This document shows positions 1 through 64,000 of a stretch of 64,000 bases of DNA, one piece after another; positions within the stretch are counted from its first letter, which is position 1; every line of letters starts with the position of its first letter. The notes beneath the pieces were generated by a model. It had not been told where the DNA came from. It saw only the letters and a program-made list of their open reading frames with translations, and did not search any database. The translations under genes were made by a program, and so were the position numbers. This DNA comes from Tridacna crocea (taxonomy: Eukaryota; Mollusca; Bivalvia; Cardiida; Cardiidae): NCBI GenBank assembly GCA_943736015.1, contig OX031057.1, positions 37,906,501 through 37,970,500 on the forward strand, written 5' to 3'.

Positions 1-212
1 AAATAACTCTACAGTTGTCTACACATAGCTATACTATGTAGGTCTACAGACTTGTATTTCACAAGGCAATGTCATTAACCCTTAGGGTGCTGAGCTTGTC
101 TCACTGACCTTTTGAGGATAGTGCAGATCTATATCAGACTGCACAGAGTGTGTAGTCTGATCTTTGATGTACAATTCCCAATAGGGACATATTTCTCCCC
201 TAAAAAATAACT

Positions 213-442
213 TTAACCCTTTCCCAAACAATCCCTGGTTTTTACGGGTCTGTAATGTAGTAGCCTTTTGAAAACATTGTAGGAAAGGAGAAAATGCTGG
301 TCACCAGCATTTTCTCCTTTTCCCACAATGTTTTCTACCCTATCATAGACAGAAATCGTCTTTTCAGCAACAGTTGAATTGTTGTCTGCAAATGTTTTCA
401 ATTTGGTCTAGTACAAAAATTTGTTGTTTGGTAATGAGTTAA
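213..442 (-). mobile_element. TPM MITE, near full length, inverted
   Basis: 230 bp from TTAA to TTAA, with terminal repeats TTAACCCTTTCCCAAAC and its inverse at the right. The left arm of the core palindrome is slightly decayed and the right arm intact. It lies in the DHX9 intron that leaves the window. Confidence 0.9.
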
Positions 443-667
443 CTCTTTACCAAACGACAAAATTTTAGATTGGTCCAAATTGAAAGCATTTGCAGATGAC
501 AAATTAAATGTTGTTAAAATGATGATTTCTTTTTTCAATAGGTAGAAAACATTGTGGGAAAAGGAAAAAAATGCTGGTTACCAGCATTTTCTCCTTTTTC
601 CCACAATATTTTCAAAAGGCTTCTTTCTCAGGGTCGTTAAAAGTCAGGATTGTGTGGTAAAGAGTTA
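439..667 (+). mobile_element. TPM MITE, head to head with the previous copy
   Basis: Its left TTAA is the right TTAA of the copy at 213-442, so one target duplication serves both. Palindrome at about 545-610; right end decayed to TTAG. Confidence 0.9.
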
Positions 668-786
668 GAATAGCAACCTTTGGGTTTTTACTGTAGAGAT
701 GAAGGTATCGTTGAATTCACTCAGCAGAATAAGGGTTAACAAAAGTCAGCCTTATTCTGTATTCACTGACCAACCTACATTCCAGT

Positions 787-1026
787 TTATTTCTTTACCA
801 CATGACAAATATCCTAGACTTGTCTATAAATTACAAGAATTTACAGACAACAAATAAAATAAGGTTAGAGACATAGAATAAGTTTTCAAAAAGGGTAGAA
901 AACATTGTGGGAAAAGGAGAAAATGCTGGTTTCCAACCAGCATTTTCTCCTTTTCCCACAATGTTTTCAATAAAGCTGTCTTTTTCAGGGTTGTTTAAAA
1001 TCAGGGTTTGTGTGGTAGAGAGCTAA
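787..1026 (+). mobile_element. TPM MITE, old copy
   Basis: Left end diverged; core palindrome well kept with four extra central bases (GGTTTCCAACC). It ends 12 bases from the DHX9 exon 5 donor. Confidence 0.85.
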
Positions 1027-1038
1027 AACATGTTTTAC

Positions 1039-1178
1039 CTATTGTGATCTGGACCTACAATCTTGTAGGAGTAGTCTGTCTGTATCTTGTTGGTCTGTAG
1101 AAACTGATGTAAACGACTTTTTGCATTTTCCAGAGTCCAATTGCCATGGAGATCAGCTCGGAAATCCACATCTTCTGA
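1039..1178 (-). CDS. DHX9: DHX9 coding exon 5 (start of dsRBD2)
   Basis: 46 codons plus two bases, with a TTGACAG acceptor and an AATAG|GTAAAAC donor. [20 protein letters not shown] and [20 protein letters not shown] are clear matches to human dsRBD2. It ends in the split Arg of human DHNRSF, so the intron position appears shared with vertebrates. The next exon is not in bases 1-1038. Confidence 0.95.
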
Positions 1179-4100
1179 CTGTCAAAAACCCAAAAAAATG
1201 AGAAGAAATAATAACTTGATGCAATTCTCGTCATACAGCCCTTACTTAACCATTTACCAAACAATACCTTGTTTTAACCACAAAGAGGACAAAGACTTTT
1301 AAAAACATTGTGGAAAAAGGAGGAAATACTGGTGACCATTTTCTCTCCATGTTTTACATCCTATCAAAGGCAAATCCCATCACTTGAGGCATCACTTATT
1401 TCTTGTTAAGCAAATGCTTTCAATTATCATTGACAATTCATGATGGCAGTTTAACTCATTACCAAACAACAATTTTTCAGGTTTGTCCAACTCGAAAACA
1501 TTTGCAGACGACGAAATACAACTGATTGAAAATTTGATTTTTTTTTTTGTGAAGAGTAGAAAACTCTGTGGGAAGAGGAGAAATAGTGATTGTGTGGTAA
1601 TAGGTTAAACCTGTCTTAAGCCATGAGTTTATCATGACTTGACCTAGGCTTCACTTTTTAAAAACTGCCATCATGCAACCGTCCCTAATGGGTTTAATCT
1701 TTAACCCTTTACCCCATAAGGCATTTCTATGGTATCTCTAATCGACCCTAAATAACAACAAGGATGAAGCCGTTTCTTATGTGTATATGACACCTTTTGA
1801 CAGTATAGAAAACATTGTAACAAAAGGAGAAATTGCTCGTCACAAGCAATTTCACCTTTTGCCACAATGTTTTCCAAAGGCTCCTACAAGCAATGCATAG
1901 AAATGAGTATCTGTATGGTAAAGGGTTAACTCTTTACCATACAATCCTGAGTTTTAACAATCCCGAGCTAGAAGGCTTTTGGAAACATTGTGGGGGAAAA
2001 AAGAAAATTTAGGCAAATTAAGAGCTTTAAGTATTACATTTACTATTTACTAAAAAAAAAAATTCTTTCAACTATAGACAGACCTATATGCATGTATGTT
2101 TTTTATGTTTTCAGAAATAACAAATCACATGAAAGACAAAGATCTGCTGGTCACTACAAAAAAAATTTATTCTTTCAAATATAGACAGACCTATGTGCAT
2201 GTCCACAGAGGGAGGCACAGCCAGAGAGAGAGAGTCTGTCTCACTGAATCCAATAAACTTCCCACTTCTGAGGGATATAATTATACAGATGAAGGTTTAC
2301 CTCTTCCAGCTGTCTTTTCTGTGCAATTCTTTCCATGTAGCTCAATGGTGGACCAGGCTCATACAAAGGCAGGTCTCTTGCTGGCCCAGGCTCAAACTCG
2401 AAGTCCTCCGCTCCACCCCTATTTATCCTTTGGTGGGGTGCTGGAACTCCAGGTAGTTGTGAAAACCCACCCTTTCCATCTGCCTGATCCTCATTTGCAT
2501 TCTCTGGCTAAAACAAATTAGAGACATCATTCAATCTTGAGATGAAACGAGAAAAAACCTTTTCATTAGATCTTAATCTACAGTGTTCACAAAAGGTCAG
2601 GGAGTCACATTTAGTAGCCTAGGGGTTAACTGATTTTAGTAATTAATCTACTGCAATTTTAAACTTACATATTCCCCTATATATTTTTCTTTCATGTTAT
2701 CATTTTCAATACTTCTTCCATTACCAGTCATGTACACAGCGCAAGACTCAAACCTACCAAGTGTGAAGTCATCTCCTTGCTACAGAACTGAATTGATAAA
2801 TTTATTAACTGAGGTATCAAAATTTCAAGAAAATGCTTCAACCTCAGCTAACAGCAACATCCAAAGCTCCAACACTCTGTACAAATTAAACAAATTCACT
2901 GACTTAACTCATTACCAAACAACAACATTTTAGGCTAGTCTGAATCGAAAGCATTTGCAGACGACAAAATAAAAGTGACTAAAAATTTGGAATTTGTTTT
3001 GTGAAGGGTAGAAAACATTGCGGGAAAAGGAGAAAATGCTGGTTACCAGGGATTGTGTGGTAATGAGTTAAACATACTCAATGACTAATGCTTTACCAAA
3101 CAAGCCCCGGTTTGTACGACCCTGACATAGAAGCCTTTCGAAAAAATTGTGGGAAAAGGAGAAAATGCTGGTAACCAGCATTTTCTCCTTTTCCCACAAT
3201 GTTTTCTACCCTTTTAGAAACAAATTTCAATTTTTGAGTTGCGTTTATTTTGTTGTTTGCCAGTGCTCTCTATTTGGATCAGTCTAAAATATTGTTTTTT
3301 GGTAAAGGTTTGAAAGCTTCTCAGTTTTAATAAACCTATTAAAGAGGAGATATTTTCTCAGAAAATACAATTTGACAAAGAAAACAACATTACTTATAAA
3401 AACATTCTGGGAAAAGGAAAAAGATTTCTACCCCTCAAAACAGGCCTTTTAAATTTTTCAGTCACATTCATTTTGTAGTCCACATTGCGTCACTTTTGAT
3501 ATTGGGCATGTCTAAAATTTGGACCATTATCAATCCATAAAAAAAGTTGGCTGAACTTGAATTTCGAACCCACAACCTCATGATCTCAACTCCTGTATGT
3601 AACTGCCTGAACTACCAGGGTAAGTTAACTTCTTTGAATCATTCATCATCTGAATTTACATACCATATTTGCAGGGACTTCTGCTGCATTGATTTGTCCG
3701 ACTCTGACCAGATAGTTTATCATGTCTCTTGCACAGTTAGCTTGGGCATCTTTCTTGTTTGTGGAATTTCCTATTCCAACATAGTCAAAGCCTTCAATAC
3801 GGACCTGTGAAAAAAAAATAATGCAAGCTTGGTCAGAACTCTTCACAACACGATTCCGACTTTTAATGACCCTGAATAGCTGAAATAGAAGCCTTTTGAA
3901 AACACTGGAGGATAAAGAGAAAATTCTGATAACCAGCATTTTCTCCTTTTCCCACCATGTTTTCTACCATATCAGAGGTAAATTCAATCATGAGAAATAT
4001 TTAAAAAAATTTGTATGAAAATGCTTTAAATTTAACCATTTACCAAACAACAAATTTCTGGACTGGTCCAAATTGAAAGCATCTGTAGACGACAAAATAA

Positions 4101-4412
4101 ACATGGTTTAAAATATGAAATTTGTTTTGGGAAGGATAGAAAACATTGTGGGAAAAGGAGAAAATGTTGGTTTCTTCTTTTCCCACAATGTTCAACCAAT
4201 CAGTTACTTTCAAATACTTTCAAATCCAGAAAATTAGTGAGGATCACTCAAAAACTGTAATTAAGAATGAATGTTCAATACAGATCCAGGAGTCTACATA
4301 CCTCACATTTAAACCTTGGTCTATGTTTAGCACCTGTCTGACTAAACTCATAGTTTGGTGTCACCTTCCTTTTTCCACACCATGCATACAAAAACTGTTT
4401 TACATCAGTCAT
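1039..4412 (-). CDS. DHX9: DHX9 / RNA helicase A orthologue, 5' part (five coding exons; gene continues past base 1)
   Basis: Coding exons, in order, are 4412-4302, 3804-3664, 2779-2669, 2507-2301 and 1178-1039, giving 236 residues plus a split Arg codon. All introns are GT-AG and the phases agree. The first two exons form dsRBD1: start [16 protein letters not shown], then a segment with [18 protein letters not shown], both nearly the same as vertebrate DHX9. The last exon opens dsRBD2 with [13 protein letters not shown] and KIVGPDHN. The family are nuclear DExH helicases that unwind dsRNA, R-loops and RNA:DNA hybrids and act in transcription and splicing. The helicase core, OB-fold and RGG tail are outside the window. 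The linker between the dsRBDs is diverged and its exon 2779-2669 is the least certain. Every intron holds TPM copies. Confidence 0.95.
1246..1454 (-). mobile_element. TPM MITE, decayed
   Basis: TTAA at both ends, with the GCAAATGCTTTCAAT block at the right, but the palindrome is partly lost. In the intron between DHX9 exons 4 and 5. Confidence 0.75.
1451..1608 (+). mobile_element. TPM MITE lacking one palindrome arm
   Basis: Shares TTAA 1451-1454 with the neighbour. The left half is normal to GGGAAGAGGAGAAA, then jumps to the right-end block (GTGATTGTGTGGTAAT), so the right arm and most of the tail are deleted. Confidence 0.8.
1701..1929 (+). mobile_element. TPM-B MITE, full length
   Basis: 229 bp TTAA to TTAA. 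Ends in CCCTTTACCCCATAAGGC. Core reads AAATTGCTCGTCACAAGC in place of the TPM-A core. It has the same length and arm layout as TPM-A but different flank sequence. In the DHX9 intron between exons 4 and 5. Confidence 0.9.
1926..2015 (-). mobile_element. TPM MITE fragment sharing TTAA with TPM-B
   Basis: Starts at the right TTAA of 1701-1929 and keeps the tail block and the first part of the left arm (GGAAACATTGTGGG), then is lost. Confidence 0.65.
2301..2507 (-). CDS. DHX9: DHX9 coding exon 4 (linker)
   Basis: 69 codons, phase 0-0, with a TTGTTTTAG acceptor and a GAG|GTAAAC donor. It is Pro/Gly-rich ([38 protein letters not shown]) and ends in a charged helix [11 protein letters not shown]. 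Its place before the dsRBD2 exon matches the human segment with GPTWDRGANLKDYYSRKEEQ, though similarity is weak. Confidence 0.88.
2669..2779 (-). CDS. DHX9: DHX9 probable coding exon 3 (linker)
   Basis: An open stretch of 37 codons between a TTCAGTTCTGTAG acceptor and a TAT|GTAAGT donor, phase 0 at both ends, exactly as exons 2 and 4 require. The encoded acidic/polar sequence (begins [10 protein letters not shown], ends EKYIGEY) has no recognisable domain. It falls where DHX9 has a variable linker. It could be an alternative exon or a chance open stretch; an RNA read would decide. Confidence 0.6.
2904..3071 (+). mobile_element. TPM MITE lacking the right palindrome arm
   Basis: TTAA at both ends and a good left half and left arm to GCTGGTTACCAG, then directly GGATTGTGTGGTAATG. 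About 62 bases, the right arm and inner tail, are missing. In the DHX9 intron between exons 2 and 3. Confidence 0.85.
3085..3312 (-). mobile_element. TPM MITE, near full length
   Basis: Inverted copy with a perfect inner palindrome; terminal TTAA changed to CTAA and TTTG. Same intron as 2904-3071 and 13 bases from it. Confidence 0.85.
3664..3804 (-). CDS. DHX9: DHX9 coding exon 2 (rest of dsRBD1)
   Basis: 47 codons, phase 0 at both ends, with a TTTTTTCACAG acceptor and an ATG|GTATGT donor. The run [19 protein letters not shown] includes the KKDAQ and Ala-rich helix 2 residues that contact the dsRNA phosphates in this domain. The end, [10 protein letters not shown], matches the human segment ending in EEVPAFGV. 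Confidence 0.96.
3838..4035 (-). mobile_element. TPM MITE, decayed
   Basis: Recognised by GAAGCCTTTTGAAAAC, half a palindrome and the TTTTCTACC block. It shares TTAA 4032-4035 with the next copy. In the intron between DHX9 exons 1 and 2. Confidence 0.7.
4032..4196 (+). mobile_element. TPM MITE, short copy
   Basis: Good left half (GACGACAAAATAAA block). The palindrome is shortened at its centre (GTTGGTTTCTTCTTTTCC) and the right end is lost. Confidence 0.75.
4302..4412 (-). CDS. DHX9: DHX9 coding exon 1
   Basis: 37 codons from the ATG at 4412-4410, ending phase 0 at a GTATG donor. It is the first half of dsRBD1 ([16 protein letters not shown]; human DHX9 has [15 protein letters not shown] after Met1). 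A CAG acceptor lies two bases before the ATG (exon edge 4414), so the transcript should have at least one untranslated exon upstream. Confidence 0.96.
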
Positions 4413-4975
4413 ATCTGTAATGTTTGCAAAATAAGGTAAACCCCATTACTGCACAACCCCTAGTTTAAACAACACAGAAGAAAAAACGTTTGAAAACATT
4501 TTCACAAAAGGAGAATAGTGCTTTGAACAAGTATTTTCTTCTAATCTCACATTATTTCCTACTATGGAAAAGACACCTGTCATAAGTAGAGCCACCTTTG
4601 GTACGTCATCTGCGAATGCTAGATCAATTTAAAGTTCTAAATTATGTTGTTTGGAAGAAAACGAATTCAGGGTTGCATGTGAAGACTATTTCAAGATGTC
4701 AAAACTTTCTAAGTTTTCAGTTACATTTCTTTCAATTTCATGTTTCAGTTACTATCTGTTTGCCTTGGATTCTTATGTCCTTAAACTAGTCTCAAAAATG
4801 AGCCCTTTATGGTGCTTCTTTTCCTTTTGGACAGTAATTTCGTACCATGGCACCTAAGTTCAGTGTGATTTTTCTGATTGTAAAGCTATGTACAAGGCTG
4901 TACTGACTTTTCCATTTTGTTGGTTTAATGTGTTTTGCAGCAGAATATAATTTTTGGTGATAATTATACATGTAC

Positions 4976-5159
4976 TTAACCTTTTCCTAAACAATCCCTG
5001 GTCTTTACGACCCTGAGATAGACCAGCATTTTCTCCTTTTCCCGCATAGTTTTCTACCCTGCTAGTAATAAATTTGAATTTTTGAGTCATGTTTATTTTG
5101 TTGTCTGCAAGTGCTTTCAATTTGGACCAGTCTAAAATTTTGGCGGTTTGTAAAGTCTT
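4976..5159 (-). mobile_element. TPM MITE lacking one palindrome arm
   Basis: TTAA at 4976; CCCTGAGATAGA is followed at once by CCAGCATTTTCTCC, so the outer arm is deleted. The right half with GTCTGCAAGTGCTTTC is kept. Confidence 0.8.
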
Positions 5160-5515
5160 TAGAGATAACCAAGGATTATGATCATTTTTTAAAGCACTTT
5201 CAAAAGTGGTTTGTAACATGATATTAAAAAAAAAATAAAGAAATTTGATTTTCTTGGTAGCCATTTCTGTCAACTACAGAGAAAGTAAACATCTCGGGTA
5301 ACAGATGAAATAAAGATTTTTTTTGTTAAGTTAAAGGTTTACTGTCTTTTACAGACAATAGGTCACTTCACTGTATAGGCCGCACCCCTCCATTTTAACC
5401 ATTTAGGAAGTAAAAACTATTGTACAGGCCACTCCAACTATTAGGCCGCAGCCGATATGCTGTCAATATCGTCATCCTTTAGGTACATGTCCATGTTTGA
5501 TATGTTTATACGGAT

Positions 5516-5690
5516 ATGTGATAGAAGCCTTTTGAAAACATAGTGGGAAAAGGAGAAAATGCTGGTAACCAGCATTTTCTCCTTTTTCCCACAATGTTTC
5601 TTTCCCTTCCCAAAACAAATTTTAATTCTTAGTCACATGCTTTTAAATGTTTAATTTGGACCAGTCTGTCGTATAGTAAAGACTTAAGAC
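5516..5690 (-). mobile_element. TPM MITE, ends lost
   Basis: Intact palindrome (about 5536-5600) and part of the right half; both TTAA ends are gone. Confidence 0.75.
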
Positions 5691-6735
5691 ACATAACATT
5701 TATTCATTGTTTTTGCTTTTTTTTGCATTCTTTTGCATTTTTTTATAACACTGGCTTAATTTCCCCTTCAGCAGATCAAATCGCTCTAAAAACTAGCAGA
5801 TTAATCTAGTAACCAACAAAACAAAGGTGTAAATGTTCAAGAAATTCTTAATGGGCGCAAACAACAGTGGCATCCACATGGAGAATGTAAAAGAGCTTTC
5901 CTTTCTTTTCAGTTTCACAGGCCGCACTAACAGGTCATTTAGAAAATGATAAGCTTAATATATAAGCCACTTCCTCTTAGAGGCACCCTTGAGAGTTTCC
6001 TTTTTTTTGTATACAGATACACCATGGCCTAATGTCTGGAAAACATGGTAAACAGAAAATCTTGATATTAGAAACAAAGGATTATTGAAGCAACTGGTAT
6101 TTTCATATTCTATTTTTGTGAACGTCATCAATTCTTTTTCTTCATGAACAATATCTTAAATTTCAATTGAATACATGATTGTGAAAAAAATCTGATCTAT
6201 AATTTTACTTGTCATCTTCAACTTCAGAATTATCTCCCCTTCCTCAATTACGCTATTATTTTCATATTTACTTTTCACGTCATCTTTTCCATGCACTAAT
6301 TTCAAAAATATTCCAAATAAGCATACAAAATAAACAGTTCGGCTAATATTGATTATCAAGTTAGTGAAACTGGAGAGCAAAAGTACATAAGATCGAAGAA
6401 GCGCGAGGCGAAAAGGTTTTGGGACGAACGATACATTTTCAGCTTCTTTTCAATACTTAGTCAAGGAAGTAGCGACACTAATTGCACTGCAGCCCAAAAA
6501 GAAAATTTATACGGATTAAGCTAAATTAATTCATGATCTAGAAATAGATATCCCCACATTCTAGCCCATCATAACATGTTTGGGGCAAACTGCAAATGGT
6601 TAAGCGACAAAGGCGAATTCGTCACTCGTGATCCCAAATCGCCGTTCACCAAACTTGCAACCCTATTATTATTAACCACTATATTATTACTACCAATATA
6701 AGCCTTTAAAATATTGAAGCATCATTTTTGCATAC
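5691..6735. other. Upstream DNA of DHX9, no coding sequence seen
   Basis: AT-rich single-copy-looking DNA. The short open frames have no family resemblance. It may hold the first intron or 5' flank of DHX9. Confidence 0.5.
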
Positions 6736-6765
6736 CTGCCGATCATGCCCAAAGAAAACGCCGCC
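6736..6765 (-). promoter_or_regulatory. Candidate end of a DHX9 5' untranslated exon
   Basis: On the minus strand a GC-rich stretch ends in GATCGGCAG followed by GTATGC, a good donor, 2.3 kb upstream of the acceptor at 4415. This is the most exon-like sequence I could find for the required untranslated exon. It has an ATG that, after splicing to 4414, would stop after six codons and overlap the real start. The transcription start is not visible, and other donors are possible. Confidence 0.3.
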
Positions 6766-7039
6766 TATTTAATGAATTCTGACCAGGACCACCGGCTTGT
6801 TCGTGGTTGATAAAATAAGGTTGGTAGGCGGTAAAAGAGAACCGGTGAAGCGACATACGTCATCAAATATAAATATGCATAAATTAACACTGGCGAATAA
6901 TTCCAACTAGCAACAATTGAAAAAAAAAATGTTATATATGTGTGTTGAAAAGACGTAAATAAAGTAAAGAAACTTGTGTGTTTTCTCTTGCAGTGTTTAT
7001 ATTTTATGTTCGATAATCTGGAGTTAAATTTCTTCATAA

Positions 7040-9003
7040 GTTAACTCTCTACAACACAATCCCGAATCTAAGACTTGAAGGAGAGAGATCCTGAAGACCT
7101 TGCGGGAAAAGGAGAAAATTCTGGTAACCAGCGTTTTTATTTTCCTTCTTTTTTTTTACCCCCTTCCCGCCATTTTCCACAATGTTTTCGACCCTGTCGA
7201 TGGCTATTGTTTCATTTGTTTCACTTTCGAATGTTTTTTTTTTTTTGCAGAAGTTTTCATTTTAGAAGAGTATTGTATTTGTCTCACTTTCGAATGTTTT
7301 TTTTCAGAAGTTTTAAATTTAGAGGAGTGTAGAATTTGTCGTTTGGTAGTTAAATCAGTATGTATCTACTGCCATCAAAAAATTGCTGGGCAGTGTCAAA
7401 TAAACATATCTGCAAAGACTCGTTGTTGTACGGATTATGGTTGTACATGTCTTAGAAAAAAGGTCTCTTTCGCTCGTTTCTAGGCTTTGCCTATTTTCAT
7501 ATCAATATCGTGCGACTTTTAGAAGTACCTGTATTTCATGAACACTTTTACTCTCTCATCACTCTCGTTATGTACACAGAATTACGTCAATGGCAAGTTG
7601 TGTGTGGCACGAACCAAAACCGGCTAAAATTAGGAGTAATTTTATGGTCAAAGGGAGAAAACTCGTTTTTACAGACGCCACTATTTTAATCAGAGTTACT
7701 TCCCTTTATATTTGTAGACAGTATAAAACCGAAGACGAATAAACATCATTGCAGCTTGTGAAGACGATCTGTATCGAAAAAAAGAAATGTTCGTAGAGCT
7801 GTCATTATTTCTGGCAAAGTTTAAGACAGGATTACAGAAGCTGCTACTTCTAAAAATATCATGACAGAAGACAAAAGAAAGAAAAACCAATTGCAGACGT
7901 GGTTGCTATTGTGTAAACAGGTGGTGGTCTCCCTTATTTTTGTAAACAATGCGATTCCCGCCGAAATTTAAACTTGGAAGTAACAATTCGGTTTTCAGAG
8001 TAAAAGCTCACGAAGAATCTAAATGTAATTTTTACAATTAGATTTATGAAATGATGAATGTATACGAGAAATAAGCTTTATTATATTACAAATTTACAGT
8101 ATTAAAATTAACTTATGAACAAACGACATGTATTCGTTCAATTAGATTTTCGAGGTTATTAATGAATATCGGATATGGGCTGAACTGTCAAATTCCAATC
8201 ATTTCTTTGATCTTTGACCGTAAGGAACAGCCCTGGACAGATCTATAGTGAAAGCATACAGGTCTGAATCTCCCAAGCTAATAAAAGGAGATGGAAAGCT
8301 ATGCTTTTTCTCGATTATGTTAATGTTGATTCCAGTTTAGATTCCCTCCCCACACACACGCACTTTTCTTTAGTGGAAGGGGATGTAAGAGGGGAGGTCA
8401 CTCTCTGTTAATTTGAACATTTTAATCCTCTAGACATAAATTGATTTAGTTAAAATAACGCAACAACATCCTGCCTTTGGCGAAAAGTAACAGCGGGCAA
8501 ACTATCAGCACAGACTTAACTCGGGTGTACTTGTAAATGAACGTGCAGGCTGAACTTGAATTAAGACGGTCCATTCAGAACATTTTTCAAAAGAAAACTC
8601 CTTTGAAATAGAAAAGATTGGGTTTCAAAATTTTACTGATTTAGCAAAATAAGTGTTAACAGAGGACCTGGGTTTTTCGATAGACCGTATGGGTATAAAT
8701 TAACCTAGACTGGTTACCGCCCCTGATACACTACGTGTATAGTGGCCAGTTTAAAATTAACCCTGCACCGGTTGATAAAATTTCGGTGTGACTGTAATAG
8801 TTGAAAAAAAGACGCTTCCCGGAGGAGGGGGGAATAAGGGAGAGTACTCTATATAACTAATAGATACTAGATTGTTCGAGTTTTCTCCCTTCGACCATAA
8901 AATCACAATGGAATGTGATGGTGACGTATCTCCGAGGGACAGACCCGAGACCGATTAACAACGATATTTAGGAGCTTTCTCTAGTTTTTTTCTCTACTGT
9001 CTA
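7040..9003. other. Intergenic, no gene seen
   Basis: Contains a decayed TPM left part near 7070-7190 (GGGAAAAGGAGAAAATTCTGG then TTTTCCACAATG) and a T-rich stretch with a repeated TTTCGAATGTTTTTT (7224 and 7290). A 127-codon open frame at 7100-7483 runs through this repeat DNA and I take it as chance. Confidence 0.5.
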
Positions 9004-9990
9004 TGTCATGGAGGGGTTTCCGCCTTCCGTCCGTCCGTCTGACTGTCTTGTCTGTACATCTGTTAATCTTTTTTGTGTTTACGCGATAAAGTCTGCATTT
9101 CTCATCAGATTTTCGCAAAACTTACAGGGTTTGTTAATCTCATCAAAAGCCTGAAACCTATCGATTTTGACAAAATTCCAACAAATAGTATTGGAAAAGT
9201 AGCCATTTCAAGTTCGAAATTTCCATTTTTTTTTTTTTTTTTTATGCCATTAAAGTCTACAATTGTGGTCAGATTTTAGTGAACCTTACACAGTTTCTTT
9301 GTCTTATCAATACCTTCAGCTCTATTAATTTTGAAAAAAAAATCCAGCCAACAATTTGAGAAAAGTAGCCATTTCAACTTGAAAATTTCCATTTTTTGTT
9401 AATGCCATAAAGTCTGCATTTGTTATCGGATTTTCAGTTTTTTGTAAAACTTGCACAGTTTGTTAATCTCATCATAAGCTTGAACCCTATTGAATTCGAA
9501 AAAAAAAAAAAAGAAAAAATCCAACAAACAGTATGGGAAAAGTAACCTTTTGCTGATAAAAGTTTCAATTTCTTCAGTTTATGCCATGAAGTCAGCATTT
9601 GAGGTCAGATTTTCATGAAACTTACACATTTGCTTTGTCTTATCAACGGCTGAACAAAAATCTGACATTCAGTAAGGGAAAAGTAGGCATTTAATGTTGA
9701 AAATTTCCATTTCTTGTTAGTGTGATGAAGTCAGCATTTGGGGCCGGATTTTCATTAAACTTGCTCAACTACTTTGTATCATAAATGACTTGAACCCTAT
9801 TGATTTTGAAGAAAAAAAAAAAAAAAAAAAAAACAGTTTGGGAAAAGTAGCCATTCAAAGTTTAAAATTTCCATTTCTCGTTTGGGCAATAAAGTTCAGT
9901 ATTGATCCAAATTTGTTGAAACTTGCCAAGATTGTTTGGTTCATCAAGGAATTGAACTCTATTAAAAGTGAGGAAAATCTAGTAAATCTA
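9004..9990. repeat. Degenerate tandem repeat, period about 140-180 bp, six units
   Basis: Units start near 9079, 9242, 9400, 9579, 9717 and 9884. Each has an AAAGTCTGCATTT-type block, then CAGATTTTCATGAAACTTAC, then a TTGATTTTGAAAAAAA block, then AAAAGTAGCCATTTCAA. The first unit follows a CCGTCCGTCCGTCTG run. It resembles a repeat fragment at 12660 (TTTTGATGAAACTTTACAG). Confidence 0.8.
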
Positions 9991-10072
9991 GTTCTCTAGA
10001 GAACTCGTATACTTTAGATTGGGGGTACAAATTCTCCATAGTACGAGTTCTTCAGGGTACGAGTTCTCTTGC
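9989..10072. repeat. Short array of TACGAGTTCT words
   Basis: GTACGAGTTCT occurs twice, with a third inverted copy AGAACTCGTATAC beside the palindrome AGTTCTCTAGAGAACT. Confidence 0.5.
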
Positions 10073-10260
10073 AACCGCATTTTCTCTCTTCCAAAATGTT
10101 CAGTCTGACCTTCAGAAAACGAATTCCAGTGTCTAAGTCATTCATCTGGTCCTTTACTTTCACGTCTAGTTTTTTTCAGTTCGCTAAGGAGTCAAGTAAC
10201 TAAAGAGTAAATTTTAGGTTTAGGAAAGATAAGGAGAAAGAACATAATATTGTCGTAAGT

Positions 10261-10436
10261 ATATAGGTCTCTTGGCCAAAATAGAGAGAGAGAGAGAGAG
10301 AGAGAGCTGGGAGAGAGTGCGGATTGGTGCAGATTTTATCAAACTGATGCTTATGAATTATTATGGTCTGCACCCATCTCTCTCTCTCTGTTCTCTCTCT
10401 CTCCTCCTCTATTTTGGCCAAGGGGTCGACCTATAT
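10261..10436. mobile_element. Foldback with (AG)n / (CT)n arms
   Basis: Left arm TATAGGTCTCTTGGCCAAAA then (AG)n; right arm (CT)n then TATTTTGGCCAAGGGGTCGA. A 176 bp inverted repeat with microsatellite inside the arms. Confidence 0.7.
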
Positions 10437-10730
10437 CCTTACGAGAAAATGGCGATATATGATACATCAGTGGAGAAATGTAGCCTGCTTTTCGCTACAA
10501 ATATTTTGAAAATTTAATTATTTCAAAAGGGAAAAAATAGTTTTCACAAATACTCTTGTTTTACTGCACATCTTTGGATACAGTTTTAAAAAACAGACTG
10601 TCGGGAAACCAAGATTCCTGCACGTTTTCTAAAGATATATCAACAAGAAGTGTCTGGGCATACACCAAACCTATGATTCAAGCCTGTAGGAGCTTTTTTT
10701 TAAAAAAAATGGCCGGTGTATAGAACACGT

Positions 10731-10895
10731 ACTAGCTGACAGTAGCTGAATGAATCGAAAAAGGTAGGCATGGCTTTAATAAGTAAACGTTTATTTTATA
10801 ATGAAAATCATAGTAACGGTTGTCGGTTCTGTGCCTAGCATGCCCAAATCAGATAGATGTATATCTGAAGAAGGCCACCTGGCGGAAAATTATGC
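10731..10895 (-). repeat. Dispersed 330-bp repeat (CCCGCTAGATGGCATTC family), old partial copy
   Basis: Reverse of the copies at 38447 and 47615; recognised by GTAACGGTTGTCGG and CCCAAATCAGATAGATG. Confidence 0.6.
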
Positions 10896-10989
10896 TGTTC
10901 AACTGGATCATATATGCAAATAATTTTCAAAGCCTTATTGCTGATTTAAGTCACTAGCAAGAAGGCAAGATAATACCTTGACTATCCAC

Positions 10990-11315
10990 ACTCTCTGTGC
11001 CGAGCACGGTGGTGCAATCGGTAGTGTAAAGAACCTGAAACCATGGCGTTGCTGGTACGAATCCTCAGCTCGGCGAGCTTTTCCATGGATTGATGGAATA
11101 TGTAGCCATTGCGACAGGATTCATTCCTTGCTCACCGCTGATCACAGTTTCAACGATTGTCATGCGGCCAGTGGTTCGGGGATATTGATTTGTGAAGTGA
11201 AAGAAACTTAAGGCCTCATTTAGTGGAAAAGTGCACTGACCACAACGATATAAATGAAATAATATTGAAAACAGCGTTAAGCACCAAACCAACAGACAAA
11301 CAAACACCCCCTGAT
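10990..11315 (+). mobile_element. tRNA-derived SINE, old
   Basis: Head with an A-box-like GGTGCAATCGGTAG and a B-box-like GGTACGAATCC, then a body and a tail AAACAGCGTTAAGCACCAAA with (CAAA)n. The tail matches that of the 14962 SINE. Confidence 0.6.
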
Positions 11316-11369
11316 TCTTTATCGTTTGTCTCAGTGGTATAATTTCCATATGACCACGCGAAGAGGCAA

Positions 11370-11596
11370 TAAATCATTACCACACAATCCCTACTTTTGA
11401 CGACCTGAGAAAGAAGCCTTTAGAAAACATTGTGGGAAAAGGAGAAAATGCTGGTAACCAGCATTTTCTCCTTTTCCCACAATGTTTTCTATCTTTCACA
11501 AAACAAATTTCAAATTTTGGGTCACTTTTATTTTGTCGTCTGCAAATGCTTTTGATTTGGACAGGCCTAAAATTTTATCGTTTGGTAATGAGTTAA
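11370..11596 (-). mobile_element. TPM MITE, near full length
   Basis: Perfect core palindrome. The right TTAA (11593-11596) is directly followed by a different foldback (11597-11772). Confidence 0.9.
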
Positions 11597-11772
11597 GACA
11601 TTTGCGTAAAGTTTTGTCTCGGATCAGCCTGCGCAGTCCACGCATGCTAATCGGAAACAACACTTTCTGTTTTTTCATAATTTTCTGTTATGTGCAAGTC
11701 TACTATACCACAAAATCTAATGTTGTCATAAAGTGCAATCTCGGATTAGCCTGCCCCTATTCATGTGTTGCA
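11597..11772. mobile_element. GGATTAGCCTGCGCAG foldback, truncated
   Basis: Same family as 34557-34823 and 48688-48952: ATTTGCGTAAAGT then CTCGGATCAGCCTGCGCAG, and an inner AAGTCTACTATACCACAAAA. The right arm is cut short. Confidence 0.7.
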
Positions 11773-11896
11773 GGCCAAATGATACAAAAGAGCGGCAGTC
11801 TGAGAAAACAGGATTTTACGCATCTTCAAAATGCATCAAACCAAGCAAATAGTCACATATCATCGATGCATTTTGTCTTATGCTGAGTCATGTTGT

Positions 11897-12015
11897 AGAA
11901 AGGTCTTCTGACATGCAGAATATTTACCAGTAACAAAAAGTGTCGACCAGGGTCAGCCTGCGCAGACTGACTTGGGTTGATTCTTTTTTACAGATGCAGT
12001 AGACTTATCATTTTA
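11897..12015. mobile_element. Foldback with GGTCAGCCTGCGCAGACTGAC core
   Basis: A short MITE with core palindrome around GCGCAG and a CAGATGCAGTAGACTTATCA tail; relatives at 21602, 24717, 35880 and 42752. Confidence 0.6.
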
Positions 12016-12329
12016 TAGAGCAAGACCCAAAATATTAAAACTACATGTATGTTTTTCCCTAGACAATGGGTCTTGTAACTAGACAATAATATAGAAAAAC
12101 AAGTTCACACTTTTAAGGAAGAATCAATCGATCAATCAAACTTGGCCATGTTTAGATTTAGTCATTACTTTCCAAATTTTATATTCTGCAAATATCGAAA
12201 TATGCATTTCATTGTAATGCATGTGTCGTAACAAGTCGAAGTTAAATAAATCAACTGCAACATGGTTACCGTCCTTGCAGAGACTCATCATGTAGCTAAA
12301 TTTAAGCCCAGGCACGACTCAAACACCTT

Positions 12330-12405
12330 AGCAAATAGTATAGATCAAAATCAGACTGCACAGAATGCACAGTCTGACCTTAGATCTACACAGTCCGATA
12401 AGGCG
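12330..12405. mobile_element. GATCAAGATCAGACTGCA hairpin MITE, decayed
   Basis: GATCAAAATCAGACTGCACA, then TGCACAGTCTGACCTTAGAT: an inverted pair of the family's arm. Confidence 0.6.
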
Positions 12406-12424
12406 ACATCTTGCCCCAAAAGTG

Positions 12425-12850
12425 CCTTTGAAATACCGAAATCTTGGTTTTTACAATGAGAAAATGCTGGTTTTCTGACTACACTTTCCTGTCGCAAATT
12501 TACTGTTGCTGAAAAGCTTTAAATTTGGATGCATTCAAGAATATTTCGTTTGGTACAGGGTTAAACACCATGGTGTCATGGCCTGGTGTCCGTCGTGAGT
12601 TTGTCCGTCCACGCGTGCCTTTCATTTTATTTCAAACATCTTCTCTGAAACTACTCATCCAATTTTGATGAAACTTTACAGAAATTATGCTGGCATGGTC
12701 TTCTTCAGAGTTTCTTGAAAACAAAACTGATTTCCTCAAAAACTCTGGTTGCCATGGCAACTAAAATGAAAAATTCTGAAAATCTTCTTGTCTGAAGCCG
12801 TAAAGGCAAGGGCAACAAAGTTTGGCATGTAGCTTTATCTAAAAGACATC
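12425..12850. repeat. Decayed TPM copy and a dispersed repeat fragment
   Basis: 12425-12565 keeps GAGAAAATGCTGG and TTTCGTTTGGTACAGGG from TPM. 12600-12850 has the animal-repeat phrase CATCCAATTTTGATGAAACT and CTCTGGTTGCCATGGCAACT, which is non-coding. Confidence 0.5.
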
Positions 12851-12992
12851 TACTTCACTGAGATAATGCTGAAAATGACAATAAACACGATAAAATCAAT
12901 TATGTCAATGGGCAAATAGTATACTGACTATAAAACCAAGATTCTGAAATGATAAAATAATCATCATCTTAGCTACATTTTGTACTTAAAAC

Positions 12993-13213
12993 TTAACCAA
13001 ACAACAAAATTTCAAGCCTGTCCAAATTGAATGCATTTGAAGACGACAAGATAAACATGGCTCCAAAAAATTTAAAAGTATTTTCAGAAGGGAATAAAAC
13101 ATTGTGGGAAAAGGAGATGCTGGTAACCAGCATTTTCTCCTTTTTCCACGACGTTTTCGAAATCTTCCTTTATCCAAGGTCATTCATACATAGTGTTGTA
13201 TAATAATTTAATA
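12993..13213 (+). mobile_element. TPM MITE, diverged
   Basis: Left half and hairpin are present; five bases are missing from the left arm (GGAGATGCTGG), leaving an asymmetric palindrome. The right end is AT-rich and lost. Confidence 0.8.
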
Positions 13214-13810
13214 AAGGGATAATATGAAAAAACAAACTTCAAGTTATTCTGTAAATGTGTGTTCGATATTTTTCTTAAACAATTTTCACATAAGTTCTTG
13301 AATGGTATCTATAACATGTTTTTTTTTTCTCTATTTTCAAGTACTAATGAAACTGCTGCTGACATAAACAGTGACTCCATACCGCTGCATGTTTAGTTAA
13401 TACAAGTTCAACCCATGGTCTGACATATGGGAAAGTTTTTAGCTGAAACTGAAGACAGAAACATACTTGATAGAACAGGACGTTTTCTGTTTGATGTTAA
13501 CTCCGACAATAGTCGGGAAGTATAGTGGCTGCCTGAGTAAACACCATCGTCCAACATATGTACGTTTTGTATCTGTAATTGACCACAGATATCTGGTAGA
13601 ACATGTTCTACCGTAGTTGATGCTACCAATAGCTGGTTGTGTAATCAAACACTGTAATCTAGCATACAAAAAAGTCTTTAAGCTGTCACTGACAACAGCA
13701 AATCTTCATGGTGGAATTGGGTAGTTCCATGTTTGTTGATGGGATAATTGGCACCAGTCTACATGTAGTTGTTAGATAAAAACACTAACAGTCTGACAAC
13801 AACTTTTTGT

Positions 13811-13816
13811 TTTATT
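13811..13816 (-). terminator. Candidate UCHL5 polyadenylation signal
   Basis: AATAAA on the minus strand about 410 bases after the UCHL5 stop, the first canonical hexamer I found downstream. If used, the 3' UTR would include the decayed TPM copy around 13850-14015. Confidence 0.35.
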
Positions 13817-13819
13817 CAT

Positions 13820-14015
13820 TTAACCTACAATTTCACGCTTTCATGGCTCCAACGATAAAGGCTTTTGAAAACAGTGTGGAAAAAGGAAAAAAGGTCGGTC
13901 ACCAGTTTTCACTCCTTTTCTCACAATGCTTTCTTCAGTTTCAGAGACTATTTTCACCATTTGAAACACGCTAATTTGTTGTCTGGAAATGCTTTCTATT
14001 TGAACTAATCTTACA
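13820..14015 (-). mobile_element. TPM MITE, decayed, in the UCHL5 3' region
   Basis: AGGCTTTTGAAAACAGTGTGG and later GTTGTCTGGAAATGCTTTC. The palindrome has many mismatches. Confidence 0.6.
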
Positions 14016-14226
14016 CAAAATGAAGTAATGTCCATTGCTTTCTGTTCATGAGCCTTGTGCATGGATTCAGAAAATAAGTTCATCAGATGAAGTTTTGAAA
14101 TTCTGCAGCTGAACCTTTTTTTTTTTACAAAATGTTGTAATGAATGGAGAAATTGCTCTCAATTCTGGAATGGACTGCCAACTCTGTAACAAGTTGAATA
14201 TTTCTTTTTATGGAATTTATCCAGGT

Positions 14227-14280
14227 CTATTTAACTGTCTTTGCTTTCTCCCCTTTTTTCTTTGCTGCAGTCTCTTTTGC
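14227..14280 (-). CDS. UCHL5: UCHL5 coding exon 11 (C-terminus and stop)
   Basis: 17 codons and a TAG after a TCTTCAACAG acceptor: [17 protein letters not shown] (human ends AKEKQNAKKAQETK). The basic KEKE-like tail is the family's usual end. Confidence 0.94.
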   Translation of the reverse strand, partial: AKETAAKKKGEKAKTVK

Positions 14281-17200
14281 CTGTTGAAGATACAATACAA
14301 AATATGGGTATTTCTACCATATCAATTCTCATAGAATAATCATTTTCACCTTATCTATAGCCTGTGGAGACTGCACCAACAGGATAAGTCATCATTAGCT
14401 AGCAGCCTGATCTTGGTTGACTTTTTGTAAGGTGTTCATCTTTATTTCGATTATATTGCTCCATGGCATAAGAGAACACATGCAGAAATAAAGAATCTGA
14501 ACATCAGCCAGGGATGATCACTGATGGCACAGACTGCCAAACTGACAGATGATCTTATCTTGTTGATCAAGATTTTTAAGTATACTTTAACGTGGCATTT
14601 TCAACTTTATTTCAGACTTATTGCAATAGCCAATGAACCTATCCAGATTTTCCTGGACTTTTTTTAAGTAGTTACCAGACATTATTTTAGACTTGTCCAA
14701 ATCAAAAGCATTTGAAGACGACAGAATAAAAGTGATGGAAATTTTAAAAAATGTTTTGTGAAGGGTAGAAAACATTGTGGGAAAAGTAGAAAATGCTGGT
14801 TACCAGCATTTTCTCCTTTTCCCACAATGTTTTCAAAAGGCTTTTTTTCCGGAAGCCTCAAAAGTAGGGATTGTGTGGTAATGGGTTAATCTGTACTCTG
14901 CACAATATTTTTCTCAACCCACTGGCAGCTTTCTCACATAATCATCGTTGAACACAATGATTGGGTCCTGTGTGGCTCAGTGGTAAAGTGCAGGACTCCT
15001 GATCTGGAGGTCCCGGGTTCGAGCCTCACTAGCTTCACTAGGTTTTTTCACAGGAGTGTCCTTGGGCATGAAACATGAATATGTGAACTGTCTCCGTGAT
15101 TTGACTGAAGTAACGATGAAAGCGGCGTAAAACACCATTCAAACAAACAAACATGAAACAATGATCCTGGTGCAACAGGAATGAAACCCTGTCACAACGA
15201 CTATCATCAATCCTAAGAAAGAAATTAGTAAGCTGGGAATTAAAACCTGCAACCAGTTTCAAGTCCTGTACCCTCCTGCCATGGCTACGGGATCAGCAGT
15301 GGTGAAGGTTCTTGTTAATGCCCTACAAACCTATGGGCATAACAGATAGAAAGTAACACTGTAAGCATGTAGTTAAGTAATTATAATGACACAATTTTCA
15401 ATAATCATGCTCTGTCAAGTATTATTTACTTTACGCCCATTCTTACCTTCTCTACTAAGGGAACAAGTTGTTTCTGTTCAGCTAATATCTTCAGCAACTC
15501 CATAATAAAAGGGAGGTAATTGTGTTTTCTTCTAATATTTTCTACCTGTCATCAACAGAATAAAAGAGTATATGGGTTATTTCTACTCTAAAAGCTTTGA
15601 AAACCTGTATATGGTAATTTGCTTTTCCCCAGAGATAAAATAAACTGTCACACCTTTTTTTCTTTGCTGATGACAATTATGGGATTTGCTTTTTGAAAGG
15701 GGAGAAAATGATTAAATGCCATTTACTAGTTTTCTTCCATTCTCACAATAATTTCCAGTCTTTTTCACCAGGTCATTCAAATGTACTATTACTTTGTAAA
15801 GGGTTTTTTTATCTTAGAAAGATCAATTATACCACATGCCACATTTTATGCTCCAAATCATGAAATATCTCCCAAAAGACACAAATCTCTTTAACCCTTT
15901 ACCAAACAGTCCCTGGTTTTTACGACCCTGAGATAGAAGCCTTTTGAAAGCATTGTGGAAAAGGGAGAAAATACTGGTAACCAGCATTTTCTCTTTTTTT
16001 TAAAATGTATTCTACTCTGCTGGAAAGAAATTTCGATGTTTGAGTTATCTTTATTTTGTCGTCTGCAAGTGCATTAAATTTGGACCAGTGTAAAATTTTG
16101 TCGTTGAGTAAAGGGTTAAGGCAATATCTCCAAGTTTTTCTCTGAACATTTCTCTTTCTTACTTAGTCAGTTTTAAATAAATATTATGATAAAAAAAAGA
16201 CATGTCTAAGTTTGGTAAATTATAGGAATCTGTTTCTATAGCTTCCTTCGACTATTTATCACTCAATCTGAGTTTAACAACATGATAGAAGAAGGTTTTT
16301 GAACACACTTTGGGAAATTGGTAAATGCAATGTCTGCTCTTTCAAAGATAAAATCTCACAATTTGAGTCATTTTTATCATAAATGCAAGTTCTTTGGATT
16401 CAGACAAGTCCATAATCAAATTTTCACATTTCAAACTATCATTATTTGTGTACTATTCTACTTTAGACTTGGACAAGTTTACCTTGTACTTCTTCATTTT
16501 CTTATCTTCATCAGCTATTAACATGTTTAACTGGCTTATCTGTGATTTTAAGGTGTCTGTTTCCATACCTCCACCCTGCAAAATTAAATGACATCTTTCA
16601 ACATTTTCTTGGTCATATTACAGTAAAACAGTGGACCAATTCATGTTTGTCCCAGGTTTCCTCAGTATTTTAGGCTTGGACTAAGCAGAAAATCTCAGTG
16701 AAATAAAAAAAAACCTACTACCTGATTATAATTGTGTAAACATTGTGAGAATTGTCCGATAGATTAGAAATGACTTTTGCAATTGGACTTTTTTTCTATT
16801 TGTCAATTTTCTGCCAGTCCAAAGAGCAGTATTCCTCATTGCTAACCAACATTTTCTCCTTTTCCCACAAAGTTTTCTGTCCCAGAGCGAATTTCAATTT
16901 ATGAGCCCCTTCTTTAATGTTCTCTGAAAAAGTTTCAGATATGGACGTCTAAAATTTGTTATTTGATAAAGAATTATCTAGCAAATGAAATCATTTTTAG
17001 ATATTATTGAGGACATTGGAAAAAGAGCCACGGCTTGTATCTAGCTTTGAAATCGTTTCTTATCAATCATGCTTTAAAAGCTTCTGTTAAAATTGCTACT
17101 AAAGCATTGCACCTCACCGATTGTGGGGTATTTAGATAAAACATTAAAGTTTACTTACGTCCAGTTGAGAACACAAAAGTTGAACTCTCTTCTCATAACA

Positions 17201-20200
17201 CATTTTCCTATCAGATACTATTGCCATAAGGTTAAAATGTATTTCATCTGCACTATACCTGGAAAAGAGAAAAGAATGTGGACAAATTGCCACGCAATGG
17301 AATAAGTCATACTGTGAAAAGTGGATTTAATGTGTTTGTAGGTACAGGCTGACTTGGATTGAAACTTTTTGAATTGATGTAATATCTGCATGTCGAAGGG
17401 CAAATCTATTCATAAATTCTTTTGGCTGTAGGACAACATGGAGATTGATGATTATGCAATGAATTGCTTGGTAGTATGCATCACTTAGTTAATCAATAGT
17501 GTAAGGCTTAACCCTTTCCCAAACGACAAACTTTTGGACTAGACTAAGTTGAAAGCATTTGCAGACAACAATTCAACTCTTGCTGAAAAGATGATTTCTG
17601 TCTATGATAGGGTAGAAAACATTGTTGGAAAAGGAGAAAATGCTGGTTATCAGCATTTTCTCCTTTTCCCACAATGTTTTCAAAAGGCTACTATTCCAGA
17701 CCCGTAAAAACCAGGGATTGTTTGGGAAAGGGTTAAATGTTAATGCAAAAGTGGACATATTGACTGAATCTGATTGGTCAATTCAATTTTCAGCAGTTCT
17801 CTGATGTTTCAAAAGGTGACTGCATAGTTTATTTAGACTTTCTGGCAGGTAATACTGTAGGGCACCTTGTCCTATACATTGGGTTGTAGAAGGTAAACTT
17901 TGTTGAAATACATGTGCCTATGGGCAAGGATCAGAAACATACCACATGTGTATCATATACAGTCTGGATACTTGTTTTCTACCACAGTCACAACAAAAAG
18001 TCAAGGGAAATGAACATAAGAACTCACTTTTGCATTCTTTTCTCTAATATTGGTTTCACATAGTCTAACCACTCTGTGCCTTCAGCTATTGCACCTGAAA
18101 ATGTCAAATTAAACTTTATGTGATAACAAACGCTAGAATGTCAAAAGTTTTTTAAAGGTGGCCCTTCAGAATTTGGGACAAAAATTTTACAAAAATACAG
18201 AAAAATCATCCTAATACTCCCAAAGCCTTATAATTTCCATTCATAAAATCCCAGAAGTCGAAAACCATCCGCCAACATGAGAAATTAGAGATTTACTACA
18301 GCCCAGGTTGACACTTGAGGGAAACATCGTCTATTTTTACATCAGCAACTTGCTCATTTACATACTGGAAATATAGAGACAAAGTTTCAAACATAGCGTC
18401 TGAAGTTCTGGACATACAGGAAGATAATTACATGTTTGTTATGTTAAGGAATTTAAGAGTCATTAGTCACATGTCCGTCACTTAACATTCCCAAAATGCT
18501 TTTTTGATTTTTGGCGGGAGATCTAAAAATAGCTTAAGAGGCTACGTAGCCTTTTAAGGGAATACCACCAAAAAATTTTTTTTTGTAATTTTATGATTTC
18601 TTAATTATTGATGACTTGTATTAATTTTTCATATTAATTTCAGTGATATATACATTTTTTAATTTGTGCAATGTGAAAAATCTAAATATCCACCATTAAT
18701 GTTCAGAAATGTCTAACCTAAAATCTTTCATTACTGAAAAAAATGGAGCTGTCACTGAATGTGACTTAACTCTTTACCACACGAGAAAATTTTAGACTGG
18801 TCGAAATTGAAAGCATTTGCAGACGACAAAATAAAGGTGACTGAAAAATTGAAAGTTGTTCTGGGAAGGGTAGAAAACACTGTGGGAAAAGGAGAAAATG
18901 CTGGTTACCAGCATTTTCTCCTTTTCCCACAGTGTTTTCAAAAGGCTTCTCTCTCAGGGGCATCATAAGTAGGGATTGTATGGTAATGGGTTAAAATACC
19001 TCTGCCAGCGCTTTGACAGAAACAGGCAATTCAACGAAAAACTTTTCATTTTGCGGTGATATAATAAATTGTATTTTTTCAAAGGCTCCAAACACAGTTT
19101 CGGTGCAAGATCTAGACAGAGTCCAGTCATAATACAAAATAACCAGCATTTTATCCTTTTTCAAACCTAATCAAAACAAATTTCAATGTGAGTCAAATTG
19201 TCCTTTTCCGATCTCTTTTAGAAAGTTATTTTTTTTCCCCGCAGGGTCAGCATAAAGGGGTTGTTTGGAAAAGAGTACCAACCTAGATCTATTGGTCCAT
19301 CTTTAAGGCCATCTAATTCATACAATCTCCCATCGATGGGTAGATATCCGACAAAATGGTAAACATCATCATCCTTCTTGGCCATTTTTTCATCAAATTC
19401 AAACATCTGCTGTCTGAAATAAACAGTTACAAAAAAATTTTAATACAAGAAAATCACCCGTATAAAAATATCCAGCACTTCCTTCTATTCCCATGTTTTC
19501 TGCCTTTTCATTGGCTTATCCCATTATTTGAGCTACATAAAGGTGACAATCCATTACTGGAAAGTTGATGCAAAAGTCTTTTTACCTAGTTTTAACATTT
19601 TTTTTCCTACGAGTAACTAACACATGCACTTTCCAAACAATAACAGATTGTCGTCTTCACAATTATTTTCATACTTATATTATGGTATGATTTAAATAAA
19701 AATTTAAGTGTGTTTTAAATCTGGTTTTGTTTATTTTTTTGGCTGTAATTGAGCTTTTTAACTTTTCACTAAACAACAAAAAAGCTTTTGTCAATACCTT
19801 AGAGGAGAAATCAGGCCTGTTTTAGCTCCAGATTTATCTAAACTGCTAATCATAGCTGAGAGAATTGGACGAGGTAGGGTTTTATTGAGTAAACATTGTT
19901 TTTTTACTTTGAAATTCAAAGTAATGGTTGTCGCGTAGGAAAGTGGTTCGGTTCTGTACCCAGGATGCCCAAATTAGATAGATGAGTATTTATAGAATGC
20001 CATCTGGCTAGAGATAATGATTCACTGACGATTACAAAAAAATTTGAGACTTAGAAAAGGACTACTTTCTGAAAATCTCAACCAGTACTCATATCATATT
20101 GTGGGTATTTTCCAAAGGTTGATCTAGACTCATCACAGGATTAAAACCTGCAATTCCGATGTAACAGGCAAACACTGCACCCATATACCAATGACTCTCA

Positions 20201-23200
20201 CAACAAAATCTTATTTTTCAAGTAACCGACTAATTCTGCCTCACATACAGTTAGAATAACATCTCACATGGGTGCAAACAGTCTGCTGCAATTGCCTCTT
20301 CTGTAAAATGTTTAGTCAGATAATGGAGTTATTGACCCTTTACCTTACAATCCGGAGTATAATTCTTTACCACACGAGAAAATTTTAGACTGGTCCTAAT
20401 TGAAAGCATTTGCAGACGACAAAATAAAGGTGACTTGAAAAAACTGAAATTTGTACTGGGAAGGGTAGAAAACACTGTGGGAAAAGGAGAAAATGCTGGT
20501 TACCAGCATTTTCTCCTTATCCCACAGTGTTTTCAAAAGGCTTCTTTCTCAGGGGCGTCAAAAGCAGGGATTGTGTGGTAATGGGTTAATTAAATGACTG
20601 TGAGAAAAGAAGACTTGAAAACCTTGTTGGAAAAGGAGAAAATGTCGGTAACAAGCATTTTCTCCTTCTCCCACAATGTTTGCTATCCTATCAAAGACAG
20701 AAATCATCATCTGAGCTACATTTAAGGTAGTAGACCCCTAATGCCTCTAGTGCTAAATTGCATAAAGTTTTCTTGATAGTTGATAAATACAGATTTATAC
20801 TGGTATAATACTTTTGAACATTTTTAACAGACTAGAAATTTCTATATGCCTATACTGAAATTATTTGTAGATACTTTTGTTTGTTTTCAGAAAAGGGAGG
20901 TAATTACTATCTCTCTTTGTAATGAAAATAACTATAATGGTTCTAGATCTATAAATGATTATTCTAAGAAAAGACAAAAAGGGAAAAGTGGCTTGGTTAA
21001 AGTAGTACAATAACACTCTTTTTTAATCACAGCGAATTTTGTAGGATAATGTTATTGTGGAAATAGCTGTTTTCTATTAGGGGTCTACTACGTTAATTTG
21101 ACAGGTGCAAATGCTTTCAATTTGTTTAGGTCCAAAATGGTACTGTTTGGTAAAGTGACAGCCAATATCTTGAGTATTACCAGAGATGCCAGAAAATGCC
21201 AGTTTTTACAATGACTCCAATATCTATGGCTGAGGAAATACCTTTTAACTCTTTCCCAAATGGAAAATTTTGGACCAGACCAAATTCATAGCATTTTGCA
21301 GATGGCAAATTAACATTTGCTAAAAAGACGATTTTTCTATATGATAGGGTAGAAAACATTGTGGGAAAAGGAGAAAACGCTGGTTACCAGCATTTTCTCC
21401 TTTTCCCACAATGATTTCAAAAGGCTTCTATTCCTGACCTGTAAAAACCAGGGATTTTTTGGGAAAGGGTTAATGTATCCCTGTGATGAATGATTCCAAT
21501 CAAGACATAAAAATAATTATGGATATAACATAGCCACTTTTATTTTTTTAACAACCCACGTAATCTTGAGGCAGATTGGTCATTGAACATACAGAAAACT
21601 AACCAATAACGAAAAGTGGACTGCGCAGGCTGACCTGGGTTGATACTTTTTGCAGATGCATTAAGACCCCTTTTCATAGGGCATGGCTCCTGTATATTTG
21701 TCGGAGATCAATTTAGCTAGAATTGTTTACCTTGAAAAACTGTTGTGTACTTGCTTGATGATGTCGGAATTGCTAAGACTTAATCCCCTCAACTGCAAGA
21801 CATGAAATACAATATGTATGTAGTGACCACACAAGTAGGCTATGCTGATCCTGAATTGTTCACCTGAGCCTGTTTTACTTTGAGAACATAATGGAAAGTA
21901 GTTATTCTTTTTCTCAGAAAGGAACTACTGGCTTACTTTTTACCTGGCTAAATTCTTAATGATCTCATGAAAACAAACATTCAGATCAAGTTTGATGAGC
22001 ATCAGTGAAAAAGTGGCTTGGCAGGTATACATAAGTTTTTTTTCTAAAAAGAGTTGTCCTAGTGACCAACTTTTTGAACCAAATCATTCTGTGTCCAATC
22101 TAGTTCTAGATGTATTCAAGCCAAACATTCTGACCAACTTTCGTAGGAATTGCACTTAAAATGTAGCTTCTACAGTGTACACAAGGTTTTCAAAGATTTG
22201 ACCTGGTGACCTACTTTTTGATATGACATAACCCATTTTCAAACTTGCCAAGGATATCATTGGGCAAACAATCATGCAAAATGCTTTTTTAGTGAAGCTG
22301 CAGAAAGGGACAACAAAACTGTGCAGAGCTCCAGATAGCAGGAGTGATTTTGATTTCAAATTGAAAATATTATTTATTCTCAACTAAACCCTATGCTATG
22401 GTTACTCATTGAGACGATTTAAATGAGTACCCACAAAATAGGGTATGGAAGAGAAATAATGGATATAGAATACCATCACTCCCTCTAATCTGGAACTCTG
22501 CTGTGTCAAAAATGTTTTCAGGGATACATGCCCTTCTTGTAATGGGTTCCTCTTTTGATATTTCATGACTATCTAGTGTTTAAACAACTTTGGTAAGCAC
22601 AGAATTTTATAACTAGCTGGCATTTCAAGTAAACAACTTTGGTAAGGACAGAGATATAAGAAAACGTGAAAAGTTTTTGCACAACAATGAAGTTGATAAT
22701 GATGCTTGCAATGACAGAGCCATTGCTATGTAAACATTTTCTTCAAAAACTGAAGAGGTTAAAAATGGACTTACAGACGGGTCAAAATTCTGTGAGAATT
22801 CTTTGAAAGATGTGAGGGTCTCTCCGAGTTTCAGATCTGGATGTTTGCAGTTGAGCAGAACACTAAGTATAGCTTGTGTAGCACAGGCATTATTTATAAC
22901 CTACATATAGAAAGAAAGAATCAACAAAATCAATTTTCTTCACAATAACAACAAAAAATGCAAGACCACACAAACTTAAGCTCATAATAAACCTTTATCA
23001 CACAATCCTGAGGCACCCTGAAAAGTAGGCTTTTTGACAACATTTTGGGAAAAGGCAGGGGATTTTCTTCCTTTCCTGCGGCGCCGAATTTCGGCCCCAT
23101 TCCCAATTGCAAAAAAAGTAGTTTTTTCCCAATTCCATTAAATAAAATTCCCAATTAGACGCTAGAAAAAGACGATAGTCTGATGTATCAGTTAGGGTTT

Positions 23201-26200
23201 TACCCCACGCACAAATTTGCTGGCACTGACCACACTTTTAGCAGGAAATTGACATATGTTGTAGGTATGAAAATATTTGGAGGTGAATTAACTATATACT
23301 GCATCCGTATATTTGTCAACCAATTCATGCATTGACTCAATTATCTGGCTGTAAACCGTTCTTGGTTTACACATACAAAATATAGACGACGGTTAACTTC
23401 TCAGTAACTGCCATGCATGTATTGCAGTGAAGTGAGTTTCGTAACTAAGGGAAACATAAAGAACCCAGCTCCTAAACTGCAATCCTGAATCAAAAACAGG
23501 TTATGAAAAATACCCGGCAAAATCGAGACCACAAGGTTTTTTTTCCCCTTTCAAATTTCAATTGGTTTTCTGGAGCGGTTGGAATGAAGCAAGTTTCAAG
23601 TGTAAAATTTCCTCTATCCAATTAATTTTTAACATTTCTTTTCAATACTGTACTAGGCCTACCACAGAAAATGCTGATTTTTCAATCTTTCTATATATGT
23701 CAAAGCACACAAAAAAATCGTTTTCAAAGATTATTGTCATGGGAAAAAAAACATGAAAACCCATGACAAAACAATTGTCAAACAAAACCTCAGCCGATCA
23801 GAGGCTCTTCTATTGGTCTTATCAAGCCTTGATATAATGACCTCTAGCAGCTGACTTGCATACACACAATCTAGAAAATAAAATGGGAAATAATTCCTCT
23901 CTTCATTCACCAGAAAAATGTCTTTATTTAAATATCCTACCTAACTGGGTCAGTGGGGTGGGGTGGGGTGGCTTACAGCTTAGACACTTGAACTAGTATG
24001 AAAGACAAAAGAGAGCAAATCCATCCAAAAAGAAAGAAGTTTGGGAAAAAGAAGCACTACTGATTCAGTAGTACATTAAATGCCTTAATAAGTTCATTGT
24101 AAGGTTAATAATAAATTGTGCTCCAAACCTTTATATTTTTTGACAATATTATTTTCCTAATTTTGACATTTTGTTCTTTTCCCACAATGTTTTCTGCTCT
24201 GTTGGGGACAAGCTTCAATTTTTGAGTTACAACTATTATGTCGTCTGCATGTGCTTTCAATTTCAACCAGTGTAAAATTTTGTTGTGTGGGAAAGGCTTA
24301 AGGACTGCACAGCTTTTTATCCAATATTCAAGTCAATAGCTTGTTATGTAAATAATTCTAATATGAACCATGCCATGGCATGGGGGGGGGGGGGGGGGAG
24401 GGGTTTAATGCAACTCCCTGATGCATTGTACAAAGCAAGTCATTGCAGAATTTTATATCCATAAAATCCATTTTGCTTAATTAACCCTTTACCCCATAAG
24501 GTATTTCTGTGGTATCTCTAATTGACACTAAATATCGGCAAGGATGAAGCCATTTCTTTTATGTATATGACATCTTTTGATAGCATAAAAAACATTATGA
24601 CAAAAGGTGAAATTGCTCGTCACGAGCAATTTCACCTTTAGCCACAATGTTTTCCAAAGGCTCCTACAAGCAATGTGTAGAAATGAGTATCTATGGAGTA
24701 AAGGGTTAAGAATGGACCAAATCCCAAAGTAGACCTTTGACACACAAAAAATTAACCAATGAAAAAAAGCTTCAATCCAGGTCAGCCTGTATGGACTGCA
24801 AAGCTCCTCCATCAGACAAATCATGTCATTCGAGTAAAATTAAACCCTTTCCCAAACAATCCCTGGTTTTTACGGGTCTAGAATAGTAGCCTTTTGAAAA
24901 CATTGTGGGAAAAGGAGAAAATGCTGGTAACCAGCATTTTCTCCTTTTCCCAAAATGTTTACTACCCTATCATAGACAGAAATCATCTTTTCAGCAAGAG
25001 TTGAATTGTCGTCTGCAAATGCTTTCAATTTGGTCTAGTCCAAAAGTTTGTCGTTTGGGAAAGGGTTAAGTTGTCACCTATAGATGTTTTCAATATGAAG
25101 AGGATTGCAATTTTGTCCTGTGGTAAAGAGTTAAGTATTTCAAGCTTGTCCAAATTGAACGCATTTGTAGACGACAAAATAAATGGGACTGAAAATTTGA
25201 AATTTGTTTAGTGAAGGGTAGTGAAGTGGGAAAAGGAGAAAATGCTGGAAATGCTGGTTACCAGCATTTTCTCCTTTTCCCACAATGTTTTCTCAAGGCT
25301 TCTTTCTCAGGGTCGTCAAAAGTAGGGATTGTGTGGTAATGGGTTAAATGATTAAATGTTCTTACCGATATGAAGGAAATCATTGTGGAATATAAAGAAA
25401 TTGCTATTGACATGAACATACATCTCCTTTACCCTAAATCATGTTTCTAAAAGCATTCTTTTTCATGATCATTAACCCATTACCACACAATCCCTACTTT
25501 TGACGCTCCTGAGAAAGAAGCCTTTTGAAAACACTGTGGGAAAAGGAGAAAATGCTGGTAACCAGCATTTTCTCCTTTTCCCACAGTGTTTTCTACCCTT
25601 CCCAGAACAAATTTCAATTTTTCAGACACCTTTATTTTGTTGTCTGCAAATGCTTTCAATTTGGACAAGTCTATTATTTTCTTGTGTGGGAAAGGGTTAA
25701 AAAAAAAAACACATGAGTGTTTACTAATAGTTAGAGTTAACAATAAACACTGATATTATTTATTAGACAGGAGGCACTGGTTACCTGTTTTGCAAAGAAT
25801 ATTTTCTCTAATCTGCTGTCTTGAACTACTGATCCATCAGGTTCTGTGTCTGGCACCCATTTGAACAGAAAAATTAAACCATGAACTGGTCTGAAATTAG
25901 ACAATAACAAAAAAACTGAAAAAACAATTCATAATCAGGCAATCAATCAATATATCTGGCCTTCCATAATTAACTAGAGCTGTCACTGAATGTGACTTAA
26001 CTCATTACCAAACAACAAAATTTTAGCTTTGTCCAAATTGAAAGCATTTGCAGACGACAAAATAAAAGTGACTGAAAATTTGAAATTTGTTTTGTGAAGG
26101 GTAGAAAACATTGTGGGAAAAGGAGGAAATGCTGGTTACCAGCATTTTCTCCTTTTCCCACAGTGTTTTTCAAAGGCTTCCTCATCAGGGGCATCAAAAG

Positions 26201-29200
26201 TTGGGATTGTGTGGTAATGGGTTAATAGTTAATACCCCCACAAGCACTATGACGAAACGGGCAATTGCTAGTATTTTGTCAACAGACATTCACACGGACA
26301 CAGACACACACACACAGACAGACAGGCTGATTCCAGTAAAACATTCGTTTTGCGGGGGTATAAATATGCTATAGGCCAGTCACCAGAAGCATTTTCTTCC
26401 AAGGATTGATGACAGTCAATTGTGACAGGATTTGTTCAACTTTCACTGCTGGCCATTGCTTCAATAATGGTTATGAAGAAAAGCCAGCAGCCAGTAGCTT
26501 GGGAAGAAGATTGTGTGAAGTACTGGAAACAGAACTCGAATAGTGAAAAAGTAAAGGGTATTCTTGTGAAATGATGAATAATTCATTTCTCTTGTTTCCA
26601 AACTAAATCTTCAAACCATTGTCCCACAATACCCTTCATAGAAAAAAACTATTCTGTCAATTCTACTTTTATTCTGCATTCTCTCAATCTGGTTAACATT
26701 CCTTTTAAAATTTATCAAATATGACAAGATAAACTTACTTAATATTTTCAAATGTGTCTTCATCTAAACTCCATATTTCTTCTACTTGCACACCCTCACA
26801 ACCTTAAATTAAGAGCAAGAAAAAAAAAATAAGCTGTACTACATAATAAATCTAACAACCCTTAAACCTTTTCCTCATAAGGCATTTCTATGGTATCTCT
26901 AACTGACCCTAAATCACAGCAAGGATGAAGCCGTTTCTTATGTGTATATGACCCCTTTTGATAGTGTAGAAAACATTGTGGCAAAGGGTGAAGTTGCTTG
27001 TCACAAGCAATTTCACCTTTTGCCACAATGTTTTCCAAAGGCTCCTACAAGCAATGTCTAGAAATGAGTATCTGTGGAGCAAAGGGTTAAGAAGGAAGCT
27101 TTTGATAACATTGTGGGAAAAGGAGAAAAATTCTGGTTACCATCATTTTGTCCCCGAAATGTTATTCGCCCTCTTAGAGAAGACTCACTCCTCATACACA
27201 GTTAACTGCATTTATATAGAGTATTTGTTTACAAGTAAGTCAGATGTATTTTTGTCGGATAAGGTCAAAACGGCCAACCTCAAAAATGAACCGTTCCAAA
27301 ATGGCTCACTTTACCAAAATGGCACACTTGTGAATTATGTCTGTTTTACTTCCACCAATTTTGACAGAGTGAATATTATAACTTTCTTCACTCTTACCTT
27401 TTTTCAAATAATGAATTTTATTTATGGAATTTTGCCCTTGATTGTCCATGCTTGTTTAAGTGGGTTGTATATGATTAAAATTCAGGTTAAATGTAAATTC
27501 GATAAAGCGAATTAATTCAATTTTATGCAATTAACTGTGTAATCCAAATGACAGTTTTTCAGTGGGTATTTAATTAATTTCAAAAAAGGTGAGCCGTTTT
27601 GGTATCAGGCTATTTTGACCCCAATCCTGGTCATGTCAAATAAATGGTAGATTACAAAACAATCTATGGAAAACTTGCATCTGTCAAATAAATGGTAATT
27701 TATAAAGGATTAATGAAAATCTTGCACTTAACTTGGTGTCAACATGAAGTTAAATTATTTCTAATCTATCGATTCATGTCCATTTTCATAGCCGACAAGC
27801 AGATCAAAGACACACTATGCTGACTGAAAAATGACCGGTAAGATTTGAAGATACGCGATTTTTTCTATTATGCTTAAAGGTGGGTATTTAGAATTTTTAC
27901 ATCTCACCAAATTAAACAATATATATATCACTGAAATTCATATGAAACAATAATACAAATCATCAATAATTAAGATTCGTAAAAATTATAATTTTTTTTT
28001 TTTTTTTAAGGTATTCCCTTAAAAGGTTACGTAGCCTCTTAAAGGTAGGTATTTAGAAATTTCACATCACACCAAATTAAAAAAACATATTTATCACTAA
28101 AATTTATATGAAAAAATGATAAAAATCATCAATAAGTAAGACTCATAAATTTACAAAAAAAAAATTTTTTTGATGGTGTTCCCTTAAAAGGCTACATAGC
28201 CTCTTAAGGTATTTTTAGATTTCCCGCCAAAAATCAATAAAGCATTTTGGGAATGTCAAGTGACTGGCATGTGACTTATAACACTTAAATTCCATTACAT
28301 AACAAACATGTAATAATTATTTTCCATAATGTCTTCTTCGGACCCTATATTTGAAACTTTGTCTGTGTATTCCTGTATATAAATGAGCGAATTGATCATC
28401 TAAAAATAGAACGTGTCTCCCGTTGGTGTCTACCTGGGCCATAGTAAATCTCTAATTTCTCATGCTGTCGGATGGTTTTGGACTATTGGGGTTTTATGAA
28501 GGCAAATTAAAATGCTTTGGGAGTATAAGGATGATTTTTTTTGCATTTTTTAAAATTTTCGTCCCAAGATCTGAAGGGCCACCTTTAAGGTATTTTTAGA
28601 TTTCGGGCCAAAAATCGATAAAGCATTTTGGGAATGTCAAGTGACTGGCATGTGACTCATAACACTTAAATTCCATTTCATAACAAACATGTAATAATTA
28701 TATTCCATAATGTCTTCTTCGGACGCTATGTTTGAAACTTCATCTGTGTATTCCTGTATGTAAATGAGCAAATTGATCATCTAAAAATAGAACATGTCTC
28801 CTGTTGGTGTAAATCTGGGCCGTAGTAATTCTCTAATTTCTCATGTCGTCAGATGAGTTTCGACTACTGGGGTTTTATTAATGAAAATTAGTTTAGTTTA
28901 AACATATTTGTTTTACATCGATTGAGAAACAAGTTTATATAACTTATACTAATCTCTCTCGATTCTGCTTCCTGGGAACTACACCAGTACTTGCGCCGAA
29001 TGTGTGGGCCAATGAAAAATCCCAAAGTTGACACCCGCTCCCGGGTATCGAACTCAGGACCTTTAGCTTATGAGGCCGACGCTCTACCTCATGACCACGG
29101 ACACGAAAATTAAACAGCTTTGGGAGTATTAGGATGACTTTTTTGCATTTTTGTAAAACTTTTGTCCCAAAATCAGGAGGGCCACCTTTAACATAGAATG

Positions 29201-29743
29201 AAATTAGAAAATTGTTTGTTGATTTATTCTATACTCTGTTAAAATTTTGGCATAATACCGTAAAACACCCCACCATAAATCGCGAAAAACCCATGACAAT
29301 CAAAATTATGTGTCAAAAAAATGCAATTGGTTTATGGATTCGTATACACCGAATACAATATTTTTCAACAGAATGAAGCTGAAAAGTTCATTAAATTTCT
29401 TCTTTAAACTCAAAAAACAATGTCACATGTAAGCATTGAGTGTATAGCAGAGGGGCGTTTTACGGTATTATGCCAAAATTTTGACTTTTTCTTAGTCGGA
29501 CCGTACCTACCCTGAACCAACAAACTGCAAGGCTAAAATAACTTTGGAGCAACCCTGCAGCCTTCACACTGAAGATAATTTTACCCCACCCACCCACTTT
29601 AGTACGTTTGCAACTGAAACAGTCAACCATAATGCGTCGACTAAATAAATAAAATGATGTCTTTATTTACCAAAGCCTCGTATTAGTTCAGTAAAAACAC
29701 CAGGGTCACTTTCTATTAAACACCAATCACCGGCACTTGTCAT
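14227..29743 (-). CDS. UCHL5: UCHL5 / UCH37 ubiquitin C-terminal hydrolase, complete (11 coding exons)
   Basis: The coding exons sum to 324 codons plus stop (human: 329). Exons: 29743-29671, 26802-26739, 25890-25785, 22900-22775, 21792-21731, 19413-19283, 18094-18028, 17258-17159, 16575-16483, 15545-15447, 14280-14227. All junctions are GT-AG and phases agree. UCH domain ~1-225: oxyanion Gln81, nucleophile Cys87 (NNACATQA), His163 (YHFVGY), Asp178 (YELDG). The C-terminal ULD (~245-324) has [17 protein letters not shown], the surface that binds ADRM1/Rpn13 and NFRKB in the family, then a Lys-rich tail. The family trims (branched, K48) ubiquitin chains at the 19S proteasome and sits in INO80. 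Nothing is broken. Confidence 0.97.
14667..14889 (+). mobile_element. TPM MITE in UCHL5 intron 10
   Basis: Intact palindrome with one arm mismatch (AAAAGTAGAAAATG); right end GTGTGGTAATGGGTTAA is intact and the left end is diverged. Confidence 0.88.
14962..15157 (+). mobile_element. tRNA-derived SINE with 8-bp duplication
   Basis: Flanked by ACAATGAT at 14954-14961 and 15158-15165. tRNA-like head with A box TGGCTCAGTGGTAAAG and B box GGGTTCGAGCC; body with GTGAACTGTCTCCGTGATTT; tail AAAGCGGCGTAAAACACC and (CAAA)n. The central segment recurs at 41800 and 35240. It resembles the domain-bearing SINEs known from molluscs; the exact family is not assigned. In UCHL5 intron 10. Confidence 0.85.
15447..15545 (-). 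CDS. UCHL5: UCHL5 coding exon 10 (ULD helix)
   Basis: 33 codons, phase 0-0. [20 protein letters not shown] then [13 protein letters not shown] is almost the same as human. It is the most conserved part of the ULD, used for docking to ADRM1 and to NFRKB. Confidence 0.97.
15891..16119 (-). mobile_element. TPM MITE in UCHL5 intron 9, TTAA ends intact
   Basis: 229 bp; terminal repeats perfect; palindrome mutated at several places (GGAAAAGGGAGAAAATACTG; TTTTTTTTAAAATG). Confidence 0.88.
16483..16575 (-). CDS. UCHL5: UCHL5 coding exon 9
   Basis: 31 codons, phase 0-0: a Gly start, [20 protein letters not shown], then a Lys-rich helix ending KKYK (human PMDTDQ..MLIEEE..KLKRYK). It is part of the coiled-coil-like segment leading into the ULD. 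It is shorter than in human, which explains most of the length difference. Confidence 0.92.
16836..16978 (-). mobile_element. TPM MITE fragment, one arm only
   Basis: ACCAACATTTTCTCCTTTTC and the following half are present; the outer arm and left end are lost. In UCHL5 intron 8. Confidence 0.65.
17159..17258 (-). CDS. UCHL5: UCHL5 coding exon 8
   Basis: 100 bases. [20 protein letters not shown] matches human [20 protein letters not shown], the last strand of the catalytic domain and the start of the helical linker. Acceptor TTTTCCAG, donor GAC|GTAAGT. Confidence 0.96.
17508..17736 (+). mobile_element. TPM MITE in UCHL5 intron 7, full length
   Basis: 229 bp, TTAA both ends, ends of the CCCTTTCCCAAACGAC type; palindrome nearly perfect with GGTTATCAGC centre. 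Confidence 0.92.
18028..18094 (-). CDS. UCHL5: UCHL5 coding exon 7
   Basis: 67 bases, encoding [20 protein letters not shown] plus Gln and a split Lys (human: DWISAVRPVIEKRIQK). Donor AA|GTGAGT. It closes the UCH fold. Confidence 0.94.
18157..18705 (+). repeat. A/B dispersed repeat, single copy of each block
   Basis: Block B (18157-18535) begins AAAGGTGGCCCTTCAGAATT and ends in GGCGGGAGATCTAAAAATAG. Block A (18536-18705) has AGGCTACGTAGCCTTTTAAG. The inverted, amplified form is at 27877-29192. In UCHL5 intron 6. Confidence 0.75.
18766..18994 (+). mobile_element. TPM MITE, full length (CACTGT subfamily), with TTAA duplication
   Basis: 229 bp in UCHL5 intron 6. Both arms carry the CACTGT/ACAGTG change. 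Flanks GAATGTGAC and AATACCTCTGCCAGCGC join to the empty site at 46458. Confidence 0.95.
19000..19060. repeat. Fragment of the host repeat around the TPM insertion
   Basis: CTCTGCCAGCGCTTTGACAG, then AAACAGGCAATTCAACG, the same as 46466-46505; the left part (GGAGCTGTCACTGAATG) is at 18745-18762. Confidence 0.75.
19283..19413 (-). CDS. UCHL5: UCHL5 coding exon 6 (catalytic His and Asp)
   Basis: 131 bases. [20 protein letters not shown] is the crossover-loop region and holds His163. [16 protein letters not shown] holds Asp178. Acceptor ATTTCAG, donor CTAG|GTTGGT. Confidence 0.97.
19785..20025 (-). repeat. Dispersed 330-bp repeat (CCCGCTAGATGGCATTC family), partial
   Basis: Reverse copy with AGCTCCAGATTTATCTAAAC, GTAATGGTTGTCGCGTAGG and TTATAGAATGCCATCTGGC. 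In UCHL5 intron 5. Confidence 0.75.
20359..20589 (+). mobile_element. TPM MITE (CACTGT subfamily)
   Basis: Both arms carry the CACTGT/ACAGTG change; one mismatch in the right arm (CCTTATCCC). Left TTAA degraded to ATAA. In UCHL5 intron 5. Confidence 0.9.
20586..21152 (-). mobile_element. TPM MITE split by another TTAA element
   Basis: The left part runs to 20725 with palindrome AACAAGCATTTTCTCC; the right part resumes at 21093 with TGACAGGTGCAAATGCTTTC and GTACTGTTTGGTAAAG. Shares its left TTAA with the previous copy. Confidence 0.8.
20726..21092. mobile_element. 367-bp MITE with GTAGTAGACCCCTAAT ends, nested in TPM
   Basis: Terminal repeats GGTAGTAGACCCCTAAT and ATTAGGGGTCTACTACG, flanked by TTAA at 20722-20725 and 21093-21096. 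No coding. A different family with the same target choice as TPM. Confidence 0.85.
21245..21473 (+). mobile_element. TPM MITE, full length, in UCHL5 intron 5
   Basis: 229 bp TTAA to TTAA; palindrome with two changes (AAAACGCTGG; ACAATGATTTC). Confidence 0.92.
21731..21792 (-). CDS. UCHL5: UCHL5 coding exon 5
   Basis: 62 bases, encoding [20 protein letters not shown] plus a split Arg (human: KGLALSNSDVIRQVHNSFAR). This is the helix before the active-site crossover loop. Acceptor TGTCTTGCAG, donor AG|GTAAAC. Confidence 0.95.
21793..22774. other. UCHL5 intron 4, no repeat recognised
   Basis: The only long intron here without a TPM copy. No coding or structured element seen. Confidence 0.5.
22775..22900 (-). 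CDS. UCHL5: UCHL5 coding exon 4 (catalytic Cys)
   Basis: 42 codons, phase 0-0. [18 protein letters not shown] carries the nucleophile Cys87 (human Cys88). It ends [11 protein letters not shown] at a TCT|GTAAGT donor. Confidence 0.97.
22986..23165. repeat. TPM fragment followed by a TTCCCAATT repeat
   Basis: TPM end block AACCTTTATCACACAATCC with part of an arm, then GCGGCGCCGAATTTCGGCCC and three TTCCCAATT words to 23157. Confidence 0.55.
24175..24300 (-). mobile_element. TPM MITE fragment, one arm only
   Basis: TTTTCCCACAATGTTTTCTG and the whole right half to TTGTGTGGGAAAGGCTTAA are kept; the left end and left arm are lost. UCHL5 intron 3. Confidence 0.7.
24380..24404 (+). repeat. Poly-G tract
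   Basis: A run of about 19 G, one A, then GGGG; a likely polymorphic or assembly-sensitive site. Confidence 0.8.
24481..24709 (+). mobile_element. TPM-B MITE, full length
   Basis: 229 bp TTAA to TTAA. Core GAAATTGCTCGTCACGAGC is a perfect palindrome. UCHL5 intron 3. Confidence 0.92.
24840..25069 (-). mobile_element. TPM MITE, first of a three-copy chain
   Basis: 230 bp, ends of the CCCTTTCCCAAAC type, palindrome with one mismatch (CCAAAATG). Confidence 0.9.
25066..25134 (-). mobile_element. TPM remnant, middle of the chain
   Basis: 69 bp between shared TTAA sites; keeps GTTTTCAATATG and GTGGTAAAGAGTTAA only. Confidence 0.65.
25131..25347 (+). mobile_element. TPM MITE, third of the chain
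   Basis: Shares TTAA 25131-25134. The left arm has a 10-base internal duplication (AATGCTGGAAATGCTGG) and lacks the outer AAAACATT; the right arm is intact. Confidence 0.85.
25472..25700 (-). mobile_element. TPM MITE, full length (CACTGT subfamily)
   Basis: 229 bp with a perfect 65-nt palindrome carrying CACTGT and ACAGTG. 84 bases before UCHL5 exon 3. Confidence 0.95.
25785..25890 (-). CDS. UCHL5: UCHL5 coding exon 3
   Basis: 106 bases. Starts [11 protein letters not shown] and ends [10 protein letters not shown]; the last residue, Gln81, is the oxyanion-hole glutamine six residues before the catalytic Cys. Acceptor CTAATTTCAG, donor CAG|GTAACC. Confidence 0.96.
25976..26360. repeat. Host repeat carrying a TPM insertion
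   Basis: Left flank GAGCTGTCACTGAATGTGAC and right part with ACACACAGACAGACAGGCTG and CATTCGTTTTGCGGGGGTAT match 46434-46770, which has no insertion. UCHL5 intron 2. Confidence 0.85.
25997..26225 (+). mobile_element. TPM MITE, full length, TTAA duplication
   Basis: 229 bp. The left arm has CATTGT but the right arm ACAGTG, a mixed pair. Same target site in the host repeat as the copy at 18766. Confidence 0.95.
26739..26802 (-). CDS. UCHL5: UCHL5 coding exon 2
   Basis: 64 bases, phase 1 in and phase 2 out, AATTTAAG acceptor, AA|GTAAGT donor. It encodes [20 protein letters not shown] (human [20 protein letters not shown]). Confidence 0.95.
26872..27090 (+). mobile_element. TPM-B MITE
   Basis: 219 bp; core GAAGTTGCTTGTCACAAGC with one mismatch. 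UCHL5 intron 1. Its right TTAA is followed by a TPM-A fragment (27087-27180). Confidence 0.9.
27259..27622. mobile_element. Foldback with GGTCAAAA ends
   Basis: Left AAGGTCAAAACGGCC and AAAATGGCTCACTTT, right AAAGGTGAGCCGTTTTGG and GGCTATTTTGACCCC. Inverted repeats of about 40 bp, diverged. A 179-codon open frame (26976-27515) crosses it and is chance. Confidence 0.65.
27877..29192 (-). repeat. A/B dispersed repeat, amplified as A-A-B-B, with a SINE inside
   Basis: Blocks A 27877-28040 and 28041-28204, blocks B 28205-28588 and 28589-29192. Each A ends in AGGYTACRTAGCCTCTTAA; each B ends in GGGCCACCTTTAA or close. The second B is split by the SINE at 28891-29104. Confidence 0.75.
28891..29104 (-). 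mobile_element. tRNA-derived SINE (GTGTCCGTGG type) with 8-bp duplication
   Basis: GAAAATTA at 28883-28890 and 29105-29112. Minus-strand head GTGTCCGTGGTCATGAGGTA, B box GAGTTCGATACCC; body with AGAATCGAGAGAG. The neighbouring B block shows the uninterrupted sequence. Confidence 0.88.
29241..29482. mobile_element. MITE with ATACCGTAAAACRCCCC ends
   Basis: Inverted repeats AAAATTTTGGCATAATACCG then TAAAACACCCC at the left and their mirror at the right, 31 bp with one mismatch; 242 bp, in UCHL5 intron 1. Confidence 0.8.
29671..29743 (-). CDS. UCHL5: UCHL5 coding exon 1
   Basis: ATG at 29743-29741; 24 codons plus one base; GGCTTTG|GTAAAT donor. It encodes [20 protein letters not shown] and so on (human: [20 protein letters not shown]), one residue shorter than human at the N-terminus. 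No earlier in-frame ATG fits the family. Confidence 0.96.
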
Positions 29744-29978
29744 TATTTTGGTAATGTTTCTCTAACATGTGTGGATCTTCCAGACGCTTTACGCACGTGT
29801 CGGCAGACGCTTGAACACTTTTTTTAAAATCAAAGTACTGGAAGTTCGTTGCAATCAAAGTACTGAAAGTACTGACAGACAAGCGAATTTGAAAAAAAGT
29901 GGCTATAGTAAAGATAAAACTTGATACAAGATTGAAGAAAACTTGTAAAATTCAGGTTTAAGTAATTGCAAATCCGCT
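29744..29978 (-). promoter_or_regulatory. UCHL5 upstream region
   Basis: 235 bases between the UCHL5 ATG and a large palindrome. I see no TATA box or initiator that I would trust. The stretch has no repeat match inside the window. The 5' UTR and core promoter probably lie here, as there is no acceptor next to the ATG. Confidence 0.3.
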
Positions 29979-30184
29979 GGTGTAATGCAGAGAAATGACC
30001 CCCATTACAAAATGACCCACGGGTCATTTCTCGACGTAGACGAATGACCCACGGGTCATTTCTCGACGTAGAAAAATGATCAGGGTCATTATTCTACATC
30101 GAGAAATGACCCATGGGTCATTCCTCTATGCCGAGAAATGACCGTGGGTCATTTTGTAAGGGGGTCATTTCTCTGCATTACACC
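29979..30184. repeat. Palindrome built of AATGACCC/GGGTCATT units upstream of UCHL5
   Basis: Outer arms of about 60 bp (GGTGTAATGCAGAGAAATGA at the left, mirrored at the right), with inner small palindromes AATGACCCACGGGTCATT spaced by CTCGACGTAGA. It begins 236 bp before the UCHL5 ATG. Confidence 0.85.
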
Positions 30185-30708
30185 GGCTCATTCCGGTTAT
30201 TAAGTTCTGTCCAAATCCAGTTCAATCCATTGATTTTACCCAATGCTCTTTACGACTAATTTGTCAGAACAGGAAAAACTATAAATACTTTGTTAAGATT
30301 CAGTTATCCACTTAATTTTTTTAATAGAAATATACCAGAGGTTCCACGTTTTGCATGTACACGTGACCTTTTTTTTTATTGGTCCATAAAAATACGTTAA
30401 GACCCCTTTTTTCATAACATGGCATTTCAATAAATGAAAACAAATAATGCTTGTTTGTGGCTTTTGATAAACCATATAAATATGAAGGTTCATAAAATTC
30501 TGTCCTTTAGATCTAGTTAAAGAGATGATTGGTTCAAAAAGGAAATACATGTATACATCAAGTCCCCTTTTTCCATGACACAACATCAAATGAAAAAAAA
30601 AAACTATATCAGTGGTATATCATAAAGAAAACATGTACAAAGTTTTATAAATTTTCAAAAGGGATTTTATGAGATATATGTTCGGACGGACAAACGAACA
30701 GACAGACA

Positions 30709-30767
30709 GTGTATATTAAGATCATACTGCACAGACTGCAGACTGATCTTGGATTAACACTGTCCAA
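30709..30767. mobile_element. GATCAAGATCAGACTGCA hairpin MITE
   Basis: AAGATCATACTGCACAGACT then GCAGACTGATCTTGG: short inverted arms with ACACTGTCC at the edge. Confidence 0.65.
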
Positions 30768-30798
30768 CAAGGGTATTTTTTTTCTCCAAAATAAAACT

Positions 30799-31418
30799 CA
30801 CTGTGTTGTAAGCTGTACGGTACGAATTGTGTAGTCACTTCCAAGATGGCGGACTGTTTAAATGGAGAAAGGTGGGTTTCACATTTTATCATCAATAACT
30901 TTTTTTCTTGAAACTTTCGAGTCATGATACTTATAATATATTGTGAGGGAATGATGTGGTAAGCCTCGTGTTATATAGCAAAGAGCCAGTGCCATTATTC
31001 GATACGTTATATCGGCGTAAACATTGCCATTCGGTAAAATTTAAATTTGAAGTGAGGAACTTGCATCATTTTTAGTTATAGAATGGAAAATCAGCCAATG
31101 CAGTGGATGAAGGCTGTTGTTTCTGTAGGTATTCAGCATGTGCATTCCAATGATAACGGTAATTTCTGTGAAATATGTCTAGAAAGACCCGAAAACATGT
31201 GTTTTGTGTAGTCCACATAAAATTTTGACAGCATCTGTAGTCTAGACACGAGGCTTACCACATCATTCCCCCACAATATATTATAAGTATCATGACTCGA
31301 AGGTTTCAAGAAAAAAAGTTATTGATGATAAAATGTGACACCTACCTTTCTTCATGTAAACAGTCCGCCATCTTGGAAGTGACTACACAATTCGTACCGT
31401 ACAGCTTACAACACAGTG
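30799..31418. mobile_element. 620-bp foldback with CACTGTG ends and 5-bp duplication
   Basis: Arms of about 165 bp (30799-30965 and 31253-31418), flanked by AAACT at 30794-30798 and 31419-31423. Both arms hold CACTTCCAAGATGGCGGACT. No transposase remnant in the 290 bp centre. Confidence 0.85.
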
Positions 31419-31545
31419 AAACTTTGAACTAGCAATATTCAGGTTTTTGCTATCAGCTTGAAGTTCCTTTTTAGCAGATTAAGGGTTCAGCTTAATGGAT
31501 TATAAATTTGATCAACAGCACATGATATAATTGTGTAGTAAACAG

Positions 31546-31766
31546 TTAAATCTTTACAAAACGAAAAAATTCACGCGACCAAACTCAAAGATGTACTAGA
31601 TTATAAAGGTAAATTATGAATCGATGAAAACTGATGCTAAAAGGGCAGATAGCAATTTTGGAAAAGGAGAAAATGCTGGTTGCCAACATTTTCTCCTTTT
31701 CCGGCTATGTTTTCACGGGGCACCTTACCCAGTTTAGTTAAATTTTGTGATTGCGTGGTACAGTGT
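31546..31766 (+). mobile_element. TPM MITE, diverged
   Basis: Hairpin with mutations matching on both sides at the centre (CTGGTTGCCAAC) and GCAATTTTGG / CCGGCTATG at the base. Ends barely recognisable. Confidence 0.7.
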
Positions 31767-32806
31767 GAGTATGCAAGACGTGAAATAACAGTTTAACGCA
31801 CCAGATTATAGACAATGATCTGAATAATGAATGACTGAAGATATGACAAGGGTTTCCTGGTCAGTGAAGATTAATGTTTCTGGGATTTGATACAATTTAC
31901 CTTGGTGTATCTATTTTTAGATTCATTGGTAATGCTACTGTGCTGTAGGAATACGTGTACATTGTATGTGTAAGTGCCCGATTTGCATAGGTCACTTAAT
32001 TTACATAATAAGGACACATCTTGTACCTTATCAATGCCATATTGTACAGTCTATTACTTTTTAAGTCGACATGTACAACTTGTGATGGTAGAGATTTTGT
32101 GGTTTTTGTCAAAATCGTCAAATATAATAGATTTAAGATTAATATAGAAAGAATTATTTGTCTGTGAGGCAGTATTTGGCAATTGTGGGTTTTTTTGTTT
32201 ACCCTGAGTCTGGCTCAGTCTGGATACTTATAGACTATCTTTGCTAGTCTAAAAATGATACAGGGGGGACAAAATCTCATCTTAGAATTGCTCCTCGTTC
32301 GTGTGTACAATTCTATACTTAAGCTGCAAGCTTTTCGCAAAGGTATATTTTGTCATAAAAAGCATGTCGGTCCATAAGATCTAGGGAAAAATACGTCACC
32401 TCCTTGCCAACAGGGATCGTACTAAATCTAGATGTAATTTACAATTCCTGATGCAATTAGGAAACCGAATTGTTCAGTTTATTGTTGTCAATTGATGGCG
32501 TTTTTACATCCCATCATTTTGTGCTGAGGGGGAAAGAATGCAAATTAATTGTTAGATCTATGTTGTATGCTTCTTAATAAAACGAGAGTCGATCGGTTAT
32601 ATAGTTCTTGAACGAAGTTTTATCAGCAATTTCGAATCAAACTACTCTATTATCATCACTTATTATCATCATTCAAAGCTTGTGGATCAAGACCAGACAA
32701 CATTAAAGGGGAAGGTTACTCTTTAATTAGGGTTATTTTATACACAAGTATATGATTTCCGAAATATCTCATAATTTTGAGAAAATTGTGCCCGCAGACT
32801 CTGATC
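31767..32806. other. Intergenic, no gene seen
   Basis: No repeat family shared with the rest of the window and no open frame of interest. Confidence 0.5.
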
Positions 32807-33066
32807 CATCCTCGGATACCCCGGGGGTCTCCCTATTTGCTACGCTACATCGACCCCTGGGACAATTAATTGAATTTCCCTCGCTTTACCGCTGGCCGAA
32901 TGCTGGCTTTTCATTGGTTCCATCATCATTTTGTGATGGGCGAGTGGACTGTACGCTATGACGTTTCGTATCGATTTTCGGCGGCTGATTCAAAGTTTTA
33001 TTAGTCAATTGTCCCAGGGGTCGATGTAGCGTAGCAAATAGGGAGACACCGGGGTATCCGAGGATG
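32807..33066. mobile_element. 260-bp MITE with 60-bp terminal repeats and 9-bp duplication
   Basis: ACTCTGATC at 32798-32806 and 33067-33075. Terminal repeats begin CATCCTCGGATACCCCGG and run to GACCCCTGGGACAATT with only one or two differences. 9-bp duplications are typical of Mutator-like elements. Confidence 0.9.
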
Positions 33067-33129
33067 ACTCTGATCAGTCCAAGTCTAATATTTGATTTCT
33101 CTGGGCCTGTCAGTTTGCATGCAACAGAT

Positions 33130-33380
33130 ATGTCGACTCTTTACCATGCATCAAAAATCATACTTGTCCAAAATTAAAGTACATGTATTTGAAGACGACG
33201 TGTAAAATGTGGTTCATGTTCATGACAGCTGTCTTCAAATTGGCAATATTTAAAAAAGAAACATACACAGTCAATAATTAAGCCATGCTTTGTCTTTTGC
33301 TGGAACGCTTGTCGTCTGCTGGAACGCTTCGAATTTGGACAGGTGTAGAGTTTTATTGTCCAGTGGCCGAACTAGTTAAC
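33130..33380. repeat. Very decayed TPM-like DNA
   Basis: CTCTTTACCATGCATC, GAAGACGACGTGTAAAATG and GTCGTCTGCTGGAACGCTTC are the only traces. Confidence 0.4.
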
Positions 33381-34102
33381 TGGTAGTGAAAACTAAAATA
33401 ATGTTTATTTTTTTAAAACTTATCTTTGGAGAACAAGAGGCCCGTTTCCCGTAATAGGAGTGTGAGGATCCAAGATCAGACTTCACGTTCTGTGCAGGCT
33501 GATCGATCTTGATCTACATGGTCCGAGAAAGGTCGCTTGGCAGCTTAAGGGTAAATCGACTTCATGAAATTAACGTTGTCATTTGCCGTTAGTGAGGGCA
33601 AAATAATTGTTCAATTTTTCGTAGTCACGGAATGCCGATGTTATTTGTGATAAATTGATAGATTGTGTTATGTAAAAGGAGAATAATAACTCTTATCTTT
33701 CCACAGAGAACAGCTTTGTGTGTAGTGTCTTCGATCAACATGCACATGTAAGTGTAAGGAGTCTGATCTTAACTTTTACTGTCTCAGTTTCTCTAAGATA
33801 GGTTTCATTCACGCCGATTATTTCAGTTCTTTCACTGTATCATGAATATCATTCCTTTCTCCATTGTTCACTTTTTGAGGCAGAAAGAAACGCTGTACTA
33901 TTTTCATGGTACAATGGACCAACAGATTTGAGATTTTTTTTTAAACTGATGAAATGTAAAAATAAAGTTACCATAAAAAAAAGTTGCAAAATTTAGATCT
34001 GTGATTCTCAACAAGAAGTATTTGAAACTTGCATAATTTCATTTTCATCACATAGCCTTCCTGACTGTTATATACCCATAACGATCTTCTAACTTTATAC
34101 AC

Positions 34103-34187
34103 ATATCGTCGGTTTGCTTCCAAAACCTCGTAACTACAGCTTGTAAGAAGCTGTAGTTACGAGGTTTTGGAAGCAAACCGACGATAT
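34103..34187. repeat. Perfect 40-bp-arm hairpin, 5-base loop
   Basis: Left arm 34103-34142, loop GTAAG, right arm 34148-34187 with no mismatch. The arm starts ATATCGTCGGTTTGCTTCC. A related, broken element is at 61610-61730. Confidence 0.95.
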
Positions 34188-34485
34188 ATGAAATACGAAA
34201 TCTGATCTTGATCTACACTGTCAGCTACAGGTCAGTGAGTCGCGCTTAGCAGCCTAGGGGTTAACTCATTTATCTGGTAGTACAATACAATACAATACAA
34301 TACAATAATTATGACCAATCTACCTTGGCATTCAGGCATTCATTGGGTTTGTTTTTTTCACCCTGGGCCATAACTTTTTAACCTTTTAGAGCCAAAGGCC
34401 AAGACATGGGCTCTTGCGGACGGCATAGATCAAGATCAGACAGTACTTTACGTGGATTTTGATCTTTGATCTTTACTGTCAGCTT
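34186..34485. mobile_element. Two GATCAAGATCAGAC hairpin MITE pieces around an (AATAC)n microsatellite
   Basis: 34190-34262 has TGATCTTGATCTACACTGTC; 34280-34306 is a TACAA pentamer run; 34423-34485 has AGATCAAGATCAGACAG and its inverse. Confidence 0.6.
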
Positions 34486-34556
34486 GAGAAGTCTGTCAGA
34501 TAAAATACTTATATCAGTGGATTATATTTTCAGCGGTCGAAAGTGTTCATGGTTAT

Positions 34557-34823
34557 ATATGGCTTGCAACACGCGAAAAGGGGCATTCGAACATTTACGT
34601 AGAGTTTCGTCAATAATAAGCCTGTGCAGAATGCGCAGGGTAATCCAAGACGGCACTTTACGACTGCATTCGATCTTGTGCTACAGTAGACTTGCGCGTA
34701 ACAGAAAATTACAAAAACGGAAAGTGTCGGTTCGGATCAGTCAGCGAGGACTGCACAGGCTGATTCTAGACGACACTATGATATTATGCAAATGTTCGAA
34801 TGCCCTTTCTGGCGTGTTGCATG
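34557..34823. mobile_element. GCCTGCGCAG foldback MITE, near complete
   Basis: ATATGGCTTGCAACACGCG at the left, GGCGTGTTGCATGCG at the right, inner TTTACGTAGAGTTTCGTC and its inverse; 267 bp. A 149-codon open frame here is a by-product. Confidence 0.8.
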
Positions 34824-35189
34824 CGCTAAATGTCTTTAACATTGAAAATACGAACATTGCAGTACATTTTGAATATCATTTGTTTTTGGATTTTCCCCTG
34901 ATGTCGCAAAGATAAATGTAATTCCAAGTATAACAAGGTTATCGTGATGAGATTGATTCGGGTGATGAACAGGTTTTGGATGTAATTCATGGGAAAATTT
35001 CAAATTCTTAATCGAAAAAAAAACCTGTGTCGCTCTTCAGAGGAAAATATTGTCTTTCGAGGAAATAACTTTTAGTAGATAGCACGGTTATTTAAAACCC
35101 TTTGACAACCAATATATAAGCAGCAGATTTTAGCCTCACAGGAGATATGTGTTTTTTCCTGGAAGTGTTTTCGGACAAGACACTTCAGG

Positions 35190-35368
35190 GTCTAGTACTC
35201 TCAAACCCGTGGAAATACATGAATATAAAGGTTGTTACCGTCACATGACTAAAATATTGTTGAAAGAGGCACAAATAAATCATTCAACCAATCGATCAAT
35301 AAATCGATCGACCAACCAACCAACCAACCAACCGACCAACTGAATAAACAAACAAACAAACAAACAAA
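35190..35368 (+). repeat. SINE tail and tetranucleotide repeats
   Basis: GGAAATACATGAATATAAAG and GACTAAAATATTGTTGAAAG match the SINE body at 41800; followed by (CAAC/CGAT)n and (AAAC)n. Confidence 0.6.
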
Positions 35369-35389
35369 CACCATCCCGAAGAAGATAAT

Positions 35390-35525
35390 AAATCAAAACA
35401 TTGTGCTAAAAGGAGAAAATTCTTTTTTCTACACTTTCAAAGACAAGTTTCAGCTATGGAGCCAAATTTAATGCCTTGTCTACAAATGCTTTTAGGTATG
35501 GGTGAACGAAGTTCTGTTTAACCCT
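35390..35525 (-). mobile_element. TPM MITE, decayed
   Basis: AAACATTGTGCTAAAAGGAG and GTCTACAAATGCTTTTAGG; hairpin lost. Confidence 0.55.
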
Positions 35526-35670
35526 TAGGCTGCCAAGTGCGAATCATCGACCTTCAGCGGACAGTGTGGATCAAGATCAGACTGCACAGTGCGTGCAGTC
35601 TGATGGTGATCTACACTGTCCTATTAGAAGATATCTACCCATGGATAAATACCTTAGAAACGACAAACAT
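35521..35670 (+). mobile_element. GATCAAGATCAGACTGCA hairpin MITE, good copy
   Basis: Starts TTAACCCTTAGGCTGCCAAG, then AGCGGACAGTGTGGATC, AAGATCAGACTGCACAGTGC, and the inverse to CTACACTGTCC. Confidence 0.75.
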
Positions 35671-35879
35671 TGGGTTTTTACTGTCGGCTTGAAAGTGTCA
35701 TGTTTGTTATTTTGCCATCTTCGCGAGCCAAGGTTACGATCACTACGTGGACCTTAGAGAGTAGCGTAGTAGATCGTCGCCCATTAGCTTGCGAAGAGGT
35801 TATATGAGTGAAAAGGATTTTCAAACCTTAAGTATAAAGAGACTACAAGCATTTGTCTGTGTTTCGTTATGCAACAGCG

Positions 35880-36060
35880 ACAGCTCAGCTCGTGTTGTAT
35901 TAACTAAGCATGTGACTCCAGGAACATCTGAGCCATGCTCTGTGAAAAAGGGACTTGATGCATCTGCGAAAAAGTATCGATCCAGGTCAGCATTCCGTGC
36001 AGGTTGACCTGGGCCGAAACTTTTCGCCATTGCTTAATTTTCTGTATGTCAAAGGCCCAA
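35880..36060. mobile_element. Foldback with CAGGTCAGCATTCCGTGCAGGTTGACCTGG core
   Basis: Same family as 42752-42900: GAGCCATGCTCTGTGAAAAA, a CTGCGAAAAAGTATCGATCC block, then the core and GCCGAAACTTTTCGCC. Confidence 0.65.
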
Positions 36061-36926
36061 TCTTCAAACAGACTACGTAGATTTTATGTATCGCTAATTT
36101 CATTAAGATTCGTTTGTTAGAATGGATCACGGAGATACATTGAGCCCTCTTTTGCCAGAACATGGTTCATGGTTCATGTACATGTGACTACTTCAGAAAA
36201 TGAGCAGTACTCTATGAGACAGGGAGCTTACTGCATCTTCGTGATGGATTACCAAGTGGTTGCACGCATGCAGTGGATCAGTAAAATCCAAAGAGATGCA
36301 TAGTCTTTTGACACGGAGAAGAGATTCCCACAACAAAATATTTTGACTCAACTCAACTCAACTCAAAATGACTTTATTTGGTATTCGGAAAAGAATTTTG
36401 CCATTGACCATTTTACAGTAATATAGCATGAAATATGGCATAAATATTTACAAATACAATATATAAACATCTGAAAAAAAAAAAAACACAACTATATACA
36501 TCTGAAAAAAAAAAAAATCACAACTATAGTATGATTAACATTTAAGAAACTGACTCTGGCTAGTCTTCGCACTCCGAGAACGCTGTTAACTCCTTTTTTT
36601 CACACTGCATGGCTCAACTTAGACTGGTGTCAGCCCGTTATAGAGCCTTTTCATTAAAACAAAATCATCAAGTAAAACTCCAAAACTTCTGTGAGTTGAT
36701 GTAGTTGTGTACCTTGTTTATTAGAATGACTTAAATGCAGGGCCTGATTGCCAGGCTAGGCTTAACTGTGAAGGCGCTTTTATTATTCAGTCTTAACCGT
36801 CTTGAATCGTACTTCTACACATCACAGTATCTACGTATAAAACATACGTACAACTCTCATAAACAGACGATACATCATCTTATAAATCAATTAGCCGTGT
36901 AACGGTTCGTTTCGTCCAGGAATTAT
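36061..36926. other. Intergenic; (ACTCA)n and a duplicated A-rich word
   Basis: ACTCA repeats at 36346-36364; the word ACATCTGAAAAAAAAAAAA recurs at 36467 and 36500. No gene seen. Confidence 0.5.
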
Positions 36927-37154
36927 TTAACTCTTTCCCAAACAATCCCCGCTTTTTACGGGTCTGGAATAGTAGCCTTTTGAAAACATTGTGGGAAAAG
37001 GAGAAAATGCTGGTAACCAGCATTTTCTCCTTTTCCCGCAATGTTTTCTACCCTATTATAGACAGAAATAATCTTTTCAGTAAGGTTGAATTGTCGTCTG
37101 CAACTGCTTTCAATTTGGTGTAGTCCAAAAGTTTGTCGTTTGGTAAAGAGTTAA
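36927..37154 (-). mobile_element. TPM MITE, full length, head to head
   Basis: 228 bp with TTAA ends; one mismatch in the palindrome (CCCGCAATG). Confidence 0.93.
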
Positions 37155-37379
37155 CTCTTTTCCAAACGACAAAACTTAAGACTGGTCCGAATTGAAAGCG
37201 TTTGCAGACAACAAAATGAATGCGACTACAGAATTAATATTTGTTTTAGAAAGAGAAGAAAACATTGTGGTAAAAGGCGAAAATGCTGGTTACCAGCATT
37301 TTCTCCTTTTCCCACAATGCTTTCGAAAAGCTTCTTTCACAGCGGTGTTAAAGGTCTGGATTATAAAGTAAAGGATTAA
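37151..37379 (+). mobile_element. TPM MITE, full length, partner copy
   Basis: Shares TTAA 37151-37154. Palindrome mutated at three sites (GTGGTAAAAGGCGAAAATG; CAATGCTTTC). Confidence 0.92.
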
Positions 37380-37469
37380 CTCTTTGAGTACCGAACAAAC
37401 AAGTTGGACATTTTCAGGCAACAAAATGATCACAGATCATCGCATCCTCAAGGACATTTTCGGTCGTAA

Positions 37470-37560
37470 TATTTTACATAGCGGACAGTGTAAACCAAGA
37501 TCACACTGCACAACACATGCAGTCTGATCTTGATCTACACTGTCTACAACAGAAGCTGGA
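37470..37560. mobile_element. GATCAAGATCAGACTGCA hairpin MITE
   Basis: AGCGGACAGTGTAAACCAAG, CACTGCACAACACATGCAGT, CTGATCTTGATCTACACTGTC. Confidence 0.7.
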
Positions 37561-37577
37561 CTTGTGACAGGCATTCC

Positions 37578-37990
37578 AACCCTTTATCAGGAGACATAAA
37601 CCTAGACTGGTACAAAATGAAAGGCGTTTGCAGACGACGAATTAGTTTAGTTTAAACATACTTATTTTACATCGATTGAGAAACAAGTTCTGACAACTTA
37701 TACTAATCTCTCTCGATTCTGCTTCCTGGGAACTACACCAGTACTCGCGCCGAAAGTGTGGGCCAATGGGAAATCCCACAGTTGACACCCACTCCCGGGA
37801 ATCGAACTCAGGACCTTTTGGTTACGAGCCCGATGCTCTACCTCACGACCAGGGACACCACGAATTACTAGTATGTTTGTCTCAAAAACAGGAATTGTTT
37901 TTGAAAAGGTTAAAATTGTTTCGGGAAAAGGAGAAGATGCTGGTTATCAGCATTTTATCCTTCTTCTATGTCCTTCTAATTGCCCCCTTT
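37578..37990 (+). mobile_element. TPM MITE interrupted by a SINE
   Basis: The left half runs to GTTTGCAGACGACGAATTA (37644) and resumes at 37868 with the arm GGGAAAAGGAGAAGATGCTGG. Ends are poor. Confidence 0.75.
37645..37859 (-). mobile_element. tRNA-derived SINE (GTGTCCGTGG type) with 8-bp duplication
   Basis: ACGAATTA at 37637-37644 and 37860-37867. The sequence is close to the SINE at 28891. Minus-strand B box GAGTTCGATTCCC. Confidence 0.88.
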
Positions 37991-38129
37991 TTTCTGTAGG
38001 TTAGCCAATACCCAGACTGTTTACTGTAGAGTAGGCCTACTAAAAGGTTAATGCAGAAATCATACAAGTTTCATCTATAGAAAGTGTACATTGTAGGTGT
38101 CTCACCACTGTGAACTTCTTCTGGATCTG

Positions 38130-38195
38130 GGTGTCCCACCAGATGCTGTGGACATCTTCCGGGCGCACCAAATGCTGTGGACATCTTCCGGGCCG
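38130..38195. repeat. Two-unit tandem repeat, about 29 bp
   Basis: ATGCTGTGGACATCTTCCGG occurs at 38141 and 38170. Confidence 0.7.
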
Positions 38196-38446
38196 TAGTA
38201 TGCAAAAGTAGTGTCGTATGAAAATTGTAAAGCAAGCACTTCTGCTGCACTGTTTTATCAGAGGTCATGGAACGACAGGTCTAAAACATGTTTCTAATGT
38301 TGCATTAATGATTTCTCTGGTGCAAGTTTCCTATAGTTTTCGGTGAATTATTAACCCTTATCCTGCTATATAAATAAAATCATATTTTCAATTCGATATT
38401 GATAACCTAAAATATAGTTCGGGTAATAGTATCTTCTTATCGGACC

Positions 38447-38775
38447 ATTATCTCCCGCTAGATGGCATTCTATAAACACTCATCTATCTAATTTGGGCAT
38501 CCTGGGTACAGAACCGAACCACTTTCCTATGCGACAACCGTTACTTTGAATTTCCTCAATAAAACGCTACCTCGTGCAATTCACTCAGCTATGATCAGCA
38601 GTCTTGAGGAATCTGGAGCTAAAGCAGGTCTCATTTCTCCTCAAATGTATTGATAAAAACTGTTTTCTACATTTCTACTTTACAGAGCGTAATATTACAG
38701 TCTACCCGCTTTTGGGGCTTGTAATGCGTCATACAAGACATGTCGAATCTTCGAAGAATATGACATGCGCAGACA
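38447..38775 (+). repeat. Dispersed 330-bp repeat (CCCGCTAGATGGCATTC family)
   Basis: Starts ATTATCTCCCGCTAGATGGC, ends AAGAATATGACATGCGCAGA; 90% or so alike to 47615-47962 by eye. No coding, no clear A or B box. Confidence 0.8.
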
Positions 38776-39019
38776 CCGCTTATCGGACTGTGCTTATCTA
38801 CACTGTCCGCAAAAGGTCAGCGAGTCGCGCTTAACAGCCAAAGGACTAATTGTCCCTGTGCACATAAAAGCTAATAATCTACTTCCCGAATGGGGTATTT
38901 TCACAGTTATTTTCCGATGGCTGTTCTTCTGTTTGAGGTGGAATGCAAGGAAAGTGCTATTGGTTTAGACTTCTAACCTTTTAGATTCATATATAGGCCA
39001 CAGGACATTTATTTGACAG

Positions 39020-39790
39020 AAACAAGACGTGTCACCGAAAGTGACAGATGCTCCCCAGCGAAAATAGTATCCTTTCTTTGTTAGCTGTTCACATGAAAAC
39101 TAACAAACACTTCTGACCTTGCATTGGCCTTGACGTTTGACCTACAGATAACTGTACACATCATTACATGTTGTTGACAATTCAGAAATTCATTCATCAT
39201 TAAAAAAAAGCTACAGACACAAACACTACCACCGACAAAAAACATATTTGACTTTGCTGTGACCTTGACCCCGAACAACACGCTTTGTACATGAAACATT
39301 TTAGTCACTATGATATTAACTCATAATATGTAAAGAGTTAGACACTAGTTCAACATGAAAATGGAACTTTGACTTTGCCTTGAACTTGACCTTTGACCTT
39401 AGAAAATGGTTCTTATAAACACATTGTCTTAACGTGGCATACCATTCTGCAAATTTGTATCTTTTATCATTCGTAATTAGATAAGGGACAGCCCAGAAAA
39501 AACACAAACCCCAATTTTTTTCTCTTTTCACCATTTTTTTACCTTGCTGTGCCTTGACTTATGACCTCTTATAGAGTTTTGATGCCAGACACATTGATTG
39601 TATGTGATTGACAGTTGTATAAAGTTACACCCAAATTTATCGCTACCCAAAAGAAAAGACACTTGAATTGCTCTGACTTTGACCTCTCAGCCGCTACAGA
39701 CATGATTCTTGCGCATGACAAATCTATTTTATGTGGTTAGCACTTGTACAAAAATCTAGTTAAATGCAACTTTAAAAGATAAAATCCAAA
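39020..39790. repeat. Array of about 140-bp units with TGACCTTGACC words
   Basis: Words at 39114-39145, 39258-39275, 39371-39402, 39541-39568 and 39671-39689, between less conserved DNA with ACAAACACA and ATGTGATTGACAG-like phrases. 39387-39399 reads TGACCTTTGACCT. Confidence 0.7.
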
Positions 39791-40078
39791 AGCACCTTCA
39801 ATGGGTTTCCACAAGTCTTTATTAATAATTCAACTCTTTTTCACCAAAGACAGAAGAAAACACGAATCCTTTATGATTAGACACAACTGTAATGAGTTCA
39901 CCGGCATACTATCTCGAGCTCGGTCAGATGGCATAGGCAATGCAGCCTGATCTTAAACCTATACTGTGCAAGTTTATATTAACTATTTTTGGGGCAGTCA
40001 GCCCGCTAGAAGCAAAAGTCTGGTAATGTTTAAAACTGATCATGAATATCTTAAATTCAATGTGTTGGGTCGAAACCT

Positions 40079-40265
40079 GGGTCCGTATTTACCAACGAAT
40101 CCTAAGAACATTCTTCGTCTTATTCTTCATTATTTTCCAAGTATGAAAGAAACATACCTTCTGATTGGCTAAACCAAATGTTTTGGCCAATCAGAAGGTG
40201 TGTTACTTTCAAATTTTGAAAGTCTTGAAGGATAAGACAAAGAACGTTCTTAAGAATGGCTCGTG
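40079..40265. mobile_element. CCAAT-centred palindromic MITE
   Basis: GGGTCCGTATTTACCAACGA at the left, CCTTCTGATTGGCTAAACC and GGCCAATCAGAAGGTGTG at the centre, AAGAACGTTCTTAAGAATGG at the right. Confidence 0.8.
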
Positions 40266-41126
40266 ATTACGGTCACTGGTATGGTAAACGTTTCGCTGCA
40301 GATCACATTTGAAAGCATTGTTGTAAAAGGAGTAATTAAAAACTGAATTCAGTTATGCACGTAATACGCAGTCTGATGTTGAGTAAACACTGTCAGATTT
40401 TTTTTACACATATTAAGGATTTTTCAGTCAATCGACTATGCTAAACTTTAGCTTTCTCTGAAACTGATCATAGTTCAAGTGTTCTGAGAGTTGGCTTGTT
40501 ACCTCCTTGCAAAACTTTTCGCTGCCAACCACCTTTTAATATATTGATACCCAAGGAATTATTGCACTCTGAAAGCATTGTATTTGTTAGCAAGATGTAT
40601 TCTTGTATCAAACTTTCTGTATGTAAATTTCTTCAAAGGGGTAGAAACTTCCACTAGAAAGGTGTCCAACGTTTTCCAATTTATCCATAATGTCTCCGAA
40701 ATGTTTCAAAAGGCTTCCTCAGTGTTGTTGAAATTCGGGATCGTGGGATGGTAGGTTAAACCCGTAAGATTAGTTATCATTTATTTTCTGTATGGGCGCT
40801 TTTCCAAGAGGTGGCTGCTCCGAACGAATACTAGTATTTAAGAAGGTAAAGGATAAAATGATTAAATTTGAATTGTTCTCAGATTTGTATTCTTGAGGGA
40901 AATAAGATGTGTTTATCTCATTATCTCCTAAAACTGCAGACGATGTCGAAAACCTGTCTGTGAAGTCTAGATAACCAACATGAGTTTCAACATTAAAATA
41001 AAGTTTTGTATGTACGTACGTGTATGTGACTGAACCAATAGTTGAAAGAGAGAATTGGTTCTTTTCGAAATGAGCTTGTATTAAAAAAAAAACACTTTCG
41101 GTTATGTTTTCTGGAGGCCATTGACA

Positions 41127-41178
41127 TCGGTTGGTCTGTCAGTTGGTCGGTCAGTCTGTCGGTCGGTCAGTCAGTATG
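41127..41178 (+). repeat. GGTC/AGTC tetranucleotide repeat
   Basis: Imperfect (GGTCNGTC)n; related CATC and CAGT runs at 41495-41515, 41552-41590 and 49066-49140. Confidence 0.7.
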
Positions 41179-41191
41179 AGTTAGATCAGAT

Positions 41192-41402
41192 TTAATGTGT
41201 GGTGTCCGTGGCTGTGAGGTAGAACGTCGGCCTCGTAACCATAAGGTCCTGAGTTCGATACCCGGAAGTGGGTGTCAACTTTGGGATTTTTCATTGGCCA
41301 CACATTCGGCGCAAGTACTGGTGTAGTTCCCAGGAAGCAGAATCGAGAGAGATTAGCATAAGTTATTCGAACTTTTTCTCAATCGATGTAAAATAAATAA
41401 GT
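41192..41402 (+). mobile_element. tRNA-derived SINE (GTGTCCGTGG type) with 13-bp duplication
   Basis: AGTTAGATCAGAT at 41179-41191 and 41403-41415. Head GGTGTCCGTGGCTGTGAGGT, B box GAGTTCGATACCC, body CACACATTCGGCGCAAGTAC, end ATGTAAAATAAATA. The best copy for the family's ends. Confidence 0.92.
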
Positions 41403-41551
41403 AGTTAGATCAGATCGGTCAGTCAATCAGCCGAATTAAACCACTTCAGACTAAGCAAAGCAATCAATTAGTCGATCAGTCGGACGGTTCTTCCATCCAT
41501 CCATTCTTCCGACCGACAGACAGACAAACAGACGAAACAAGAAATACAGCG

Positions 41552-41590
41552 ATCCATCCATCCATCCATCCACCCATCCATCCATCCTTC
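41552..41590 (+). repeat. (CATC)n microsatellite
   Basis: Nine near-perfect CCAT units with one CACC variant. Confidence 0.9.
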
Positions 41591-41644
41591 ATTATTCGTC
41601 TAAAAATGTGTCAGCCATTTAGTCAATCAATCAACCAGTCAGAG

Positions 41645-41865
41645 GTGGCTCAGTGGTTTAGTGTTGGACTCGTGACCAGGAGGACCCGAGTTCAAGCCTC
41701 ATTAGATCCACTTAGTCATGGTTGATCGTGGGAGTGTTTTGGGTAAGACAAAGCAGAGCCCATACCTAGCACAGGTAGAACCCAGGATATACATGAATAT
41801 GTGAGCTGTCGCCGTGATATAACTAACATAATGTTGGGAGAGGCGTAAAACATTCATTCCTTTTC
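41645..41865 (+). mobile_element. tRNA-derived SINE (GGCTCAGTGG type)
   Basis: A box GTGGCTCAGTGGTTTAG, B box GAGTTCAAGCC, body GTGAGCTGTCGCCGTGATAT, tail GGCGTAAAACATTC. Fuller than the copy at 14962: it keeps ACCTAGCACAGGTAGAACCC. Confidence 0.8.
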
Positions 41866-41896
41866 AATACTTAGAGTAGGTCACATGAGAAATGTG

Positions 41897-42125
41897 TTAA
41901 CTCATTACCAAACAACAATATTTTAGGCTTGTCTAAATAGAAAGCATTTGCAGACGACAAAATAAAAGTGACTGAAAATTTGAAATTTGTTTTGTGAAGG
42001 CTAGAAAACATTGTGGGAAAAGGAGAAAATGCTGGTCACCAGCATTTTCTCCTTTTCCCACAATGTTTTCTAAAGGCTTCTTTGTCAGGGGCGTCAAAAG
42101 TAGGGATTGTGTAGTAATGGGTTAA
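41897..42125 (+). mobile_element. TPM MITE, full length, perfect palindrome
   Basis: 229 bp TTAA to TTAA; palindrome 42005-42069 without mismatch (centre GGTCACC). A good reference copy. Confidence 0.96.
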
Positions 42126-42225
42126 GTCGATATATGTTGCCAACCCTCTTCAATCTAAAGCTTGTTAAGAGAATTATTTTTATTGTAACAGATGTTGTAT
42201 TGATTGTTGCATTTAAGTGCAATAG

Positions 42226-42438
42226 CTTAACACTTCATCAAACCATCTCGTGTTTTAAACGATCATGAGAAAGGAAACGATTGAAAACATCATTGGAAAC
42301 GGAGGAAATTCTTCAAGTATTTTTCATCTTTACACACGGTATTTTCTATCCTTCCAAAAACTATTTTTTCGACCGAATTTCGTTTTGTAGTTTGAAAAAT
42401 GCTTTCAGTATGGACTCGCTGATTATTTCTTCTGGTTA
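42226..42438 (-). mobile_element. TPM MITE, decayed
   Basis: CTTAACACTTCATCAAACC end, CGATTGAAAACATCATTGG arm, GTTTTGTAGTTTGAAAAATGC block. Confidence 0.6.
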
Positions 42439-42751
42439 AGAGTAAACAAGAAGGTTTGTATATAATTGTTACTGCAACAGTTGGTGAAAAATTACAAGAA
42501 CGACCTTTGAAGAGAAGAATCTTTAACATGATTAAATTATGAAGGGGTAAAACTGATTTTTTAAAGCTGTCAATAGCCTAGTTTTTAATGTTTAGCAAGT
42601 TGTTGAGAGTTAAAATTGGATATTAGCCTGAGTCTGGCAGGGCGGTGTTCAAGTCATCTCCGTGACGCATTATACAAGCAAGATATAAACTAATAAAGGA
42701 TCCTTAAAATCCATTTTCTGTAAAAGTCGACTGAAGAACGAGGTTGATTGT

Positions 42752-42900
42752 CCTGACAGATGCAGAAAATAACTGATAGAAAAAAATTCGACCCAGGTCA
42801 GCCTGCGCAGGCTGACCTGGGTAGAATTTTTTTGTCGAGTTTTTCTTTGCAGATACATTAAACCATCTTTTCACAGAGCATGGTTCATATATTTTTCAAT
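42752..42900. mobile_element. Foldback with GACCCAGGTCAGCCTGCGCA core, good copy
   Basis: Perfect inner palindrome of 17-base arms (CCAGGTCAGCCTGCGCAGG centre) flanked by AAAAAAATTC and GAATTTTTTT, then CAGATACATTAAACCATC and AGAGCATGG. Confidence 0.8.
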
Positions 42901-43389
42901 TTATTAGTGGAAAAGAGGCAGTTGCTTTGTAAAATGGCGTACCTGAAAATACAAAGACGAATAATAAAACAAAATTTCCAGTTAGTTTAAGAAAAGATTA
43001 ATCCAATAATCTAATGCATGATATCCAGTGTCTAAGCCAAATATTATATCTCGAGGAGTATCGTTTAACGCTTGCTGCTATAGTACTGTGTGTCACAAAT
43101 GTCCCGCAAAATAGGTCAGCAGAGGCACGCAAAATAAACCTGTCCACACTTTGACCAATCGCAAACTACCATTTATTCATTCGACACTTATATGATGAGG
43201 TAAGTCAAATACAACTGCACCAGAACAACTTAACAGTCTAAGCCTTGTGTAACATATTTTGAGAGAGATTATGACAAATGCCAATGGTATATGTACATTC
43301 TTGGTTTAATCCTTAAAAACGTACAGACAATCCCATGATGTAACGACCTTGAAGAAGAAAACCACTATTTTCTCTTTTTCACAAAGCGT

Positions 43390-43885
43390 CTTTTTTATTC
43401 ACTATCAAGCTCTTTATTCAAACATTGTGATCCAAAGCTCCAGTTCAAATTTGCGTTTTAAAGTTCTTTATTTTAAACATAGTGTTTCGTTGTTTTCCCT
43501 TGACTGGTTGTGTTGAAAATTAAGTTTTTTATTCAAACAAGGTTTTGCAAAGCTCTTCTTTCTATGTATGTACTCCGAATTCAGAGTGTGTCAAAGCTCT
43601 TCTGTAATGGTTGTCTTTCATTACCTTTTCTTACTTCGTGTTTCAAAGCCCTTAATTTCAAACAAAATGTTTCAAAACACTTTCTCGTAGCCTGCCTTTG
43701 AGATCTCTTGATTTCGTGTGTTCTGTCTGAAAGCTTAAGCTTATTGTGAGTTCCAAAGCTATCTAAAGTTGTTTTCCAATGCTACATGTATTTCAAACAT
43801 GGTGCTTTGCTATTATTCTTAATTGCGTATTCCAAAGTTCCGCTTTATTGTGTGTTTCAAAGGTTTGTGTTTCAAAGTTTACAAA
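43390..43885. repeat. Loose array of GTTTCAAAGCTCT words
   Basis: Words such as CAAAGCTCTT, TTTCAAAGCCCTT and GTTTCAAAGG recur every 30-60 bases about ten times, some paired with TTCAAACA. Confidence 0.55.
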
Positions 43886-44208
43886 CAGCAGTTTATCAAA
43901 CGCATATATACGTCTTTGCAGGAAGGTACAACCAACTACAAGTCTGATTCATTCTGTATATACCAAGATGGGATGCTAACAATAATGTCTGTAAGTAATT
44001 TATCACCAATATGCCTTGTTTATCTTGAATTGTTTTGACATTTATCAACCTAGTGCCTGCTGTGTTAAGGTTTGATGTTTTATGAAACATAAGAATGCCT
44101 TCTCTGGCTTTTATGGTTTTGTGATATGCACATAAAATTCATCGCATAGTTTGTCGAAATATTTAGATGCGGTGTGCAATGGAAGTTGTTTTTATGCATA
44201 CAAGGAAC

Positions 44209-44633
44209 TGGGTCCGTGTTCACCAGCTAGTTGTAGTGGCTTTGTTAGCCTAAGTTCAGATTTAGAAAGTAACACAACTTGTAATTGGCTAAATCATTCG
44301 GTCTAGTCAATCATAAGTTGTGCTACTGTCAAATTTAGACATTCATGAACATAAGGCTAAGAATAAAGCTAACGGTGCTTTAACCCATTACCACACAATC
44401 CCTACTTTTGACGCCCCCGAGAAAGAAGCCTTTTGAAAACACTGTGGGAAAAGGAGAAAATGCTGGTAACCAGCATTTTCTCCTTTTCCCACAGTGTTTT
44501 CTATCCTTCCCAGAACAAATTTCAATTTTTCAGTCACCTTTATTTTGTCATCTGCAATTGCCTTCAATTTGGACCAGTCTAAAATTTTCTCGTGTGGTAA
44601 TGAGTTAAAGAATGGTCGGTGAATAGGGACCCA
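44209..44633. mobile_element. CCAAT-centred palindromic MITE split by TPM
   Basis: Left part 44209-44378 with CAACTTGTAATTGGCTAAAT and GTCAATCATAAGTTGTG; right end after TPM is AAGAATGGTCGGTGAATAGG at 44607-44626. Confidence 0.85.
44379..44608 (-). mobile_element. TPM MITE (CACTGT subfamily), full length, nested
   Basis: 230 bp; perfect palindrome with CACTGT/ACAGTG; TTAA at 44379-44382 and 44605-44608 is the split target. Confidence 0.96.
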
Positions 44634-44716
44634 GATTTTTCTTATTACTGGACTGATTAATAGTTTGGCCACAGACCTGTAGAAACGGTGAAACCGGGCT
44701 GCAACAAGGAGTGATT

Positions 44717-44886
44717 GAAATAGAGGATAATCAACTGTTTTTTTTTTATATGAAAAATATCTCACGAGGATGCGTTGTTAGGCGTTGAAAAAACGAGTGC
44801 GCATCACGAGTTTTTTTTAACGCCTTACGACGCGTCCGAGTGAGATATTTTTCATATCAAAAATAACCAGTTGATTATTCTATTTA
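44717..44886. mobile_element. Foldback with GATATTTTTCATAT arms
   Basis: Left GATAATCAACTG, ATATGAAAAATATCTCACG and TGTTAGGCGTT; right AACGCCTTACGACGCG, GTGAGATATTTTTCATAT, CAGTTGATTAT. About 65-bp arms. A repeat of TATATAATAAA type continues to 45078. Confidence 0.8.
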
Positions 44887-45291
44887 TTATATACCTTATT
44901 AACATCATTATTTGTAATTTTGCATTTGAAAGTCGAAATAATGTAGCCAGAAAAAAAAAGTAGTTCCCAAATTACGTCAGGAAGTGAAAGTGAAAGTTGA
45001 TAACGTCACTAGTGATGATATCAAAATTTATTATACTGGGAAATTCCAGGATTTCACTGCTAGGTATATAATAAACATTATTATCTCCTGAACCCAGGTT
45101 ACGTCAAGGCGGTAACATAAAAAAAACCACACCGTTTTCTGCTCTTACGTCACAGGCATTGTATTCCTTTAGAAGAATTTCTATTCTTGTGTGCTGTATT
45201 ATAATTTTTTAATTAGACAAAACATACAAACTTTGAATATTTCTATTCTTGAGCGTTGTTTGATCTTTAATACTTTTATCTCAGGTAAAAC

Positions 45292-45363
45292 ATGAACACT
45301 TTGAAATCACCGGAAGAGCAGAGAATTCTTGCCAAATTCAAGAAGTCATTTAGATGTAAATGA
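45292..45363 (+). CDS. Small open frame or possible first coding exon, unknown
   Basis: 23 codons (MNTLKSPEEQRILAKFKKSF, then RCK and stop). It follows an acceptor-like CTTTTATCTCAG and has GTAAAT after codon 21, so it could be an exon. The composition is protein-like (charged helix). I do not recognise it and found no partner exon. Confidence 0.2.
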   Translation: MNTLKSPEEQRILAKFKKSFRCK

Positions 45364-46069
45364 AAGGCTGAACTTGGCGATAAGTTATTCATTAACTATT
45401 TAGACAGTAATTAGAAAAAACAAAATGGAATTCTATCGCGTCTGGCTGGCTCCTATCATGAAAGTGTTAGCAACAATTACGAATTGCTGTTAATAAAATA
45501 TTCTCCTTATTTTTCGAAGTTCCTTCTTTTATCAGATTCTATCGAAATTTCAAATAGCATGCCCCCAGGGTGCGACGTCCTACCTGATATTTGAAATAAA
45601 GCAGATATTTTATTTGTGACGTGGTTCACGTCGCGTTCAATATTATTCTAATTATATCGCGGCGCCCAGTGACCTTTATATGCTTTTCTACAACTTTAAT
45701 GGTATTTCGCAAAATATTACTGTAAGGGTTCTGGTTACTTTCCCACATACTTACCGCCGTGGCAATGTGGAAAAAAGGAGAAAATGGTGCTGTTTACACA
45801 TATTCCCCCTTTTTTTGTTTAGTTTACAAATTGTTGTCACCGATTGCCGATATCGTTAGCTATGCTACTGATAGGGCGAGATACAGGGCAAAAAGACATC
45901 CTAGATACGCCCGGTTCTTTAACGTGTTAGACATATAGACCCATCATATGGAATCTAGGGTTAATGTTTCACACCAAAGACGATCGGTTAAGCATCAAGC
46001 TCTGTGAAAAGGTAGTCCCAGAAGTTATGCCCTATAATACAACTGAACATTTATTGTAGCTCAAGTTTA
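45364..46069. other. Intergenic, no gene seen
   Basis: Contains a decayed TPM trace at 45765-45830 (GTGGAAAAAAGGAGAAAATG) and a small palindrome GACGTGGTTCACGTC at 45619. Confidence 0.5.
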
Positions 46070-46304
46070 TTTATCTCTTTACCATTTGAACGACAACATT
46101 TTAGACTTGTCCAAATTAAAAGCATTTACAGACGGCAAAAAATAAAGTGACTCAAAAATTGGAACTTGACTATAGATGAGTAGAAAACATTGTAGGAAAA
46201 GGAGAAAATGCTGGTAACCAGCATTTTCTCCTTTTCCTGCAGTGTTTTCAGAAGGCGTCTTCCTCTGGGTCGTAAAAACCAGGGATTGTTTGGTAAAGGG
46301 TTAT
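46070..46304 (+). mobile_element. TPM MITE, near full length
   Basis: The palindrome has paired changes at the base: AACATTGTAGG on the left, CCTGCAGTGTT on the right, not fully matching. Ends degraded. Confidence 0.85.
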
Positions 46305-46433
46305 GGAAAGATTTACCACTCAGAGTAGAAGAGTAGAGAATCAAAGTTCACCACTGACTGTTTTACATAATGTTCTGAAAATAGCCTGTTTTCACAGAAT
46401 AAAAGTGTCCACCCATTTTTTTTAAAAGAACAA

Positions 46434-46770
46434 ACTAGAGCTGTCACTGAATGCGACTTAATACACCCGCCAGCGCTTTGTTAGAAACAGGCAATTTAAC
46501 AAAAAAAAAAAATTCTAAGTTGAAGGAGAGATTACCTTTGAATCATATGGAGTAGATGATTAAAAACTGCGTCTTGCATAACTTCAATATACGATCAATG
46601 TGTCATGCAAACTTTCAGTAAAATAGCACCAAAACTGTAGTAGGAGTTTGCCATACATAATTACTAGTATTTTGTGCACAGACAGACACACGGACGGACA
46701 TACGGACGGACGAACAGATAGGCTGATTCCAGTATACCCTCGAAAACATTCGTTTTGTTGGGGGTATACT
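46434..46770. repeat. Host repeat with empty TTAA site
   Basis: GAGCTGTCACTGAATGCGAC, TTAA (46458-46461), TACACCCGCCAGCGCTTTG; later (GGACGGACATAC)n and AACATTCGTTTTGTTGGGGG. The uninserted form of 18745-19060 and 25976-26360. Confidence 0.85.
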
Positions 46771-46986
46771 ATTTTGTTAGCTGATAAAAACATGCAGAAA
46801 TTTAGAACCTATCGAAGTTTTTATATCTGAACTACAGGTATACATGTTGTAATAATAAATACCAGTAAAAATGCCCGAAATATTTAAATATTTCAAATGG
46901 TCAGTATCTCACAAAAAATAGCCAGTGAGGATTTTGAAAGTAGAGTGTATCTGACCAATCAGATGAAACTTCTCTCGAGACATCTG

Positions 46987-47183
46987 GACCCGTATTCACC
47001 AACCATTCTTGAGAACATCCTTAGTATGATTCACTGACGTTTTCTAAATTTGTAAGTAACACAACTTCTGATTGGCTAAATTCGGTTTAGCCAATCAGAA
47101 GTTGTGTTACTTATAAATGTAGACCGTGCAGTTCTGGAGAATACGACAAAGAACGTTCTTAAGAATGATTGGTGAATACGGGT
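46987..47183. mobile_element. CCAAT-centred palindromic MITE
   Basis: ACCCGTATTCACCAACCATT at the left, AACTTCTGATTGGCTAAATT and TAGCCAATCAGAAGTTGTG at the centre, GATTGGTGAATACGGGTT at the right. Confidence 0.88.
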
Positions 47184-47360
47184 TCTGCTTGCTGTTTGTG
47201 ATCAACCGGTATCCTGCTAAATAAGTGAAATGTAAATTTAAAGCTGACGGTTGAATTCCATATTTTGATATTTTAATGTTACTTTATATGTCCTTATCGG
47301 TTACTTTATATGTCCTTATCGGGGAATATGTCCTTATCTGACAGTGCATATCATAAACCT

Positions 47361-47557
47361 GGGTTCGTATTCACCAACCGTTCTTACGAACGTTCTTCGT
47401 CTTATTCTCCAGAATTTTCTACATTTGTAAGTGATACAACTTCTGATTGGCTAAACCATTCGGTTTAGCCAATCAGAAGCTGTATTACTTACAAATTTAG
47501 GAAATATTGGAGAATAAGATCAAGAATATTATCAAGAATGGTTGGTGAATATGGGTC
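47361..47557. mobile_element. CCAAT-centred palindromic MITE
   Basis: Second copy 180 bp from the last one. Centre CTGATTGGCTAAACCATTCG then GTTTAGCCAATCAGAAG. Confidence 0.88.
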
Positions 47558-47614
47558 CTGATCTTGATGTACATTGTCCGTAATAGGTCAGTTAGTCGCT
47601 CTTTGCAGTGTTAG

Positions 47615-47962
47615 GGCATTATCTCCCGCTAGATGGCATTCTATAAATACTCATCTATTTAATTTGGGCATCCTGGGTACAGAGCCGAATCACTTTCCTA
47701 CGCGACAACCGTTACTTTGAATTTCAAACTAAAATAAACGTTTACTCAATAAAACGCTATCTCATGCAATTCACTCAGCTATGATCATCAGTTTAGAGAA
47801 ATCTGGAGCTAAAGCAGGTCTCATTTCTCCTCAAACGTATTGATAAAAGCTATTTTCTACATTGCTACTCTATAGAGCGTAATATTACAGTCAGCCCGCT
47901 ATCGGGGCTAGTGATGCGTCATATAAGACAGTCGAATCTTCGAAGAATATGACATGCGCAGA
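47615..47962 (+). repeat. Dispersed 330-bp repeat (CCCGCTAGATGGCATTC family)
   Basis: Has AAACTAAAATAAACGTTTAC, which the copy at 38447 lacks, so this is the longer form. Confidence 0.8.
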
Positions 47963-48261
47963 CAACGAGTCTAAGGGTCAATGAAATTGGTAGTTTCCAT
48001 AGGCTATTTGGGAGGATAGGCTACATGTATACCTGTTTATCAGCTTCGCTTAACGCATGTACAATAACTTAGTGATGCATGAGGTGGGTTTTTGGCACGA
48101 AGTCAGACATGTAACGTCGTAATTATATCTTCTCGGTTAATTAATATCGTTAACCTGCTGCTAATCTCCACCCAAACATGAATTATCTTGTCAATACGGT
48201 GTCCCACTACTGCCATTGTACAATGCTGCAAAATTTTAGACCATTTGAGTACAAACAAAAC

Positions 48262-48475
48262 TATTTACCCTTTACCAAACAATGTTGTTCTAGTAACCCT
48301 GATGAAGAAGGCATTGAAAACATTATGGGAAAAGGATAGAATGGTAATAATCGTCATTTTCTTAACTTCCTATCTTGCCCTATCTTGGAATTATAGCTTG
48401 TTCGCCCAAATTTCAAAATTTTCGTTCGCAGTTACCTTTAGTTTTGGATAGGTCAACGATGTGTTATTATGGAAA
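48262..48475 (-). mobile_element. TPM MITE, decayed
   Basis: CCCTTTACCAAACAATG and GAAAACATTATGGGAAAAGG; the second arm is not paired any more. Confidence 0.6.
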
Positions 48476-48687
48476 AGGTTGGGTAGTCGTAATGAAAGAA
48501 TTAGACAGGATACCATTTCTTACGAACATGAAAGCTCGTAAAAAATGCAAAGCTGTAATACAAACCGGATCTGTCGGGATTCAGACACATGACGGGCAAA
48601 TATACTCACTTTTTCGAGGTTTAAAAGACCAATACCATAAGCACTGAGCTAAAGAGATATCTCCCCAACGCCGTTTTCAGGTAATAT

Positions 48688-48952
48688 ATGGCTTGCAACA
48701 CACGAAAAAGGGCATCCGGACATTTGCGTAAAGTGTCGTCTCGGATTAACCAACGCAGTCTGCGCAGGCTAATCCGAAAGGACATTTTCCGTTTCTAGGT
48801 AATTTTCTGTTTTGCGCAAGTCTACTGAAGCACAAAATCTAATGTAGTCGTAAAGTGCCGTCTCGGATTAGCCTGCGCGGACTGCGCAGGCTGATCCGAG
48901 ACGACACTTTACGCAAATGTCCGAGTGCCCCTGTTCGTGTGATGCAAGCCAA
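48688..48952. mobile_element. GCCTGCGCAG foldback MITE, complete
   Basis: Left TATGGCTTGCAACACACG and TTTGCGTAAAGTGTCGTCTC; right GAGACGACACTTTACGCAAA and GTGTGATGCAAGCC. Inner core GGATTAGCCTGCGCGG twice in mirror form. Confidence 0.88.
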
Positions 48953-49065
48953 TTATTTAAATCGGGACAAAGCTATATATAAATTTAAGGAGTGGTCTCC
49001 CGTAACACAGTCTCAAAATGCGTGCGTTGTTCTTAATTTCAGAAGTATTCATGTCGAAAAGTTTT

Positions 49066-49140
49066 AACAGTCAGTCAGTCAGTTAGTCAGTCAGTCAGTC
49101 CGTCGGCAAGCCTACCAGTCAGCCAGTCAGCCTGCCTGTC
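49066..49140 (+). repeat. (CAGT)n microsatellite
   Basis: About 12 CAGT units with CCGT and CAGC variants. Confidence 0.85.
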
Positions 49141-49563
49141 GGATATCATTATGCTATAATGGCCGTTCGGGAGTTATGTTAAGGATTCTTTATTCTTAGA
49201 TTCAACCAGTATCCTATTGTTATCACGACCATAAAACTGTCTTTAGTGAATTGAATTCAGATGCCCATTGCGTAACTTCCGTGTAGACCTTTTTTTAAGT
49301 TTTAAAAAGAAATCTGTCACACACTAGCACTTTTTCTTGGTTTTTTCCCATAATTTGTATCGCGTTTTATTTGTCTTTGTAACTAACACTTTCAGTTGAT
49401 GTATTGACTCTCCTATGTTTTTGCCATATTGAAAATGTTTAGAATTTAAATCTTGAACAAGTTATCCCTTGTTTTCACAACCCTGTGGGATAAGACATTT
49501 TTTTTTTCTTTTTACAATATTTTTCATCCTTTTCATTGCTCATCTGAGCAAGGTTTTGCTTCT

Positions 49564-49758
49564 GGGCCCGTATACACCAACCTTTCTTAAGAAAATTCTT
49601 TGTCTTATTTTCCAGAATTTTCTACATTTGTAAGTAACAAAACTTCTGATTGGCTAAACCAATCGGTTTAGCCGATCAGAAGTTGTGTTAGTTACAAATG
49701 TAGAAAACCTTGGAGAATAAGACTAAGCATATTCTCGAGAATGGTGAATACGGGCCCT
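49564..49758. mobile_element. CCAAT-centred palindromic MITE
   Basis: GGGCCCGTATACACCAACCT at the left, TCTGATTGGCTAAACCAATC at the centre, ATGGTGAATACGGGCCC at the right. Confidence 0.85.
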
Positions 49759-50109
49759 GGTCTGGAATTGATTTTGATTTGTCTAAGTCTACTGCTTGTC
49801 CCCTGGTGAGGAATTTGATGAAAAATCCCGCTATTTAGCCTATTTGAGCTACATTTCATGTGCCACTGTAAATGCTTCCAATATATTGACAAGTCTATAT
49901 ATTTGTCACCAGATAAACAGCTCAACTCAATCCATAATCGTTTAGCCCAACAACTGGGTATTTAGCCGAGACAGAATTAGAAACAGATTTTATTTCCTGT
50001 CTTTCAATTTCCATAAACGAATCGATTGATGTCGTCAACACAGTCACGCACCCCATCCAAGAGCCCATATTTTCCAGACTCTCTTGTTTGAGCTGCCAAT
50101 AAGTGATAT

Positions 50110-50215
50110 GGGGTCCTGCCCGGCTCAGTTGTAAAGTGTAGGATTCGAAACATGGAAGCCCTGGGTTCGATCTTCATTGGAAGTGCATGGCGAGTGTAGA
50201 AGATATCTAACCAAT
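50110..50215 (+). mobile_element. SINE head, tRNA-like
   Basis: GGGTCCTGCCCGGCTCAGTT with A box and CCTGGGTTCGATC as B box; same family as 14962. The body is lost. Confidence 0.6.
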
Positions 50216-51259
50216 AGGACAAGTTTGTTTCTTCCTAAGTGCTAAACTTATATGCTAACGCACCAAGCAGGTAGGTACTCAGATACCATTTTTGTTGCAT
50301 ATGTCGAATTGATATCGGCTCACAAGCCGATCGTATAACAATGAAAGTATCCCCTAACGGGATCCTATGACCGCTCGATTAATAGATGGATTCCTTAACT
50401 ACTATGCCATAGAAATTGTTCGTGAAGTAAACGTACCCTGGTTCGACTACTGCCGTTGGTGAGGAATAATTGATCCTTCGACATGAAACGTCTAGAATAC
50501 TGTTCACAGGGGCATTGATCGTGTTGATCATCTGACATCCCAGAGTCTCTATACACCGACCATTCTTGGAGTCGTTAACAGGCTAAGTCTCAAAAGATTT
50601 CCAACTTTGAAACTTAATTTCTGATTGGCTAATTATTCTTCCGTTCTCAGTATTATTTTGCTTGTTCGGCAGATTTTTTTCGACCTCCAAGTCATTATTT
50701 GCCTTATAAAAAGCCTCAAAAGGTAGACTTTTTTTGCTTTCTTGTTGACAGGGACACTAGCTTCATGTTACACTTTGCATGGTGTTGTACAAGTTACAAG
50801 TTTACCCGTTAAAATTTAACCGTGCTTGAAAGCACGCTTTGAAAATGAAAGGGTATAATAAATGGTTTAGCCAGTCAAAAATTAAATCACCCTCGAAATC
50901 TAGATTTTGAGTAAAGACCCAGGAATCTCCAAAACTAGGTCATTTTCACCGTTTATTGTATAACTTGAAACAATATAGGATAATACATCACAACACGTAC
51001 ATGTACATCTGAATTCAGATTTTTAACATACATTGTACATTCTTTGGCAACACACGTCTTAGCAAGCGTTCCAGAGAAGCGGACGTACATGTAAGTAAAT
51101 GAAAACATGCATTCCTAGTACACAGCGATATAGTTTTATTAATTTATTCATATATCCCCGATTTAAGCCACGATTAGGAGAAAAATATATAAGCAGTTCT
51201 TTTTTACGTCGGTCAGATGTTGCAGAAGTGATCTCCTCTGTTCTGCTCTCCGGTACAGA
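50216..51259. other. Intergenic, no gene seen
   Basis: Half of a CCAAT-centred MITE at about 50550-50635 (TTTCTGATTGGCTAATTATT); otherwise no feature. Confidence 0.5.
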
Positions 51260-51375
51260 TTAACCCTTTACCAAAATTTTAGACTGGTCCAAATTGAAAG
51301 CACTCGTAGACGACAAAATGAATGTAACTCAAAAACTGAAATTTGTTTCTAGCAGGGTAGAAAACATTGCGATCC
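51260..51375 (+). mobile_element. TPM MITE, left half only
   Basis: TTAACCCTTTACC to GTAGAAAACATTGCG, with the hairpin lost; 51610-51720 may be a further decayed piece (TTTGCAGACGATGAAG; CTCCTTTTCCCAC). Confidence 0.7.
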
Positions 51376-52061
51376 GTTCTGTTTTTCCTGTCCGAACAAG
51401 TTCATTTCTCATGCATAATCGGCTACCAACGGTTAAATAAATAACATTGATTGTTTTCTTTGGCTTGTGCTTGTTCATCTCAAATATTATTTCAAACTTT
51501 ACAACCTCATTTCGTGCTTGGCATAAACTGTTTCTTCTCATGTTTGAGTGTTTTATAGTTCCTTTCGGTCTGATTAAAAGAAAGGATATGAACCAGTCTC
51601 TATCAGACAAAAAAAGTACTCAAGTCCAAATTCAAACGATTTGCAGACGATGAAGTAAACGTAACTAAGATTATGGGATTTGGCTTTGAGGTAGAGCATC
51701 TCCTTTTCCCACATTTTTTTGTTCCTTTCAAAAAAACAAAAAACAAAAAAAAAACAAAAAAACACAGGATCGTGAGACACGGTCTTGATTACTTCAAGGT
51801 TAGATAAGATGAGAAAAATGATTCTTTGGATGACATCATTATTCCAGCAATGAATTCTCAAATGAATGATAAAGTTGCATGTTTTGTTTTCTTGCTGAAT
51901 GCACTTTATTTGACTTTGATCATTTCAAGTCCTTACCAGACGAATTAGGTTTATCCAAATAATTTGCTAACAACAAATCAAATGTCGCTTACGTCATGGA
52001 TATCCTGTTTGATAGGATAGAAAACACCGAGGAAAGACGTGAAGATGCTAACCACAGCATA

Positions 52062-52442
52062 CTACAGCATTTGCAGACGCCAAATAAAATGTTTCTCGTA
52101 TAACGAACTATTTCTTTGAAAAGGTAGAAAACATTGTGGGGACAGGAAAAATACTCTCTGTTCCACATGGTTTTCAGGTCCTCTTCCTCTTAGTTGTTGT
52201 AACATGCGATGGTTGGGCATCACGCAATCCCAAATCTTAACGACCCTGAGACAGAATCCTTTTGAAAACATTGTGGGAAAAGGAGAAAATGCTGGTAACC
52301 AGCATTTTCTCCTTTTCCCACAATGTTTTCTACCCTCCTAAAATCAAAAATCAATTTTTGATTCACATTTATTTTGTCGTCTGCAAATGCTTTCGATTTG
52401 GGGTGGTCCAAAATTTTATTTTGTCGTTTGGTAAAGAGTTAA
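52062..52442 (-). mobile_element. Two TPM copies, one decayed, one near complete
   Basis: 52062-52212 keeps GCATTTGCAGACGCC and AACATTGTGGGGACAGG. 52213-52442 has a perfect palindrome (52266-52330) and ends in TTAA. Confidence 0.85.
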
Positions 52443-52897
52443 TCCTTTATCACACAATTCAGAGTTTTAACAAACCTGATGGGAAAAAAAAGCTTATATT
52501 TAAAAAAAAAAGTATTTTACCTGTCCAAAAACAAATTTCAACTCTTGAGTCACTATTATGTGCTTTGAGTTTTCAGGGGTCTAAAAGATTTTATCATTTG
52601 GTTGAATTTTAAGCAAAATTTCCTTGATTAATTACTTTCTTAGACAATGATAAGGCATGACAGTTTTGGTCTCAAGGGGCAATTTCTGCTTTAAAAACAA
52701 TGTTTTCACTTATGGCAGTATTGTCATATTGCTAAAAAGCTGTGTTAAACAGCATTGAATTACTGTCTAGGTATGTTTTACTTTCATGATGTTTTCTTTG
52801 AAAAAAAAAGGTTGAACTTATCAATTTGCTTACAAGCCCTAATTTATTTTTTAATGAAACCTTACGGATTTATATCTTTGCATCGTGAAAAATCGTG

Positions 52898-53110
52898 AAA
52901 AAAAAAAAAAAAAAAACAGCGAGGGAGCGAGAGAATGAAAAGAAAAAAAAAAATGGTATGAAAATGTACGAAAATGAAAGGTTTAATGAAAGTAAATTTG
53001 AAAAAAAAAAGTAAAAAGCGAAAAAAAAAAAAACTTTAAAAATATAGAAGAAGAAGGGGAAGAAAAAGATGAAGAAGAAAAAGTACACGCAATATATAAA
53101 AAAAAAATAC
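52898..53110 (+). repeat. Purine-rich low-complexity tract
   Basis: Long A runs with G, such as GAAGAAGAAGGGGAAGAAAA. The frame on the other strand is poly-Phe/Leu and not a gene. Confidence 0.85.
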
Positions 53111-53371
53111 TGTATAACCGAGAACAAGCCTGACTTAAACACCATTCTGTTCTGTTTTCCTAAGATTAATTAACATGATCAAGAAGTGGGTACACTCTAA
53201 ATGAGCTAAGAACAATAAAAACAACGGAAAACAACATTTTATTGCCCCAAATGTGCGAAATCGTTTTATCTTTATGGCACAACCACAGTTCGCCTGATTA
53301 CGAAATCATAATTTTGGAATAAAGTTCCAAGTTCACACTTTGTTTGAAGGAAATGTGTGTTTAATGGTAGT

Positions 53372-53600
53372 TTAACCCTTTACCCCATAAGGCATTCCTA
53401 TGGTATCTCTAACTGACCCGAAATAATAGCAAGGATGAAGCCGTTTCTTAAGTGTATATGACACCTTTTAATAGTGTAGAAAACATTGTGACAAAAGGTG
53501 AAATTGCTCGTCACGAGCAATTTCACCTTTTGTCACAATGTTTTCCAAAGGCTCCTACAAGCAGGGCGTCGAAATGAGTATCTAAGGCGTAAAGGGTTAA
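53372..53600 (+). mobile_element. TPM-B MITE, full length, perfect palindrome
   Basis: 229 bp TTAA to TTAA; arms AAAACATTGTGACAAAAGG and so on with no mismatch over 32 bases each side of a single C. The reference for TPM-B. Confidence 0.96.
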
Positions 53601-53796
53601 CGCTTTACCATACGACAAAACTTTAGACTTAATTACTTTCAAAGTATTTGCAGTCGACAAATCAAATAAAGCACCACTAATGTAAGTTGTCAATTAAAAA
53701 GGTAGAAAACATTTTGGAAAAGGTAGCCCCTTTCTCAAAGTTTTCTATGGCTTTCGCTCCTATGGTCTTTAAATTTGGATTTGTGTGTTAAAGGTT
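53597..53796 (+). mobile_element. TPM MITE, decayed, sharing TTAA with TPM-B
   Basis: TTAACGCTTTACCATACGAC and TTTGCAGTCGACAAATC; hairpin reduced to GGAAAAGGTAGCCCCTTTCT. Confidence 0.75.
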
Positions 53797-54295
53797 TGAT
53801 GGGCTATTGTTTCCATGTTCAACCGAAAACTGAGTGCAGTTTACTTACAATAGAATAGATGGCCCTGAGTAACGTGCGCGCCCATGTATACAAATCTATT
53901 AAAGCTTGTTAGAAATTACTAGAAAACAGTTCGATAACTTTAGATTTCAGGCAACCAAATCTTATACTTGTGCAACTTTTCAGACATTGATTGAGGAAAA
54001 AACAAATGTGGCCAAAATGTTTGGATGTGACTTGAAATAATAGAAAGCAATGTACGATGGTTACCAATGAGCATTTTCTATGACTGTAGATAAATTCTGC
54101 TGTGTCGCTAAATTCTGAAACTAGCCTTTCAGAAAGTCTCGGCCAGTTAAAAGACAAATCTAGAAATTATGGACAAAAAGTAGGAATGCACTGTCAGCAC
54201 GGAATTCAAAGTTGACGCATGAATGACGTGAACTTCTACTCAAATACGTAATGCGATTCATGGTGTCTGGTACAAATATAAAAACAATCACTGAC

Positions 54296-56085
54296 AGACA
54301 AGAGGTGTACACATACACAAATTCATGTTAGATGAAACTGCAGATACAGATAATTACAACAAATTTCTTTGTTTTGTGCCTTGTCACAGATCTGTTAGAA
54401 TACTTAACGGTGACACACCACTTCGAACTGCTTCTGCACAGGTGACACATCACTCAGAATTGCTTCCGAATCGAACTGTCCAGAATTGTCTCATATGAAA
54501 ATTTGAAACCAAGTTCTCCTCCTACACTTTTTATTCCGGGAAAATGGAAAGGCAGGTCCAAAATATGTTTCTTGTGCTGATTTGATGTTTTATTTGGAAA
54601 TTGAGTACAACTTCATGTTTCTTTGAGCACCATTTTGTGACTGACAATATGCATTAAATTCATGCATAAAATGAATCTACAACCAGGAGGGGTCTATGTT
54701 TCACCGATGTTGTACTATGATAGTTTGCAAGAGAGAGAATAACAAAATTCGAAGAAGTTTAGATGCCTTTCTTTTTTAAAAAGCTATTGGGTAGGTTACT
54801 GGACATATTTTTTATTGCATTTGACAACAAAACTTTGGATTTGCCGATAAAGATATGTACAGCAGAGGGTCCGAAAAGGTAAAAAACCCCTCTATTTTCA
54901 ATGAAGCAAAAACATTGATGGAACACGAAGCATGTTGTGAACCTTGGACACATTAAAAATTTTGGATTTGGAATGTTTTTTTTTTCTTCACAAGGACAAC
55001 AGACACAGAAACGCAGTGAGCTGAAGACTACACGTCGTCAACACTGGTAGAACTGTAATACGATAGACGAAAGATATAAACACTTGATAGCCAGATGAGT
55101 TATTAATGTAACAAAACATGATGAAAGCCTTTAACTTATTATCCCTTGTGTTACGAACAATAGCTTGCAGTAAAACTCCAATCAGACAATTGAGACAGTT
55201 AAGACAAGGCTTCTTGACATGAACATACAACACACAGAAACGCTAAGTTAATTGAAGAATAACTGACTGCACGCCAATAAAGCGAGTTCTGGCTCTGTCT
55301 GGTCATTTATAAATCCTTAAACAAAGGATGTAAACAAATGATTATGCTAAATGAAACTACAGATTATAAGAAGTCGGTCTTTTTCCTTGAATCCTGCCTT
55401 CTCACAGACATGTCAAAACACTTAACAGACAACTCTTCCAACGGTTTCTGAGTCTATTACACCACTCCCGAATGCTTCCGGGCGGTAGCTCTTGACAAAA
55501 ATAGTCCCATTTGAGAATTCGAAACCAAACATATCTGCTGCAATTTTTAATCAAAGAAGCCGGAAAGACAGGTCTAAATTAGATTTTGGTGTTGATTTGA
55601 TGATATCTGTCGAAAATGGGTGGAAGTTTAATTCTTGTAGAATTATTTTGTGCCAATGACCACATAAAGAAAACTGGTCTATATTTGGAAAGGACCTGTT
55701 TTCACTCAGCGATCTACATACTCGTTGTGTTGGAGCTGATCAACAACAAAAACAACAACAACAACGACAACGACGCATACCCAATCGGTTGAGGTGCCTA
55801 TGTTGTAATAAGACTCATAATTTCTGGAAAAGAAATAATACTTAAAGAAGAGAGATGTAAACGCTTGATACCAACGCGAGATGAAACTACAGATAATGAT
55901 AATTACAACATTATGAGATGGTTGTATGTTTAGTATTGGTTATGTTTGATATTTTGGATGTTATTTTGCGCAGATGTCACTATGAGAAACTATTTACTTA
56001 CAAGCTACAACTTTCCTCGAATTCTGCCTTGTTTCAGAGATTGACTCTTCATCCAGCTGATTTTTTTTGTCTAGAAACACATTCA
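54296..56085 (+). repeat. Degenerate segmental repeat, about 0.5-1 kb period
   Basis: Similar stretches at 54296-54650, 55327-55690 and 55850-56080: each has GATGAAACTRCAGAT-like DNA, then TGCCTTGTCACAGA or TGCCTTCTCACAGA, then AACACTTAAC. Also ACAGAAACGC at 55005 and 55232. No frame is kept between the units. Confidence 0.6.
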
Positions 56086-56139
56086 AAAAAGATGCCTTTC
56101 ACCATCGTACAAAACGATTCCGTGTGTTCATTAGCGTTC

Positions 56140-56660
56140 GGTGGGCCTTTGAAAACAATGTGGGGAAAAAATGATGGCCTTGCATTTTTGTCTCTTCCGA
56201 CATTGTTTTCTGTCCTTTATAAGGCAAGTTCCATAATTTGAGCCATTTTCAATTTGTAGTCTGAAAATGGTTTACATTAAAATAAGTATATTTTGTCGTT
56301 TGGTGGAGATTAAAGAGATATCTAAATCTTTAATATAAATATATATATTACATTTAAAATCGAATCGGAAGCCGACGTTTTGTGCACTCTTTGCCAAACG
56401 GCAAACAATAGACTTGTTCAACTTGAAAGAGTTGCAGATGACAAATTAAATGCGACTAATGAGCTTGCATGTGTGTTTGTCGGAGTAAAGAAAAGGGAGA
56501 ATAAATGGGACATGGGGAAATGCTGGTCATCAGCATTTTCTTCTTTTTCTCATCATTACCTCCTGTCGTATTCAAGACAAAAAACAGTCTGTGAGTCACA
56601 TCAAATATTTCGTCTACAATTGCTTTAAATATGGACAGGTCTATTTCTTTTTTCGGTAAA
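56140..56660. mobile_element. Two decayed TPM copies
   Basis: 56140-56310: TTTGAAAACAATGTGGGG and TTTTGTCGTTTGGTGGAG. 56380-56660: CTTTGCCAAACGGCAAAC, AAATGCTGGTCATCAGCATT. Confidence 0.65.
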
Positions 56661-56819
56661 TATTAAAATAATTATTTGAGCACAGTGTATAAGATTACCG
56701 GTAAGGAATTAAAATTAGTAACCTTCAACTCATAGAGAGCTAAGAGATCCCACCAGACGTATTTAGTCTAAACGCAAGCACCAGATAAATGCAGCTCCAA
56801 GGTTGATTTTGTCTGTAGT

Positions 56820-57110
56820 GTTTAAGCAAAGCGAACAGTGCAGATAAAGGATTCTCTGCAATCTGATCTTGATCTGTACTAGCTTCTATAAGCCACTTAA
56901 GTTGTAAAGGGCGCTTCAAAGATTGAATAGCTGAAAGTAATCTTTAACTGCACATCAAAATATGACATTATTTCAATGTTTGTTTTTTCGATAAGCAAAG
57001 TAACGTCACCGTTTTGTAAAGGGTAGATCCAAGATCAAACTGCACGTGCTATGCTGTCCGATCTTGACCTACACTGTCCGCTAAAGTGCATGGAGTCGCA
57101 GGGAACAGCC
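56820..57110. mobile_element. Two GATCAAGATCAGACTGCA hairpin MITE copies
   Basis: 56833-56905 with CTGATCTTGATCTGTACT; 57028-57105 with GATCCAAGATCAAACTGCAC and CCGATCTTGACCTACACTG. Confidence 0.6.
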
Positions 57111-58325
57111 CAATGGTTAGTTTCTATGAACTCAGTGTGGGTAACATTATTTTCTTCTACAAGCAAACAAGACAAATTACTTCCAGTCTTGCAATTATTC
57201 TTTTTACCTCTAGCTTAGAGTACAACACTTCTCGCGATCTTTCGCTGATAACTATAAGATCAGTACAGCAATTGCCTGCTTGCCGTATGCACGTGGTTTA
57301 TGTCTGTAGTGGTACTGTTACAATAGCGAATGATTGATTATGATATTATGGATGTACACGAAACTTTGGGGGAAGATTCTTGTATAAGTTTTGTCTTTGG
57401 AATTTATCTTGTTTTATTTGGCGTTTGTGTACGGACGTGAATAGATATTTTATCACCTTTGAGGTAAGTTTGGAATCGAACATATCAGAACGGACAATTT
57501 ATTCACACATACCATACTAGGTACATTGTCTATTAGCATAAGTTCTTAATCTTTAATGAATAGCGTCACTTATTTATAAACATACCTATGGAGTGGTAAT
57601 AGAACTAAAGACAGCAAGAAACCATTAGGAATTATAACACAGTTAATTTGCATGTTGTAATTCTGCTTTCAGACATTCTTTGAAACACTTCATTACTCCC
57701 TTGTGTGTGCTAGTCAACGGTACTATACGAAAGGTTACATTATTTCAGCAACTGTGAGGTACATGTATATTAGGTTTGTAACAAAACAGTATATTGCATT
57801 TCTAAATTTGATAGATAGTATATATGTATATACACGTATATTACTTTTTTTTTTTACAGTGAATTACACCTTTTTCGTGTCTCGGCTTTGTTGTTTTGCT
57901 GAAGATTTCGCATATATTTTGGGGAGTTTAGGCTCTAACAGTATTGCCTGTGTTTATCAAAATCAGATGTCACATATTTTGGATATACATTGTTAGATAT
58001 CATGATCCCATATGCTTTATATATAACAAGGAAACCATATAGATTCAAAATTGGACTGTATAAATGTATCTCTTTCAGCGTATTTTTTTAAAACAATTTC
58101 TTGTATTTCTATTTTTGTTGGTAGATATAGCTAAGATAAGCATTTTTTTTATGCTACAGTTCTTTTACCTCATCTTTAATGGCCTATGTATATATACAAT
58201 TGACGGTATTTATTAAAGAAAACCATATTTTGAGATAACTGTATTATGTATACATCTGAATAAAATGTCTGTTTTACTATTATTATAATTTTTTTGAAAA
58301 AGAGGGGGGGGGGGGCATTACTAAA
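57111..58325. other. Intergenic, no gene seen
   Basis: Very AT-rich; poly-G run at 58303-58313. Open frames are short and hydrophobic only because of T content. Confidence 0.5.
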
Positions 58326-58500
58326 AAAATGTTGAACTAGTCGCATATTGAAAGTATTTGCAAACGACAAATTCAATGTGAATCAAAAAGATAAAAATGC
58401 CTTTGGACGTGTAGAAAACATTTCGGTGAATAGGAGAAAATGGAAAATGTTGGTTACCATTCAAAAGCATTTCTCTTCAAGATCTGTAAAACCTTGTATG
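58326..58500 (+). mobile_element. TPM MITE, decayed
   Basis: GAAAGTATTTGCAAACGACA and GTAGAAAACATTTCGGTGAA; a hairpin relic ATGTTGGTTACCAT. Confidence 0.55.
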
Positions 58501-60620
58501 GTGATAGATAATCAGAAATCGTTGTTATGGAATTTATCGGTATTGTCTGCTTTTAGTTGGATCTACTGTGTTATATTCTGAAAAGACAACAACGAGAAGT
58601 ACAATGCAGGCATAAATGGAATAGTAACAAAAAATATCAATTTGACACCTTGAATGAATCAGGGTTATCTCGTAAAGTCCAGATTTATATCGCAACATAG
58701 ATGTCAGAGAAATCTCCTGTTATTCCGTATCGTTACTGCAGATCTATGAGTAACGGAAGAAACCTTTCTATAATTGTAACACACAGATTGTCTAAACAGA
58801 TCGTGACAGAACGTGGCAGCATCTAGATTTGTGAGTAACCATAGAAATATTTCTAGAAATATAACATGCAGCAGGCTAAAAGTGGCGAATTCTAACTGAG
58901 AAATAGTTAAAATAGCCATTCCCTTATGATAATTTATACATTTGCCGCAAATTGTGTTATTCCTTTTATATCTTTATCGATGGGAATACATAGAGTGAAA
59001 ATTAAAGATGCATAAACCAGAGAGTAAACCAACGCTGTTAAAAGTTTCCAGTGCGTAGAATCTAGATAGCTATGTAAACGTGGGGAAAAATGGATATAAG
59101 GTGTGTAGGATAAAGGGACGCCAAGGATTTCTCTTCGATTTAATTCAGAAACTGTGGTTGTATTATCTATGACCAGCTGCAATAGAACGAAATTCATTTT
59201 CTATCCGCCGTAATCTATACAATCTTGTAACCGGCAGGGGAAACATTTGGCATGAAGAGATACAGGAATAATTATAGTTTCATAAAATATTGATAAAATT
59301 GATTACAAAACTGAATGAAAACGAATAAAGGTGCATCTTTCCTAAAAAATATAGTGTGCCGACAATAAATTCTATACATGTAATCAAACTCTCTGAGGAA
59401 ACATTTACCGCCAATTCTCAGTAAGAGTACCAATTCCAGTGGAAAATGAAAATTAAATGATTGCAATCATTTCCTTTTTCAAAGCATTATATTGTATAAT
59501 ATTTCGGGAAACATAATTATGCTGCCAAATGCATGCACATGAATTTTGCATAATTGAACGTTTTGTCTTCCGTGACGTAAACAACACTGTCATGCAGCCT
59601 TGACTGAATAGAAATAAACACCAATTTTTGATGGAACTCTGTACCTAATAACTTTAAACTGTATGATACAAAATGACTCGCTATATGATGTCATATTGAT
59701 TGAACTAAATCTGTTAATGATAACGTAAATATAGATAAAAATTCAAACCACTACGTTTGAATTTTTCGCAGCATTTCATCTTCAAATATAGCAAAAATGG
59801 TTCACTTGTGTAAACGGGGCTATATATATATCAACTTTGTTTACTTTCCAATATTTAATGATGTAAAAGTCGCGTAAATATCGGTTAGGTAAATCTAATA
59901 GTCGGGTTATATTGCTCAAGTAGAAGTTCAAAAGTAGTCACGTAAATACTTTGTAAAATAAAAGCGTTAAGAACGCTGAAGTGGTATTTGTCAAGGAAAC
60001 CCATTGCATGGAATCAATAGTTTGAAAGAAAAAAAGACATATTGTTCAAATATTGGCTTAAATGCAAATGAATACCTTTTCGGTTGAAGGGAGAGTACTT
60101 ATGTACCTTAAAACTATAATTTTGAAATATCTTTAGCCTTTTACATTTAATTTTCAACATTACAATCAATTACTTCGATCGATAAATAATCATGAGCAAT
60201 CAAACGGAGTAGCGTGCAATCATAGGACGAACAAGCCATGGAACAAATTGGTTTTGGAACGAAAAAGTCCAGCGTCAGTAGGCAAATTTGTATCATTGCG
60301 CCAATAAAAGGCTATGAGCGAGAGAAGCTATTTTCAATCAAAATTAAAAATCTCAATGATCGATGGCCTCGCCCAATGTATTTTAAAATACTGGGTTTAT
60401 TTCCTACGGCTTTGCACAAAATAAGACACATGGTTATCAAAATTCAATCTTGAACTCATAGTGGTATTGTCTTCGACAAATACCACAAAACGTTTCCTCT
60501 TGCTATGACTTTGATGCCTTCTAAGAGCAAAGTAATAAAAACGTAGTAATTGTATTGGTTGCTTAATGAAAATGGTACATTTCTTATGCCAAGAGAGACA
60601 AAATTTAACTGTGGTTTGTT
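58501..60620. other. Intergenic, no gene seen
   Basis: AT-rich DNA with no repeat of the above families. The longest frame, 87 codons at 58934-59197 on the minus strand, has no recognised motif. Confidence 0.5.
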
Positions 60621-61420
60621 AACTTACAACAACCCTTTTATGGTATTTAAATTCAGGATGCACATATTTCACAGAATAAAAATTTGAGGACATCTTTTCT
60701 CCAGACTTGCTTTGGCTGCAAAATTAGATCAGTATACACGAAAATATTTTACTCTGGTAACTCACAACCGTGGTTTATTGAACGATAAACAACGATAAAA
60801 AGATATTTGCTGACGTAGACTATTGGGATGCACATGAAATATTTCTTTAAAATGAAAGTTTAAATACATCTTCAGAAGTGTAACAGGGCATGGGGACATC
60901 GCATGAAAATCGCTTTTCATTGCATTCTATCTTATTTTTCATAAACATTTCATATGCTACACAGCTTTATGTGATTTGGCAATTCAATACTTATAGTAAA
61001 AGCTTCTGACCAGATAGACATGTCTAGATCTATGATTTTAATATCGCTGATCAATACCCAGAGATATCTAAAAATATCGTTTTATTTGTTTTATTGAGAT
61101 TGATTAAATTCAATAGTTTGTGACAACATGTTCTTCTTACCAAGGATTAATGCACAAAATATGCGAAATATGTACTTATTATCAAGCTTTGGTGTAAAAA
61201 AAAAAAAAATGAGAAACATAATGCAATACTTGTTAACCACGGCTTACGTCCGTTTATGCCATAAAAAGAAATATTTGAATAAATTGTTACCTATATTTAA
61301 TGCACAAAATTTGTGAAAACATGAACTTTTCTACCAGGGTCAAAGGTACTTAAGTTTGCGTAAACATTTACTTCTTACCGTGGTTTGATGCATGAAGATA
61401 TGTGAAAACGTATGGCAAAA
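60621..61420. repeat. Loose repeats of a CTTACCNNGGTTTAATGCAC word
   Basis: Variants at 60621, 60758, 61136, 61225, 61287 and 61373, often followed by AAATATGTGAAAAC. Spacing is irregular (60-300 bases). Confidence 0.5.
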
Positions 61421-61609
61421 GAAATTACTTGTCCCGGACAATTTCTTTTTGTCATGTTTTCACGAGTGGTCTGCATCACAAAAGATGGTTGACTTTGCAG
61501 GTGGTCATTGACTGATAACGTCTAGTAGCATCATTTTAATATATCGCACTGTCTTCCCTCGTCAGAAATCATACCATTTTCTCACGATTATCTTGGGATA
61601 AATCATCGA

Positions 61610-61730
61610 TTTACTTTAAAAACCTCTTAACTACAGCTTGAAACAAGTTCTAGCTACGAGGCTTTTGAAGTATACAGAGAAACAAGCTGTAGTTATGAGG
61701 TTTTTCTTAAGTAAACCGACGAAATATACT
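61610..61730. repeat. Relative of the 34103 hairpin, with an extra arm
   Basis: AACCTCTTAACTACAGCTTG, then TAGCTACGAGGCTTTTGAAG, then ACAAGCTGTAGTTATGAGG and AAGTAAACCGACG: three copies of the arm in alternating orientation. Confidence 0.75.
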
Positions 61731-62441
61731 CTGTTGATTGATGTATTGAGCAGTGTTAGTCCCCCACCCCCACATGACTTCATAAACAAAGAATGTGCAA
61801 GATATTCTAAAACATAACAAGACATGCTTTTCTACACAGATTTTTGGCAACATATCGCTACCTCGTCTATAGTTGTCTTTGGATAACTGATACGTGGAAA
61901 CATGGTATGGTATATAGCGAAGGCGTGAGTATGATGCAATAAAATTGTCCAAGCAAAACTAAGTGATAAGTGTCTACATAGCCATCTGCCGACCACTGCT
62001 TTTGTTTCTCGAACCATATGTCAAAACATGTGGCAAAAAGAGACATTGCCCTTGACGATGATATGGACATTTTAGATTTTCCGACCATACTTGATAAATG
62101 ACGAGCGGCAGATTTTTTTGTCGAACAAATTGTTCTTTGGTTTGTGATGTAGCTTTAATTAAATGGCCAATATTACAGATAAACACAATTATTGTTGTTA
62201 CCTTGAAACTGACTTGAGTAGGTTGAAAAATTTCATTTCAATGAAACTTAAGAAACTATATAACATAACTACAGGCGAATTTCGGCATTTCTTCTAAATC
62301 TAAATCAAAATCAGTGCTCGCCTTTGGTTTCACACCATAACCTTTTGCCACATTAAGAAAGAAAGACTGTACAACTTTGACTCGTTACTCTAATTTAATT
62401 TCAAAATATAAGATCAATGAACTATATGTACACAGATATTT

Positions 62442-62560
62442 AACCTTTAGGCAGCTAAGCACGACTACATGACCTGTGCGAACAGTGAAGTTCAAGATCA
62501 GGCTATAGATACAGAACGCGCAGTCTGGCCGACGATCTTCACTGTTCGATAAAAAATTGA
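62442..62560. mobile_element. GATCAAGATCAGACTGCA hairpin MITE
   Basis: TTTAACCTTTAGGCAGCTAA start, GCGAACAGTGAAGTTCAAG, AACGCGCAGTCTGGCCGACG, ATCTTCACTGTTCG end. Confidence 0.7.
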
Positions 62561-62680
62561 AATAATAGAAATGGTGGGTTTTACGAACGGCTTAACATTT
62601 TCATTTCACATATGTAACAGGTTTAGGTTTCCATAAATGACACCTCAACCGATTGTGTTCTACTGTAACCTACATGTATC

Positions 62681-62909
62681 TCAACCCTTTACCAAACGAC
62701 AAAATTCAAGACTGGTCCGTATTGAAAGCGCTTGCAGACGACTAAATAAACATAACTCAAACAATGATATTTACTTCCAGCAGGGTAAAAAACATTGTGG
62801 GAAAAGGAGAAAATGCTGGTTACCAGCATTTTCTCCTTTTCCCACAATGTTTTCAAAAGGCTTCTTCCTCAGGGTCGTAAAAACCAGGGATTGTTTGGTA
62901 AAGGGTCGA
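62681..62909 (+). mobile_element. TPM MITE, full length, perfect palindrome
   Basis: 229 bp. End sites are TCAA and TCGA, not TTAA, so either mutated or inserted at a variant target. Confidence 0.92.
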
Positions 62910-62983
62910 TCGAGCCAACTATGCAATACTAACGGAACTCGTCCATAGGGATGGAATATAGACAGGTATTCTCGTAAAGTAAA

Positions 62984-63036
62984 ATGGCGGGAGAGGATAT
63001 ATCTCAACTTTGTGATACGGACGAATTGTTCTGTCA
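62984..63036 (+). CDS. Possible first coding exon of an unknown gene running right
   Basis: ATG in a good context (AAAATGGCGG), 17 codons plus two bases (MAGEDISQLCDTDELFC), then CA|GTAATT, a passable donor. Read through, it stops one codon later. The acidic, Cys-containing start looks like real protein. I do not recognise the gene and no second exon is evident before 64000. Confidence 0.3.
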
Positions 63037-63039
63037 GTA

Positions 63040-64000
63040 ATTAGTCAAAAGTAGATGTAAATATCAATCTGTAATGCTGTCGGGCACCTGTTGTTTGTTC
63101 GGCTAGCCGAGGTCAGATAACAGAAGCAGATTATTTCTTTTGTATGATTGATTAAAATTATGCCAGTTTTCACAGTGCTCATGAATAAAATATTTCTTGT
63201 TTTCCTTACGCTTCCTAGACTTTGATCTATGAAATACTTGTAAACCTGTACACATGCTCTTAATTAAGACAATTGATTAAAACAAACCAGCTTAAGCAAA
63301 AATGCACTTTTTCTGTACTAAATGTGCACGAAACTACAAAGTTATATGAATTATGTACTCCCTTTTTTCGCATACCTCATTCATAAATTCTAGTGCTTTC
63401 AGAGATCTCCTTGCTCTCTTTTAATTCAATATGTGCATTTATTTCAATTTTTAGACTATCTGCATCACGCACTAAACTTAGAATTAAAGCAAAAACTTGC
63501 TTAGTTTAAACATATTTTATTCCATATAATAACATTTATCAATCATTTGCAACAACATATTGCGAAAAGGATCGAAACGAAAGTATCAAAGTTTATAAAG
63601 TTCCTCTTCCTAAAGAAAAAAATGCTTGAGCATGAACTTCTTTAATCAATCAATACTGGGTACCCCCTTTCTAGATCAAAGGTTTTTCATGGCGCCAAAA
63701 GGAAGCTTTGTTTTACTATTGTTGGGTAAATCTATGGACACTGAAAAACACAGTACGGTAAGAAGTCTGGAGTTGGTATAAGGATACTGAAGGATAATTT
63801 TAATAAATTTATTTTATAAATTATTGATTTAAAAAAAGGCCAGAAAAAGCACATCTCGTTATTTGAGTGCCACTCTATTATTCGTCTAAAACGCCTTCCA
63901 TATGAACGAGACTATTATCTTATCGTCGTGTTAAGAGATAACTTATTCTTCCACCGTTCAGTATTAAGATTTCAATTACAACAGATCTATGTTTCATTTA
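63040..64000. other. No further feature seen
   Basis: AT-rich; would be intron or intergenic depending on the candidate exon at 62984. Confidence 0.5.

Follow-up and report, generated by a model that had tools for sequence, protein, structure and literature searches.

A 64-kb stretch of the Tridacna crocea genome (contig OX031057.1), analysed whole and called the window here, is strewn with a repeat, TPM, whose subfamilies share a central palindrome and differ at arm positions where a change in one arm is matched in the other. Does this mirroring mean that the hairpin itself is selected, or that it is renewed with one arm as the template for the other, as a sequence-only reading had proposed?

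TPM is a family of ~230-bp TTAA-flanked MITEs (profile model of 232–233 columns) with a near-perfect central palindrome of 65–67 bp. The genome is crowded with this short non-coding mobile DNA built round a near-perfect 65-letter palindrome. It makes up 20.6% (14.5–27.0%) of the sequence in 23 sampled 10-kb stretches, and one exact TPM arm occurs 210,454 times across 1.05 Gb. The copies in the window are listed in the table.

TTAA stands at both ends in 106 of 177 full-length copies (at the 5′ end in 139, at the 3′ end in 126), and no further duplication was seen beyond it. The ends read CYC(T/A)TT...AA(A/T)GGG. Among the 106, the commonest first six bases are CCCTTT (34), CTCTTT (28), CTCATT (13) and CCCATT (8), and the commonest last six are AAAGGG (36) and AATGGG (21). 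Six empty-site alignments were hand-picked from 276 junction-spanning matches; two have a clean single TTAA (copies 18764 and 25995), three run through with an altered TTAA and one is uninformative.

TPM thus resembles the piggyBac superfamily and its MITEs in its TTAA target duplication, present once at empty sites, in its CCC...GGG terminal inverted repeats and in being short and non-coding, but differs from such MITEs in its large conserved central palindrome and in making up roughly one fifth of the sampled stretches. It is non-autonomous, and its length is insufficient to encode a transposase. The same genome has piggyBac transposase genes (118 PF13843 matches), and at the six of these loci examined, L034–L039, no autonomous element with the ends of TPM was found. 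At L036, matching ends TTAACCCATTTATGCC lie 2.9 kb from each other, and L039 has the motif TTAACCCTTTATATACGAG; at the others of the six no pair of ends was found. Core-like matches at L035 look like decayed TPM copies of some age and not like a part of the transposase gene. The family is not described in the titles or abstract openings among the matches listed in our literature searches, and the 64-kb window has no Rfam match at gathering score.

Table. TPM copies in the window, with core palindromes where given.
Copy	Strand	Subfamily	Core	Remark
41895..42125	+	TPM-A	42005-42069	full length
53371..53600	+	TPM-B	53480-53544	A/A at pair 12
1700..1929	+	TPM-B	1809-1873	A/G at pair 12
24481..24709	+	TPM-B	24589-24653	A/G at pair 12
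26861..27090	+	TPM-B	26970-27034	G/G at pair 12
18764..18994	+	TPM-C	18874-18938	C7/C7; paralogous empty site, one TTAA, 46428-46506
20360..20589	+	TPM-C	20469-20533	
25472..25701	-	TPM-C	25528-25592	
44380..44609	-	TPM-C	44436-44500	
25995..26225	+	TPM-A		T7/C7 unpaired; empty-site match L029:8022-8110
213..444	-	TPM-A		
437..667	+	TPM-A		adjoins 213..444 copy
787..1026	+	TPM-A		palindrome centre longer
3087..3313	-	TPM-A		
3837..4034	-	TPM-A		diverged
4442..4656	-	TPM-A		diverged
5504..5689	-	TPM-A		match ends at model position 207
7041..7273	-	TPM-A		diverged
11371..11598	-	TPM-A	11424-11488	32/32 pairs
12985..13203	+	TPM-A		one shortened arm
13819..14013	-	TPM-A		diverged
14665..14889	+	TPM-A		
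15891..16121	-	TPM-A		
17506..17736	+	TPM-A		
20593..20777	-	TPM-A		
21244..21473	+	TPM-A		
24843..25070	-	TPM-A		
25137..25347	+	TPM-A		core partly duplicated
27090..27204	-	TPM-A		fragment including core
31545..31766	+	TPM-A		diverged
36927..37156	-	TPM-A		
37149..37379	+	TPM-A		adjoins 36927..37156 copy
42227..42447	-	TPM-A		diverged
46071..46303	+	TPM-A		
52221..52444	-	TPM-A	52265-52329	32/32 pairs
62680..62906	+	TPM-A	62789-62853	32/32 pairs

The palindromes are as first read. The TPM-A core at 42005 and the TPM-B core at 53480 are both 32-1-32 palindromes with 32/32 positions paired, and the C7 group is real, its cores at 18874, 20469, 25528 and 44436 pairing at 32, 31, 32 and 32 of 32. 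Across 208 distinct complete cores, the left- and right-arm consensus agree at 33/33 positions in each of the subfamilies A, C, E and B; E has 12 copies, of which the diverged ones at 25359 in the window and at L031:8995 are probably misassigned. The pairs that distinguish the subfamilies are 7, 13, 20, 25 and 30, and all five are mirrored. Mirrored differences between A and B had been claimed at 12, 13, 20, 25 and 30, and the claim holds for all but 12. The counts leave out matches overlapping a better match by >15 bases, cores with <62/67 letters and identical rows.

The five pairs are strongly coupled in 244 complete cores: pair 7 is T/T in 173, C/C in 21, T/C in 9 and C/T in 7; pair 20 is A/A in 194, T/T in 18, A/T in 7 and T/A in 4; and pair 25 is A/A in 195, T/T in 31, T/A in 6 and A/T in 2. 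At pairs 13, 20 and 25, the sample contains few half-changed copies. Genome-wide, exact cores number 8866 with C7/C7 and 1424 with C7/T7, these being two of the four combinations. In the 208 cores there are 136 mirrored pairs against 37.6 ± 6.4 with the right arms shuffled among copies. Among the other palindromic repeats three were tried, and only the one at 48849 had >2 gapless near-full-length matches (16 rows including itself).

The coupled changes can be traced to some six founder events. The flank tree places six mirrored pair changes on branches with at least 9 tips. With a cut-off of 8+ tips the number is five, whereas the six slid-partner controls have 0 apiece, and 15 one-sided changes lie on those 8+-tip branches as well; the counts of six and five come from the different tip cut-offs, with ties broken differently. 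The coupled changes are thus in excess over both shuffled and slid controls, as a covarying hairpin would have it.

Pair 12 behaves otherwise. Among exact B cores genome-wide it is G/G in 2978, A/G in 2541, G/A in 538 and A/A in 505, an arm association with an odds ratio of 1.10 (95% 0.96–1.26, p 0.16), so that 47% (3079/6562) are not Watson-Crick paired there and A/G accounts for 39% without significant coupling. With 50 kb more sequence, the B consensus has A in the left arm and G in the right; 19 B copies comprise nine A/G, eight G/G and two A/A; and those with A12 in the left arm do not cluster by flank (p 0.74). Only the 53480 core among the four B copies of the window has the mirrored change on which position 12 had been called a paired subfamily difference, and that assignment is rejected. 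An unpaired A/G source was amplified, therefore pairing is not strictly needed, and selection for strict pairing at every position is ruled out for pair 12.

Selection on the hairpin itself, as DNA or RNA, with a one-arm change later compensated in the other arm, is on these data rather unlikely. It accounts for the mirroring at 5/5 subfamily pairs, and on the flank tree (9+-tip analysis) the change of pair 7 in E and that of pair 30 basal to B each break down into two successive one-arm steps. Moreover, the one-sided pair-12 variants would leave one strand with a G-T/U wobble and perhaps break the hairpin little. The independence of the arms at pair 12 goes against it, as do 4/5 coupled pairs being G:C/C:G or A:T/T:A swaps with no path through a G-T wobble. 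The half-way states that it calls for are also scarce: a group of 11 close relatives within C is uniformly C/C at pair 7, and the copies nearest to it include one A/C but neither T/C nor C/T, a pattern that also speaks for founder events.

Loss of pairing in old copies, also noted in the sequence-only reading, is borne out, and resident copies mostly decay one-sidedly. Terminal branches carry 592 one-sided pair changes against 23 mirrored, therefore resident copies are not routinely re-matched. The 23 compare with 6–8 at slid partners, a control that comes out too low, as the bases of slid partners are not the same. Mirrored change may thus sometimes originate in single copies, although with the present depth of sampling a subfamily numbering a few thousand would likewise appear as a tip.

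Within A, 771 pair changes are one-sided and 46 mirrored. The permutation expectation is 24 mirrored, but changes in both arms that are not mirrored are also in excess (43 vs 28), so the test was repeated by age class. In copies with 1–6 arm changes, 9 mirrored pairs were counted where 3.3 would be expected (p 0.145 and 0.030 in the two strata), whereas those with 7 or more show no excess (37 vs 34.2). The excess is not significant within C (0 vs 0), E (3 vs 1.4, p 0.12) or B (4 vs 2.2, p 0.115), and none of the one-sided variant classes tested in 123 A copies shows the flank clustering expected from shared ancestry.

That template switching during replication continually copies arm onto arm in all copies, a quasi-palindrome correction, is highly improbable. 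Such a mechanism is known, able both to create hairpins and to repair them (PMC8794818), and the slight excess in young copies agrees with it. Resident copies should then be symmetric, but the one-sided changes within A and at the tips far outnumber the mirrored ones and older copies have no excess, so frequent arm copying in all copies is disfavoured and was set aside. Nor is the centre base mainly changed to its complement: it is not T in 38 of 152 oriented A copies and 18 of the 38 are A, while private T changes in the arms are T>A in 70/170. Loop inversion as a template-switch footprint gives no clear signal there. Hence, of the proposal that the hairpin is selected or regenerated by arm copying, the five-pair coupling far above chance stands, but the data do not support an ongoing process, private changes being one-sided and pair 12 without significant coupling.

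In each of the four subfamilies, and in each of the seven flank-divergence bins, the arms are less diverged than the flanks. The arm/flank ratio is 0.74 for copy pairs with flanks differing <5%, 0.42–0.49 at 15–30% flank difference and climbs back to 0.61 in the most divergent bin (30–40%). Equal divergence of arms and flanks, which would have spoken against the proposal, is thus not seen, but a widely propagated one-arm difference, which does speak against it, exists at pair 12. The low arm divergence is compatible with hairpin selection and tells against pure hitch-hiking, in which both changes arose by chance in few founders and spread by drift with a functionless palindrome. With only about six founder-level events and pair 12 near independence, drift has some appeal; five coincident complementary changes out of five are very hard to get by chance, and we hold it to be very unlikely.

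The ends and both arms are recognisable across subfamilies while the intervening sequence diverges, therefore the arms, like the ends, are most likely a cis-acting part of amplification. They are not uniform as conserved modules, since B arms (0.056, 0.029) lie only slightly under their flanks (0.071, 0.061) and the C 5′ end (0.102) diverges more than the C flanks. The arms might serve as two inverted protein-binding sites, or else form a DNA hairpin or cruciform.

The former, in which half-sites for a dimeric transposase or host factor would shift together as the protein's preference changes and not through arm pairing, has a limited chance. It would fit the recognisable arms and ends, and the unpaired centre base is free to vary, much as a flank site does (flanks 22%, arms 7% per site). 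Among 16 end/arm comparisons, the A-type 3′ end CCTTTACCACACAAT is similar to the arm CCTTTTCC-CACAAT (p 0.041) and a few further ones give p 0.025–0.041, but none survives correction. The similarity is weak, B shows none of it (p ≥0.48), and 33-bp arms are long for a single half-site. By the same comparison, with single-base shuffles, the case for the arms as copies of the terminal repeat is weak.

We lean towards TPM being a piggyBac-type MITE with arms conserved as a cis-acting component and with a few founder-level double changes that were spread by amplification. The mirrored differences at 7, 13, 20, 25 and 30 would be double changes in few founders, propagated without continuous covariation, and after insertion the copies would decay one arm at a time. 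In a founder, either one arm would have mutated and then been copied onto its partner through template switching at the hairpin, or the arms would have been hit in succession under a constraint common to both. Copying is mildly favoured, as the swap-type pairs have no wobble path; swaps are 22% of private changes, and at least four of five being swaps has p ~0.009, post hoc. Arm copying as a rare founder event would thus belong to this explanation.

Palindromic or foldback MITEs such as MADE1 are short transposons able to fold on themselves, and Galileo of Drosophila has a foldback-like form. TPM is also foldable, but its palindrome lies inside the element, distinct from the terminal repeats, and persists where the intervening sequence diverges. 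Galileo (PMC4168063) shares with TPM that it is a DNA transposon with sequence subfamilies and dynamic inverted repeats, but it belongs to the P superfamily and has 7–8-bp target duplications; TPM has a fixed internal palindrome instead of Galileo's variable long ends. In template-switch-maintained hairpins (Monttinen and Loytynoja 2022; PMC8794818), mirrored changes can arise in a single event. The pattern is the same in principle, but in TPM resident copies mostly decay one-sidedly and the coupled changes lie in transposon founders.

As a caution for repeats in general, strong 'covariation' can stem from a small number of founders that were amplified; at pair 12, counting the four haplotypes genome-wide revealed near-independence where a single copy suggested pairing. 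TPM offers a large natural data set on how often palindrome arms are copied onto each other in such a genome and on whether internal hairpins aid MITE amplification. There is a modest chance that the palindrome is a real amplification module, a burst needing a founder with two well-matched arms and both arms changing at once via arm-to-arm copying during mobilisation. If so, near-perfect palindromes, of which this genome has very many, would amount to a natural assay of transposition-linked hairpin template switching.

Each core forms the centre of a TPM element of ~230 bp, which extends from TTAA-CYC(T/A)TTACC to GGTAA(A/T)GGG-TTAA. The two cores that the sequence-only reading named for TPM-A and TPM-B, 42005-42069 and 53480-53544, are both perfect 32-1-32 palindromes, and its third group was confirmed as four C7 cores with 31 or 32 of the 32 pairs. 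A TPM profile that started from four window copies, and was then rebuilt with 188 full-length sample matches, finds 69 separate stretches in the window, and 37 of them contain a complete core. These are 28 copies of subfamily A, 4 of B, 4 of C and one diverged copy assigned to E. The shortened or partly duplicated palindromes listed in the table are possibly palindrome-related deletions, and the five non-TPM palindromes each have 5 to 27 BLAST matches in the 338-kb sample.

Features of the window, in window positions
Feature	Position	Strand	Detail
TPM pair	213-667		opposite orientations, abutting at common TTAA
TPM pair	36927-37379		opposite orientations, abutting at common TTAA
TPM element	2902-3049		palindrome shortened or partly duplicated
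TPM element	4032-4192		palindrome shortened or partly duplicated
TPM element	25137-25347		palindrome shortened or partly duplicated
Non-TPM 65-bp palindromes, other repeat families	34113-34177, 35558-35622, 47051-47115, 48727-48791, 48849-48913		25 to 31 of 32 pairs
Exon-like frame	22625-22900	-	Peptidase_C12 match, E 4.9e-11
Exon-like frame	3646-3963	-	double-stranded RNA binding motif match, E 1.2e-6

The genome comprises 1.05 Gb in 31 contigs, with the window on contig 2. In forward orientation the genome has 105,589 exact copies of the 32-base A arm and in reverse 104,865, counts that omit decayed copies, while the reversed-pattern control has 0 matches genome-wide. In 23 ten-kb stretches taken at round coordinates on 13 contigs, the family matches cover 47,435 of 230,000 bases, or 20.6% (bootstrap 14.5–27.0%). 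These stretches hold 167 complete cores, which scale to roughly 760,000 per genome, and 45 exact arms against the 46 predicted by the genome count.

The elements insert at TTAA. Among 177 full-length copies, TTAA is present at the 5′ end in 139, at the 3′ end in 126 and at both ends in 106, and no duplication beyond TTAA was found outside their ends. Six alignments were hand-picked out of 276 matches that span a junction: empty relatives with a single TTAA appear in two of them (copies 18764 and 25995), three are continuous across the junction with an altered TTAA and one is uninformative. The C-type copy 18764-18994 and the A-type copy 25995-26225 entered another dispersed repeat at the same TTAA.

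TPM is a piggyBac-type MITE, and the piggyBac transposase family has 118 matches in the genome. No autonomous partner with the TPM ends, TTAACCCTTTACCAAACGAC, was found at the six piggyBac loci examined. At one of these transposase loci (L036) there are matching TTAACCCATTTATGCC ends with 2.9 kb between them, and at another (L039) a TPM copy at 56-281 adjoins a TTAACCC motif at 326.

Five arm pairs are coupled. Across 208 distinct complete cores there are four subfamilies, namely A, C (with C7), E (with C7, T25 and C30) and B (with C13, T20, T25 and C30), and in every one of them the consensus of the left arm matches that of the right at 33 of 33 positions; one intermediate copy (L019:3023-2794) combines T7, T25 and C30 with a B-like right end. 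Mirrored pair changes number 136 in these cores versus 37.6 ± 6.4 with the right arms shuffled among copies. When pair changes are placed on a tree of 183 copies that uses only the flanks, and whose short internal branches are subject to tree noise, the branches leading to at least 8 tips carry 5 mirrored and 15 one-sided pair changes; with the partner position slid, in six controls, no mirrored change falls on these branches. An earlier mapping with different tie-breaking placed 6 mirrored changes on branches to at least 9 tips; in it, two of the coupled changes, at pair 7 in E and at pair 30 on the base of B, each came out as two successive one-arm steps.

The sequence-only reading had also counted pair 12 as mirrored, and this does not hold. 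In exact B cores genome-wide, which again omit decayed copies, the left/right states are G/G in 2978, A/G in 2541, G/A in 538 and A/A in 505, so that the arms vary nearly independently (odds ratio 1.10, 0.96–1.26; p 0.16). With 46.9% of these cores unpaired at this position, the unpaired form has been amplified almost equally to the paired one. A is found in 46.4% of the left arms and 15.9% of the right; as the local sequence is equal in both arms, this threefold difference in rates argues against a hypermutable site. Pair 7 contrasts with it: the two combinations counted among exact cores genome-wide are C7/C7 with 8866 and C7/T7 with 1424, and the sample has 173 T/T, 21 C/C, 9 T/C and 7 C/T.

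Decay of the resident copies is mostly one-sided. On terminal branches, 592 pair changes are one-sided, 23 are mirrored and 20 affect both arms without being mirrored, and the slid-partner controls give 6–8 mirrored changes versus the 23 at true partners. Within A the respective numbers are 771, 46 and 43, and one-sided variants are not shared among its flank-related copies. Mirrored changes in A copies number 2 versus 0.7 expected at 1–3 changes per copy (p 0.145), 7 versus 2.6 at 4–6 (p 0.030), 13 versus 9.5 at 7–10 (p 0.145) and 24 versus 24.7 at 11 or more (p 0.600). Young A copies may thus have a small mirrored excess, caused either by occasional copying between arms or by small subfamilies of which one member was sampled. 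The full sample, 338 kb with the window included, is ~1/3000 of the genome, so that small subfamilies in it resemble single copies.

The changes at pairs 13, 20, 25 and 30 are all complement swaps (G:C/C:G or A:T/T:A) that keep the pair strength and for which a wobble intermediate is not available. Such swaps make up 4 of the 5 coupled pairs versus 22% of the private changes (p about 0.009 for at least 4 of 5, post hoc). The route by which the founders changed both arms may have been hairpin template switching, which can produce double changes of such kind in one event (PMC8794818). An equally simple alternative would be a dimeric binding site that changed in both halves.

The arms decay somewhat less than the flanks in close pairs of copies and far less in deeper ones, with a trend that is not uniform. 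For 73 greedy nearest copy pairs with CpG columns excluded, the arm/flank divergence ratio is 0.74, 0.68 and 0.60 in the flank-divergence bins of 0–5, 5–10 and 10–15%, and 0.49, 0.49, 0.42 and 0.61 in those of 15–20, 20–25, 25–30 and 30–40%, all biased upward because the pairs were picked by flank similarity. Distances to the subfamily consensus (left/right) are 0.006/0.014 in the arms versus 0.051/0.026 in the flanks for C (0.102 at its 5′ end), 0.038/0.049 versus 0.145/0.109 for E and 0.069/0.070 versus 0.220/0.222 for A, with a smaller gap of 0.056/0.029 versus 0.071/0.061 for B. The unpaired centre base of the palindrome varies at the level of flank sites, being non-T in 38 of 152 sampled A copies versus 7% per arm site. 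The lower arm decay fits a part that the source lineages tend to retain, and the core may aid the amplification of the family.
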